A stretch of 64,000 nt of DNA from Plumapathes pennacea (Eukaryota; Cnidaria; Anthozoa; Antipatharia; Myriopathidae). Where the stretch lies: NCBI GenBank assembly GCA_964036295.1, contig OZ038466.1, positions 11,814,001 to 11,878,000 on the forward strand. Direction: 5' to 3'. The translations under genes were made by a program, and so were the position numbers. Numbering within the stretch: the stretch's first letter is position 1; the number at the start of each line of letters is the position of its first letter. Below are positions 1 through 64,000 of the stretch, piece after piece. The notes beneath the pieces are model-generated. The model was not told the DNA's origin. It ran no database searches and was given only the letters and a program-made list of their open reading frames with translations.

Positions 1-252
1 GAACGGTTTCCAACGCAACTGGCAACGTGAACAAAACGCGTAACTACCTAGCCTTTTGTTTGTGGGTGACTTGCGAGACAACATTTTTAGATCAGCCTAA
101 ATAAAAGAAGTCGACAAACGGAGTATTACGAGAATTGTCTGGAGAAGAGAAGGTTCAAACCCCCCCCCCCCCAAAAAAAAAAAAAACCCTCGATATATCG
201 TATTCCAGTTACATTGGAAGTTAGCAATTTGTGAAGACGTGCGTAAAATCTT

Positions 253-492
253 GGGCCCGGTTGCTCGAAAGCCGATTAAGCTAATCTAGATTTAACGAAA
301 TTCTTTCTCTCGACCTGACTGCCAATAAACTGCAGGGTTTTGTTTGAAGATGGATTAAAAAGCTTGCTCCAGCTGAAAACGTATCAAGGAAGTCGTTGTG
401 GACAAAACCTTCACATTTTCAGGCGTATAAATGGCAAGAAAGTTTAGACCTAATCTAGGATTAGCTTAATCGTGCTTTGAAAAACCGGGCCC
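253..492. mobile_element. MITE-like element with inverted ends (copy A)
   Basis: The ends are imperfect inverted repeats. The left end starts GGGCCCGGTTGCTCGAAAGC and contains GATTAAGCTAATC; the right end contains GATTAGCTTAATC and finishes AAAACCGGGCCCC. No ORF lies inside. Size and termini suit a short non-autonomous DNA element. No clear target-site duplication is visible. Confidence 0.55.
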
Positions 493-960
493 CAAAGGGT
501 ATCATTTTCAGCACTTTAGTCTGAATTAAGGTATCAATTTGGGGCCTTTAATCTGAAATACATGACCATGTAGGTCAAAAATCGCATATTGTGGTCTGAA
601 ATAGGGTCAAAGATTGCACATTTTGGTCTGAAATAGAGTAAGGGTTTTCAGTCCCGGGCTGCACACTCCCACTCAAAATTTGAAGGAGTACCCCTTTTGT
701 GATAGTGATTCTCCCAACCATTTATAAAAAAAATGTCTGAGGGAAAAAAGAAAAATTGCTGATTCCATCAAATGATCTGAGCCAGTTAGACCACATTCTC
801 TGTACAGTATGATATATATCTCTATTGAGATAATTTAATGAGAAAATTGGATTGAATCGCTAAGGAGTTAAGGGTTAAAAAGGAAAGAAACAAACTTCTG
901 ATAGGAGCTTTGTATCTTTCCCAGATTTTTACGTAAAGAATCCAGAAAAATTATATACAT

Positions 961-2916
961 TATCGGCCAAATGCTCGATGTCAGCCTGCTAAATAACCAC
1001 CTTTTATTACTATCTGTACATTCAAATCTTCGGCAAAGACTGAAGTTTTCACTTAACCTACCACACCAGTAGAAACTATACCCAAAAAATTATCGGGTTA
1101 GGGTTAGGGTTAGTTTCATCCAATCATGAGAAAACAGAAATTTTAGTACTTGGCTCTGACCATGCATCGAAACGAGAGAGGACCCCTCGAGAGGACTTTT
1201 CTGACATGTCCAACCTCAGTGAGGTTATTAAGACTCTAGGCGTTTATTTTGGTTATGACGAAAACCAAAAGGATGATTTAAATTTTCGACAAAATCTAAA
1301 ATCAATTAAAAAGATAATCAATTTGTGGAAATGGAGAGGTCTCTCCCTCTTGGGGAGAATACAAATAGTTAAAACCTTTGTCATCCCCAAGCTTATGTTT
1401 CGAGCATCGGTTACTTCAATTCCTGATGAACTAATTAAAGAGGCCAATTCAATCTGCTACAATTTTATCTGGAATGGTAAAGATAAAGTAAAACGAAACG
1501 CTCTTGTCTCTGATATTGAGAAAGGTGGCTTAAATATGCTTGATATCGACTCTATGATTCGAACAAAACGAGTAATGTGCTTAAACAAATTTCTGGAAGA
1601 CTACCCGAGTCCATGGAAGACAATTTTAAAACAGAAGTTTCTGCCAGTTGGTGGTAGTTTTGTGTTGTACTGCAATTTTGACACCTCTAAATTAAGTGTG
1701 AATCTACCAATTTATTATAAGCAATGTTTTGAAGCATGGTCAGAGCTAAATGTAAGAGAGCCAAGTTCATTTCAACAGATAGTTAATGAGATTATTTGGA
1801 ACAACAGGTTTTGTTGTATCGAAAAAAAATCTATATATCGGAGAGACATTGCAAATATGGGTTTTCTAAAAGTTGGAGATTTATTTTTGGCTAGTTCTTT
1901 TACACTTAAATCAATGCATTCGTTTATAAGCCCTGAACAAAACATCTTGATTATGAGGATTGTAAACTCGATTCCAACAAAATGGCGTTCAGTTATATTA
2001 GAAACTCCACTATGGCATTAGAAATTGAACCGATCCCTAATGTTCCAGCTATTAGGATAGAGGATAAATCGGTACCAATTCTTGATGTTTCTTCCAAACA
2101 AACATACTAGCTCTTCTTGAAGAAAAAACATATTCCGCCCACTGCCAAACAGAAATTAATGACCAAGTACCCAAACATATCCATAGACTGGAAGAAAGTG
2201 TATTTATTAGCCTTTCAAACAACCCTAAAATCTAAAATAAGAGAATTCCAGTATAAAATTCTAAATCGTATTGTGTTTACAAACGAAAAATTATTCCGTC
2301 TTGGCATTGATAGTAGAATCACCAAAATGTGCTTTCTGTCAAGGTGAAGCCGAATCCATCGAGCATTTACTCTTCTCCTGTACGATATCCAGTGAGTTTC
2401 GGAAACACGTCCTGTCCTGATTACGAGACAATAATATCTATGTGGGAACTTTGACCGAAACAGATCTGCTTTTTGGAAAATTTGATATGAAAGAGGATGT
2501 TATCTTGATCAATCATATTTTGTTGTTAGGAAAATATTATATTTACTCTAGGAAATGCCAGCCTAGTAAGCCTTCTCTTAGAGGTTTTATCGCCAGGATA
2601 GAACGTATATTTAATATTGAGCTCTATATCGCCAGGAAAAAAGACAAGCTACCTCTTCATTATAAGAAATGGGAAAAGTTAAATCACATTTTTGTTTCAG
2701 ATCAAATTGACAATTAGTAACTAGTCGGTTGTGATGAGCTTAGTTTAGTATATATTAAGTCAGCTCATAATATTATTTTCTATATTAGCCCTTAGTGTGT
2801 TTTGTGAATATGCGTCTGATCGATCTTGTTTTGTTGTTTCCTATGTGTATGTATGCATGTGAAACAATGTAAAGTGCAAAAGAAATAAAACTTGAAGTGA
2901 CAAAAAAAAAAAAAAA
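961..2916 (+). mobile_element. LINE 3' fragment with poly(A) tail, L1/Tx1-type reverse transcriptase C-terminus (copy A)
   Basis: The translated pieces at 1,206-2,021, 2,117-2,347 and 2,442-2,717 resemble the part of an L1/Tx1-type LINE ORF2 downstream of the polymerase active site. Visible are a KTEI-type segment, a LLGRIQIVKTFVIPKL helix, a FIWNGKDK segment, and a CysxxCys...His...Cys pattern around CAFCQGEAESIEHLLFSC (clear in the paralogue at 38,679). The element ends in a poly(A) run at 2,902-2,916. Frameshifts and stops break the frame, the catalytic FADD block is absent, and the element is 5'-truncated and dead. It lies in the opposite direction to the TPR-CHAT gene. Confidence 0.8.
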
Positions 2917-3778
2917 CCTAACAATTATTGCTTTCTAAATTAGAACGGCTTCAAGCAGTCATCACCAAGAGTGCTATTCTATATTTTACTGAATTCCACT
3001 TTGTCTCAGAAATTATTTTGCCTCAACTGTATTATTCCCTTATTTATCCTTTTCTCATCTATGGACTTATTATTTGGGGCAACACATACGAGACTGCCCT
3101 AGAACCTATAATTTTACTCCAGAAGAAAGCTTTAAGGATTATTAATTTCTCTAAATATAATGACCATACCTCACCTCTCTTTAAGGACTTGAATATCCTG
3201 AAATTTACTGATATTATATATTATCTTAATTGCATATTTCTCTTCAAATTTCATTCAAACAAGCTCCCGGCAGCCTAGTAACTTTTTTACAGCTATATCT
3301 TCTAGGCACAAGTATAAAACCAGACTGGCCTCTAAGAATTCATATTGTGTTCCTTCCATTAAAACCAACTATGGAAAATACAACATTCGCTTTAAGGGTG
3401 CTGTCCTATGGAATGGCATTAATGAACCCCTAAAACTTGATAGTTTCCACAAATTTAAATCTGATATCAAAAATGATATAATTGCTTCATACTAAATTAT
3501 CAATAGCTTTTCCTTCTGTTTTCTTTATTAGTTTTTGCTTCATTTTTATATTTGCTTTATTTCTGTTTTTTTTTTATGCTACTTTTATGCTTGTGTGTGT
3601 ATTTATGGTATTATATAATATAATACAACTAAATTATATTGAGCTACCTAGCTAGATTAGCTCTTAATAGTTATTCTAGGTACCTAATACCCGATCACTG
3701 TATTAATACCTATTATCTTCTCCTATGTCCTTGTGTGGTATTAATGAATAAACTTGACTTGACTTGACTTGACTTGAA
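2917..3778 (+). mobile_element. CR1/Jockey-clade LINE 3' fragment ending in (TTGAC)n (copy A)
   Basis: The reading frame at 2,928-3,278 resembles the C-terminal part of a CR1/L2/Jockey-type reverse transcriptase (LYYSLIYPFLIYGLIIWGN, then an LQKKALRIIN helix and a PLFKDLNILK segment). After a frame change a further piece runs to about 3,433. The 3' end is a tandem TTGAC repeat at about 3,750-3,777, as in CR1/L2-type elements that end in short tandem repeats rather than poly(A). The element is 5'-truncated and sits directly against the stop codon of the minus-strand TPR-CHAT gene. Confidence 0.75.
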
Positions 3779-6700
3779 TTATTTTGACTTATCAAAAATA
3801 GTCACATCTTCCCCTATGAGGGTAAACGGAGCCCAGAAACGGGGATGGCGGAACATCTCATCTTTTCTCACGGCGTTCGCGGCTATATTAAGGGATTCAT
3901 TTGCACTTTTACCGTAGGACAAGTTATTGTAGAAGTGAAGCATAAACAACAAAGTGGCCTTATCGTCAACTTCCCATAGTGTTACAAGAACTGCGCGAGC
4001 TCCTGCTCCGAGGAATGCACGAGCGATGCCAATTACGCCTTCCGTTTTGACTTCACCACGGCCGCTGTGGCAACAGCTGAGTACAACTAGCTTAGCCTTT
4101 ATGCGTTTACTTTCCAGATCAGAAATTTTCAGCATGACATCATCAACATTGTTTATATCCTTTCCAGAAGAAGGAGCAAACAAGATTTCTCCCCTTTTTG
4201 CATGTCCGTGAGATGCAATGTGAATCAAGTTGGCACGTTCAACTCTTCGAAGGAATCTCTTTTTGGTCGCTTCTTTCCCCACGAGCGGCTTAACGCTGAG
4301 CACCTTTGAAACAACCATTTCAACTTCTTTCAATGCAAAGGGTAGTCTTGGAGCAGTAATTATCTTGTCATCCATTTTTACTCTGCCGATATCGGGGTCT
4401 CCAATCACCAAGGGTCTTTCTCGTCCTGCTGGTTGTTCAGGGCGCTCTCTGATCATCTTTGCGGTCGCTAGTGAAGGAATGAATCTAACTTGTAAGGATT
4501 CCGCCGCATAGAGTCCGTTTTCATCCAAAAGGGCAGAAAATGGAACAAGAGCGAGTGGACCTTCCGGGACGATGACTGCTTGCGAACCCACTACATACTG
4601 TCGCGAAGTCCCAAGAAGAACTTGATACAAAACTTTTAGCAGATGGTTCAACTCTGACTCGTTTGACTTTTCAGGATTGCCAGAATTGTCCGTTTGACCT
4701 CTACGTACTGAGATTGTCAACCTGGCTACTTTCTTGTCTTTTAGCTGAGACACCACTGGATTTGAAAAAGCAAAATCTACATGCATTGCTGCAGAATCTA
4801 CAACGGATACTGGCTTCTTCCTGGTGAATTTCAATACTTCTTCTGAGTAAAGAAATGACAGTGAACGATCTTCGTATATGTCAACCATTCTACCTGGCGC
4901 TTTCATCAACTCCGTGACTTTGTTAACCAGGACCTTAACAAACCTCTCACACATAGTAAAGTCCTTCATGGAATGCTCTTTGGAATGTACCACTTCAGTC
5001 ATATCATGTTCCCAGAACAGTATGTCTGAATTTTGTTGTATCATCCAGGTGCTAATAGCAGAACCTAACGAGAGAAAAATGACTGTGCTTCCCAGAATCT
5101 TGACCACTTTACGGATTTCATGGACGGAAAGAATGGCTTTAGAAATACATCTATAGTTCAGGAGATTGCCTGTATAAATAAGTTCATTTAACGCTCGTGA
5201 ACGTCCTCTTTCGGCGTAAATAAGAGCTTCATCTCTTTTCTTTCGTGCTAAAAGAATTTCAATCAATGCCTTACAGTTTTGGCTAAAAACGTCCATTATA
5301 GAAACTTTATATTCATCCTTCACTGGAACATTCTGAAACAACTCATCGAAACATTCGGTAAATTTCCTTAAATTCGTTTCCGCCTTGTCGTACTGGCCAA
5401 GAGATTGAAAGCAGCATCCAAGGTGGCCATAAGCTGCTGCTTCTCCATTCTTGTCCCCAATCCCTTTTGCGATAGTCAGAAACATTTCCTGATATTTAAC
5501 AGCCTTCTCGTACTGGCCAAGAGAGTCAAAGAAACATCCAAGGTTGCCATAAGCTCTTCCTTCTCTATTCTTGTCCCCAATCTCTTTTGCGATAGTCAGA
5601 AGCATTTCGTGATATTTAATAGCCTTGTCGTACTGGCCAAGAGATTGAAAGCAACATCCAAGGTTGCCATAAGCTGTTCCTTCTCCATTCTTGTCCCCAA
5701 TCTCTTTTGCGATAGTCAGAAGCATTTCATGATATTTAATAGCCTTGTCGTACTGGCCAAGATATTGAAAGCAACATCCAAGGCTGCCATAAGCTGTTCC
5801 TTCTCCATGCTTGTCCCCAATCTCTTTTGCGATAGTCAGAAGCATTTCCTGATATTTAATAGCCTTGTCGTACTGGCCAAGAGAGTGAAAGCAACATCCA
5901 AGATTGCCATAAGCTGCTGCTTCTCCACTCTTGTTCCCAATCTCTTTTGCGATAGTCAGGCGCATTTCGTGATAATTAATAGCCTTGTCGTACTGGCCAA
6001 GATATTGAAAGCAACATCCAAGGTTGCCATAAGCTGTTCCTTCTCCATTCTTGTCCCCAATCTCTTTTGCGATAGTCAGGCGCATTTCCTGATATTTAAT
6101 AGCCTTGTCGTACTGGCCAAGAGAGTCAAAGCAACATCCAAGGTTGCCATAAGCTCTTCCTTCTCCGTTCTTGTCCCCGATCTCTTTTGCGATAGTCAGA
6201 AGCATTTCGTGATATTTAATAGCCTTGTCGTACTGGCCAAGATATTGAAAGCAACATCCAAGGTTGCCATAAGCTGTTGCTTCTCCATTTTTGTCCCCAA
6301 TCTCTTTTGCGACAGTCAGAAGCATTTCGTGATATTTAATAGCCTTCTCATACTGGCCAAGATATTGAAAACAACATCCAAGGTTGCCATAAGCTCTTCC
6401 TTCTCCATTCTTGTCCCCAATCTCTTTTGCGATAGTCAGGCGCATTTCCTGATATTTAATAGCCTTGTCGTACTGGCCAAGAGAGTCAAAGCAACATCCA
6501 AGGTTGCCATAAGCTGTTCCTTCAGCATTCTTGTCCCCAATCTCTTTTGCGATAGTCAGAATCATTTCGTGATAGTTAATAGCCTTGTCGTACTGGCCAA
6601 GATATTGAAAGCAACATCCAAGGTTGCCATAAGCTCTTCCTTTTCCACTCTTGTCCCCAATCTCTTTTGCGATAGTCAGGCCCATTTCCTCATATTTAAT

Positions 6701-9469
6701 AGCCTTGTCGTACTGGCCAAGATATTGAAAGCAACATCCAAGGTTGCCATAAGCTGTTCCTTCTCCATTCTTGTTCCCAATCTCTTTTGCGATAGTCAGG
6801 TGCATTTCCTGATATTTAATAGCCTTGTCGTACTGGCCAAGAGATTGAAAGCAACATCCAAGGTTGCCATAAGCTGTTCCTTCTCCATTCTTGTCCCCAA
6901 TCTCTTTTGCGATAGTCAGAAGCATTTCCTGAAATTTAATAGACTTCTCGTACTGGCCAAGACAGTGATAGGAACATCCAAGGTTGCCATAAGCTGTTCC
7001 TTCTCCATTCTTGTCCCCAATCTCTTTTGCGATAGTCAGAAGCATTTCGTGATATTTAATAGCCTTGTCGTACTGGCCAAGATATTGAAAGCAACATCCA
7101 AGGTTGCCATAAGCTGCTGCTTCTCCACTCTTGTCCCCAATCTCTTTTGCGATAGTCAGGCGCATTTCCTGATATTTAATAGCCTTGTCGTACTGGCCAA
7201 GAGAGTCACAGCAACATCCAAGATTGCCATAAGCTGCTGCTTCTCCACTCTTGTCTCGAATCTCTTTTGCGATTGTCAGGCGCATTTCCTGATATTTAAT
7301 AGCCTTGTCGTACTGGCCAAGAGATTGAAAGCAACATCCAAGGTTGCCATAAGCTCTTCCTTCTCCATTCTTGTCCCCAATCTCTTTTGCGATAGTCAGA
7401 AGCATTTCGTGATATTTAATAGCCTTGTCGTACTGGCCAAGAGATTGAAAGCAACATCCAAGGTTGCCATAAGCTGTTCCTTCTCCATTCTTGTCCCCAA
7501 TCTCTTTTGCGATAGTCAGGTGCATTTCGTGATATTTAATAGCCTTGTCGTACTGGCCAAGAGAGTCAAAGCAACATCCAAGGTTGCCATAAGCTGTCCC
7601 TTCTCCATTCATGTCCCCAATCTCTTTTGCGATAGTCAGGCGCATTTCGTGATATTTAATAGCCTTGTCGTACTGGCCAAGATATTGAAAGCAGCATCCA
7701 AGGTTGCCATAAGCTGTTCCTTCTCCATTCTTGTCCCCAATCTCTTTTGCGATAGTCAGGCGCATTTCCTGATATTCAATAGCCTTGTCGTACTGGCCAA
7801 GAGATTGAAAGCAACATCCAAGTTTGCCATAAGCTGCTGCTTCTCCATTCTTGTCCCCAATCTCTTTTGCGATAGTCAGGCGCATTTCGTGATATTTAAT
7901 AGCCTTGTCGTACTGGCTAAGAAATTGAAAGCAACATCCAAGGTTGCCATAAGCTGTTGCTTCTCCATTCTTGTCCCCAATCTCTTTTGCGATAGTCAGA
8001 AGCATTTCGTGATATTTAATAGCCTTGTCGTACTGGCCAAGAGATTGAAAGCAACATCCAAGGTTGCCATAAGCTCTTCCTTCTCCATTCTTGTCCCCAA
8101 TCTCTTTTGCGATAGTCAGAAGCATTTCGTGATATTTAATAGCCTTGTCGTACTGGCCAAGAGATTGAAAGCAACATCCAAGGTTGCCATAAGCTGTTCC
8201 TTCTCCATTCTTGTCCCCAATCTCTTTTGCGATAGTCAGGCCCATTTCCTCATAGTTAATAGCCTTGTCGTACTGGCCAAGATATTGAAAGCAACATCCA
8301 AGGTTGCCATAAGCTGTTCCTTCTCCATTCTTGTTCCCAATCTCTTTTGCGATGGTCAGGTGCATTTCCTGATATTTAATAGCCTTATCGTACTGGCCAA
8401 GAGATTGAAAGCAACATCCAAGGTTGCCATAAGCTGTTCCTTCTCCATTCTTGTCCCCAATCTCTTTTGCGATAGTCAGAAGCATTTCGTGATATTTAAT
8501 AGCCTTGTCGTACTGGCCAAGAGATTGAAAGCAACATCCAAGGTTGCCATAAGCTGTTCCTTCTCCTTTCTTGTCCCCAATCTCTTTTGCGATAGTCAGG
8601 TGCATTTCCTGATATTTAATAGCCTTGTCGTACTGGCCAAGAGAGTCAAAGCAACATCCAAGGTTGCCATAAGCTGTCCCTTCTCCATTCATGTCCCCAA
8701 TCTCTTTTGCGATAGTCAGGCGCATTTCGTGATATTTAATAGCCTTGTCGTACTGGCCAAGAGATTGAAAGCAGCATCCAAGGTTGCCATAAGCTGTTCC
8801 TTCTCCATTCTTGTCCCCAATCTCTTTTGCGATAGTCAGGCGCATTTCCTGATATTCAATAGCCTTGTCGTACTGGCCAAGAGATTGAAAGCAACATCCA
8901 AGGTTGCCATAAGCTGCTGCTTCTCCATTCTTGTCCCCAATCTCTTTTGCGATAGTCAGAAGCATTTCGTGATATTTAATAGCCTTGTCGTACTGGCTAA
9001 GAAATTGAAAGCAACATCCAAGGTTGCCATAAGCTGTTGCTTCTCCATTCTTGTCCCCAATCTCTTTTGCGATAGTCAGAAGCATTTCGTGATATTTAAT
9101 AGCCTTGTCGTACTGGCGAAGAGAGTCAAAGCAACATCCAAGGTTGCCATAAGCTGTCCCTTCTCCATTCTTGTCCCCGATCTCTTTTGCGATAGTCAGG
9201 CGCATTTCGTGATATTTAATAGCCTTGTCGTACTGGCCAAGAGAGTAAAAGCAACATCCAAGGTTGCCATAAGCTGTTCTTTCTCCATTCTTGTCCCCAA
9301 TCTCTTTTGCGATTGTCAAGCACGTTTTAAAATGTTTAAAGGCCTTGTTATAGTTTGCAATAGAATAATAGTTAGTACCGAATTCATTATGAATTTGTCT
9401 TTGAAGTTCCTTGTTTTTGTTCACTTCTGCGAACTTTAAAGAGATGAAGAGAGCCTGTAGTTTGTCCAT
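3779..9469 (-). CDS. TPR-CHAT protein (TTC28-like), 1,896 aa, 33 TPR units
   Basis: A single uninterrupted exon, starting at the first ATG at 9,469. Residues 1-32 form a short cap. About 33-1365 is an array of 33 TPR units of 40 residues each (120-bp DNA period), built on AYGNLGCCFDSLGQYDKAIK followed by a YHEMLLTIAKEIGDKNG half, like the 40-residue TPRs of LGN/TTC28. A helical linker with an ERGRSRAL motif follows. The CHAT domain (about 1590-1890) has VIVPEGPLALVPFSALL, the catalytic His1754 in HIASHGH, Cys1800 in VVLSCCHSGRG, and GIARAFLGAGARAVLVTLWE. CHAT is a caspase/separase-superfamily cysteine peptidase fold; an active enzyme is inferred from the intact dyad. No signal peptide or membrane segment is obvious, so it is probably intracellular. 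Substrate and ligand are unknown. A LINE abuts the stop codon, so the 3'UTR must run into repeat DNA. Confidence 0.93.
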   Translation of the reverse strand: MDKLQALFISLKFAEVNKNKELQRQIHNEFGTNYYSIANYNKAFKHFKTCLTIAKEIGDKNGERTAYGNLGCCFYSLGQYDKAIKYHEMRLTIAKEIGDKNGEGTAYGNLGCCFDSLRQYDKAIKYHEMLLTIAKEIGDKNGEATAYGNLGCCFQFLSQYDKAIKYHEMLLTIAKEIGDKNGEAAAYGNLGCCFQSLGQYDKAIEYQEMRLTIAKEIGDKNGEGTAYGNLGCCFQSLGQYDKAIKYHEMRLTIAKEIGDMNGEGTAYGNLGCCFDSLGQYDKAIKYQEMHLTIAKEIGDKKGEGTAYGNLGCCFQSLGQYDKAIKYHEMLLTIAKEIGDKNGEGTAYGNLGCCFQSLGQYDKAIKYQEMHLTIAKEIGNKNGEGTAYGNLGCCFQYLGQYDKAINYEEMGLTIAKEIGDKNGEGTAYGNLGCCFQSLGQYDKAIKYHEMLLTIAKEIGDKNGEGRAYGNLGCCFQSLGQYDKAIKYHEMLLTIAKEIGDKNGEATAYGNLGCCFQFLSQYDKAIKYHEMRLTIAKEIGDKNGEAAAYGKLGCCFQSLGQYDKAIEYQEMRLTIAKEIGDKNGEGTAYGNLGCCFQYLGQYDKAIKYHEMRLTIAKEIGDMNGEGTAYGNLGCCFDSLGQYDKAIKYHEMHLTIAKEIGDKNGEGTAYGNLGCCFQSLGQYDKAIKYHEMLLTIAKEIGDKNGEGRAYGNLGCCFQSLGQYDKAIKYQEMRLTIAKEIRDKSGEAAAYGNLGCCCDSLGQYDKAIKYQEMRLTIAKEIGDKSGEAAAYGNLGCCFQYLGQYDKAIKYHEMLLTIAKEIGDKNGEGTAYGNLGCSYHCLGQYEKSIKFQEMLLTIAKEIGDKNGEGTAYGNLGCCFQSLGQYDKAIKYQEMHLTIAKEIGNKNGEGTAYGNLGCCFQYLGQYDKAIKYEEMGLTIAKEIGDKSGKGRAYGNLGCCFQYLGQYDKAINYHEMILTIAKEIGDKNAEGTAYGNLGCCFDSLGQYDKAIKYQEMRLTIAKEIGDKNGEGRAYGNLGCCFQYLGQYEKAIKYHEMLLTVAKEIGDKNGEATAYGNLGCCFQYLGQYDKAIKYHEMLLTIAKEIGDKNGEGRAYGNLGCCFDSLGQYDKAIKYQEMRLTIAKEIGDKNGEGTAYGNLGCCFQYLGQYDKAINYHEMRLTIAKEIGNKSGEAAAYGNLGCCFHSLGQYDKAIKYQEMLLTIAKEIGDKHGEGTAYGSLGCCFQYLGQYDKAIKYHEMLLTIAKEIGDKNGEGTAYGNLGCCFQSLGQYDKAIKYHEMLLTIAKEIGDKNREGRAYGNLGCFFDSLGQYEKAVKYQEMFLTIAKGIGDKNGEAAAYGHLGCCFQSLGQYDKAETNLRKFTECFDELFQNVPVKDEYKVSIMDVFSQNCKALIEILLARKKRDEALIYAERGRSRALNELIYTGNLLNYRCISKAILSVHEIRKVVKILGSTVIFLSLGSAISTWMIQQNSDILFWEHDMTEVVHSKEHSMKDFTMCERFVKVLVNKVTELMKAPGRMVDIYEDRSLSFLYSEEVLKFTRKKPVSVVDSAAMHVDFAFSNPVVSQLKDKKVARLTISVRRGQTDNSGNPEKSNESELNHLLKVLYQVLLGTSRQYVVGSQAVIVPEGPLALVPFSALLDENGLYAAESLQVRFIPSLATAKMIRERPEQPAGRERPLVIGDPDIGRVKMDDKIITAPRLPFALKEVEMVVSKVLSVKPLVGKEATKKRFLRRVERANLIHIASHGHAKRGEILFAPSSGKDINNVDDVMLKISDLESKRIKAKLVVLSCCHSGRGEVKTEGVIGIARAFLGAGARAVLVTLWEVDDKATLLFMLHFYNNLSYGKSANESLNIAANAVRKDEMFRHPRFWAPFTLIGEDVTIFDKSK
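5400..9360 (-). repeat. 120-bp tandem array coding for 33 TPR units
   Basis: The same phase (for example GCAACATCCAAGG) recurs every 120 bp from 5,411 to 9,251 with no length variants, giving 33 units. Variation concentrates at a few codons: the residues after GCCF (DS, QS, QY, HS, YS), the YHEM/YQEM position, and the residue before LTIAKE (L, R, H, F). The repeats are otherwise nearly uniform, consistent with concerted evolution. Confidence 0.95.
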
Positions 9470-9957
9470 AATAGGTGTGTGGTGTTTCTGATCCTGTTAA
9501 AGTAATTAAGACCTTTGATGAGCTTAGGAGTGTATCTTCCTTAATCTAGTTTATGAGTACGTATTTCAGCAATAATCAAACAAGAAGTATGAGCCGAAGT
9601 AAGAGCCACAAGGAAGATTTTAGAACTATTGTCCTAATTTTTTTAGGTTCAGCCTGCAATCACGGATCGATCAAAATTATTGGGATGACTGATTACAAGT
9701 TTACCTCCCAGTTTTTCTTTGTTCGACCTATGCCTGCACAAGGAGCCTACATTGGGACATTTTGTACTGGTAAGCTGATTTCTGTGCTTCTCTTCTGGGT
9801 TTACATTTTCTCTGATGTACATACATTTTTACTACCATCAGCGAGGTTTGTTCCAGTATTCTACTTTGAATCATTTTGTAACTTCCTGTGATCAAGACGG
9901 TCACCGTCTTACACTTGGGGTGCGCGCGTTCGATTGACCGTGTTCCGGAGTAGGAAC
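9470..9957. other. 5' flank of the first TPR-CHAT gene
   Basis: Upstream region of the minus-strand gene. The plus-strand open stretch at 9,553-9,891 is not kept in copy B (a TGA interrupts it near 51,156), so I read it as noncoding. A 5'UTR splice acceptor is possible on the minus strand just upstream of the ATG (TTTAACAG), but nothing proves it. No confident promoter element was seen. Confidence 0.4.
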
Positions 9958-10035
9958 TACCCTGGTCCCAGAGGTTTTCTAATCCTCCGAACGAGCACTG
10001 AGCCGCGGAGCGGCGAAACCTCTGGGACCAGGGTA
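9958..10035. mobile_element. 78-bp TIR element with 9-bp target-site duplication (copy A)
   Basis: Perfect 20-bp terminal inverted repeats (TACCCTGGTCCCAGAGGTTT) at 9,958-9,977 and 10,016-10,035 are flanked by the direct repeat AGTAGGAAC at 9,949-9,957 and 10,036-10,044. The 9-bp duplication fits Mutator-like elements. It is too short to code for anything, so it is a minimal MITE. Confidence 0.85.
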
Positions 10036-10225
10036 AGTAGGAACCAGCTAAAATGATCCAAATATTTTTTTGTTCTGTGAGAAATTGTTTTCAAAACCTT
10101 CACGCTGACATTTCGAACAGCTCCCGATACAACTTGACATAATTCAGCTCCAAAAAGGAATTATCAATCAGTATTGCTATTCCTATTCCGGAATAAATCC
10201 AATTGAACGCGCCCTTACTGGTTTA

Positions 10226-10484
10226 TTTATGCTGGGCCTCAGGGCCCAGCATACCCCTGGTGGAGGAGGGGGGGTGGGGGGGTACTCCTCGGGTTTTCGT
10301 TTTGCCCCCTAAAATGGGCGTGGCTCGAGCATATTTTGACCCTAAAAGGTACCAAAGAGAAACGGCGCTTGTAGCTGACACTTCCGGGCACTCTGTTTAC
10401 ACTCAGCCATTTGTTCTTGTTGTTCGTTTGTAATCTGAGATGCAGCGACATGCGACTGCTATTATAAAACCGGAAACGGAAGTT
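10226..10484. mobile_element. Truncated repeat element with palindromic end (copy A)
   Basis: It begins with the palindrome GCTGGGCCTCAGGGCCCAGC, then a G-rich stretch and a block with GACCCTAAAAGGTACC. In copy B the same block continues for a further 240 bp with related CCTAAGCGGTACC motifs. Here it is cut at 10,484 by the 1.72-kb deletion. There is no credible ORF. Confidence 0.45.
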
Positions 10485-12190
10485 CGAGTATTCCCGCTCT
10501 TTAACAAATATAAAATTGAACGCGAGCCACAATATTTTTGCGTGTACAATTACTATTGCGAAACAAAGGCTACATGAACGGAAGAAACATTTCAACAGGC
10601 ATTGTACGATAAGCCAAAGCATTCTGATGACTGTCACGGGCTCGTAGCATAATACATGTAATAGTCGCAGAGCCTCGTTGTGTCAAGTCTTGAGCCGTGA
10701 GATGGATATTTTTGTCGCAGAAACACTGATATATTTTCGGCAAAAAAGAAAACTTTACAAAACAGCGTATGAGGCAACAGATGTCAAGTAAAGTGTAAAG
10801 CATAAATCGTATGTTTAGCTTTGATGTCCGTTTTCGGCTTGGTATCTTCCCAGAAGTATTTCGTGTCATGACTTCCTGAAAGGTTTCATTTCATTTCACA
10901 CTTTTTTGGTTTCGACGGTTCTGTCTATGACATAACTTCCCGATTTAGAATTTACTCTCTTTACAGTAGTCTCTTTGCCCTTTGTGTCACAAATTTTCAA
11001 TAATGTGTTCCAAGTGGCAAAGAAGATGTTTACATTCGTCTGCAACTTATCTCGATAATTAACGGCATTCCGTTGCCAGTTTTAAAAAGAAATGTGCCTC
11101 GTGTAACAGGGCATATTATTCTCGCAAATTTATGGGAAACGCAAAATATTTTCAGGATGAAAAGAGATTCTTTGGAAGGAAATATTGACTGAGGCGACTC
11201 AGCACATGTAGATATATCTAGTTTAACAAAATTACACAAGAACATGAGAACAGCCGGCTTTTGTACCACTGTTCATATTTGACGGTTGCAATCTATTCTT
11301 CGAAAGAACCGGCCTTCGGCAAAATAGAACTTACTTAATGCCGTTTACCGTATTCATACACGTATTGTAGTTTCACTGATCCCCCGTCAAAACTTTCGCT
11401 TGTTATTTCGCAACAGAAATACTTCAAAATATCTGAAAATTAAACTTCGTCGACGTTTTCCTGCCAACTGTACATTCTTACATTTGCATTTATATTTTCT
11501 CGCTGATATCAAAACAAAATGTCCAAAAATTCAAAATTAAAACTTATGGAATCTCAAGACCTACAGGATAAGAATTTAGTTGATGATGACGATATAAGGA
11601 GGGTACCACGGAGCTAATACGAGGTTATCTAAAATGATTCTTCTGTACAACTGTTATAACATTTCTGGTAAAAAGGAGGACAGATACTAGCACCGGGAAT
11701 TCCCCTGATCTTTTAGAGAAGCGTGCGAGTTATTTTAAAAGCCTTCATACTGTGTTATTAATGAAGGATGAGAGACAAGGACGGAGGGTATAGCGCCGAG
11801 ACAAGCCAACAATGGTAATCGCTTGGCCACCAAGGTTTTACGCGTCAAATTTTATGGAACAAACTGATGTAATGCTTACCATGGCAACAACTGTAGGTTT
11901 CTTTAGTTGCAGAGTGACGACTTGGATGAAACTCCCAGTATAAAGTGCTCCGATACGTGCTGCCAGGTAGATAAGTGAAAAAAGAATTTAGAAAAAGTAC
12001 TAAACGAGACCCAGCCACTTCAGTCTGTTGACTTACCTTTAATCCAAGGAGAGAATCCAACTCCGTCTGAGGTGTCGACAAACGCCCATTTTATACCCAT
12101 ACGGCTCTAAAACTACCCAACTTCACTTTCCGTCAACGTGGACAATTTCAAGCCATAGACAGCCAAGCTGGAAATTGAAAACAACGTCGT
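10485..12190. other. Noncoding flank, copy A
   Basis: Matches 53,731-55,450 in copy B. The open stretches here are not conserved between the copies because of small indels. The first 400 bp is related, in inverted orientation and with gaps, to 29,300-30,280, so it belongs to a dispersed multicopy segment. No gene was recognised. Confidence 0.4.
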
Positions 12191-12790
12191 ATTAATGGAA
12201 TGCGTCATAGAAAATCATAAAGAGCAGCAATCAGAGCAGCCTCTGTTTTACCGAAATTTCGACGCAATGGCATTTCTTTGCTTTACCCGCGTCAGCAATG
12301 CGTTTCAAATTGGGAGAAAAATAGACTCGAACATTTGTTTTGTGTTAAACTCAGATACTCAAAGATGGGTCCACTTTCGATACTGAAACCCCCCGATCCT
12401 TTGTTGTGCTAATGACTCGGGCTCCTCAAAGGTTTCGATACTGACTGAACTCCCGACCCTTTCTGAAAGAAATCACCTCCTAGATCCGCTTTCGATGCTG
12501 ACTGAACTCCTAACCCTTTGTTGTGCTTAGATGTCTCAAAGAAATTGCTTGCTAGGTCCGCTTTCGATACTAAAACTCACGATCCGTTTTCATGCGCTGT
12601 TTGTCGGAGTTCAGTTGTCTCCTGTGCCCGCCTTTTGCTTCTAATACTCTCTGTTAGCATTCTTTGACGTCTTTGGGTTTTACGCTCTTTGATTGTTTCA
12701 CGCTTACGCCTTGCCCTGGGGTCCATGCCCTGTCATACTTCCTTTGTTTTGAAGACGAGCTTCGTTCAGGTTCAACCATGTCATAATATA
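12190..12790 (-). pseudogene. Degenerate Arg/Lys/Gln-rich ORF remnant, possibly Helitron-type N-terminus (copy A)
   Basis: Minus-strand translation gives a broken frame containing an EARLQ segment followed by RRKRETIKERKTQRRQRM and a SKRRAQETTELRQ segment. This is similar in composition and order to the ORF at 19,326-19,778. Such basic, Gln-rich N-terminal stretches occur in Helitron-encoded proteins of cnidarians. That assignment is weak, because no Rep or helicase motif is present. Confidence 0.3.
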
Positions 12791-13106
12791 AGATTGTTTT
12801 GTATGGGCCTTGTTAGCATTCAATTTTTTATATTGGAGTTTTTGTGCGCGCTTGATTTTTCATATTATTCAGTATTTTATTTTAGGCCTAGGGTTATGGT
12901 TGGGTTTCTGGTTATGTCTAGAGCAAACTTTTTAGATCGCGACATACGAAATAATATATATGCAATTTTTTACTGAAAAAACTCTTAAACCGTGCCAGTA
13001 ACGTACTGATGAACATTTTCACTTGAGGAGATTCCCGTTTACTACCCCTCGCTGAAGCTCGGGGGATAAAGATATTCGTCTTTATGTTATATAGTCAGTA
13101 ACATTG

Positions 13107-13149
13107 TAGTCTGTGTACAGCCGTCCCACTCTTGGCTGTACACAGGCTA
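13107..13149. mobile_element. 43-bp TIR remnant with 8-bp target-site duplication
   Basis: Ends TAGTCTGTGTACAGCC and GGCTGTACACAGGCTA are inverted repeats with one mismatch. They are flanked by the direct repeat TAACATTG at 13,099-13,106 and 13,150-13,157. The termini match those of the 6.2-kb element at 56,340-62,567, so this is an internally deleted member of that family, at the same insertion site in copy A. Confidence 0.8.
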
Positions 13150-13157
13150 TAACATTG

Positions 13158-14293
13158 TTGCTTTTGTTTTCTGTACAACACCTGGTGTCAAAAGAAGTAA
13201 AGAATCACAAGACATAACAGTATTCGACATTCATGAGATTTTTGAAGTCAGGTTCTAAATCAGGAAATTATATGTCATAGTGAGGCATTTCGAAAAGAAA
13301 TATACTTTTTATAATCACGAACAAAAAAAGCATGGAAACATGGATTTTGAAATACAAATGCAAACAAAATTATGCCACGGGATGCGGCTTCGCCGTAACT
13401 TACTGCCAAAAAGGTAGGTGAATAGCGCAATAACCGATTAATATATTTGCTGGATATGTGTTATAAATTTAGATCAATCAAACTACACTTTATGCGAACA
13501 TCGGTAAAGTAATTCTAAATCGAGAAGTTATGTCATGGACAGGACCGTCGAAACAAAACAAAGAAGTGAAAAATGAAATGAAACCTTTCAGGAGATCATG
13601 ACCAATAAAATTTGAAAAACAAATGTTCAAGGCAATTTTTCTCCCAACTTGAAACGCATTGCTGACGCGGGTAAAGCAAAGCAAGTTGCAAGTGGGTTGT
13701 CAATCGCTTGCTTTTGCAATTCATTTTGGCACGCTGTACAAATAGAAAATTGTGTCATAGTTTCTTTGTAACTTGTATCGAGATTGCCTGGCAAATTGGC
13801 AAAGAGGGATAGGAGCCTTGCTTTTGTTGTCCTTGTTCACCGGTTGGAAGTGTAAATTCCTTGACAGTTCAACCGAGTGTGTGCTTTGGGACGTATGATC
13901 AGAGGCGTTCTCGGCAATTTTTTCTTTAAAAACCCAAAAGGCTCTCCAAAAGCACATTCGCAACTGTTCGAAGCGTGAAACCAGTTGCAATTTTAAATAT
14001 TATATGAGCATTGTTTGAAGGCCGATCGAATGTTGGCGGGCACTTTTTGCGCTATTCAACCGTGACAGATTGCGACTATGACTAATTGGGTAATTTAAAC
14101 AAGGGGAAAGGAGAATAAAGATTACGTCACACTCTGCACTTTCAATCAAACCGTGACGCGATATAGGAAGTCATGGAGGTTATAAATAGTTACTTGATAA
14201 CGTAGTCTGAGCTGTACGGCAAATGTCGCATGACAATGTAGTCAGACGATAAAACGGTCAGATGGTTGAAGTCGTGACACCAGTTCTAGGAGT

Positions 14294-14295
<2 letters not shown>
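13158..14295. other. Intergenic DNA, no gene recognised
   Basis: Unique to this side of the duplication. The stretch 13,590-13,690 is related in inverted orientation to 12,240-12,340 (the segment around CGCGTCAGCAATGCGTTTC), so part of the 12-kb remnant family recurs here. No conserved coding segment was seen. Confidence 0.35.

Positions 14296-14325
<30 letters not shown>
14296..14325. repeat. T30 homopolymer
   Basis: Thirty consecutive T, just upstream of the putative splice acceptor of the first visible Spinster exon. Confidence 0.9.
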
Positions 14326-14326
<1 letters not shown>

Positions 14327-14334
14327 TTTACTAG

Positions 14335-16031
14335 TTGTTCACGAACCCCCTTAGGAGCAATTGAGCTGGGAGCAAACCCTAATTCAATATCAGCATCTAA
14401 CGTCCACGAGTCGACCAGTTGGTGGAGCGATGTGAAAAGTATCTTTGGACTGTGTAAGTGATGATCCTTTTAAATTTCTTTTAAAAAAGGTGCTCTGAAT
14501 CAAACTGTTGCAGGCAATACCAACTGTATGCTGCTTATACGGCTAAGCAGTGGAAATAATAAAGTTGCAAAGTAGACTCCGATCTCCAATAATTACCGCT
14601 ATGCTTACCATATATAATTAAAAATAGACAAGGCAGGTCCATGTGGCATGAAGTTTTCACAAATTTCAAGTTGGGGAAAAGGAAAAGTTATAATATAGCA
14701 CTTTACATTTTTGTTGTTGTTAATACATGTACAGTAGCAGATCTCAGGAAAAAGAAACCTTAATTGTCAACTTCTTGGATGTCACATGCAAATTGTACAT
14801 TTTTCAGATTTTCCCCTTTATCGGCACGCTGCCATAATATCAAATGAATAAAGTGTTTGTCCTTAGCCCCTGTGTTTTATTGTAATCTTCTTTGCGCTGC
14901 AGTAAGAGTTTTGTCTGGCTGGACCTGGGCTTTACGTGTGTTGCCTTTGTCACTAGTGTACTTGCCTTTTGGGCCCTCATGTTCCTGTTATATTCTTCAA
15001 GAGTCCAAGACTTGGATACAACAGAAGCATGGTACAAAAAATTCCTACAGAATGATGTTAGATATCGTTTGACTGTCCACACTCTTGCATATTTGACCTA
15101 TTTTACAATCTACCCCTTCACTCAGTCACAAGGAAGAACAAAACATGCAATTTTTGTCAACTTATAGTTATCTTTAATCTGGCATTTCTCTAGTCCAGCA
15201 AAAAATGAATTTTTACCATATACTGCAGGTCAGTGTTGACCAATGGTACAGAATTTAATGAGAGTTTTGCTTCATACTGCTACAATTTAGTCAGAACACT
15301 CTGTTCCCATTCTGCTACACAGCATTAGCTTGAAGTTTGGAATCATCACCTGTGCAGCTGGTATTGCTGGTGTGTGGCTTGGAGCAGAAGCGGCACGTCG
15401 ATACCGGATGCGAAACAGCAGTGCTGATGCAATTGTGTGTGCAGTAGGGCTTCTGGGCTGTACTCCGTTGCTCTATGGAGCCTTGGTACTTGCATCCAAG
15501 AATACGAATGCAGCTTATGTAAGTACTCAAGCCAAGCCTGGGTTTACCAGGTCAAGAGGCAGAGCTCTCTAGGGTGGGGTTGGCTCAGGCAACGTGGTGT
15601 TAGAAAAATGGTCCTGTTGAACTGTTTTCTAGTGTGACATGTAATGTCCATACCCTATCTCTGACGTCATCCGTGGAAAAGGCGACTCTGATAAAGACCA
15701 TCAAGTCAGCATGGAATATTCCCTCCTCATCACCACATTTGTCTGCACCCTTGGAGGCTTCTGTTTCATAATGTGTGGATTTTATTTACTGGCTGACCGC
15801 CAAAAGGCCGCTCAGTTGACAAGAGAAAATACAGACGTCACGTCTCTGTTGAATTCTGTTGCTTCAAAAGACCATGGAGCAGCTGGGACCGACAACAGGG
15901 CCCTAATAGGCGAGAGCTCAGACAACTCCGATGGTGAATCTCCCTCTGAGGACACTTCGCCGCTTGTGGTGCCGGTTCAAATTGAGAACCTTCGAGAACG
16001 TTCTAATGGGCACAGTCCAGAAGTTGTATGA
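14335..16031 (+). pseudogene. SPNS: Spinster-like (SPNS) MFS transporter, damaged C-terminal half
   Basis: Four segments match the second half of animal Spinster proteins (major facilitator family, lysosomal or plasma-membrane lipid transporters). About 14,335-14,451 contains GAIELG and ends TSWWSDVKSIFGL. From 14,903 to about 15,040, KSFVWLDLGFTCVAFVTS holds a membrane helix. 15,336-15,518 (61 codons, AG acceptor, GTAAGT donor) contains FGIITCAAGIAGVWLGAEAA. About 15,646-16,031 has ISDVIRGKG, a hydrophobic helix and an acidic tail ending at TGA 16,029-16,031. The 5' half (helices 1-6) is not in the window. The exon for the conserved helix between the third and fourth segments is missing, and the fourth segment has an in-frame TAA just upstream with no AG acceptor between. 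I therefore call it a pseudogene or fragment; a misassembled real gene is the alternative. Confidence 0.65.
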
Positions 16032-16635
16032 GGGGATCACTTTGAACACCCGTAAACTTGAACGCAATCGTGCAGGGTTCATTGCTGATCAATGCCCCAA
16101 AATATTTTACACACAAGAAATGTTTTAATATCTTCTAAAAAATTTAAAAAACAACTATGCTCAAATTTATTTCAGTCCAAGTCCATTATCAACTGAGAAA
16201 TTATGGTTTTGACATCAACTCTTTTGCTTTCAAAAGAAACTGTCTAAGAACATTCAATACTGTGCCAATTCAAAATGTCCAAGCTTCACTATTTTGTATT
16301 TCTAAGTCCATTTGGCGTCGTTTAACATAGTTTCGGCACAGTTGTTACTGCGTCTATACTGTACGTATTGATTTAGAGATAAATTCCCTAGCTATGTATC
16401 AAAATGCATTGTTGATCACTGGTAAATCTTTAGAACACGTTATAATGACCCATTGCTGCACTTTTTAAATAAAATCTTAACTATATCTCTCAATATTTTA
16501 GCGAGTTATTAAAAACGTGGGGAAAAAAACCCCCTGATGTTTCCATGTCTTTTCAATGACTCAGATAAAATTTAATGACATTAAAATGCTGAATAAGGGT
16601 GAGCAAAATGCCTAGCCCTTGCAGCCAAAGAAGAT

Positions 16636-16880
16636 TTGTCCACACTAACGGGTTTTCAAAAACTTTCGTTTTCACCCGTCCACACTATTAAATCCTCCGT
16701 TTTCGAAGCCACCCGTCCATACTAATTCGTTTTCGTTTGAGAACGCATCCGTTTTCTAAAGTCTCCACTTTGGGAACCGTTTTCAGGTTTCCAAGTCATC
16801 GTATTAGTGTGGACGGGAAGCCAAAACGGAGAACAGAAATATCCCTTTTCAATCGGATGAGTTTGGACGGCCTTAGTCTG
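16636..16880. mobile_element. Short repeat with repeated CCGTCCACACTA / TAGTGTGGACGGG motifs
   Basis: The sequence carries CACCCGTCCACACTA, CACCCGTCCATACTA and, at the other end, TAGTGTGGACGGG in inverted orientation, separated by GTTTTCG-rich stretches. The arrangement resembles a non-autonomous DNA element. No ORF or clear target duplication is present. Confidence 0.45.
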
Positions 16881-17365
16881 AATATCCGCGTCCAAGCGAG
16901 TAAAATTGCAATACATTAATTATCCATGCACATTGTGTTGTCAAACGACGTTGGACTGTTTTCAAAGGGCCCCTCCAGACGAGTAAAATATCATCACCCA
17001 ACGTTGTTTTTCATGTTTTACTCGTTTGGCAAAGTGTTTTACGATGTTGACGGACGACGTTTTATACCATATTAGGCATAGGCTCTCAGTCTGTTGCGCG
17101 CTTGACTCAAACTATTTTTTTACACAATACACGCGCTCCAACAATCTCGAACTGACTCAAGTTCAGGGAGCTAAGTGGGAACGGGTCCTGAGATCGATGT
17201 AACTGATTTTTCGACAGTGTAAACATGTATACGATCTCGGTACCAATCCCAGTTTCGCGATCTGAGCGTGGACGGACCCTTAAATGCGTGTACCATGTAC
17301 ATGGTAGGATCAGGATAAAGTGGTGACAGTACTGTACATTGCTAAGTGACAGAACACCTTGTTTC

Positions 17366-20300
17366 TTATTCCTGAGTTCCACCGTCCTCGTCATCTTCGA
17401 CCTCTTCATCAGGAGCACACTGAAAATGAAAGAAGATGACATTTGTTTGCGGTGAATCAACAAAGTCCATAAATAGTGTTTTGCATTTGATCAGTCTGCA
17501 GGTCTGAGGGTCTGATATTTGTGTTTCCATGGCAACACAGCTTTTGCGACAAAAAAGAAAATCCATAAATCACTGCACAGAACCATTCATGTCGACTCTG
17601 CATAGTGATTTTCAGGTTAAATTGATGAATATTTGCCAGGCATCTCGGGTGAGAGACTCACCAAGTACTCCACAAAACACACGTGCCCCTCTTCACTGAT
17701 GATCATGTACTGAAGCGACAGGAAGCCTCTGCTGTCCATTCTGATTGAGATCTTACTTGAAAGCTGAAGCGCTTTGGTTGACGGCTTCAATAGACTTATT
17801 TTGTACCTGAAAATAGTAAATTTATTTTCAATCCGCGTGAATGCCTTACATACTACTACTTTATTTAGCCTCAAGATGATAGTGAAGCGGGATAAAAATT
17901 TTAGCATTTCCGCCGAGAGCAAAATCATGGTCCATTTGTCCACAGCACGATTAGGCTAGTCCTGGATTAGGTCTCTGTGTCGCTTTTGAGTTTGAAAATG
18001 GGAGCGTTTCGGTCAGAACACGACTTCATCAAAGAAAAAATTTAAAACAAATTTTAAAAATTAAGATTTTACTTGGTCAATGATTAGCCCGAGAAAATAG
18101 ACGTCTCTCGTTACGCGCTAGGCTCAGTCCCAGCCGTCGGCGTTTCGGCGCCCGCGATCCTCCCCACCTTGAGGGTAGGTACTTCATATATGGTACACTA
18201 TTATGTGCCCACTATATGTTACTACTAGAAATACGATATTTTACCACAGCACACTAGTTTCTCGCTCTTTGATTGGTCGATTTACCGTGGTAAATAAGAG
18301 TCCAGACAACGATGCTGACGCCAGCATGTCACGTTTTGCAGCGAAATACAACGAAAGTTTCCTGTATATTTCTAAATGTTGTGGTAAAAAACAAATTTCC
18401 ACTGGTTTGCCGTGGTGTGGACTCTTATTTACCACGATTTACGTCATCACATGGTCAAAATTAGTTGCGGACTCACTCGGCGAAGCGCCTCGTGAGTCCA
18501 CAACATTTTGACCATGTGATGACGTAAATCGTGGTAAATAAGAGTCCACACCACGGCAAACCAGTGGAAATTTATTAAATCGCATATACCCCCTCACTCT
18601 GCCATTGATGGGACTTTTACTTTGGTAACTCCCAACAAGAGTAGCCTTTGTTTTACCGAAATGTTGACTCAATCTTTTCTTCGAACTCAAGTGCTACACG
18701 AAAGGAAGGAGAAAAAGAATGGTGTGTGTTATACTTTTGCGTTGAAAAAAGAGTCGATTGCGTGACGAAGTACGTATTTCCCACGGTCGGCACGTCAAAT
18801 TAATTCATACAGTCTGCCAAGCACGTTCTCGAAATTTAATACTCAAAGTTTGAAGTTGGTCGGCCGTCGTAGTACGGGAAAAAAGGAACACTGATTTTCC
18901 AATTTTGAATTCATAGGCAGTACAATTAAATAGGCTTCCTGTGCGATTTGTTTTTACCACTGCATGCACCAGACTCAGGCATGCATATTTAATAGGCTCG
19001 AATTGTTTTGTATGTGAACCCACTCAAAACAGCAAGATTTCTCCCAGAATCAAAGCAAAACTTGAACAGTTTACTTCAAATTATACACGGGCTTCAGACC
19101 CAGTAATACTTCTAAGGGCTTGTGAACAATTCTCGCTGCAATCACCGCGTGCCAGATTACAGAAAAATAAGACATCTGACTAAATCATTCAAGACTCCAA
19201 GTTCCGATTGCTCTGAGTGAATACGGTAGCCGAAACTAGCGACAGAAGCGTAGTAAAACAATACTTCGAGGGAAAATGATCAGCATACAGATTTTAATAC
19301 ATTCTTGAAGTGATCGAGTTACAAGCTATACGGGATAGAATATATTTGTCACGGTGATTGTTCGATTTCCACTGACTAACCTTTGTTGCTTGTCCTTTCT
19401 AAATAAGTATCTGAGTTTAACACAAAACGGCGTCTGAAGCTCCCGATTTGCTTTCAAGCAATGTTCCCTTTGCGGAGTTGTCTGTGTTACCCGCTTCTGT
19501 TCATGTCGCTTTTGGTCGGCATTCATGTGCTGTTGTCTTTGTGGAGTCTTCTCTTCGGCCCGCTTTTTCTCCTGAAGTTTCCGATTTGCGTTCAAGCGCT
19601 GATCTCTTTGCGGAGTTGTCTGCGTTACCCGCTTCTGTTCATGTCGCTTTCGATCGGCATTCATGCGCTGTTGTTCGCTCGTTTCACGATTTCGCCTTGC
19701 TCGTGCCTGTTCCTTTCTCATTTGAAGACGAGCTTCGCGAGACTGTTGTGTTTCAAGTTTTTCAGTTAAGTTTTCCATTTTCGTGAACGCAGCTACGATA
19801 TATTGTTGCTTCGTTCAAATCTAAATGCTTCGTTCAAATCTAATTCCTTTAAGTTATTCCGAGTAAAACAACAGGGCACACGTGATCGATCCGACCTTTG
19901 TTATTGGTTAGCGGGGTAACCGCGCCTAAAGTCGTACGCCAGACAGACAGACTGACTGACTGACAGACAACTTTAAATTTCGAGATGGCGACAGGCTTGG
20001 AGTCCCCAAGTAGGCGGTATAACACAAGTAGGCGGTATAATATTACTGCATTAGTGTCGTGAGTATTTCCCTCACTTCGTTCGGGGATAATATAGTGTCC
20101 CAAGACAGAGCTGACAAACGCACTGTGCATGCGCGGCCGCGCAGGCAAGCTTTTTCCCGCGGAAACTGGCGCGGGTGTACGCTCCACTGAATCCCTTTGT
20201 ATTTTTTAATTGTGTGGCGAAACACAGCTTCCGGCGGAGTTTTTTAAAAAAGTTAAGACGCAGAAGCAAAAGTTAAGCTACAAATTTTTAGAGTTTGCAG

Positions 20301-23300
20301 TTCAATAGTTTTTCTCTTCCTGAGCTTTTGCACCTACCACTTTCCTCCTTGCACCCGTGGTGAAACTTGCAAAACAAATTCGTCCTTGTCGGAGTGATTT
20401 CATCGCCATAACGGCCGTTTAGTACTGGGCCAGCTGCATTCCGTGAAAGTCGTAGATAGTATAAAAGGACAATATACTCAAGGTGAAAGGACCGGTCAAG
20501 CATTGCAACGAAAAGGAAAGCTCTAAGGTTAATTTAAGTTAATATATTGACCTCAGTGATCGGATTTTGAACAAGATAAACAAAGCGTACGAACTGATGA
20601 CGTCATCAACGCAATACCGGACTCATCTTAACTAATTCCAACTTTGGCCGTTAATTTCTCCAAGATTGAAACTTATTTTCAAATTCAAAGGGCAGATTAC
20701 TATCAGTTACTACCTCAAGATCCTACTTTCTGCATTTAAGTTGGATTCACAGACCAAAAATATTTTGGTTTAAAACCCTAGGAGCCTGGGACTAACCTTA
20801 ACTAAATCCAACTTTGACCGTTAATTTCTCCAAGATTGAAACTTATTTTCAAATTCAAAGGGCAGATTACTATCAGTTACTACCTCAAGATCCTACTTTC
20901 TGCATTTAGGTTGGACTCAGAGACCAGAAAATTGACTGAAAACGAGTTTAGACCCGATCGCCTCACGACCGAGAATCGGACGATGTCGGTAAATCTAAGA
21001 TGGCTGTCTTCTGTGTATTTCATCGAACGATGAAATGAACAAGCCTTATTGAGTTAAGCGAAATAACATCGCTTCCTTTCATCATAGTTCAGACGATTAT
21101 AATACATATTGAACCTCGTGGCGAACTAAACTGTAGAAAAAGTGACGTGTCCTTCCCGCTGGTACGGTGTAATCGTGTCGTATCAACGGGAAGGACAGAG
21201 TGAAATAACTCGACTATGTTAGTCGAGGATCATTTTAAGTGAAGAGTAAGTGTCTTTAATAAAATCAAGTGGCATCTCTTCCTTTGGTGGTGATTTAGAC
21301 AACTGAGGCGAACTAAACTGTGGAAAATGTGATGTGTCCTTCCCGCTGGTACGATGGAGTTCGATCGTACCAGCGGGAAGGACAGCGGGAAATAACCAGA
21401 CTATCTTTAACCGTATCTTCAGTCGAGTATATACAGAGTAAAATGTACCATCGGAAACTCAAGTAGAATTGCTTGACTGAATTATATTTGACACAAAATG
21501 AGCCTCACAGTGAAGCAGAGTATAGTAAAGTGTGGTGTCCTTTCCGCTGGTACGCTGCCTTTGGATCGTACCAGCTGTGAAAGTCGTAGGTAGTATAAAA
21601 GGACACTATACTCAAGGTGAAAGAAACAGTCAAGCATTCCAATGAAAAGGAAAGCTCTAAGGTTATTTTAAATTAAAGTATTGACCTCAGTGACTCTGAA
21701 CAAGATAAACAAGCGTACGGATTGATGACGTCACCAACATGCGCAATGCGTTTCTCAGCTCTGTCGTGTCCCAATAGTGTCAATAATGTGGGGAGGATCG
21801 CGGGCGCCGAAACACCGACGGCTGGGGACTGAGCCTAATTGCGCGCTCGATTTAAACCGAACCATCAATGAGATGCGCGCGCGATGAGAGACGTATTTTC
21901 TCAGGCTAGTTATTGATCAAAACCCAGCAGTTTGTTGGCCAAATTAAAAAGTCGAGAGAAAAAACTTGGTTACTAATCCTGGGTTGGCTTGGCGGGCCCT
22001 GGCTTTCACTCCGGTAACTCACCTATTAGTTTGCGTTTGCTGGCACTCAAATGACTCTACCATGTCTGAATCTTTTGGAAAATCAGACTGTCAATAAAAC
22101 GAGAAGAAAATGAATGCTTACACTTAGTGTACAGAAATAAATGTCATCTTTCAGGTATTCTTTCCGCAAAACTCGCAAATTATGACGCAAGCGGCACACG
22201 GAGCGCAAACACAAGGATCAAAATATTCTCTTTTCCTTGTGCTTGCGTTATCTTGCATCTCTTGTGCTGGTGCTGGTGCTTGCGTTAGAAAGTACTCAGA
22301 GATGAAAGGGTAAGAAGCTGACCGTGCTTCTTTGCTCAATTTCGACAACAAAGCGGGTAATTTACCTTTCGGAGAGAAACAAAGTAAATTCGCAATAAAA
22401 ATAACCACACAAACTCAAAAGTGGAGAAAAACGTGACTCCCGGTAAAAAGGCGTGTCGCCTTTCGAATCACGTGCTACTTCGGCCGCATAAATATCGATC
22501 ACTCCGCAAATTTTTCCCACCTTTCCTTTAGCAGAATCACATTACCTTCATGATGATCTTGTTCAGTACATTTGTGCTACAAAAATCAAAATCCAAGGTT
22601 TCATCTGGTTCTTGTATTTGAATACTGCAGTCCATCAGTACTCCGCCCTCCTCCAGCCTAAAAACAAAAACAAAACATTATTTTAAATTCTCACAATTAC
22701 ACCACACTTACTGTTGCTTTGATAATACAGTCATTCAAAGTCAAGAATTTGTATTTTGAGCTCAAAAGGGAAAGGGTTTTAAAAGTATCTGGAGATTATA
22801 ACAAATTCTGGTGGACCTCACAAGTAATGAACTTGCCAGAACTTACAGCATCAGTATCATAATGTGGCTTACTCATAAGTTATGCCATCAAAATTATGTG
22901 CAATTTTAGACCTAATACAAAGTAACATGTTGATGTAGAGTACTGTAAGTATGGAGTAAGCATAAGTTGTGATTATTGTTTCTCTGATAGCCTTAGATAC
23001 ACCAACTAAGACTTACAGCAGCACCAGAGGTGATCCATATCCAGCATAACACAACTTCAGAGCAGTAAAAGTGCCTGAATCTTTGGAAGACCCAAAGATA
23101 TTAAGGCATTCCTAAAATATTTGAATTTTATCAGAAGGAAGCATTAATTAAAAGGCAATGCTGGAAAAAAAGATCATAAAACATATCCATTAACTCCAAA
23201 AGAGTGGCCAATCTTGATCCTTTTTGTAACATTCCCAAATAACTGATTGATCTATCAATAAATTCTTGCTTCATCACTCATATAATTATTTTGATTCTTC

Positions 23301-24459
23301 TTTAATGATTGGGAGAGTTCATACTCCAAGCTTAGTACTTTTTCTCCAACCAGCTAAATATTTAATAACTTCAAAAGGTATAATAAGTTAAAGATAATTA
23401 ACATTACCATCAGCACATTCAGGTTGATTCTAAAGGTCATGCTCTCTTCCTTGAAGTTATACTCCTGAAAAATCCCTGACTGGACAAAAGCATTGGCCTG
23501 AACACATTTACAGTCCTCCACTGTGACTTTGATGCCATTTGAGCTCACAAAGCATATGGCTGTCTGTAGGATTACAGTAAGGCAAAAAGATAAGTATATA
23601 CTCATTTCAATATTGTCATGGTAATGCAGCCAACTAATGCAAGTATCAGCAGCAAAGTATCAGCAGCCATCGGGGTGAGATGGGTGGGAGGGGGCGGCAT
23701 GGTGCAGGATTTGCTGCCTTTTGTTGCAAACATTTAGTGCAGGACAGGGGGATTGTATCACTCTTGCATTTTTCTAGAAGGATCCCCAAAATTTTTGATG
23801 CATAATATTGTCTTTGGGTAGCGGGGTTTGTCATTGTGCAAATGCCTGGGGTTTCCCTGGGCTCACCCACTGGGAAGGCCACCAATAAATGCATTAGAGG
23901 ACAGAAAATACTGGTTATTTTTACTTATCACCCATCAAATATTTACTCCTGCATGTGATTGGTGGAATTGTGACACATGACCGAATAACGTCTGCACACA
24001 GGCAGACGTTATCAGTGAAAAACCCCCACCTGGCGAACTATTGCTCTTTATTGACAATATCTGAACACATTCTTATATATTTAATCACAAAAGACATTAC
24101 GAGATGACTACCAAGGAGGACATCATTTCATTGGTTGAAAAAGCGATTTTAGAAAGTACCAAAAAGGTTCAGAGTCCCCGCGCCATTATTTGCGCTGCGA
24201 GAGGAAATATTTGAAGGATAATAAAGAATATAAACTACTTTTGGCTTCAGAAATATGCACAGATAATTGTCATTGGACATTACCTGTTCCTTGAAGCTCA
24301 CAGTTGTTCGCTTCTCGGAACAGATAATATCCTCAGACAATTATCCGTGTATATTTCCTCGCCAAAAGTAGTTTATTGTTTATATATTAATAAAATAGTT
24401 AACAATTATTCGCCAAAGTGGAGGTGAATAGCGATGGATATTTACCGAGCCGTTTCGGC

Positions 24460-24490
<31 letters not shown>

Positions 24491-25144
24491 TGAGGTGAAT
24501 AATTGTTTTAGTATATACCACACAAGTTTAGTAGCCAACTCCCAAATAGCTATTTTATTTCCAACGAAAATGGGCAAAAATTGGGTTTGCGCGCCATTTT
24601 GTTTTACCGGAAGCCGCTGCTGGGAGGTGAATAGTACTTGATATTCCGAAATTGAGGAGTCAATCAGAGCGCACGAAAAGCACTATTCACTTGTGCGGTA
24701 TATACTAAATCTGAATATTCTCAGCAGAGAAATTAATTTCTGATTGTTCTGTCTTCCAGATAAATTGAGAGGTTTATTAGAAAGGGTCTTATTTTCATGT
24801 TTCAGCACAACCATTCTCCACATACATATTCACGATTGCATATGTGCAGATGTTTGGAGCTTACATGGGTCACATGTAGCTTATTATTAATTTTATTATC
24901 CTGTTCAGTGTTGATGTGTAGTACATTATAACTTGAATGTAAAACTAAATTCATCTCAGACAGCTTTTGCAAGTCTCTGAAGGCGTTATTTTTATTCTAC
25001 CTGATTTTTTTCTCTTGGCATTTGACTTTCTTCCACTCACCTCCTTAAAATGAACGGCTTTCAAGATGTTGGATAGATTGCGAGCATCGCCACGAGCACG
25101 AATCTGTCGTCCTGTTGATGACTCTGCTGTGTCAATCGCGACAT
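17366..25144 (-). CDS. RAD1: RAD1 checkpoint clamp (9-1-1) subunit, multi-exon, apparently disrupted
   Basis: RAD1 forms the 9-1-1 DNA-damage clamp with RAD9 and HUS1 in the nucleus. Exons on the minus strand with AG/GT borders: 25,144-25,041 (MSRLTQQ start and ARNLSNILKAVHFKE end), 23,573-23,408 (SSNGIKVTVEDCKCVQANAF), 23,111-23,017 (ECLNIFGSS, LCYAGYGSPLVLL), 22,657-22,546 (LEEGG, ETLDFDFCSTNVLNKIIMK), 22,087-22,023 (PKDSDMVESFECQQTQTNR), 17,806-17,662 (YKISLLKPSTKALQLSSKIS, RGFLSLQYMI) and 17,419-17,366 (CAPDEEVEDDEDGG, TAA). Phases join correctly between listed neighbours. Two defects are visible. Exon 1 is 104 nt, so its start and end lie in different frames. The roughly 40-codon exon expected between 22,546 and 22,087 (LDMTSEVL...PYFRLSTFG region in animals) was not found. 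The 4.2-kb intron 22,022-17,807 is full of repeats. Family assignment is strong; whether this copy works is doubtful. Confidence 0.85.
18393..18573. repeat. Perfect palindrome, 68-bp arms
   Basis: 18,393-18,460 and 18,506-18,573 are exact reverse complements over 68 bp. The 45-bp centre is itself nearly palindromic (GTTGCGGACTCAC against GTGAGTCCACAAC). The arms contain TTTACCACGATTTACGTCAT. A related partial copy lies at about 18,285-18,310 (GTGGTAAATAAGAGTCC). Probably a foldback MITE. Confidence 0.9.
18690..20110. repeat. Dispersed element, also inverted at about 35,330-36,060
   Basis: 18,690-19,199 and 19,945-20,110 match 36,060-35,330 in inverted orientation (shared GCATGCATATTTAAT, CACGGGCTTCA, TTTCGAGATGGCGAC). 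The stretch 19,200-19,940, with the basic ORF, is absent from the 35-kb copy and looks inserted. Confidence 0.55.
19326..19778 (-). CDS. Basic, Gln-rich repeat ORF, 150 aa, probably from a mobile element
   Basis: It starts MENLTEKLETQQSREARLQM and continues with three internal repeats built on an MNADRKRHEQKRVTQTTPQR-type unit of about 26-52 residues; the last 40 residues are less charged. It is predicted helical. It resembles the remnants at 12.2-12.8 and 55.5-56.0 kb. Arg/Gln-rich N-termini of this look are found ahead of Rep-helicase domains in Helitron proteins, but no Rep or helicase domain follows here. I do not recognise a function. It sits within the RAD1 intron on the same strand. 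Confidence 0.4.
   Translation of the reverse strand: MENLTEKLETQQSREARLQMRKEQARARRNRETSEQQRMNADRKRHEQKRVTQTTPQRDQRLNANRKLQEKKRAEEKTPQRQQHMNADQKRHEQKRVTQTTPQREHCLKANRELQTPFCVKLRYLFRKDKQQRLVSGNRTITVTNIFYPV
20440..20605 (+). repeat. 165-bp direct repeat, first copy
   Basis: Begins GTGAAAGTCGTAGATAGTAT and includes CAAGCATT, GGAAAGCTCTAAGGTTA and AACAAGATAAACAA. It recurs at about 21,572-21,740 with roughly 85-90% identity by eye. Confidence 0.7.
20627..20927 (+). repeat. Direct repeat, 131 bp with 170-bp period
   Basis: 20,627-20,757 and 20,797-20,927 are nearly identical (CTTAACTAA, CAACTTTG.CCGTTAATTTC, CTATCAGTTACTACCTCAAG, TTCTGCATTTA). The two copies are separated by about 40 bp. Confidence 0.9.
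21148..21197. repeat. Hairpin 1 of a three-hairpin cluster
   Basis: Arms 21,148-21,166 and 21,179-21,197 (TGTCCTTCCCGCTGGTACG and its near complement, two mismatches) with a 12-nt loop. The shared context GCGAACTAAACTGT lies upstream, as for hairpin 2. Confidence 0.8.
21335..21384. repeat. Hairpin 2, perfect 21-bp stem
   Basis: Arms 21,335-21,355 and 21,364-21,384 are exact reverse complements with an 8-nt loop (GGAGTTCG). It lies 187 bp from hairpin 1. Confidence 0.85.
21535..21605. repeat. Hairpin 3, right arm interrupted
   Basis: Left arm TGTCCTTTCCGCTGGTACG; the right arm CGTACCAGC is separated from AAAGGACA by about 20 bp derived from the 165-bp repeat. Same family as hairpins 1 and 2, about 200 bp further on. 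Confidence 0.65.
21572..21740 (+). repeat. 165-bp direct repeat, second copy
   Basis: Direct repeat of 20,440-20,605. Its start interrupts the right arm of the third hairpin of the 21.1-21.6 kb cluster. Confidence 0.7.
24401..24507. mobile_element. 107-bp foldback MITE in RAD1 intron 1
   Basis: 46-bp imperfect inverted arms (24,401-24,446 and 24,462-24,507) share AACAATTATTC, GTGAATAG and GGATATTTACC, with a 15-bp centre. There is no coding sequence. Confidence 0.75.
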
Positions 25145-25459
25145 TTTATGAGTAAAACAAACTGTTAACCTTAAGGAAGACGTCGCACATGGAATAGAAT
25201 CATTTCCCTGATATTAATCACAGCAAACATCCTGTTATATTCTCAACTGCTCGGAAGACAAGACGGCCGCCATTATTCAGATTTCCCGGCTCTTACACCA
25301 CGACCGAAATGCATCATGTTGTTTTCCTCTAACCCACCCCCTCTGGTCCAGGTTTTGGCCGGCTAGTGTGTATTAGGGAAGGGTTGTGACTAAACTGGAT
25401 ACTCCAAAAGGAAGGCACTATTTAACACCCACCAAAACCATGTGAGCCGAAATTGAAAA

Positions 25460-25800
25460 TTTGCTGTCAGCGGTCATGACGTCAAGTCTAACCAACATGG
25501 CGGCCGAGGCGAGCTTGTCACGATCTGCGGTACTTTGCGATGAATGATACTCTTATAGTGTTAACGTGAGTAAAGTCAATCTTAAGACAATTTTCACGCT
25601 GTTGTCATTACTTAGAGTATATTTTTATCGGATTGTTCTCCGTTCCTGTACAACCATGAACATGGTTCTGAAGGTCGTTATCCATCTACGTAACTACAGT
25701 AAAAAGTAAATAACATCCGCCAAAACCATGTGAGCTAAAAATTAAAAAAAACAAGATGGCCTTCTGTTAATCTATGGAAGCACAAACTGAATTTTACCCA
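25460..25800 (+). repeat. Inverted repeat pair, left arm
   Basis: Inverted copy of 28,405-28,720 over about 330 bp (shared GCTGTCAGCGGTCATGACGT, TTAAGACAATTTTCA, AGTATATTTTTATCGG, ACATCCGCCAAAACCATG). It contains an AACATGGCGGC motif. Further short copies of the AACATCCGCCAAAACCATG motif lie at about 25,870-25,940. The pair brackets the Penelope-like remnant and the unidentified two-exon gene. Confidence 0.75.
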
Positions 25801-26512
25801 ATTCACCTTTTGGCTGGAAATTGGCATCATGACTACAACTAGTTTATTTCCAGCGTAAGCTACTGTACGTGGTTTCGGTGGATGTTATTTACTCTTTACC
25901 CTGGTGAATGGTGTAAATAACATCCGCCAAAACCATGTAGCGTGCGCTAAAAATAAGTTGTTGTAATCATAATGCCGATTACTGGTCCATGTAAACTGGC
26001 AGTAAATAGTAATACATATGGGGTGTTTTAGCAACTGCCCATCAAACTTCATCATTGTTGCTGCAAAATTTTAAACTTAAAGTCACTTTGCACTTTTTGT
26101 CACTCCCATTGACTGACAAAAATACACATCTTGACCACCTATTTGAAGCAAAAAGAACAGATTTTATAAATGGCATTGAGAACATTAATATCACAGATTT
26201 TGATGGACATGTACTACATCATGACAAAACCTTCTATATGAATTATATAATTCCCAGTTCCAATTCTGTCTCAATCAGATAAGAAATCAATATAGTTCTG
26301 ACTAAGTTAACTATTCTAAACAGAAATGTTAATGTGTGTGCTCTGCTCACACATGAATGTATGTTTGATCCCCTCTTGCCTTCCCCTCACTGACGAGTTC
26401 CATGATGATATTTGCTCAGTGGATTGGGCTGTCATGCAGGTTCCAATGCTGAATAGAGAGGGGGGGCTGACAGACCTACACAACTCCAGTTGTGAATATA
26501 TTTTTGGTGCCT

Positions 26513-26749
26513 TCATATTTTTGCTCTGACAAGCATGTCTTTAAGGGATTTGCCTCTCTTAAAAGATATTATAGGGGGTTCCATGAATATCATTTTCAAT
26601 AAAGGTTGGTTTTGTATTAGATGCCAGTGTTTCATTAAAATTTCTTTTAAGTTGTACACTGACGGCTGGTATTGTGTTACAAACAGCAAGATCCTGTTGG
26701 TCGCTCTTGACTTAAGTTGAAGTGCAGACTGCCTTTCTGTAAAAGCCAC
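26513..26749 (-). mobile_element. Penelope-like retroelement fragment
   Basis: The minus-strand frame contains ILMKHWHLIQ, EPPIISFKRGKSLKDMLVRA. This block is typical of the region between the reverse transcriptase and GIY-YIG endonuclease domains of Penelope-like and related retroelements. Neither the polymerase nor a readable GIY-YIG domain is present, and the downstream frames are broken. A short dead remnant. Confidence 0.6.
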
Positions 26750-27175
26750 ATCAGAGATTCTTCTCTCTACTAGGTGGTTGGGGTTATGTTAGGTTTTTAT
26801 GTATATCTTTGCTGGGCAATCATACTTCTTGGTGTCTTGCACCTGAAGAAGGCATGGTCACTTTGTTCATTTACCTGTTAGACAAAATTTTAATGTTACA
26901 CATCTCAATACCAGTTATATAGTTATTTCTAAATAAGAAGATACCAGACTTCAGCAGTTCTAGACAATATGTGCTATGCAAGTTGTGTAGACATAAGGCA
27001 TTTTGCTTTATGATTTTGACTACTTTTCACTCTGTTTAGAATACTGTATTAATATTTGTTTTAATTGATACTTTGTAAGGAATAAACACTGATGGTATGA
27101 AAGATAAGTGATGTTGCTTTAAAAAGATTGTCTAGTATAAAATCATATATGATTTTATTTTCTGCAACAATTTAC

Positions 27176-27531
27176 CTCTTTCTTTTGCCAGCTTTGCTTT
27201 TAAGATATTGTTCCTATTTGGACCATGGTGGCACTCCAGAACTTTCTTCCCAATGATCATGAATGGGATCCCATCAAACTCTATACCAAGGCCATCTGTA
27301 CATCTGTACTGACTTCCTTCCATAGAATTTTGTGTTTTTTGCCACCTTAATGATTATACAATATTGTTACAGTCAGAGACCGGATCCTTAGGGACTGGTC
27401 ATTATTTATGAAAGAAAGAGGGGAGGGGGGGTAGGGGTTGGTCATGTGCATATTTTTAGTCAATATTATGCTGAGTAGTTAGTTATTGTTAAATTACACA
27501 GAGTGCAACTGTTATTGAAAATTAATAAACA

Positions 27532-27568
<37 letters not shown>

Positions 27569-28140
27569 GGGGGGGGGGGTCATTGCTTTTTAATATGGAC
27601 TTTGAGAGGAAGGGGGGACTTAGTGAATTTTGTCCTTTGTTAATTTTTCCACACCCGGCCTATTTCATAAATAAGGAATGGTCCTTTGCAATGTATATAA
27701 TAAACTATTCCCCCGGCCTTATCTATGTGACAAAGAAACCTTTGAGCTGGCCATTTTAAAATGTCAATATAAACAAATTCTTGTTAGATAAAGCCAAACA
27801 GAGATTAGGTGTTTATTTTAGCACATCTCTGGTCATCTTGTATTTATACTTACACTTACTGTACATGCATGTTTCCCATTTATTTCTAGATTAAGCTTTT
27901 ATATGTTCAGGCCACTTACCAGACATTCCGAAGTCTTTGCTTGCAGCATAACGAGAAGTAGTCGCTATCTCATACACTCTAATGAGTTCCAGTGCTTTCT
28001 CGAGCGTTGAAGTGTATAAACCATTGAAAGGATCGAAGGATACATCGAATTTTTCTACCCACAGCTCCGGAATAGCGCAGTCTTCCGAAGCGTTCGCTAT
28101 ACTTATTCTTTTAAAGAAGCACGCGCAATAGCTTGAAGAC
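27176..28140 (-). CDS. Unidentified two-exon gene fragment
   Basis: Exon A (27,920 up to about 28,140; its 5' edge is uncertain because no in-frame ATG follows the upstream stop) reads SIANASEDCAIPELWVEKFD, then a SFDPFNGLYTSTLEKALELI segment and RYAASKDFGMSG, with a good GTAAGT donor. Exon B (27,316-27,176; 141 bp, GTAAAT donor) reads SQYRCTDGLGIEFDGIPFMI, then IGKKVLECHHGPNRNNILKA. Phases match (1/1), and the text looks like a real folded cytosolic protein. I do not recognise the family. Further exons on either side were not found, so it may be partial. Inverted repeats lie on both sides. Confidence 0.5.
27534..27579. repeat. (GT)n microsatellite followed by G-run
   Basis: About 16 GT units run directly into a 14-base G tract. 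Confidence 0.9.
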
Positions 28141-28404
28141 CCGGGAAAGTAAGCAGTTCAAATTACATACAGATGTACGGCAATTCGACAATCGATTTTG
28201 ACAGAACAAGATTTCCTTTCTCTTATTTACTTTAATCTGCATCCTATTTAGGTCTGTTATTTTTAATTCGCAGCTCTCAGTTGGATATGTCTCCTATTTT
28301 CTGGTGAAGTAGCAGAGATCGTTAAACGAAATCCATTCATTTTAGGGCTGTAAAGTCATTTCCCAGTCAAAAGGTGAAACGGCAAAATCCAATTTGTGCT
28401 CCAT

Positions 28405-28720
28405 GAATTTACAGAAGGCCATTTTTTTAAATTTTCAGCTTACATGGTTTTGGCGGATGTTATTTACTTTTTACTGTAGTTACGTAAATAGATAACGACC
28501 TTCAAAACCATGTTCATGGTTGTGCAGGAACGGAGAACAACCCGATAAAAATATACTCTATGTAATGAAAATTGTCTTAAGACTCACTTTATTTACTTAC
28601 ACTACAAGAGTATCATTCACTGCAAAGCGCTGCAAGCAAGTTCGTGACATTGCTCACCTCTGCCGCCATGTTGCTTAGACTTGACGTCATGACCGCTGAC
28701 AGTAAATTATTTAATTTCGG
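28405..28720 (-). repeat. Inverted repeat pair, right arm
   Basis: Inverted partner of 25,460-25,800. A dispersed element by structure; the family was not recognised. Confidence 0.75.
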
Positions 28721-29029
28721 CTAGCCGCTCCTTTCTGAAAAGGGGGCGGTGTACACATGCGTGATGGTATTTTCACTGGCTGTAACATTTGGCGATTAAT
28801 TTATATATTTGGCTTGACCGTAGGTCAGGTAATATCAGTCATTGCTCGCGGGGGCCTGGGGCCCACGAGAGCTTAAAAATGGAGATTTTTATTTTTATCT
28901 TTTTCCTTTTTGTGGGTCGAGGATCAGCACACGGTGATTGGTTCATATTATCACGTGCTGGGCGATGACGTAATTGACTTCGCTAAACAACTCGAGATGT
29001 GGCCAGTGAATTGCTCGTTACTTGTGTGT

Positions 29030-30276
29030 AAAAGTTAACTGCATCCCATCCAAACTCAACACCATTTGGCTCTGTGGAATAGGCACGGATAAACTGGATT
29101 TTCGGGAACGATTTTGGCTCGCGTTCACCGCGGAAGCTTTGAGAATAGCCGTAAACAAATATTTGATGGTACCGCTGTCGCCGATAAATATTTAGTCCCG
29201 ACGAAACTTTCTGTGGCGACACGAAATACTTTTGGGAAGATAACAGGACGAAAGCAGAAACCAAAGCTACGGTGAGCTTTAGCCGTAAAACAATGACGCT
29301 TTATGCTTTACTCTGTACATGACATCTGTTGCCTCATAAAATTCTTCTGCGTATCGTACATTGCCTGTTGAAGTGTTTCTTTCATTCGATCATGTAGTCT
29401 TTGTTTCGCAATGGTCAGTGAATACCAGAAATGAAAAATACACCGAAATAATTCTGAGGATTGAGTTTGCAGTCACAAATGGACTGAACACACTGTGAAC
29501 AAAAGCGCAATAATATTGTAAACATCTCTCGTGTGACATTCCTCGCTGTCAATTTTATATTTCTTACAGAGCACGAATACTCGAAAGCCTGATAGAAAGA
29601 AACGTATTGAGTTAATAAAAGAAAACATATAAGTAGTGAAGCGAAAAAGTAAACTGCATCCCATTCAAATTCAACGCCATTTGGCTCTGTGGAATAGGCA
29701 TGGATAAACTGGATTTTAGGAAAAGATTTTGGCTCGCGTTCACCGCACAAGCTTTGAGAATAGCCGTAAACAAATGTTTGATGGTACTTCTGGGGTATTG
29801 CAAATATCTCTGTCGACGATAAGTATTTAGTCCCGACGAAACTTTCTGTGGCGACACGAAATACTTTTGGGAAGATAACAGGGCGAAAACAGAAACCAAA
29901 GCTACGGTGAGCTTTAGCCGTAAAACAATGACGCTTTATGCCTTACTCTGTACATGACATCTGTTGCCTCATAAAATTCTTCTGCGTATCGTACATTGCC
30001 TGTTGAAGTGTTTCTTTCATTCGATCATGTAGTCTTTGTTTCGCAATGTTCATTAAATACCAGAAATGAAAAATACACCGAAATAATTCTGAGGATTGAG
30101 TTTGCAGTCACAAATGAACACACTGTGAACAAAAGCGCAATAATATTGTAAACATCTCTCGTGTGACATTCCTCGCTTTCAATTTTATATTTGTTACAGA
30201 GCACGAATACTCGAAAGCCTGATAGAAGAAACGTATTGAGTTAAGAAAAGAAAACACATAAGTAGTGAAGCGAAGG
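29030..30276 (-). repeat. Tandem duplication of a 0.6-kb segment with exon-like frames
   Basis: 29,030-29,644 and 29,645-30,276 are direct copies at about 95% identity. On the minus strand both keep LLSSQKYFVSPQKVSSGLN, GEREPKSFPKIQFI and AYSTEPNGVEF. A further frame, IAKQRLHDRMKETLQQAMYD, is identical in both. A 17-bp insertion breaks the first frame in the second copy. Related, gapped copies in opposite orientation occur at about 10,485-10,870 and 53,720-54,120. Origin unknown: exons of a dispersed gene, or a mobile element. Confidence 0.6.
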
Positions 30277-30490
30277 CTGGATTAATCGTGGCCTCTGATT
30301 AGAAATATGAGTCAAGGTCAAACTGTCAAAATCGATTGTGCATAAAAAGATATGTCACGCATTCTCAAGATGCAGGGTCGCTCAACCTTTAAGAAGCAAG
30401 TGTATGAGTGTTGTAATAATAATTTTTAGTTTAATCAAGGTGTCAAAAGAGCAAGGTGTCAAAAGCCAAGTTCTCTATACTGTGTGATAT
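30277..30490 (-). repeat. Inverted relative of 53,430-53,670
   Basis: Shares GTATAGAGAACTTGG, CAAGGTGTCAAAA, AACCTTTAAGAAGCAA and TTGACAGTTTGACCT-like blocks with 53,430-53,670 in inverted orientation. It is contiguous with the tandem 0.6-kb segment, suggesting one longer dispersed unit. Confidence 0.5.
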
Positions 30491-32795
30491 TTTTATGGTG
30501 AGAAATTGGAAGTCTCTCTTGGGAGTTCCGCTCTTGTCCCCTACTTTCCATTTTATATTCTGGTCTCGACCCAACTCACGCCGCGAGCTCACTGGCAAGG
30601 CCAGTCTAGTTTTGTTATATAAAACAGAAAACAGTCTAATCCTGCGGTGGTACATCCAATATATTTTGTTTCCTGCTCAGTGACTGCTTGGCACGAACGG
30701 GTAGGACCAAAATTCTCGCCATCAGTTCTACTTTCAACGCATTGCTGTTTGCTTTACTTTACTCCTCCGTCTAGTTTATGACGTTTTGCACCCAAAGTCC
30801 AGTTGAATCGGTTTGTTCACATAGTTCAGTAAAATGACACCCGGATAACCGCCAGGACACAAAACATGGCTTTAGCCGCCCGCCACAGGGGAGGGCTAAG
30901 TGGTTGTTACAGCTGCTGTTGCCGTTGCCGTCAGAGAAGCAGCGGTAAGTTCCGGTGATCAACAGAAAACAACTGACTGGTCTCACAGGTCGCGTGAATT
31001 ATCAAGATGTTGTCATAAAAGACTGCATACAGCCCGTCAATCTGGCAAAAGATTATCCACTGTGACTCTGTGATGGTGGTCAGCCCATGTTGCAAAATCA
31101 CGCAAACCGTTGAAATTCGAGTTCCCCCCAATAAAGGGCTATCGCTGAACGCCGGGCAAAGATATCAAGTTGGCGAAATGATTTGCACTTAGTGATCCGC
31201 ACCGCATGGAACTAATAAGATTTGTGATATCTTGTCCTGTGATCTTTGGTCTGCCATCTACCGTGTTTGCTTTCTTTTTTTCTCAAATCAGATAACAATA
31301 TCGTGATTAGCAGAGCTGAACTGCCCCCAGCGGTCAGAAAGTCAGGCAATAAATGGAGTGGAGGTGTGATGGTGCTGACAGTAAGATGAACTGAATGACT
31401 CTAATCCTAAATCTTCTCAATCCCCAGCCAGAGAGACCTTCCAAACCACATATTTAATAGTAGTTAAGAAAGGTGATGAATGAAAACTGTACAAGTGATG
31501 TATGACAAGAATAAATGTTGCCGCACTCTTTTTCGCCGGCCCTATCGTGTGCGTTTTCTATAACAACCATCAGACTCAATTCGATTACGAATTGGCTTCG
31601 CTATTTCATAGGGGCATGTTTACAAAACGAGTTTTAAAACAAATTATTCGTTAGCCTGTAGTTCTACATTCATGCTTCCTGACGCATGCAGGTTAGGACG
31701 AGGTTGATCAGTTTTGATTAAGCGCACTAACTGCACTGAGTCGCATGAACATGTAAAGTCAGTCCTCAACTGTTTAGACAAATATCTTTTGTTTACACAA
31801 TGAATACCAAGATACTGCCGTTGCTCTTATTTTACCGCAGTTCTCTGCTTTTTGACCATCTTTGAACCGTTTACCAGTTTTATAATTGTGCAATGAAATG
31901 CGTAGAGGTTGTATTCAGATTAGCAGCACGGTGCAAAGCCATTAACCAACATATTGATTTAGTGTTTATGAAACATTTGCCAGGTGAAATGCAACTATAA
32001 GCCTGCCGTATGTCTATTTATGCTACAAAGCACTTTACCAGTTTAGTCATGAAAACACATGTTCACCTGGTCGAATTCCTGAAGAACAGAGAGATGCAGG
32101 TGGCATAAACAGAATTCATTAGATAATGCCGACAAGAAAATGCTTACCAGGAGGTAAATGTCCCTGTCAGGCAATAGGCTAAAGATTTGGCTGTCTGGAA
32201 CATGGCGCCGATCGGCTGTTTTGTCGAGTATTTTTTTATTTTTTTATTTAAACAATATTTGGAACTTTACATTAACTCCAAGAGCTGCAGAATGCAGCTC
32301 ATCTAGGGAGTTTACGTAAATTTAATACAAAAATTATTATTTTAAGGAGTTGAACAAAACAAGCAAACATAAAGACAAAATAGAAAGCTAATTTACATGC
32401 GATAATGTTAAAACAACAACTAATAATTGAAAATGATTTAACACCCTGTTAGAGGACAGAACAAACAGTTAAAGACATGAAGACTAGCAAAAACGCTTGG
32501 TTTGCATTAGGAAAGATTGTACTGATTTAAAAATAAAAGCATTTGAATCATAATCTAAGCCTGGGAAACCATTTAAGAGCCAGTTAACTTTGTTCGATAA
32601 AGTCGAATTAGCCCAAGCATGACCGGCAACCTGCGCAATAGAGGTAAGCAGTCGAGTATTTAATCTGAAGTCAAAGGTTTTGGAGTTCGAGTGGGTCATT
32701 ACACGTACACGATCCAGATTTTTGCATGATGGCCACTTAAACATTTTTATATCAATCTGCATTTTAATCTCGGTCAACACTTTGCATTTACTGTA
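30491..32795. other. Intergenic DNA, no gene recognised
   Basis: Short open stretches only, none with a recognisable domain. The 32,484-32,810 minus frame is hydrophilic and resembles nothing I can name. Confidence 0.35.
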
Positions 32796-32814
32796 AAGCC
32801 CCATGCACACGAGC

Positions 32815-34018
32815 CAACCTCGTTCCCAGGCTCTTTCGTCTCCCGGGCCACGCCCCCGAAGAAAGACCCTGGTTCAGGCTGGTCACGTGCATCGCTAACA
32901 AAAATAAATTGCTGGGAGGGGTCCCTTTATCAAATGAATTTGTCGTGCTGTGCGTTTGTCGAAATCTAAACGGGGCTGGAACAAACGACACATCCGCCAT
33001 GTTCTTTAGCAGTCTTCATTACGCTATTGTTAATAGCAGCTACTGGAACAAAATTCTCAAGCCGAAACAAGTTAAGTGCTTGGAAGCAATTTATTCTGGA
33101 AGAGATACTGTCGCTCTGCTGCCAACGGGATACCGAAAGTCTATAATTTTTCATCTCCTTCCAGAACTTTTGTTCGACAAAATTAACTGTGAAAAATCGC
33201 CAACCTCCCTCCCGATTCACCCGGTTGTTGTTGTCGTTTCGCCGTTAAACGCGCTAATCAGCGATCAGATAAGGAGGAGCACGCAAGGAAAAGTTAAAGC
33301 CACCATCCTCAACGTTAAAAAGAAAGCGAATAGTGATGACTTGCAGCTGGATTCTGGCAGCACGGATTCGTCTTCGCTGAAAGATGCGAAATGCGATCTC
33401 GTCTTCACGCATCCTGAAGCCGTTTTGTCTTGCAAAGATGGAGCAGAACTTTTTCAAAGCCCACCATATTTTGTTTTTCCTTGTGCTTGAATACCACGCA
33501 AAACAAGATGTTGCCTCACGAATTTTCCATCACATAAACATTCATTTTGAGTGCAATTTGAGTAAAATCCAAGAATAATCTTCAAAGCAAGAAGTTAAAC
33601 ATTCTTGGTGCGCAGCCATGCGTCGCATTAGACCGCGGAATTCAAAATGTATTTTGGCAGCCAAAAGCAAAGTTTCGTTTTAGAACTCCACATTGAAGTT
33701 GCCCGCATGTCTTTACGTTTAGGTATACTTTTAGTCGCCAAGCTGCAGAGAAATTGTATTATGGGCAGCGCGACTTCTGAACGCTGCAGGCGCACGTGCG
33801 ATTCAGCAAACATTATGCAAATTTGGTGTCGAAAGCGGCGAGGCCAAAATGTTTCGTTCCCTAGTGGACAGAGTAGAGCAAATTTTCGACTTAACGGCCC
33901 CTCCCTCGGTTTCTTTTTTTGCAACCGGCCAGATTCTGGCCGACACGTGACCAGCCTGAACCAGGGTCTTTCTTCGGGGGCGTGGCCCGGGAGACGAAAG
34001 AGCCTGGGAACGAGGTTG
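32815..34018. mobile_element. DNA transposon, perfect 75-bp TIRs, 10-bp target-site duplication, carrying a RecQ fragment
   Basis: TIRs 32,815-32,889 and 33,944-34,018 are identical over 75 bp, starting CAACCTCGTTCCCAGGCTC. GCACACGAGC is duplicated at 32,805-32,814 and 34,019-34,028, and the other end of the outer MITE shows the empty-site sequence. Long TIRs with a 9-11-bp duplication are the hallmark of Mutator-like (MULE) elements. No transposase is present; the cargo is a truncated RecQ-type ORF, so the structure is Pack-MULE-like. The identical TIRs imply a young insertion. Confidence 0.88.
32999..33490 (+). pseudogene. Truncated RecQ-type helicase N-terminus captured in a transposon, 163 aa
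   Basis: From ATG 32,999: a RecQ-like opening (LKPKQVKCLEAIYSGRDTVA), Walker A LLPTGYRKS, motif Ia VVVVSPLNALISDQ, and a VFTHPEAVLSCKDGAELFQS segment. It ends at TGA 33,488-33,490, just before where the DExH motif II should lie. The Walker A reads TGYRKS, with Arg where RecQ helicases have Gly next to the catalytic Lys, which should impair ATP binding. Motifs II-VI are absent, so no helicase activity is expected. An alternative in-frame start lies at 32,909. It lies between perfect TIRs. It may be transcribed as cargo, but nothing shows that. Confidence 0.75.
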
Positions 34019-34501
34019 GCACACGAGCAAGTTTTCTATGACAAGTTTTCTGCGGCAAGTTTTTTTTGCTCGTGTACATGAGAAAATGTGGGCAAATTTT
34101 CTGTGACAAATGCATTTGCTGAAAAGCTGGCGTACTAGCCTTTTTTTGACAATGAAAACTTGTCACAGGTGAAATTTGCTCGTGTACACGAAAACTTGTC
34201 AAAGTTTTTCGGAAACTTTAGTTCCCATGTCTTCATTTTGCGAGCGTGTTCGCACGGTCAAGATGGCGGCATCTACAACATTGACAACAAAGTCTTTGAA
34301 TTAGTTGTATAATGCAATTAACCTCTTACTGGAACCTTTGAGATCACGCGAAAAGTTTATGGAACTCCAAGTCAGAAGAAAAAGAAACAACGAAAATTTG
34401 TCAAAAGACTTGTTAAAAGAAAATTGCTCGACCGTATACACGAGCAAATCATTTGTCACAGAAAGCTTGTCATAGAAAACTTGCCCGTGTGCATGTGGCT
34501 T

Positions 34502-35329
34502 AACACTCAGTCTGCCATTTACTTGTTACTTTTTAACCTTTTTAATTTTTATTTGGTTTCTTTCACTGTAAAAAGCACAGAGATCATGATTTTGTGCATT
34601 TTTAAGAACCTATCGTTATTATATTATAATCGCTCAGTCCCATATACTCATTCTGCAGTCTACAATTTACAGACCGAACTGAAGCACATACCTTGTCTTT
34701 GTAGCAGTTGCCATAGAATTGTTTTCAGCGGTCTCGCCATTGTCGAGTAGTTACAGCGGACCCTCTCTGTGTGACTACCTCCCGTAAGCAACCACCTCTC
34801 TTATGTGACCACTTACCAAATGACCGATTGGTCACTCAGTCAAATTTCTATTAGTGAAATCTTTGTAAGCAACGGTTAAGAATTGGATAAATGTCATTTT
34901 TACAAATTATAGTCAGTTTTGAGGGATGTTCGGTCAATACAAATTTTCCGAGCATAAAATTCAGTATTTCTGAAAATCAGCTAGGTCCTGCTTTACTCCT
35001 TACTGAGGCTTATTCAGACACAAAAGTGATTAGAGGGAAATCAGATTTGTGACTAAATGTGCCGACCGTTTGATCGATTCTTACAGAAATTCGCTTTTAA
35101 CCCTTTCACTCCCAAGGGTAATCAACTCTCCCAGACATATAGAATGAAAAAGATGTCAAGCACAAACTCACCTTCATTTCTGTGAGGATCCGTTTTCGCT
35201 GTTATTATAGCATTTATTCCTGGGTCCGTCCTCGTGCGTGCTCAGTGAGTTCATGAGTGACTATTTTCTTTACTTGAGCCAATGCCGGCGGCGTGAAACT
35301 TTCACCCAAGTATGATTGAGGTTTTTTCG
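34502..35329. other. Intergenic DNA with repeat fragments
   Basis: 34,770-34,870 carries a GTAAGCAACCACCTCTCTTA / TGACCACTTACCAAATGACC block of repeat-like character. No ORF of note. Confidence 0.35.
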
Positions 35330-36060
35330 AGTCCCAGGTCATAATCCCCGAGCGAAGCGAGGGTAATAATCACGACGCTAATGCAGCAAAGTCGCCTTAT
35401 CTGGAGATTCCAAGCGGGTCGCCATCTCGAAATTTAATGTTCGTCTGTCAGTCTCGAGGTTATAAATGATTTAGTTAAATGTCTGTTTTTCTTTCAAGAT
35501 CTTAAACCGTAACTGTCTATTCGAGAAATGCTGCAATCTGACACGCGGTTATTGCAACGAGAATCATTCACAAGCCCTTTGAAGTATGATTAGATTTGAA
35601 GCCCGTGTATATAATTTGAAGTAAACCGTTCAAATTATTTTGTTTGATTCTGGGAGAAATCACGCTGTTTTGAGCGGGTTCACATGGAAAACAACTCGAT
35701 TCATTAAATATGCATGCCTCAGAGTCCAGTGCATGCATTCCAGAGTAAAAAAAAGTAAATAATTAAATAAAGAAATAAAGAAATAAAAGAAATCGCACAG
35801 AAAGCCTATTTAATTGTACTGCTTATGAATTCAAAACTTGAAAATCAGTGTTCCTTTTTTCCCGTATCACGGGGCCGACCAACTTCACAATTCAAGTAAT
35901 AAATGTTTGAAAATGTGCTCCGCAGACTGCATGAACTAATTTGGTATGTCCACCATGAGAAATACCTACGGCGTCACGCAATCGATTCTTCTTTCAACGC
36001 GAAAGTATAACACACACCATTTTTTTCTCCTTTCTTTGCGTGCAGCACTTGACTTCGAAG
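35330..36060. repeat. Dispersed element, inverted relative to 18,690-20,110
   Basis: Inverted relative of the 18.7-20.1 kb element, without its inserted basic ORF and with an A-rich simple tract near 35,745-35,790. No coding potential was seen. Confidence 0.5.
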
Positions 36061-36490
36061 AAATGATTGCGTTAAAGCTTCAGTAAAACAAACGCTGCTT
36101 TTGTTGAGCAGTACCAAAGTAATAGTCTAGAAAGTAAGAATAGAAATTATCTTTCATCAACATACAGTTCAAGGTAATCAGGTTGCTCAGTATCAACATT
36201 ACTTTTTAGTCGAGCGAGTTTGGCTGGCGTAGGGTAAAATCTGGGGTAAGTTTTGAAAAGCCCGGTTTTAAATCAGGAGCCATGCGTTAATTAACGTTCT
36301 TTTTCCAAGGAAAACTCTTCTTTTCCTTTGTTTGTGTAATTGGCAGAGTGTATTACAAATATCCCGGAGTAAGAGAATCTCCCAAACAACATGTAGCCGT
36401 ATTAGTCCGACTATTATTATGCCGTAAAGAATGCGCCCTGTCAATCAAACTTCAGAGAAACAGTCTGGGTATTTAGCTCGAGTCTGGTGT
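36061..36490. other. Left flank of segmental copy B, nothing recognised
   Basis: Sequence between the dispersed 35.3-36.1 kb element and the start of the duplicated segment. No coding or repeat structure could be supported. Confidence 0.35.
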
Positions 36491-36744
36491 GAACGGTTTC
36501 CAACGCAACTGGCAACGTGAACAAAACGCGTAACTACCTAGCCTTTTGTTTGTGGGTGACTTGCGAGACAACATTTTTAGATCAGCCTAAATAAAAGAAG
36601 TCGACAAAAGGAGTAATACGAGAAATGTCTGGAGAAGAGAAGGTTCAAAAACCCACAAAAAAAAAAAAAAAAATGAAACCCTCGATATATCGTATTCCAG
36701 TTACATTGGAAGTTAGCAATTTGTGAAGACGTGCGTAAAATCCT

Positions 36745-36984
36745 GGGCCCGGTTGCTCAAAAGCCGATTAAGCTAATCTAGGTTTAACGAAATTCTTTCT
36801 CTCGACCTGACTGCCAATAAACTACAGGATTTTGTTTGAAGATGGATTAAAAAGCTTGTTCCAGCTGAAAACGTATCAAGGAAGTCGTTGTGGACAAAAC
36901 CTTCACATTTTCAGGCGTATAAATGGCAAGAAAGTTCAGACCTAATCTAAAATTAGCTTAATCGTGCTTTGAAAAACCGGGCCC
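36745..36984. mobile_element. MITE-like element with inverted ends (copy B)
   Basis: Segmental-duplication counterpart of the element at 253-492, with the same inverted GGGCCCGG ends and a few substitutions. It was present before the segment duplicated. Confidence 0.55.
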
Positions 36985-37440
36985 CAAAGGGTATCATTTT
37001 CAGCACTTTAGTCTGAATTAAGGTATCAATTTGGGGCCTTTAATCTGAAATAGATCAAAAATCGCATATTGTGGTCTGAAATAGGGTCAAAGATTGCACA
37101 TTTTGGTCTGAAATAGAGTAAGGCTTTTCAGTCCCGGGCTGCACACTTCCACTCAAAATTTGAAGGAGTACCCCTTTTGTGATAGTGATTCTCCCAACCA
37201 TTTATAAAAAAAACGTCTGAGTGAAAAAAGAAAAATTGCTGATTCCATCAGATGATCTGAGCCAGTTAAACCACATTCTCTGTACAGTATGATATATATC
37301 TCTAGTGAGATAATTTAATGAAAAAATTGGATTGAATTGCTAAGGAGTTAAGGGTTAAAAAGGAAAGAAACAAACTTCTGATAGGAGCTTTATATCTTTC
37401 CTAGATTTTTACGTAAAGAATCCAGAAAAATTATATACAT

Positions 37441-39388
37441 TATCGGCCAAATGCTCGATGTCAGCCTGCTAAATAACCACCTTTTATTACTATCTGTACA
37501 TTCAAATCTTCGGCAAAGACTGAAGTTTTCACTTAACCTACTACACCAGTACAAACTATACCTAAAAATTATCGCGTTAGGGTTAGGGTTAGTTTCATCC
37601 AATCATGAGAAAACAGAAATTTTAGTACTTGGCTCTGACCATGCATCGAAACGAGAGAGGACCCATCGAGAGGACTTTTCTGACATGTCCAACCTCAGTG
37701 AGGTTATTAAGATTCTAGGCATTTATTTTGGTTATGACGAAAACCAAAAGGATGATTTAAATTTTCGACAAAATCTAAAATCAATTAAAAAGATATTAAT
37801 CAATTTGTGGAAATGGAGAGGTCTCTCCCTCTTGGGGAGAATACAAATAGTTAAAACCTTTGTCATCCCCAAGCTTATGTTTCGAGCATCGGTTACTTCA
37901 ATTCCTAATGAACTAATTAAAGAGGCCAATTCAATCTGCTACAATTTTATCTGGAATGGTAAAGATAAAGTAAAACGAAACGCTCTTGTCTCTGATATTT
38001 AGAAAGGTTGCTTAAATATGCTTGATATCGACTCTATGATTCGAACAAAACGAGTAATGTGCTTAAACAAATTTCTGGAAGACTACCCGAGTTCATGGAA
38101 GACAATTTTAAAACAGAGGCTTCTTCCAGTTGGTGGTAGTTTTGTGTTGTACTGCAATTTTGACACCTCTAAATTAAATGTGAATCTACCAATTTATTTT
38201 AAGCAAAGTTTTGAAGCATGGTCAGAGCTAAATGTACGAGAGCCAAGCTCATTTCAACAGATAGTTAATGAGATTATTTGGAACAACAGGTTTTGTTGTA
38301 TCGAAAAAAAGTCTATATATCGGAGAGACATTGCAAATATGGGTTTTCTAAAAGTTGGAGATTTATTTTTGGCTATTTCTTTTACACTTAAATCAATGCA
38401 TTCGTTCTTAAGCCCTGAACAAACATCTTGATTGTGAGGATTGTAAACTCGATTTCAACAAAATTGGGTTCAGTTATTAGAAACTCCACTATATGGCATT
38501 AGAAATTGAACCGATCCCTAATGTTCCACCTATTAGGATAGAGGATAAATCGGTACCAATTCTTGATGTTTCTTCCAAACAAATATACCAGCTCTTCTTG
38601 AAGAAAAAACATATTCCGCCCACTGCCAAACAGAAATTAATGACCAAGTAACCAAACATATCCATAGACTGGAATAAAGTGTATTTATTAGCCTTTCAAA
38701 CAACCCTAAAATCTAAAATAAGAGAATTCCAGTATAAAATTCTAAATCGTATTGTGTTTACAAACGAAAAATTATTCCGTCTTGGCATAGTAGAATCACC
38801 AAAATGTGCTTTCTGTCAAGGTGAAGCCGAATCCATCGAGCATTTACTCTTCTCCTGTACAATATCCAGTGAGTTTTGGAAACACGTCCTGTCAGATTAC
38901 GAGACAATAATATCTATGTGGGAACTTTGACCGAAAAAGACCTGATTTTGGAAAATTTGATGTGAAAGAGGATGTTATCTTGATCAATCATATTTTGTTG
39001 TTAGGAAAATATTATATTTACTCTAGGAAATGCCAGCATAGTAAGCCTTCTCTTAGAGGTTTTATCGCCAGGATAGAACGTATATTTAATATTGAGCTCT
39101 ATATCGCCAGGAAAAAAGACAAGCTACCTCTTCATTATAAGAAATGGGAAAAGTTAAATCACATTTTTGTTTCAGATCAAATTGACAATTAGTGACTAGT
39201 CGGTTGTTATGAGCTTAGGTTAGTATATATTAAGTCAGCTCCATAATATTATTTTCTAAATTAGCCCTTAGTGTGTTTTGTGAATATGCGTGTGATCGAT
39301 CTTGTTTTATTTTTTCCTATGTGTATGTATGCATGTGAAACAATGAAAAGTGTAAAAAGAAATAAAAACTTGAAGTGACAAAAAAAAA
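37441..39388 (+). mobile_element. LINE 3' fragment with poly(A) tail, L1/Tx1-type (copy B)
   Basis: Paralogue of 961-2,916. Reading pieces are 37,451-38,002, 38,018-38,431, 38,679-38,930 and 38,962-39,192. It has decayed independently: a TAG stop interrupts the frame just after the VSDI segment, where copy A reads GAG, and several single-base indels differ between copies. The poly(A) tail is at 39,380-39,388. Insertion therefore predates the duplication and both copies are inactive. Confidence 0.8.
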
Positions 39389-40249
39389 CCTAACAATTAT
39401 TGCTTTCTAAATTAGAACGGCTTCAAGCAGTCATCACCAAGAGTGTTATTCTATATTTTACTGAATCACACTTTGTCTCAGAAATTATTTTGGCTCAACT
39501 GTATTATTCCCTTATTTATCCTTTTCTCATCTATGGACTTATTATTTGGGCCAACACATACGAGACTGCCCTGAAACCTATAATTTTACTCCAGAAGAAA
39601 GCTTTAAGGATTATTAATTTCTCTAAATATAATGACCATACCTCACCTCTCTTTAAGGACTTGAATATCCTGAAATTTACTGATATTATATATTATCTTA
39701 AGTGTATATTTCTCTTCAAATTTCATTCAAACAAGCTCCCAGCAGCCTAGTAACTTTATTACAGCTATATCTTCTAGGCACAAGTATAAAACCAGACTGG
39801 CCTCTAAGAATTCATGTTGTGTTCCTTCCAGTAAAACCAACTATGGAAAATACAACATTCGCTTTAAGGGTGCTTTCCTATGGAATGACATTAATGAACC
39901 CCTAAAACTTGATAGTTTCCACAAATTTAAATCTGATATCAAGAATGATATAATTGCTTCATACTAAATTATCAATAGCTTTTCCTCCTGTTTTCTTTAT
40001 TAGTTTTTGCTTCATTTTTATTTTTGCTTTATTTCTGTTGTTTTTTATGCTGCTTTTATGCTTGTGTCTGTATTTATGGTATTATATAATATAATACAAC
40101 TAAATTATATTGAGCTACCTAGCTAGATTAGCTCTTAATAGTTATTCTAGGTACCTAATACCCGATCACTGTATTAATACCTATTATCTTCTCCTATGTC
40201 CTTGTGTGGTATTAATGAATAAACTTCACTTGACTTGACTTGACTTGAA
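39389..40249 (+). mobile_element. CR1/Jockey-clade LINE 3' fragment ending in (TTGAC)n (copy B)
   Basis: Paralogue of 2,917-3,778, with the reading piece at 39,400-39,750. It carries the same TTGAC terminal repeat and the same abutment to the TPR-CHAT stop codon at 40,250, so this insertion also predates the duplication. Confidence 0.75.
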
Positions 40250-43200
40250 TTATTTTGACTTATCAAAAATAGTCACATCTTCCCCTATGAGGGTAAACGG
40301 AGCCCAGAAACGGGGATGGCGGAACATCTCATCTTTTCTCACGGCGTTCGCGGCTATATTAAGGGATTCATTTGCACTTTTACCGTAGGACAAGTTATTG
40401 TAGAAGTGAAGCATAAACAACAAAGTGGCCTTATCGTCAACTTCCCATAGTGTTACAAGAACTGCGCGAGCTCCTGCTCCGAGGAATGCACGAGCGATGC
40501 CAATTACGCCTTCCGTTCTGACTTCACCACGGCCGCTGTGGCAACAGCTGAGTACAACTAGCTTAGCCTTTATGCGTTTACTTTCCAGATCAGAAATTTT
40601 CAGCATGACATCATCAACATTGTTTATATCCTTTCCAGAAGAAGGAGCAAACAAGATTTCTCCCCTTTTTGCATGTCCGTGAGATGCAATGTGAATCAAG
40701 TTGGCACGTTCAACTCTTCGAAGGAATCTCTTTTTGGTCGCTTCTTTCCCCACGAGCGGCTTAACGCTGAGCACCTTTGATACAACCATTTCAACTTCTT
40801 TCAATGCAAAGGGTAGTCTTGGAGCAGTAATTATCTTGTCATCCATTTTTACTCTGCCGATATCGGGGTCTCCAATCACCAAGGGTCTTTCTCGTCCTGC
40901 TGGTTGTTCAGGGCGCTCTCTGATCATCTTTGCGGTCGCTAGTGAAGGAATGAATCTAACTTGTAAGGATTCCGCCGCATAGAGTCCGTTTTCATCCAAG
41001 AGGGCAGAAAATGGAACAAGAGCGAGTGGACCTTCCGGGACGATGACTGCTTGCGAACCCACTACATACTGTCGCGAAGTCCCCAGAAGAACTTGATACA
41101 AGACTTTTAGCAGATGGTTCAACTCTGACTCGTTTGACTTTTCAGGATTGCCAGAATTGTCCGTTTGACCTCTAGGTACTGAGATTGTCAACCTGGCTAC
41201 TTTCTTGTCTTTTAGCTGAGACACCACTGGATTTGAAAAAGCAAAATCTACATGCATTCCTGCAGAATCTACAACGGATACTGGCTTCTTCCTGGTGAAT
41301 TTCAATGCTTCTTCTGAGTAAAGAAATGATAGTGAACGATCTTCGTATATGTCAACCATTCTACCTGGCGCTTTCATCAACTCCGTGACTTTGTTAACCA
41401 GGACCTTAACAAACCTCTCACACATAGTAAAGTCCTTCATGGATTGCTCTTTGGAATGTACCACTTCAATCAAATCATGTTCCCAGAACAGTATGTCTGA
41501 ATTTTGTTGTATCATCCAGCTGCTAATAGCAGAACCTAACGAGAGAAAAATGACTGTGCTTCCCAGAATCTTGACCACTTTACGGATTTCATGGACGGAA
41601 AGAATGGCTTTAGAAATACATCTATAGTTCCGGAGATTGCCTGTATAAATAAGTTCATTTAACGCTCGTGAACGTCCTCTTTCGGCACAAATAAGAGCTT
41701 CATCTCTTTTCTTTCGTGCTAAAAGAATTTCAATCAATGCCTTACAGTTTTGGTTAAAAACGTCCATTATAGAAACTTTATATTCATCCTTCACTGGAAC
41801 ATTCTGAAACAACTCATCGAAACATTCGGTAAATTTCTTTAAACTTGTTTCTCCCTTGTCGTACTGGCCAAGAGAGTCAAAGCAACGTCCAAGGTTCCCA
41901 TAAGCTGTTCCTTCTCCATTCTTGTCCCCAATCTCTTTTGCGATAGTCAGACGCATTTCCTGATATTTAATAGCCTTGTCGTACTGGCCAAGAGATTGAA
42001 AGCAACATCCAAGGTTGCCATAAGCTGCTGCTTCTCCATTCTTGTTCCCAATCTCTTTTGCGATAGTCAGAAGCATTTCCTGATATTTAATAGCCTTGTC
42101 GTACTGGCCAAGAGAGTTAAAGCAACATCCAAGGTTGCCATAAGCTGTTCCTTCTCCATTCTTGTCCCCAATCTCTTTTGCGATAGTCAGGCAGATTTCG
42201 TAATATTTAAAAGCCTTGTCGTACTGGCCAAGAGAGTAAAAGCAACATCCAAGGTTGCCATAAGCTCTTCCTTCTCCATTCTTGTTCCCAATTTCTTTAG
42301 CGATAGTCAGAAGCATTTCGTGATATTTACTAGCCTTCTCGTACTGGCCAAGAGAGTCAAAGCAACATCCAAGGTTGCCATAAGCTGTTCCTTCTCCATT
42401 CTTGTCCCCAATCTCTTTTGCGATAGTCAGGCGCATTTCCTGATATTTAAAGGCCTTGTCATACTGGCCAAGAGATCGAAAGCAACATCCAAGGCTGCCA
42501 TAAGCTGTTCCTTCTCCATTCTTGTCCCCAATCTCTTTTGCGATAGTCAGAAGCATTTCGTGATATTTAATAGCTTTGTCGTACTGGCCAAGAGAGTCAA
42601 AGCAACATCCAAGGCTGCCATAAGCTCTTCCTTCTCCATTCTTGTCCCCAATCTCTTTTGCGATAGTCAGGCGCATTTCGTGATATTTAATAGCCTTGTC
42701 GTACTGGCCAAGAGAGTCAAAGCAACATCCAAGGCTGCCATAAGCTGTTCCTTCTCCATTCTTGTCCCCAATCTCTTTTGCGATAGTCAGAAGCATTTCG
42801 TGATATTTAATAGCCTTTTCGTACTGGCCAAGAGAGTCAAAGCAACATCCAAGGCTGCCATAAGCTCTTCCTTCTCCATTCTTGTCCCCAATCTCTTTTG
42901 CGATAGTCAGAAACATTTCGTGACATTTAATAGCCTTGTCGTACTGGCCAAGAGAGTCAAAGCAACATCCAAGGTTGCCATAAGCTCTTCCTTCTCCATT
43001 CTTGTCCCCAATCTCTTTTGCGATAGTCAGAAACATTTCGTGATATTTAATAGCCTTGTCGTACTGGCCAAGAGAGCTAAAGCAACATCCAAGGTTGCCA
43101 TTAGCTCTTCCTTCTCCATTCTTGTCCCCAATCTCTTTTGCGATAGTCAGAAGCATTTCGTGATATTTAATAGCCTTGTTGTACTGGCCAAGAGAGTGAA

Positions 43201-46200
43201 AGCAACATCCAAGGTTGCCATAAGCTCTTCCTTCTCCATTCTTGTCCCCAATCTCTTTTGCGATAGTCAGAAGCATTTCGTGATATTTAATAGCCTTGTC
43301 GTACTGGCCAAGAGAGTCAAAGCAGCATGCAAGGTTGCCATAAGCTCTTCCTTCTCCATTCTTGTCCCCAATCTCTTTTGCGATAGTCAGGCTCATTTCG
43401 TGATATTTAATAGCCTTATCGTACTGGCCAAGAGATCGAAAGCAACATCCAAGGCTGCCATAAGCTGTTCCTTCTCCATTCTTGTCCCCAATCTCTTTTG
43501 CGATAGTCAGAAGCATTTCGTGATATTTAATAGCCTTGTCGTACTGGCCAAGAGAGTCAAAGCAACATCCAAGGCTGCCATAAGCTCTTCCTTCTCCATT
43601 CTTGTCCCCAATCTCTTTTGCGATAGTCAGAAACATTTCGTGACATTTAATAGCCTTGTCGTACTGGCCAAGAGAGTCAAAGCAACATCCAAGGTTGCCA
43701 TAAGCTGTTCCTTCTCCATTCTTGTCCCCAATCTCTTTTGCGATAGTCAGAAACATTTCGTGATATTTAATAGCCTTGTCGTACTGGCCAAGAGATTGAA
43801 AGCAACATCCAAGGTTGCCATAACCTATTCCTTCTCCATTCTTGTCCCCAATCTCTTTTGCGATAGTCAGACGCATTTCGTGATATTTAATAGCCTTGTC
43901 GTACTGGCTAAGAGATTGAAAGCAACATCCAAGGTTGCCATAAGCTCTTCCTTCTCCATCCTTGTCCCCAATCTCTTTTGCGATAGTCAGAAGCATTTCG
44001 TGATATTTAATAGCCTTGTTGTACTGGCCAAGAAAGTCAAAGCAACATCCAAGGTTGCCATAAGCTGTTCCTTCTCCATTCTTGTCCCCAATCTCCTTTG
44101 CGATAGTCAGGCGCATTTCGTGATATTTAATAGCCTTGTCGTACTGCCCAAGAGAGTCAAAGCAACATCCAAGGCTGCCATAAGCTGTTCCTTCTCCATT
44201 CTTGTCCCCAATCTCTTTTGCGATAGTCAGAAACATTTCGTGATATTTAATAGCCTTGTCGTACTGGCCAAGAGAGTCAAAGCAACATCCAAGGTTGCCA
44301 TAAGCTCTTCCTTCTCCATTCTTGTCCCCAATCTCTTTTGCGATAGTCAGAAACATTTCGTGATATTTAATAGCCTTGTCGTACTGGCTAAGAGAGTTAA
44401 AGCAACATCCAAGGTTGCCATAAGCTGTTCCTTCTCCATTCTTGTCCCCAATCTCTTTTGCAATAGTCAGGCGCATTTCGTGATATTTAATAGCCTTCTC
44501 GTACTGGCCAAGATATTGAAAGCAACATCCAAGGTTGCCATAAGCTCTTCCTTCTCCATTCTTGTCCCCAATTTCTTTTGCGATAGTCAGGCTCATTTCG
44601 TGATATTTAATAGCCTTGTCGTACTGGCCAAGAGAGTCAAAGCAACATCCAAGGTTGCCATAAGCTGTTCCTTCTCCATTCTTGTCCCCATTCTCTTTTG
44701 CGATAGTCAGAAACATTTCGTGATATTTAATAGCCTTGTCGTACTGGCCAAGAGAGTCAAAGCAACATCCAAGGTTGCCATAAGCTGTTCCTTCTCCATT
44801 CTTGTCCCCAATCTCTTTTGCGATAGTCAGGCGCATTTCCTGATATTTAATAGCCTTGTTGTACTGGCCAAGAGATTGAAAGCAACATCCAAGGTTGCCA
44901 TAAGTTGCTGCTTCTCCATTCTTGTTCCCAATCTCTTTTGCGATAGTCAGAAACATTTCGTGATATTTAATAGCCTTGTCGTACTGGCCAAGAGAGAGAA
45001 AGCAACATCCAAGGTTGCCATAAGCTGTTCCTTCTCCATTCTTGTCCACAATCTCTTTTGCGATAGTCAGACGCATTTCCTGATATTTAATAGCCTTCTC
45101 GTACTGGCCAAGAGAGTGAAAGCAACATCCAAGGTTGCCATAAGCTGTTCCTTCTCCATTCTTGTCCCCAATCTCTTTTGCGATAGTCAGACGCATTTCG
45201 TGATATTTAATAGCCTTGTCGTACTGGCCAAGAGAGTAAAAGCAACATCCAAGGTTGCCATAAGCTGTTCCTTCTCCATTCTTGTCCCCAATCTCTTTTG
45301 CGATAGTCAGACGCATTTCGTGATATTTAATAGCCTTGTCGTACTGGCCAAGAGAGTCAAAGCAACATCCAAGGTTGTCATAAGCTGTTCCTTCTCCATT
45401 ATTGTCCCCAATCTCTTTTGCGATAGTCAGAAACATTTCGTGATATTTAATAGCCTTTTCGTACTGGCCAAGAGATTGAAAGCAACATCCAAGGCTGTCA
45501 TAAGCTGTTCCTTCTCCATTCTTGTCCCCAATCTCTTTTGCGATAGTCAGAAGCATTTCGTGATATTTAATAGCCTTGTCGTACTGGCCAAGAGATTGAA
45601 AGCAACATCCAAGGTTGCCATAAGCTGTTCCTTCTCCATTCTTGTCCCCAATTTTTTTTGCGATAGTCAGACGCATTTCGTGATATTTAATAGCCTTGTC
45701 GTACTGGCTAAGAGATTGAAAGCAACATCCAAGGTTGCCATAAGCTCTTCCTTCTCCATCCTTGTCCCCAATCTCTTTTGCGATAGTCAGAAGCATTTCG
45801 TGATATTTAATAGCCTTGTTGTACTGGCCAAGAAAGTCAAAGCAACATCCAAGGTTGCCATAAGCTGTTCCTTCTCCATTCTTGTCCCCAATCTCCTTTG
45901 CGATAGTCAGGCGCATTTCGTGATATTTAATAGCCTTGTCGTACTGCCCAAGAGAGTCAAAGCAACATCCAAGGCTGCCATAAGCTGTTCCTTCTCCATT
46001 CTTGTCCCCAATCTCTTTTGCGATAGTCAGAAACATTTCGTGATATTTAATAGCCTTGTCGTACTGGCCAAGAGAGTCAAAGCAACATCCAAGGTTGCCA
46101 TAAGCTCTTCCTTCTCCATTCTTGTCCCCAATCTCTTTTGCGATAGTCAGAAACATTTCGTGATATTTAATAGCCTTGTCGTACTGGCTAAGAGAGTTAA

Positions 46201-49200
46201 AGCAACATCCAAGGTTGCCATAAGCTGTTCCTTCTCCATTCTTGTCCCCAATCTCTTTTGCAATAGTCAGGCGCATTTCGTGATATTTAATAGCCTTCTC
46301 GTACTGGCCAAGATATTGAAAGCAACATCCAAGGTTGCCATAAGCTCTTCCTTCTCCATTCTTGTCCCCAATTTCTTTTGCGATAGTCAGGCTCATTTCG
46401 TGATATTTAATAGCCTTGTCGTACTGGCCAAGAGAGTCAAAGCAACATCCAAGGTTGCCATAAGCTGTTCCTTCTCCATTCTTGTCCCCATTCTCTTTTG
46501 CGATAGTCAGAAACATTTCGTGATATTTAATAGCCTTGTCGTACTGGCCAAGAGAGTCAAAGCAACATCCAAGGTTGCCATAAGCTGTTCCTTCTCCATT
46601 CTTGTCCCCAATCTCTTTTGCGATAGTCAGGCGCATTTCCTGATATTTAATAGCCTTGTTGTACTGGCCAAGAGATTGAAAGCAACATCCAAGGTTGCCA
46701 TAAGTTGCTGCTTCTCCATTCTTGTTCCCAATCTCTTTTGCGATAGTCAGAAACATTTCGTGATATTTAATAGCCTTGTCGTACTGGCCAAGAGAGAGAA
46801 AGCAACATCCAAGGTTGCCATAAGCTGTTCCTTCTCCATTCTTGTCCACAATCTCTTTTGCGATAGTCAGACGCATTTCCTGATATTTAATAGCCTTCTC
46901 GTACTGGCCAAGAGAGTGAAAGCAACATCCAAGGTTGCCATAAGCTGTTCCTTCTCCATTCTTGTCCCCAATCTCTTTTGCGATAGTCAGACGCATTTCG
47001 TGATATTTAATAGCCTTGTCGTACTGGCCAAGAGAGTAAAAGCAACATCCAAGGTTGCCATAAGCTGTTCCTTCTCCATTCTTGTCCCCAATCTCTTTTG
47101 CGATAGTCAGACGCATTTCGTGATATTTAATAGCCTTGTCGTACTGGCCAAGAGAGTCAAAGCAACATCCAAGGTTGTCATAAGCTGTTCCTTCTCCATT
47201 ATTGTCCCCAATCTCTTTTGCGATAGTCAGAAACATTTCGTGATATTTAATAGCCTTTTCGTACTGGCCAAGAGATTGAAAGCAACATCCAAGGCTGTCA
47301 TAAGCTGTTCCTTCTCCATTCTTGTCCCCAATCTCTTTTGCGATAGTCAGAAGCATTTCGTGATATTTAATAGCCTTGTCGTACTGGCCAAGAGATTGAA
47401 AGCAACATCCAAGGTTGCCATAAGCTGTTCCTTCTCCATTCTTGTCCCCAATTTTTTTTGCGATAGTCAGAAGCATTTCGTGATATTCAATAGCCTTCTC
47501 GTACTGGCCAAGATATTGAAAGCAACATCCAAGGTTGCCATAAGCTGTTCCTTCTCCATTCTTTTCCCCAATCTCTTTTGCGATAGTCAGATGCATTTCG
47601 TGATATTTAATAGCCTTCTCGTACTGGCCAAGAGAGTCAAAGCCACATCCAAGGTTGCCATAAGCTGTTCCTTCTCCATTCTTGTCCCCAATCTCTTTTG
47701 CGATAGTCAGGCAGATTTCGTGATATTTAATAGCCTTGTCGTACTGGCCAAGAGAGTCAAAGCAACATCCAAGGTTGCCATAAGCTGTTCCTTCTCCATT
47801 CTTGTCCCCAATCTCTTTTGCGATAGTCAGGCGCATTTCGTGATATTTAATAGCCTTGTCGTACTGGCCAAGAGAGTCAAAGCAACATCCAAGGTTGTCA
47901 TAAGCTCTTCCTTCTCCATTCTTGTCCCCAATCTCTTTTGCGATAGTCAGAAGCATTTCGTGATATTTAATAGCCTTTTCGTACTGGCCAAGAGATTGAA
48001 AGCAACATCCAAGGCTGTCATAAGCTGTTCCTTCTCCATTCTTGTCCATAATCTCTTTTGCGATAGTCAGAAGCATTTCGTGATATTTAATAGCCTTGTC
48101 GTACTGGCCAAGAGATTGAAAGCAACATCCAAGGTTGCCATGAGCTGTTCCTTCTCCATTCTTGTCCCCAATCTCTTTTGCGATAGTCAGATGCATTTCG
48201 TGATATTTAATAGCCTTCTCGTACTGGCCAAGAGAGTCAAAGCAACATCCAAGGTTGCCATAAGCTGTTCCTTCTCCATTCTTGTCCCCAATCTCTTTTG
48301 CGATAGTCAGGCAGATTTCGTGATATTTAATAGCCTTGTCGTAATGGCCAAGAGAGTGAAAGCAACATCCAAGGTTGCCATAAGCTGTTCCTTCTCCATT
48401 CTTGTCCCCAATCTCTTTTGCGATAGTCAGGCGCATTTCGTGATATTTAATAGCCTTGTCGTACTGGCCAAGAGAGTCAAAGCAATATCCAAGGTTGTCA
48501 TAAGCTGTTCCTTCTCCATTCTTGTCCCCAATCTCTTTTGCGATAGTCAGAAGCATTTCGTGATATTTAATTGCCTTTTCGTACTGGCCAAGAGAGTCAA
48601 AGCAACATCCAAGGCTGCCATAAGCTCTTCCTTCTCCATTCTTGTCCCCAATCTCTTTTGCGATAGTCAGAAGCATTTCGTGATATTTAATAGCCTTGTC
48701 GTACTGGCCAAGAGAGTCAAAGCAACATCCAAGGTTGCCATAAGCTGTTCCTTCTCCATTCTTGTCCCCAATCTCTTTTGCGATAGTCAGAAGCATTTCG
48801 TGATATTTAATAGCCTTGTCGTACTGGCCAAGAGAGTCAAAGCAACATCCAAGGTTGTCATAAGCTCTTCCTTCTCCATTCTTGTCCCCAATCTCTTTTG
48901 CGATAGTCAGAAGCATTTCGTGATATTTAATAGCCTTTTCGTACTGGCCAAGAGATTGAAAGCAACATCCAAGGCTGTCATAAGCTGTTCCTTCTCCATT
49001 CTTGTCCATAATCTCTTTTGCGATAGTCAGAAGCATTTCGTGATATTTAATAGCCTTGTCGTACTGGCCAAGAGATTGAAAGCAACATCCAAGGTTGCCA
49101 TGAGCTGTTCCTTCTCCATTCTTGTCCCCAATCTCTTTTGCGATAGTCAGATGCATTTCGTGATATTTAATAGCCTTCTCGTACTGGCCAAGAGAGTCAA

Positions 49201-50980
49201 AGCAACATCCAAGGTTGCCATAAGCTGTTCCTTCTCCATTCTTGTCCCCAATCTCTTTTGCGATAGTCAGAAGCATTTCGTGATATTTAATAGCCTTGTC
49301 GTACTGGCCAAGAGAGTCAAAGCAACATCCAAGGTTGCCATAAGCTGTTCCTTCTCCATTCTTGTCCCCAATCTCTTTTGCGATAGTCAGAAGCATTTCG
49401 TGATATTTAATAGCCTTGTCGTACTGGCCAAGAGAGTCAAAGCAACATCCAAGGTTGTCATAAGCTCTTCCTTCTCCATTCTTGTCCCCAATCTCTTTTG
49501 CGATAGTCAGAAGCATTTCGTGATATTTAATAGCCTTTTCGTACTGGCCAAGAGATTGAAAGCAACATCCAAGGCTGTCATAAGCTGTTCCTTCTCCATT
49601 CTTGTCCATAATCTCTTTTGCGATAGTCAGAAGCATTTCGTGATATTTAATAGCCTTGTCGTACTGGCCAAGAGATTGAAAGCAACATCCAAGGTTGCCA
49701 TGAGCTGTTCCTTCTCCATTCTTGTCCCCAATCTCTTTTGCGATAGTCAGATGCATTTCGTGATATTTAATAGCCTTCTCGTACTGGCCAAGAGAGTCAA
49801 AGCAACATCCAAGGTTGCCATAAGCTGTTCCTTCTCCATTCTTGTCCCCAATCTCTTTTGCGATAGTCAGGCAGATTTCGTGATATTTAATAGCCTTGTC
49901 GTAATGGCCAAGAGAGTGAAAGCAACATCCAAGGTTGCCATAAGCTGTTCCTTCTCCATTCTTGTCCCCAATCTCTTTTGCGATAGTCAGGCGCATTTCG
50001 TGATATTTAATAGCCTTGTCGTACTGGCCAAGAGAGTCAAAGCAATATCCAAGGTTGTCATAAGCTGTTCCTTCTCCATTCTTGTCCCCAATCTCTTTTG
50101 CGATAGTCAGAAGCATTTCGTGATATTTAATAGCCTTTTCGTACTGGCCAAGAGAGTCAAAGCAACATCCAAGGCTGCCATAAGCTCTTCCTTCTCCATT
50201 CTTGTCCCCAATCTCTTTTGCGATAGTCAGAAGCATTTCGTGATATTTAATAGCCTTGTCGTACTGGCCAAGAGAGTCAAAGCAACATCCAAGGTTGCCA
50301 TAAGCTGTTCCTTCTCCATTCTTGTCCCCAATCTCTTTTGCGATAGTCAGAAGCATTTCGTGATATTCAATAGCCTTCTCGTACTGGCCAAGATATTGAA
50401 AGCAACATCCAAGGTTGCCATAAGCTGTTCCTTCTCCATTCTTGTCCCCAATCTCTTTTGCGATAGTCATAAGCATTTCGTGATATTTAATAGCCTTGTC
50501 GTACTGGCCAAGAGATTGAAAGCAACATCCAAGGTTGCCATAAGCTGTTCCTTCTCCATTCTTGTCCCCAATCTCTTTTGCGATAGTCAGAAGCATTTCG
50601 TGATATTCAATAGCCTTCTCGTACTGGCCAAGATTTTGAAAGCAACATCCAAGGTTGCCATAAGCTGTTCCTTCTCCATTCTTGTCCCCAATCTCTTTTG
50701 CAATAGTCAAAAGCATTTCGTGATATTTAATAGCCTTCTCGTACTGGCCAAGTGAGTCAAAGCAACATCCAAGGTTACCATAAGCTCTTCCTTCTCCATT
50801 CTTGTCCCCAATCTCTTTTGCGATTGTCAAGCACCTTTTAAAATGTTCAAAGGCCTTGTTGTAGTTTGCAACAGAATAATAGTTAGTGCCGAATTCATCA
50901 TGAATTTGTTTTTGAAGTTCCTTGTTTTTGTTTACTTCTGCGAACTTTAAAGAGATGAAGAGAGCCTGTAGTTTGTCCAT
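40250..50980 (-). CDS. Giant TPR-CHAT protein (TTC28-like), 3,576 aa, 75 TPR units
   Basis: Paralogue of the gene at 3,779-9,469 in the second copy of the duplicated segment, also one intronless exon (10.7 kb) starting at ATG 50,980. The cap starts MDKLQALFISLKFAEVNKNK, as in the first gene. Residues about 33-3045 hold 75 TPR units, exactly 42 more than the paralogue. The linker and CHAT region (about 3270-3570) differ from the paralogue at only about ten residues over about 520, and the dyad is conserved as His3434 and Cys3480. The array contains an apparently identical tandem duplication of 15 units and nested 5- and 13-unit duplications, so it is recent and unstable. A real open frame over 10.7 kb of repeats implies selection or very recent expansion. 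Assembly collapse or inflation of the array cannot be excluded. The function is unknown; a TPR-gated cysteine peptidase is inferred. Confidence 0.92.
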   Translation of the reverse strand: MDKLQALFISLKFAEVNKNKELQKQIHDEFGTNYYSVANYNKAFEHFKRCLTIAKEIGDKNGEGRAYGNLGCCFDSLGQYEKAIKYHEMLLTIAKEIGDKNGEGTAYGNLGCCFQNLGQYEKAIEYHEMLLTIAKEIGDKNGEGTAYGNLGCCFQSLGQYDKAIKYHEMLMTIAKEIGDKNGEGTAYGNLGCCFQYLGQYEKAIEYHEMLLTIAKEIGDKNGEGTAYGNLGCCFDSLGQYDKAIKYHEMLLTIAKEIGDKNGEGRAYGSLGCCFDSLGQYEKAIKYHEMLLTIAKEIGDKNGEGTAYDNLGYCFDSLGQYDKAIKYHEMRLTIAKEIGDKNGEGTAYGNLGCCFHSLGHYDKAIKYHEICLTIAKEIGDKNGEGTAYGNLGCCFDSLGQYEKAIKYHEMHLTIAKEIGDKNGEGTAHGNLGCCFQSLGQYDKAIKYHEMLLTIAKEIMDKNGEGTAYDSLGCCFQSLGQYEKAIKYHEMLLTIAKEIGDKNGEGRAYDNLGCCFDSLGQYDKAIKYHEMLLTIAKEIGDKNGEGTAYGNLGCCFDSLGQYDKAIKYHEMLLTIAKEIGDKNGEGTAYGNLGCCFDSLGQYEKAIKYHEMHLTIAKEIGDKNGEGTAHGNLGCCFQSLGQYDKAIKYHEMLLTIAKEIMDKNGEGTAYDSLGCCFQSLGQYEKAIKYHEMLLTIAKEIGDKNGEGRAYDNLGCCFDSLGQYDKAIKYHEMLLTIAKEIGDKNGEGTAYGNLGCCFDSLGQYDKAIKYHEMLLTIAKEIGDKNGEGRAYGSLGCCFDSLGQYEKAIKYHEMLLTIAKEIGDKNGEGTAYDNLGYCFDSLGQYDKAIKYHEMRLTIAKEIGDKNGEGTAYGNLGCCFHSLGHYDKAIKYHEICLTIAKEIGDKNGEGTAYGNLGCCFDSLGQYEKAIKYHEMHLTIAKEIGDKNGEGTAHGNLGCCFQSLGQYDKAIKYHEMLLTIAKEIMDKNGEGTAYDSLGCCFQSLGQYEKAIKYHEMLLTIAKEIGDKNGEGRAYDNLGCCFDSLGQYDKAIKYHEMRLTIAKEIGDKNGEGTAYGNLGCCFDSLGQYDKAIKYHEICLTIAKEIGDKNGEGTAYGNLGCGFDSLGQYEKAIKYHEMHLTIAKEIGEKNGEGTAYGNLGCCFQYLGQYEKAIEYHEMLLTIAKKIGDKNGEGTAYGNLGCCFQSLGQYDKAIKYHEMLLTIAKEIGDKNGEGTAYDSLGCCFQSLGQYEKAIKYHEMFLTIAKEIGDNNGEGTAYDNLGCCFDSLGQYDKAIKYHEMRLTIAKEIGDKNGEGTAYGNLGCCFYSLGQYDKAIKYHEMRLTIAKEIGDKNGEGTAYGNLGCCFHSLGQYEKAIKYQEMRLTIAKEIVDKNGEGTAYGNLGCCFLSLGQYDKAIKYHEMFLTIAKEIGNKNGEAATYGNLGCCFQSLGQYNKAIKYQEMRLTIAKEIGDKNGEGTAYGNLGCCFDSLGQYDKAIKYHEMFLTIAKENGDKNGEGTAYGNLGCCFDSLGQYDKAIKYHEMSLTIAKEIGDKNGEGRAYGNLGCCFQYLGQYEKAIKYHEMRLTIAKEIGDKNGEGTAYGNLGCCFNSLSQYDKAIKYHEMFLTIAKEIGDKNGEGRAYGNLGCCFDSLGQYDKAIKYHEMFLTIAKEIGDKNGEGTAYGSLGCCFDSLGQYDKAIKYHEMRLTIAKEIGDKNGEGTAYGNLGCCFDFLGQYNKAIKYHEMLLTIAKEIGDKDGEGRAYGNLGCCFQSLSQYDKAIKYHEMRLTIAKKIGDKNGEGTAYGNLGCCFQSLGQYDKAIKYHEMLLTIAKEIGDKNGEGTAYDSLGCCFQSLGQYEKAIKYHEMFLTIAKEIGDNNGEGTAYDNLGCCFDSLGQYDKAIKYHEMRLTIAKEIGDKNGEGTAYGNLGCCFYSLGQYDKAIKYHEMRLTIAKEIGDKNGEGTAYGNLGCCFHSLGQYEKAIKYQEMRLTIAKEIVDKNGEGTAYGNLGCCFLSLGQYDKAIKYHEMFLTIAKEIGNKNGEAATYGNLGCCFQSLGQYNKAIKYQEMRLTIAKEIGDKNGEGTAYGNLGCCFDSLGQYDKAIKYHEMFLTIAKENGDKNGEGTAYGNLGCCFDSLGQYDKAIKYHEMSLTIAKEIGDKNGEGRAYGNLGCCFQYLGQYEKAIKYHEMRLTIAKEIGDKNGEGTAYGNLGCCFNSLSQYDKAIKYHEMFLTIAKEIGDKNGEGRAYGNLGCCFDSLGQYDKAIKYHEMFLTIAKEIGDKNGEGTAYGSLGCCFDSLGQYDKAIKYHEMRLTIAKEIGDKNGEGTAYGNLGCCFDFLGQYNKAIKYHEMLLTIAKEIGDKDGEGRAYGNLGCCFQSLSQYDKAIKYHEMRLTIAKEIGDKNGEGIGYGNLGCCFQSLGQYDKAIKYHEMFLTIAKEIGDKNGEGTAYGNLGCCFDSLGQYDKAIKCHEMFLTIAKEIGDKNGEGRAYGSLGCCFDSLGQYDKAIKYHEMLLTIAKEIGDKNGEGTAYGSLGCCFRSLGQYDKAIKYHEMSLTIAKEIGDKNGEGRAYGNLACCFDSLGQYDKAIKYHEMLLTIAKEIGDKNGEGRAYGNLGCCFHSLGQYNKAIKYHEMLLTIAKEIGDKNGEGRANGNLGCCFSSLGQYDKAIKYHEMFLTIAKEIGDKNGEGRAYGNLGCCFDSLGQYDKAIKCHEMFLTIAKEIGDKNGEGRAYGSLGCCFDSLGQYEKAIKYHEMLLTIAKEIGDKNGEGTAYGSLGCCFDSLGQYDKAIKYHEMRLTIAKEIGDKNGEGRAYGSLGCCFDSLGQYDKAIKYHEMLLTIAKEIGDKNGEGTAYGSLGCCFRSLGQYDKAFKYQEMRLTIAKEIGDKNGEGTAYGNLGCCFDSLGQYEKASKYHEMLLTIAKEIGNKNGEGRAYGNLGCCFYSLGQYDKAFKYYEICLTIAKEIGDKNGEGTAYGNLGCCFNSLGQYDKAIKYQEMLLTIAKEIGNKNGEAAAYGNLGCCFQSLGQYDKAIKYQEMRLTIAKEIGDKNGEGTAYGNLGRCFDSLGQYDKGETSLKKFTECFDELFQNVPVKDEYKVSIMDVFNQNCKALIEILLARKKRDEALICAERGRSRALNELIYTGNLRNYRCISKAILSVHEIRKVVKILGSTVIFLSLGSAISSWMIQQNSDILFWEHDLIEVVHSKEQSMKDFTMCERFVKVLVNKVTELMKAPGRMVDIYEDRSLSFLYSEEALKFTRKKPVSVVDSAGMHVDFAFSNPVVSQLKDKKVARLTISVPRGQTDNSGNPEKSNESELNHLLKVLYQVLLGTSRQYVVGSQAVIVPEGPLALVPFSALLDENGLYAAESLQVRFIPSLATAKMIRERPEQPAGRERPLVIGDPDIGRVKMDDKIITAPRLPFALKEVEMVVSKVLSVKPLVGKEATKKRFLRRVERANLIHIASHGHAKRGEILFAPSSGKDINNVDDVMLKISDLESKRIKAKLVVLSCCHSGRGEVRTEGVIGIARAFLGAGARAVLVTLWEVDDKATLLFMLHFYNNLSYGKSANESLNIAANAVRKDEMFRHPRFWAPFTLIGEDVTIFDKSK
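43861..47460 (-). repeat. Higher-order tandem duplication of 15 TPR units (2 x 1,800 bp)
   Basis: 43,861-45,660 and 45,661-47,460 look identical line by line. Diagnostic variants recur at an exact 1,800-bp offset: the CCATCCTTG unit (43,957/45,757), the CTGCCCAAG unit (44,146/45,946), the TTGTCCACA unit (45,042/46,842), the ATTGTCCCC unit (45,400/47,200) and the TTTTTTTG unit (45,652/47,452). The flanking units differ, which fixes the boundaries. Confidence 0.9.
47881..50400 (-). repeat. Nested higher-order duplications of TPR units (5-unit and 13-unit offsets)
   Basis: Units carrying TTGTCCATA recur at 48,045, 49,005 and 49,605, that is 8 then 5 units apart. Units carrying GTAATGGCC and GCAATATCC recur 13 units (1,560 bp) apart, at 48,340/49,900 and 48,481/50,041. 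The 600-bp offset match runs from about 48,661 and breaks at both ends. This is a mosaic of at least two successive multi-unit duplications. Confidence 0.85.
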
Positions 50981-51468
50981 AAAAGGTTGGTGGTGTTTCT
51001 GATCGTGTTAAAGTAATTAAGACCTTTGATGAGCTCAGGAGTGTACCTTCCTTAATCTAGTTTATGAGTACGTATTTCAGCAATAATCAAACAAGAAGTA
51101 TGAGCCGAAGTAAGAGCCACAAGGAAGATTTTAGAACTATTGTCCTGATTTTTTGAGGTTCAGCCTGCAATCACGGATCGATCAAAATTATTGGGATGAC
51201 TGATTACAAGTTTACCTCCCAGTTTTTCTTTGTTCGACCTATGCCTGCACAAGGAGCCTACATTGGGACATTTTGTACTGGTAAACTGATTTCTGTGCTT
51301 CTCTTCTGGGTTTACATTTTCTCTGATGTACATACATTTTTGCTACCATCAGCGAGGTTTGTTCCAGTATTCTACTTTGAATCATTTTGTAACTTCCTGT
51401 GATCAAGACGGTCATCGTCTTACACTTAGGGTGCGCGCGTTCGATTGACCGTGTTCCGGAGTAGGAAC
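50981..51468. other. 5' flank of the giant TPR-CHAT gene
   Basis: Counterpart of 9,470-9,957, very similar up to the 78-bp TIR element. No coding exon or clear promoter element was identified. Confidence 0.4.
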
Positions 51469-51546
51469 TACCCTTGTCCCAGAGGTTTTCTAATCCTCCG
51501 AACGAGCACTGAGCCGCGGAGCGGCGAAACCTCTGGGTCCAGGGTA
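51469..51546. mobile_element. 78-bp TIR element with 9-bp target-site duplication (copy B)
   Basis: Paralogue of 9,958-10,035 with two substitutions in the TIRs and the same AGTAGGAAC duplication at 51,460-51,468 and 51,547-51,555. The insertion predates the segmental duplication. Confidence 0.85.
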
Positions 51547-51756
51547 AGTAGGAACCAGCTAAAATGATCCAAATATTTTTTTGTTTTGTGAGAAATTTTT
51601 TTCGGGATTCGGAATTGTTTTCAAAACCTTCACGCTGACATTTCGTACAGTTCCCGATACAACTTGACATAGTTCAGCTCCAAAAAGGAATTATCAATCA
51701 GTATTGCTATTCCTATTCCGGAATAAATCCAATTGAACACGCCCTTAACTGGTTTA

Positions 51757-52250
51757 TTTATGCTGGGCCTCAGGGCCCAGCATACCCCGTGGTGGGGGGG
51801 GGGGTACTCCTCGGGTTTTCGTTTTGCCCCCTAAAATGGGCGTGGCTCGGGCATATTTTGACCCTAAAAGGTACCAAAGAGAAACGGCGCTTGCATCTGA
51901 CACTTCCGGGCACTCTGTTTACACTCAGCCATTTGTTCTTGTTGTTCGTTTGCAATCTGAGATGCAGCGACATGCAACTGCTATTATAAAACCGGAAACG
52001 GAAGTTTCCAGCTTAAAAGAACAGCCCGTTTGCTGTTTGCAGAGCTGTGACCCCGGGGCGGTGACTCATACAATAAAAATGTATTCGACTGACACCCGAC
52101 CCCTAAACGGTAACCACGTCACATAAAAACGTCAGCGTTTGATGTTGAACATCCTAAGCGGTACCAAAACTGTGATTTTGACCCCTAAGCGGTACGACGA
52201 GCATCCCCGTCCTTTCATATATGGGATTACTCCCCAAGGGCCAGCATATG
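51757..52250. mobile_element. Repeat element with palindromic end (copy B, longer)
   Basis: It starts with ATGCTGGGCC and ends near GGGCCAGCATATGA, giving inverted ends. Inside are repeated CCTAAGCGGTAC-like motifs. It is a non-autonomous DNA element by structure; the family was not recognised. Confidence 0.4.
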
Positions 52251-53730
52251 ACTGTTTTCACGCGAAAGAAATGTCGTATGTCAAGGCAATTAGTAGTAGG
52301 ATTCTCCCCTCTTAGATTTTGCAACTTTTATTGACGAATAATGAGATTGAGTTATGCTCGCTGCGTGGTTGCTATTGTCGCGCCCGGATTTTTTGAAGAT
52401 CTAGAGTCACTATACATATAACATATAACATATCGGAGGATGTTATTCTAAATTTTCTGAAGAGTTGCAGTGGCAGATCTGTTATTGTATTCCCAGTAAA
52501 TAATATTTACGTGAAAGAAGTAGCGAAGCCGTGAACAGGAGCAGGATAAATAGGTGACTACTGTTTACGAGAACAGGTTTCGAAGAATACGCAAATTTGT
52601 CAGAAATTCTAGTCACGACATTATATATACGACCGAATACGATTACGTGTTCCGTGAATCACTAGCCTACGTGGAAGATCATCAATATCTTACAAATATA
52701 TTTCTAGATATAGTTAATAATAGTAAAAAAATATATCGCTGCATTCGTTTTCGGTACATACAACGCGTGGCGTCACGTAAACTTAAATTCGGACATGATA
52801 CGGAAGTTTGACACTTGTTATAAATAGATGAATTAGTTACATAGCGGAAGTTCTTTTGCATACATTCATGTTTTTTAAGAATCCTATGCAAGCACTCCAT
52901 TAAGACAAGTCTATGAAACTAAATTTATTAGGAATACACGCACAAAACATCTACAAACTTAAAGGCGGGGCCGGCGCGCTTTGAAAGGGAATCCATCCAC
53001 GGGGAATATTTTTAATATTAAATACAAAGTGGCGGAATGAAGAAAGCAAACAAGAAACCTCTCGCTTCTCTCGGCACGAACAGAACTGTCAACTAAATAA
53101 ACGCTTTTACACAGGACGATTTACGTTTGCAAGTCGACAATTGTCAGTAATAGGCAGAACAACAGCATGGCAGCTTGTTTTTAGATCGCGCGCAATTCTC
53201 CCCAGACATCTTGGCTTTTGACGGATCGAAGGATACATTTCTTGTTTCTTTGTTTGAGTCTTTCTTGGTATACTCTCTAGAGGGCTGCCATTTTCTGTTT
53301 GTGAGTAATTCCGAACAATCAAGAGGCGTGAGAGGGTCGAAACCAGAATAAACTAAAATGGAGAGCAGGGATAGCAAGAGCGAGACTACCAAGAGAGACT
53401 TTCGGTTTCTAACCGAAAAATATTAGTACAGTATAGAGAACTTGGGTTTTGACACCTTGCTCAAATGAAACCTGGTTAAACTATAAATTATCATTACAAC
53501 ACATCATACATTTGCTTCTTAAAGGTTGAGGGACTCTGTATTTTGAGCTTAGGAGTGAAGGGGTAAGCCAGAAAAGAGTAATGTGTGACTTTTCTTTTCA
53601 TGCACAGTCGAATTTTACAGTTTGACTTCGAGCACATATTTCTAATAAGGGGCCACAATTAATGTAGTTTTTGCTTCAATACAGTTACCTGTTTTAGTTT
53701 TTACCGAATGCGTTTCTTCTATCAGGCTTT
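52007..53730. other. 1.72-kb block present in copy B only
   Basis: Copy A joins GGAAGTT directly to CGAGTATTCC (10,484/10,485); copy B has 1,724 bp between them. The block includes the rest of the palindromic-end repeat (to about 52,250), an AT-rich stretch without a convincing gene (open frame 52,554-52,811, no recognisable domain), and a 250-bp segment that is an inverted relative of 30,277-30,490. With T/TT microhomology at the junction, a deletion in copy A is the simplest reading. Confidence 0.75.
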
Positions 53731-55450
53731 CGAGTATTCCCGCTCTGTAACAAATATAAAATTGAACGCGAGCCACAATATTTTTGCGTGTACAATTACC
53801 ATTGCGAAACAAAGGCTACATGAATGAGAAGAAACATTTTAACAGGCATTGTACGATAAGCCAAAGCATTCTGATGACTGTCACGGGCTCGTAGCATAAT
53901 ACATGTAATAGTCGCAGAGCCTCGTTGTGTCAAGTCTTGAGCCGCGAGATGGATATTTTTGTCGCAAAAACACTGATATATTTTCGGCAAAAAAAAAAAC
54001 TGTACAAAACAGCGTATGAGGCAACAGATGTCAAGTAAAGTGTAAAGCATAAATCGTATGTATAGCTTTGATGTCCGTTTTCGGCTTGGTATCTTCCCAG
54101 AAGTATTTCGTGTCATGACTTCCTGAAAGGTTTCATTTCATTTCACACTTTTTGGTTTCGACGGTTCTGTCCATGACATAACTTCCCGATTTGGAATTTA
54201 CTCTCTCTACAGTAGTCTCTTTGCCCTTTGTGTCACAAATTTTCATTAATGTGTTCCAAGATGTTTACATTCGTCTGCAACTTATCTCGATAATTAACGG
54301 CATTCCGTTGCCAGTTTTAAAAGAAATGTGCCTCGTGTAACAGGGCATATTATTCTCGCAAATTTATGGGAAACGCATAATATTTTCAGGATGAAAAGAG
54401 ATTCTTTGGGAGGAAATGTTGACTGAGGCGACTCAGCACATGTAGATATATCTAGTTTAACAAAATTACACAAGAACATGAGAACAGCCGGCTTTTGTAC
54501 CATTGTTCATATTTGACGTTGCAATCTATTCTTCGAAAGAATCGGCCTTCGGCAAAATAGAACTTACTTAATGCCGTTTACCGTATTCATACACGTATTG
54601 TAGTTTCACTGATCCCCCGTCAAAACTTTCGCTTGTTATTTCGCAACAGAAATACTTAAAAATATCTGAAAATTAAGCTTCGTCGACGTTTTCCTGCCAT
54701 CTGTACATTCTTACATTTGCATTTATATTTTCTCGCTGATATCAAAACAAAATGTCCAAAAATTCAAAATTAAAACTTATGGAATCTCGAGCCCTACAGG
54801 ATAAGAATTCAGTTGATGATGACGATATAAGGAGGGTACCACGGAGCTAATACGAGGTTATCTAGAACGACCCTTCCGTACAACTGTTATAACATTTCTG
54901 GTAAAAAAGGAGGACAGATAATAGCACCGGGGATTCCCCTGATCTTTTAGAGAAGCATGCGAGTTATTTTAAAAGCCTTCATACTGCGTTATTAATGAAG
55001 GATGAGAGACAAGGACGGAGGGTACAGCGCCGAGACAAGCCAACAATGGTAATCACTTGGCCACCAAGGTTTTACGCGTCAAATTTTATGGAACAAACTG
55101 ATGTAATGCTTACCATGGCAACAACTGTGGGTTTCTTTAGTTGCAGAGTGACGACTTGGATGAAACCAGTATAAAGTGCTCCGATACGTGCTGCCAGGTA
55201 GATAAGTGGAAAAAGAATTTAGAAAAAGTACTAAACGAGACCCAGACACTTCAGTCTGGTGACTTACCTTTAATCCAAGGAGAGAATTCAACTCCGTCTG
55301 AGGTGTCGACAAACGCCCATTTTATACTCATACGGCTCTAAAAATACCCAACTGCACTTTCCGTCAACGTGAACAATGTCAAGCTCTAAATCAGGACGTT
55401 TTGTCATAGACAGCCAAGCTGGAAATTGAAAACAACGTCGTATTAATAGA
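53731..55450. other. Noncoding flank, copy B
   Basis: Counterpart of 10,485-12,190, with small indels that shift every open stretch. No gene recognised. Confidence 0.4.
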
Positions 55451-56000
55451 ATGTCATAGAAAATCATAAAGAGCAGCAATCAGAGCAGCCTTTGTTTCGA
55501 CGCAATGGCATTTCTTTGCTTTATCCGCGTCAGCAATGCGTTTCAAATTGGGAGAAAAATAGACTCGAACATTTGTTTTGTGTTAAACTCAGATACTCAA
55601 AGCTGGGTCCGCTTTTGATACTGAAATCCCCGATCCTTTGTTGTGCTAATGAGGTTCCTCAAAGGTTTCGATACTGACTGAACTCCCGATCCTTTCTGAA
55701 AGAAATCACCTCCTAGATCCGCTTTCGATGCTGACTGAACTCCCAACCCTTTCTTGTGCTTAGATGTCTCAAAGAAATTGCTTTCTAGGTCCGCTTTCGA
55801 TACTAAAACTCCCGATCCGTTTTCATGCGCTGTTTGTCGGAGTTCAGTTGTCTCCTGTGCCCGCCTTTTGCTTCTAATACTCTCTGTTAGCATTCTTTGA
55901 CGTCTTTAGGTTTTACGCTCTTTGATTGTTTCACGCTTACGCCTTGCCCTGGGGTCCATGCCCTGTCATACTTCCTTTCTTTTGAAGACGAGCTTCGTTC
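55450..56000 (-). pseudogene. Degenerate Arg/Lys/Gln-rich ORF remnant (copy B)
   Basis: Segmental copy of 12,190-12,790. The longest readable piece is 55,597-55,893 and includes a LTESIRSKRRAQETTELRQ segment. No catalytic motif is present. Confidence 0.3.
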
Positions 56001-58649
56001 AGGTTCAACCATGTCATAATATAAGATTGTTTTGTATGGGCCTTGTTAGCATTCTTTTTTTTATATTGGAGTTTTTGTGCGCGCTTGATTTTTCACATTA
56101 TTTTATTTTATTTTAGGCCTAGGGTTAGGGTTGGGTTCCTGGTTATGTCTAGAGCAATTTACTTTTTAGATCGCGACATACGAAACATAAATATATATGC
56201 AATTTTCTACTGAAAAAACTCTTCGTGTCAGTAACGTACTGATGAACATTTTCACTTGAGGAGACCCCCGTTTACTACCTCTCGCTGAAGCTCGGGGGAT
56301 AAAGATATTCGTCTTTATGTTATATAGTCAGTAACATTGTAGCCTGTGTACAGTCGTCCCATTCTTCGTACCTCGGAAAGGAACGTCTGTGTTTTACCGT
56401 TGATAATCGTGTTCCGAAATAATTTAGCATAAATTAAAATTTGTGTTTACCGCTGACCAACATTTCCGTGGCAAATCGTGCGTTGGGAGTGTTCTTTCTC
56501 TTGCGATGTTTTTCTTTTATTTCTTCGCTATATACCGAGAAACGAAAGCATATTTGAAGGAAGGATGTTAATGGATGTCTTCTTCTCAAGGTTATTTTGG
56601 TTCTACTCACTAAACTCTGACCTAAACGCGTTTCTTTACGGCATATACGTATGTATCTTGGTGTGATTGAGTTCGCGTGAAATGACATCGGCAACACAGG
56701 AACTGCTGGCCAAACAGTATTTATATGTCCTTACTCGGAGCTGATCCAACAGGTAGTTGTTCTGCCAAAGACCTCACGATTTCCTGCGCGTTAAACCGGA
56801 GTGCAAAGATCCTCCAAAGCAATCCGCTTTGTAGCCTTGTTGTAAGCAAATCGCTTCCAAAACGCTGCGGTTGTCCGCTTGCTTTGTTTGCTTTAAAACC
56901 ATGAATTTGCAAAGAGTGCTCACAATTGTCAATTGCAGGTTTTGTTCCACTGACAGCGAAGTGAATAAGTTAGAAAAAAATCGAGATGAATTGCTCACTA
57001 TTTGGATAGCTCGCGAGCGCTTCGCCACGCAGCTCCTTTTTAGTGTTACCATAATATTTGTCTCCAAGCATCACAGACGATTTAAGGGCTGTTTTACTCT
57101 TGGCGAACAAAATATTCCGTATTGCAATGATTTATTGCCAGTACAGCGGTTTTGTTTTCGTATATTTTGTCCGTTGTATTCAAATTGTAAATAAACTTGA
57201 TTTGTCATCGGTCGCGTTGATAACGTTCAATTCTGGATGGTAAAGTCTCAGAAAGTTCGTACACTAGTTAAGAGCAAATATCTGTAAAAATCAAAGAAAG
57301 AGCGGCCAAAGTCAAAAAATCGAAATCGCTCATACTTTGGTCAGTTGTAGGCATTAGTAAGTAAGAAAACGTGATGTAGTTAGTTTGTCCAGATTTCACC
57401 TCCTTTGGGAGAAAATTTGCAAAACGTAATTCGGCCGATTCTCAGGGGAAACAACGATTTTCGAGGGTCAAGAAAATCACTCTCGTTATCACAAAGAAAT
57501 GTACCAAGGGCTCTGTACTGGTTGTTTATTTGTTAAATAGGTCTTTAGCTTTCTTCTGAGAAGATTGTTCAATGAATACCATTATCTGTGAACTATTGGT
57601 AAATTAATAACGGAGGTCATATTTCAGTCACATTTCATTGTCATAATTTATGTCTAATATGAAGCGGGTTTTCACCATGCGCGGGGACTTCAAATACTAT
57701 GAAATTTTGGTTGTGGTTAGTTTGAATGTTGATCTTTTAAACTATCGACTTTCTTTTTTGGGGTCTGTGAGCGTTTCTTCTAAAAACGTCAGCAAAATTG
57801 CTCGATTTCACGCAAATGACGTTTCTCTCGCCCACAAGTCGGTTATCGCGTGGATTGAAAAACACAAATATATTTCTTTTAGGTACTTTTTATCAAAACT
57901 GTGACACCTCTGGTAACTCTGTCTTTCGTTGTTAAAAAAAAAACAACTGATCTAATATCAGTTTTCTGCATGTAAACAAACGTTAAAAATTTGCATATAT
58001 ATCGCGAAAAGCGTCTCACTTTAGCAAGGCGAAACATCGTCCTTTAGAATGATATGTAGGTGAATAAGCGTTCGATTAAGTAGTAATAAACCGATACTTT
58101 AACTTTTGGATAATTTAGCGGGCACTGCTGTAAATGCCTCCGCCGTTCAATCCACACTTTCGTGACACATTACAAGTTCAGACCGCGGTCACGCAAGGGA
58201 CTGTTCACTCCGGCGACAAAGAAATAATCGGAAAAATAGTCGCCAGCTTACCCTCAAAACAAAACTATGGTCTTCTAGAATGATGGCAATTCCGAGACAC
58301 TGCGATACGTATGACAAATCATTCATACCAGTGGTGCCTTAGAATGTTTCGTAACAGCTCGGGAGTCTCTATTCTTGCCAGGTTGATCATATCAAGCTAA
58401 TTTGAAACTGATAATCCATCGATAAACTAGCGTTGTTCCTTTGTTTTTCGGGGCATTTAGGAGGCACTGCTGTAAATATACCCGCCTTTCAATCTACACT
58501 TCGTTAATTGGAATACGTGACTCGTTAGTTTCTTAGATTGAGGTCATGCACGGGAAGTACTGTTCATTTAACTCAGGACCGCTGACGCCGTTTTCCTCGG
58601 TTCGCGGTTATTTCGGTTGGTATTGCTGTTTTCTTTCTTCTTTGTTTTT

Positions 58650-58650
<1 letters not shown>

Positions 58651-58713
<63 letters not shown>

Positions 58714-58745
58714 TCCTTCTTTCTTTATCTCTCTCTCTCTCTCTC
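58651..58745. repeat. (CTTT)n and (CT)n microsatellite
   Basis: About 17 CTTT units followed by a CT run, in the centre of the foldback element. The open frames across it are low-complexity artefacts. Confidence 0.95.
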
Positions 58746-60560
58746 CTTTTTCTTTTCTTTTGCGGAAAACACTTCGCAAACACTTTGCAAACTTAGCAAA
58801 CCATTTTTGTCAGGGAACTTGTCTCAGTTTCTTCTCTTTTCCATATCCGTTTCCCATTTCATTACTTTGTACATTATTTAATTATCACCTGCATGCTAAT
58901 ATGCTACCCCAGACTCACCCCCTCTGCACGTGAAAAGGACGCCATAGTTGTTCCTTTTCGAGAATGTTAAGTTTAATGAGCGACTTTAACCAGGAGTCAG
59001 AACGTCATTTGCCAAAACTTGATAATGAGAAATCCATTGAAAACTTCTTTTGGCCGTGTTAGGGATTGTGCGAGGGTGAGGGGATGCACATAAAGGCTCA
59101 CTACTTTGACTCCAAGATGGTACAGAAAGAGGTAGTACAAAGGTTTGAAACTCTTTGTCGCTGTTTTAACTTGTAATTTGTTACGGAACTCTGCATCTTG
59201 TGGGGTGAAATTTATAGTTTGGAAAAAGACCGTCAGAAAATTGAGAAATTAGCTCATTTGTCTAATTCACATCACTATACCTCCATCACTCTGCAAGACT
59301 AAAATTTGTTTTGAGGGTAAGCAGGAGACTATTTTTTCAGAAAAAAAAAAATTGCCACACTGATATGATGGAATAAACAGTCCCGTGCGTGACCGCGATC
59401 TAGGAAATTAAGTAATGCATTCTTTACAGAGTTTTTAAGGCGAGGGTATTTATTTACGGCAGTGCTCGCTAAATTACCCAAAAGGTAAAGTTTCGGTTTA
59501 TTACTTCGTCGATGAATCGCAAGTGTTCAGCAACAAATCACTCTGAAGGACGACGTTTCGCATTACTTGAATAAGTGGACTACTGATCGCGGTAAATATG
59601 CAAATGTTTAGCGTTTGTTTACATGCGGAAAACTTATGTTAGATCGCATTGTTTTTGTCAATATCTAAAGACAGAGTTTCCAGAAGTGTCACAGTATTGA
59701 AAGAAAGTACCTAAAAGAAATACATTTGTGTTTTTCAATCCACGGCATAACCGATTTTTGGGCGAGAGAAACGTCATTCGCGTTATAAAATATAAACGGT
59801 ACTCTCGTGCGTGACAGCAATCTACAAATCTAACGAGTCGCGAATTCTAAAACGGCGGGTGTATTTAGTACAGCAGTGCCCCCTAAATTACCCAGAAGGT
59901 AAAGGAACAACGTTTCTTTATCAATGGCTTATCAATTTCAAATTAGCTTAATATGATCAACCTGGCAAGAATAGAGGCCCCCGAGCTGTTACGAAATATT
60001 CTAAGGCACCACTGGTATGACTGATTTGTCATACGTATCACAGTTACTCATAATTGCCATCATTCTAGAAGACCGTAATTTTATCGTAAGGGTAAGGTGG
60101 CGACTATTTTTCCGATTGTTTCTTTGTCGCCGGAGTGAACAGTCCCTTGCGTGACCGCGGTCTGAACTTGTAATGTGTCACGAAAGTGTGGATTGAACGG
60201 CGGAGGCATTTACAGCAGTGCCCGCTAAATTATCCAAAAGTTAAAGTATCGGTTTATTACTACTTAATCGAACGCTTATTCACCTACATATCATTCTAAA
60301 GGACGATGTTTCGCCTTGCTAAAGTGAGACGCTTTTCGCGATATATATGCAAATTTTTAACGTTTGTTTACATGTAGAAAACTGATATTAGATCAGTTTT
60401 TTTTTCAACAACGAAAGACAGAGTTACCAGAGGTGTCACAGTTTTGATAAAAAGTACCTAAAAGAAATATATTTGTGTTTTTCAATCCACGCGATAACCG
60501 ACTTGTGGGCGAGAGAAACGTCATTTGCGTGAAATCGAGCAATTTTGCTGACGTTTTTAA

Positions 60561-61787
60561 ACACGAAGACGCGCTATAAAAGGGAATGCTCCGCCCCCTA
60601 ATTAGTATTCAAACTGTGATGTGACCAAAATGGCTGCCAACGGTCAAGATGCTCTCTGAGAAATTCAAATAAAAACTAACAATCTGTCTTGATTTCCTCT
60701 CTTAGAGTAAAGAAATGGAAGCTCTTTACTGATTATAAAGCATCTGTGAAGTTTTACGCCCGTTTATTGACTTTTTTACATCACTGGGAGAACAGCCGTT
60801 GTACGATTCAAATTTCGCGCTTCGAACTTCTTCGTCTCCGGGTTCTTCCTCGGCCTTCTGAGCCTTCTATCGCTAGATATGCTAAGCAGCAGTGTTTTCA
60901 TGACATTATGCGCGGACATCTAAATTGTAATTGCGCAAAAATATAATGTAACATTGTGTCGAGCAACGAGAGTTACAATTATCGCTCGATCAACGCTACA
61001 GCGATAGTTGTTGCTTCCGTTTCTCTTCGGCAACGACTCTTTGCTTTCCTGGATTTGTTTTTCTCAATGTGGCGACCAGTAATCATTCTACAGCAGGGAG
61101 GAAACGTCGATCGGCTGAAGAACGCCGCGGGTTATAGTTTTCAGTCGATCAACATCAAGCTGAGCTGCAAGAGAATCATTTCATGGCGATTTTTTGACGG
61201 ATTTTAAAATTCAGTAGACGGAATATCGACAAGAATTTATCGCTAGATGTGTTCGGTGGGATTTGACGGAGTTCTGACCATTCTGAACGTATTTATCGGG
61301 CTTTGAGCTAAGACCGTTGGTAATCGGAAACTCCAGCCGTGTTGTTTTCACACGGCTTCCCTTCCGTGTAAAGCTGGCTAAAATGTCTCAAAATCCCACC
61401 AGAGACACAGGTAATCCGGGTAAGCGTTAATCTAGGCTATACTTTATACATTAAAATCGTTTACTTGCGGTCTTGTGAAATTTCCATGTATATTTGCGTC
61501 GGCTCGGGCGCCTGTGTCGAAAATTTATTTTGAAGTGGCAAGACGTTGACCTTTTCTGTATACCGATAACCTCAGCATCACATTCCTCCATCATTTCAAC
61601 ATCTGAATTCTTATATTTATAACGGTATATCCTGAACTCTACAGATTCACGCGTATAATGGCAAATGACGGAACAATTTTTATTTCACAGAGAGATCCCA
61701 TAAGAGCGTCCGGCACGGAAGGCGGTTGATTGACAACTGAAGGCGAGAAACCTTAGGCACCTCTCCTTTTATACCGCGTCTTCGTGT
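60561..61787. mobile_element. 1.2-kb TTAA-type DNA element nested in the foldback right arm
   Basis: Termini ACACGAAGACGCG.TATAAAAGG at 60,561 and the inverted match ending at 61,787 (one mismatch over about 23 bp). TTAA is present on both sides (60,557-60,560 and 61,788-61,791), within a TTTAAA direct repeat. The uninterrupted left foldback arm near 57,780 shows the empty site. Two open frames (60,689-60,946 and 60,956-61,207) lack recognisable domains. TTAA targeting suits piggyBac or Kolobok; non-autonomous. Confidence 0.82.
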
Positions 61788-62567
61788 TTAAAAGAAACGC
61801 TCACAGACCCCAGAAAAGAAAGTCGATAGTTTAAAAGATCAACATTCAAACTAACCACAACCAAAATTTCATAGTATTTGAAGTCCCCGCGCATGGTGAA
61901 AACCCGCTTCATATTAGACATAAATTATGACAATGAAATGTGACTGAAATATGACCTCCGTTATTAATTTACCAATAGTTCACAGATAATGGTATTCATT
62001 GAACAATCTTCTCAGAAGAAAGCTAAAGACCTATTTAACAAATAAACAACCAGTACAGAGCCCTTGGTATATTTCTTTGTGATAACGAGAGTGATTTTCT
62101 TGACCCTGAGAATCGGCCGAATTACGTTTTGCAAATTTTCTCCCAAAGGAGGTGAAATCTGGACAAACTAACTACATCACGTTTTCTTACTTACTAATGC
62201 CTACAACTGACCAAAGTATGAGCGATTTCGATTTTTTGACTTTGGCCGCCGATTGCCACATTTCTTCGATTTTTACAGACATCAACTCTTAATTGGTAAA
62301 GGTAAGAGCTTTATAGATTTTCACAATTTGGAACTGTGGAATTTTATACATCTTTTGCCCGCGCTCGCTCGACCGGGGAACCCCCTGCAAATGGCAACCA
62401 ATCGAAACCCGGCATGTACATGACGTAATGCCATAAACGTAAAAACCAATCAGATCATTTTCCACACATTCCGGGAAAAATCACGTGACGTGGAACACAA
62501 TTATCAACGGCAAAACACGGACGTTCCTTTCCGAGGTACAAAGAATGGGACGGCTGTACACAGGCTA

Positions 62568-64000
62568 AGGTAAAGGGGCTCGGTCATGAGTTACGCATGC
62601 GTCTTTTTAAAATAACACGGCGAGCATATTCAATGAGCTTCAACAGCTAATTACTCATGCCCCCTGGGGGGCGATGAGTTTAGGAATACAGGCGGTTAAT
62701 ATATATATTTTTTCCTCCGTCTAGAATCTGCACACGGTAATTGGTTGTTGGCGATCACGTGATTGTGATGACCTACTTGTTATATGCAAGCGATGTTTTG
62801 TGTTATATTTCTCCAGGTGTCAATGTTTGTATGGTTTTCCTTGTGGTAGCGGTATGCGCCTTCAACTTTACTAGTCTGCTCCGCTTCAGAAGCAATAATA
62901 TTGATGCGCCGTCATGAACTGAATCTGGCAGTCCCAGTCGCTCGAAGGATTACGTTGGAATTATCTTGCTTTGCAATATTCTTTCTGTCCTAAATGAAGC
63001 GTCTGAGAATGTATAAATAAGTTTCACTCGGCCGTACGTGATTCGCATCGTTTTAACGTTCCCGAAACTTAATAAAATTTGATTTCGAATTTACTCTGCA
63101 GACAGAGCGTCTCGGAAACTCGGGGTCTCTGTGTAACGTGCGGCGTGTCGGCGTTTAACTTCGTTTTGCGTGAAGTAAAGGTTCTTTGTTTTAGTGTCTG
63201 AGGATACTAAATTACTAATAGGTTTGAGGCAATATCACGCGAGAGATACAAGATCTGTCAATGAAATGTCACGAGGGTAATATCATCGAACGGGGAATCC
63301 CGAATCATTAGCTACTTAGCTTTTACTCACGCCGCTTTAACAAAAGCAGGGAAGACCGGCAGGCTATTACATCGAGAATATTTGTCACTGATTACCTCGA
63401 AGTCGTCAAAAGCTCAAGGTTGAGATCCAACTATCCGAGCCCAATGTTCACTCCACAAGCGTGATGCACGCCTTTTGTTGTCACGGTATTCAAACGTCTG
63501 CAGCTTCCGATAGATATTAAGAGTCACTGTCAGAGAAAACCGGGCAGAGCCCACGGATCGAGGTCGGCCGATCCCCTTCTTCTTTACATCATTTAAAGGC
63601 CTTCGTAAACGATTAGGAATGATGGCAATTACAGCTATTAGAGCCTCTTCGTTATCGAGATTTGACCACCCCCCCTAGTTTTTGCCTGCGCGCGGCTCAA
63701 AAGTCGCTAAATTTAGGTGCATTTTGGTGGTCCGAAAACGGTAGTTCGCCAAACGCCTGAGCTTTCACCATTTTTTTGCGAGTTGCCTGACTTTTAAAAA
63801 GCCGGTTTCCGTTGACAGAAACTGATTTATTTCAATACTATATTTTTTACAACGGGTCAGAAGTCAGCTGCGGCAAATAAGTGGATTTGACCAAAATTTT
63901 AGCTCTTTTTGAGAAGCGTTTTCTCAAAAGTGCGGCAGTATTTTTCCGAATTTGCATTTTATTTCAATAGGTTAATTTAATGTCTTCAAAATTCCGCTGA
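62568..64000. other. Terminal 1.4 kb, nothing recognised
   Basis: No long open frame, no repeat with clear structure and no splice-bounded conserved segment could be supported on either strand. Confidence 0.35.

Follow-up and report, generated by a model that had tools for sequence, protein, structure and literature searches.

Block duplication of TPR units and position-specific hypervariability in a large TPR-CHAT protein family of Plumapathes pennacea

In the genome of Plumapathes pennacea, we analyzed two paralogous TPR-CHAT genes whose repeat arm lengthens by whole units as blocks of several units are duplicated in tandem and in register inside the same array. The units of these arrays are homogenised at most sites, and a few TPR positions (2, 12 and 27, followed by 24, 9 and 13) vary above the silent rate. 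Behind the arm, the caspase-like CHAT domain, a predicted protease, keeps its catalytic dyad and is under purifying selection, as judged from the sequence. We consider it probable that the arm is a fast-diversifying intracellular recognition module coupled to the CHAT protease, in a large TPR-CHAT (TTC28-like) family. The expansion of this family and its variable TPR length have already been reported for corals (PMC12314368, PMC9145168); added here are the within-array duplication of multi-unit blocks, the loss of unit order between the two paralogues and the position-specific hypervariability.

Results

Two paralogues differing in array length

The stretch analyzed (hereafter the window) comprises 64,000 nucleotides of contig OZ038466.1 and corresponds to C5:11814001-11878000 of a 290-Mb assembly of 24 contigs. 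Both genes and all parts of them given below lie on its minus strand as open frames from ATG to stop. Gene A (3779..9469) encodes a TPR-CHAT protein of 1,896 aa and its paralogue, gene B (40250..50980), one of 3,576 aa, as the original prediction had stated. The repeat array of gene A (5360..9319, residues 51-1370) contains 33 TPR units of 40 aa, the last being a diverged C-cap, and that of gene B (41831..50830, residues 51-3050) contains 75. These counts were obtained by anchoring on the LTIAKEI motif, with all spacings exactly 40 aa, and by independent repeat finding with TRF, which returned a 120-bp period with 32.8 copies in A and 74.8 in B at repeat scores that exclude chance. Outside the array the two proteins are equally long, each having 50 aa ahead of unit 1 and 526 aa behind the final unit. 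The 1,680 aa (42 x 40) by which they differ, to which attention had been drawn before, are thus located wholly in the array; "42 exactly" needs no special cause, since the unit of 120 bp is in frame and in-register gain or loss always yields multiples of 40 aa.

Pfam searches identified an N-terminal TPR array (PF13424, PF13176 and others) and a single C-terminal CHAT stretch (PF12770) in each protein, the latter at 3809..4642 in A (residues 1610-1887, E-value 3.6e-53) and at 40280..41113 in B (residues 3290-3567, 1.9e-52). Matches inside the repeats to TEX29, NAD_synthase, RIG-I_C and DNAJ_related were taken as repeat noise. Mean pairwise unit identity is 0.855 in A and 0.878 in B (0.52-0.91 in the paralogues), so that both A and B exceed the 85% within-protein repeat identity that characterises fungal-type hypervariable repeats. 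A near-invariant Cys-Cys pair (LGCCF) occupies TPR positions 9-10, with Cys in 104/106 and 103/106 of the A+B units, respectively; other paralogues partly have Asn at position 9. In both genes the stop codon is immediately followed by a (TCAAG)n microsatellite (3753-3777 and 40229-40248). Long antisense ORFs also span the arrays (5405-9439 (+), 1,344 aa; 41996-50755 (+), 2,919 aa), but these were rejected as genes: they result from unit composition and codon choice, the codon-aligned antisense frame receiving stops only from TTA, CTA and TCA codons. A 5' exon upstream of the ATG of A or B is possible.

Each gene is embedded in one copy of an (unstranded) duplicated segment, at 1..13133 for gene A, where the low end may fall outside the window, and at 36491..56366 for gene B, which has the longer array and an additional 1.7-kb stretch at ~52007-53728. 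The matching parts are 1-5380 versus 36491-41851 and 9319-13133 versus 50830-56366, the second with the 1.7-kb interruption in copy B. The non-coding flanks diverge by 2.8% on each side (107/3,749 and 103/3,616 aligned sites), the C-terminal coding part by 1.1% (17/1,581 bp) and the N-cap by 5.3% (8/150 sites). Near-identity had been claimed for caps and CHAT alike; the C-terminal part bears this out (98.9% DNA identity), the N-cap less so (94.7%). Upstream of the ATG, ~360-490 bp are common, at ~93%, to several paralogues elsewhere (C5:12.01 Mb, C4, C1), and a C6 paralogue has a longer common upstream stretch at 88% identity.

Among the surroundings, a dispersed repeat upstream of gene A (~10038-10217) is 79-89% alike at at least 27 places in the assembly. 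A 271-aa ORF without Pfam match (1206-2021 (+)) adjoins gene A; a single in-frame stop interrupts the corresponding sequence in the duplicate (37385-38431 (+)). Between A and B lies a DEAD/DEAH helicase domain fragment (32768-33490 (+), PF00270, E 7.7e-8).

A large family in the assembly

A CHAT search of the whole assembly gave 317 candidates, 135 of which were scored, all far below E 1e-3. Among the loci listed, the closest beyond A and B are 98, 97, 96, 95 and 95% identical to the C-terminus of A. We read the arrays of nine of the next ten closest paralogues (L113-L121), giving 11 related loci together with A and B; C11:5790252 and the partial C1:21716063 were not among the loci read. Besides the 33 and 75 units of A and B, these arrays contain 41 (L113), 22 (L114), 65 (L115), at least 69 within the 10 kb read (L116), 18 (L117), 34 (L118), 36 (L119), 14 (L120) and 17 (L121) units. 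Array length therefore ranges from 14 to 75 units in steps of always 40 aa, in agreement with the whole-unit variation proposed for A and B, and the last unit is followed by 526 aa in all seven closest loci. Twenty further paralogues, chosen from the 135 matches for long open frames, have 25 to 57 units; all steps are 40 aa in 16/20, with one or two deviant steps in L093, L099, L100 and L112. The resulting 31 arrays are a non-random sample. An internal stop in the CHAT stretch was found in 1/135 assembly matches and in 2/87 matches of a search with the C-terminus of A.

Ten CHAT matches on one strand within ~130 kb (C5:11.42-11.55 Mb) form a tandem TPR-CHAT cluster ~260 kb from the window, to which L103, L104 and L112 belong. 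At C6:18.28-18.63 Mb, CHAT matches recur with the same scores and frame lengths (e.g. 18284027, 18449734, 18583719), suggesting very recent large segmental multiplication or assembly duplication. Searches for related loci in viral contigs and, with the raw C-terminus, in genome contigs, as well as for CHAT in phages, returned nothing useful; GFP, sought as a host marker, gave no match, and neither did any control. On the 17.7-kb contig C24 (4400-7000), mitochondrial COX1 is split by an intron with a LAGLIDADG-like frame, judged by eye; a COX1 intron carrying a LAGLIDADG endonuclease is typical of hexacorals, and taken with the reported distribution of the family (PMC12314368) it points to a hexacoral host.

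Growth of the arrays by block duplication

Several arrays contain repeated multi-unit blocks. In gene B, units 29-43 (45671..47470) and units 44-58 (43871..45670) lie in tandem as first and second copy of a 15-unit block and are identical in DNA over all 1,800 bp. In the same array, units 18-25 repeat units 5-12 with 3 differences and units 14-18 are an exact repeat of units 9-13, from which we infer that 8 units were duplicated first and 5 units later. In gene A, a block of 5 units recurs at lag 9 (6 differences). Similarly, 31 units are repeated at lag 32 in L116 (2 differences), and blocks of 10 (L113, 0 differences), 5 (L115, 2 differences) and 4 units (L118, 0 differences) were found elsewhere. 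No block of three or more units was detected within L114, L117, L119, L120 or L121, nor one common to two loci in any of the 55 pairwise comparisons among the 11. At lag 1, exactly matching neighbours are absent from 10/11 arrays, with one such pair in L117. As exact lag-1 neighbours are practically lacking and blocks occur within arrays only, recent growth has proceeded by in-register block duplication inside one array. The rarity of such neighbours (1 in 11 arrays) rules out single-unit slippage as the main route. Since none of the locus pairs compared has a block in common, we also reject the idea that recent change came mainly from loci exchanging units; unsampled paralogues are possible donors of units.

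The order of units is no longer common to A and B: their interior unit-order alignment scores 37.1, compared with a mean of 37.0 after shuffling, and 140/300 shuffles reached this score. With flanks just 2.8% apart, this means that array turnover outran flank divergence, barring replacement of one array by an unsampled paralogue.

Variable positions within a unit

TPR positions were numbered by alignment to the 34-residue consensus, which is consistent with the LGN alignment. pN and pS were estimated by a counting method; for the 31 arrays, the first, last and duplicate units were dropped beforehand, and the selection counts exclude L085-L092, eight loci cut automatically with 4-7 units each. 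P values are indicative only: arrays share ancestry, long frames guided the choice of 20/31, and the positions were picked post hoc. In the A+B set (106 units without C-caps, 76 distinct), 11 nucleotide sites have a minor frequency of at least 10%; ten of these are amino-acid-changing, and codon 27 contains the remaining one. The highest pN values were found at positions 12 and 27 (0.44 each), 2 (0.29), 13 (0.20), 24 (0.17) and 18 (0.16), compared with 0.040 at the silent level when codon 27 is excluded and 0.057 when it is included. Codon 27 is highly variable at the silent level too (pS 0.55).

The same positions stand out across the 31 arrays, where the top six by variability include 27 and 12 in 28 arrays each, 2 in 27, 9 in 20, 24 in 14 and 13 in 10. 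pN exceeds the pS of the array at positions 2, 12 and 27 in 29/31 arrays each, at 24 in 23/31 and at 9 in 22/31 (sign tests 5e-7, 0.011 and 0.029, respectively, for arrays that are not independent). For comparison, this is the case in 16/31 arrays at positions 1, 36 and 39, 15/31 at position 18, and only 11/31, 9/31 and 14/31 at positions 5, 6 and 13; over the whole array, pN exceeds pS in 14/31. Position 12 alone shows 19 different residues among 1,062 units. In the six codons, mean variability by first, second and third base is 0.27, 0.32 and 0.16, against 0.08, 0.06 and 0.10 elsewhere; the exception is codon 24, where the third base varies most. Silent differences between pairs with the same residue amount to 0.020-0.074 at variable codons, within the 0.002-0.160 found elsewhere. 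Local hypermutation as the sole cause was rejected on these two grounds, the average lead of bases 1 and 2 and silent differences in the range of other codons. By the counting method, diversifying selection appears to act at a few repeat positions, a feature of fungal-type NLRs, and this hypervariability lends support to the sensor arm of the original prediction as a candidate function.

The most variable TPR positions in general, exposed on the concave face, are reported as 2, 5, 9, 12, 13, 33 and 34, and ligand contacts in HOP as 2, 5, 6, 9, 12 and 13 (Magliery and Regan, PMC1261162). Four of our six top variable positions belong to the HOP contact set (P 0.002, post hoc). Variation in helix A lies on one face (P 0.003); variation in helix B showed no helical-wheel preference (P=0.78). 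The predicted structure of eight units is LGN-like. The groove of LGN is described as binding peptides via the Asn of a Leu-Gly-Asn triplet and Arg side chains (PMC3438535), and by alignment this Asn would correspond to position 9 in our numbering. Helix B of LGN, home of positions 24 and 27, is reported to face outwards (PMC6525239), so that only 2, 9, 12 and 13 fit the known groove; 24 and 27 are without structural explanation.

A conserved CHAT domain

The putative catalytic residues of gene A, His1754 (4208..4210, SHG motif) and Cys1800 (4070..4072, second C of the LSCC motif), and those of gene B, His3434 (40679..40681) and Cys3480 (40541..40543), align with the bacterial His/Cys dyad and its SHG and LSxC motifs. 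In a first structure model, the CHAT part was mostly below pLDDT 50. A CHAT model built from 38 sequences reached block pLDDT values of 70-94 over residues 121-330, except for one block at 48, with the first 120 residues mostly below 50; its structural matches are DdvA, SAVED-CHAT, separase, gingipains, Csx29 and caspases. The modelled CHAT fold thus appears intact, and the cysteine peptidase suggested earlier is supported to the extent of a caspase-like CHAT domain with an intact dyad and a predicted fold as expected. The CHAT domains of A and B differ by four silent changes and one amino-acid change, and across seven paralogues pN/pS is 0.33 for CHAT and 0.65 for the linker.

Comparison with known systems

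Corals are reported to contain large numbers of TPR-CHAT (TTC28-like) genes, with 276 and 304 in two Acropora and 6 to 362 among the corals examined, a TPR stretch of 31-3,832 aa and tandem duplication ascribed to non-allelic recombination (PMC12314368, PMC9145168). A and B have the same architecture, and their tie to vertebrate TTC28 is drawn from these two papers. Position-specific diversification, intra-array block duplication and loss of unit order between paralogues do not feature in their available text. In the open-licence literature, surveyed mostly by titles and listings, we found no description of hypervariable TPR positions in TPR-CHAT proteins; the available text of PMC8195603, PMC7159879 and PMC10907252, on bacterial and marine-invertebrate conflict systems, likewise contains no such observation.

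The closest analogue found for the mode of evolution is the fungal near-identical-repeat NLR, going by the portions available of PMC4986451 and PMC12222747. Like A and B, fungal NLRs (het-e/het-d with WD40 repeats, Podospora NLRs with TPR or ANK repeats) have near-identical repeats in changing number, and positive selection has been reported for a small number of repeat positions, which in TPRs map to the concave face. However, neither A nor B has a NACHT or NB-ARC match in Pfam at E 0.001; they are animal proteins with a CHAT protease and 40-aa instead of mostly 42-aa TPR units, and reach 75 units compared with a reported 21 in fungal NLRs.

CHAT matches were also found in 207/72,556 plasmid records, with 31.3-35.2% identity in the best 15 of the 207, mostly cyanobacterial. 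The suggested likeness to bacterial TPR-CHAT effectors is therefore borne out by CHAT homology, though not as membership of Csx29 (the Craspase protein acting with Cas7-11), whose model NF041237 gave 18.3 bits against a cut-off of 300, in an animal host. Like gene A, cyanobacterial TPR-CHAT proteins have 40-aa TPR units followed by CHAT with the same dyad (31-37% identity to the CHAT of A in 36 aligned rows). Of 78 loci fetched, 43 were dropped because their runs fell short of 8 units of 40 aa or contained too few distinct ones. Of the 35 left, 10 with a unit identity below 0.6 were also set aside and 25 were analyzed. In these 25 arrays, the positions most often in the top six are 12 (21), 2 (19), 9 (19), 27 (15) and 13 (14), and by mean relative pN five of six top positions match those of the animal arrays (P 5e-5, post hoc). 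Overall pS exceeds pN in 25/25, so that selection is less clear-cut in cyanobacteria than the choice of positions. Cyanobacterial arrays are also shorter than those of A and B, the longest run in the 78 loci being 15 units.

The closest solved TPR arm is that of LGN/Pins (GPSM2), with a peptide bound in its inner groove (PMC3438535). Unlike A and B, LGN/Pins has 8 repeats, conserved ligands and no CHAT domain; its peptide-anchoring Asn at position 9 contrasts with Cys in 104/106 A+B units, and the C-terminal GoLoco motifs of LGN/Pins were absent from the Pfam matches of A and B at E 0.001.

Discussion

Altogether, we favour an intracellular receptor-protease whose recognition arm diversifies rapidly. 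A and B, which are joined by a segmental duplication, belong to a large TPR-CHAT family; in each, 40-residue LGN-like TPRs make up the N-terminal arm, and a linker and then the predicted caspase-like CHAT protease follow. The variable positions may form a surface reading a protein ligand, which block duplication and loss would shuffle and resize; ligand binding might then release or recruit the protease, leading to target cleavage and hence cell death or signalling. By analogy with fungal hypervariable-repeat NLRs, such a receptor could serve innate immunity or self/non-self recognition. Against this reading stand positions 24 and 27, which are off the known groove, the rarity of pN above pS at positions 5, 6 and 13, and a whole-array excess of pN in only 14/31. 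The silent variability of codon 27 in A+B, the third-base lead at codon 24 and the role in cell division reported for human TTC28 (PMC12314368, PMC9145168) also speak against it. A more specific version is conceivable, though we hold it only tentatively: a modular code in which each 40-residue unit is a short "word" (positions 2, 9, 12, 13, 24 and 27), whose order and number are rewritten by germline block duplication to give fast-changing receptor-proteases, with the same design in cyanobacteria.

Neutral concerted evolution would instead explain the arrays as unstable and minisatellite-like, changing where the TPR tolerates it, with a near-neutral length and no recognition role. Block duplication indeed needs no selection, a tolerant surface would be expected at these positions in further lineages too, such as the cyanobacterial one, and pN exceeds pS over the whole array in just 14/31. 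However, tolerance predicts pN at or below pS, and therefore the excess of pN at positions 2, 12 and 27 in 29/31 arrays each counts against tolerance alone. As codon bases 1 and 2 also out-vary base 3 on average in the six codons (not in codon 24) and CHAT stretches are mostly uninterrupted (internal stop in 1/135 and 2/87), we regard this explanation as unlikely.

If the arm is a recognition module, its arrays might tell self from non-self tissue instead of sensing pathogens. This allorecognition variant is a sub-case of the favoured reading, with which its odds overlap, and we give it a slightly smaller chance than neutrality. Fungal near-identical-repeat receptors are reported to include heterokaryon incompatibility genes (PMC12222747, PMC4986451), but no result here separates self/non-self recognition from pathogen sensing.

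A scaffold or cell-division role as described for human TTC28, which according to the same reports acts in cell division and not in immunity (PMC12314368, PMC9145168), would make the arm a device for multivalent binding or spacing, with length mattering more than sequence. The domain order is that of TTC28 (PMC12314368, PMC9145168), the TPR arm resembles spindle-orientation LGN/Pins, and arrays of 14 to 75 units in 11 loci would suit such a role. Yet a housekeeping function needs neither multiplication (135 scored among 317 candidates) nor diversification at few positions, which renders it improbable. Finally, it is very improbable that assembly errors account for part of the long or exactly duplicated arrays: short-read assemblies are reportedly unreliable for such repeats (PMC12222747) and the 15-unit block of gene B is identical over 1,800 bp, but 12 contigs carry ~289 of 290 Mb, the 31-unit block of L116 has 2 differences, unit counts vary among the 11 loci and gene B would still have 60 units without its exact block.

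The expansions of TPR-CHAT genes in corals are known but unexplained, and the published discussion, as far as the text at hand goes, offers general partner diversity. The position-specific selection signature of the favoured receptor-protease, at positions in common with cyanobacteria, turns this into a testable proposal, with ligand-reading residues and CHAT as the output. If true, the fungal strategy of near-identical hypervariable repeats would be realised on a caspase-like protease, and animals would have, besides NLRs and TLRs, a further architecture by which intracellular recognition can diversify fast in the germline.
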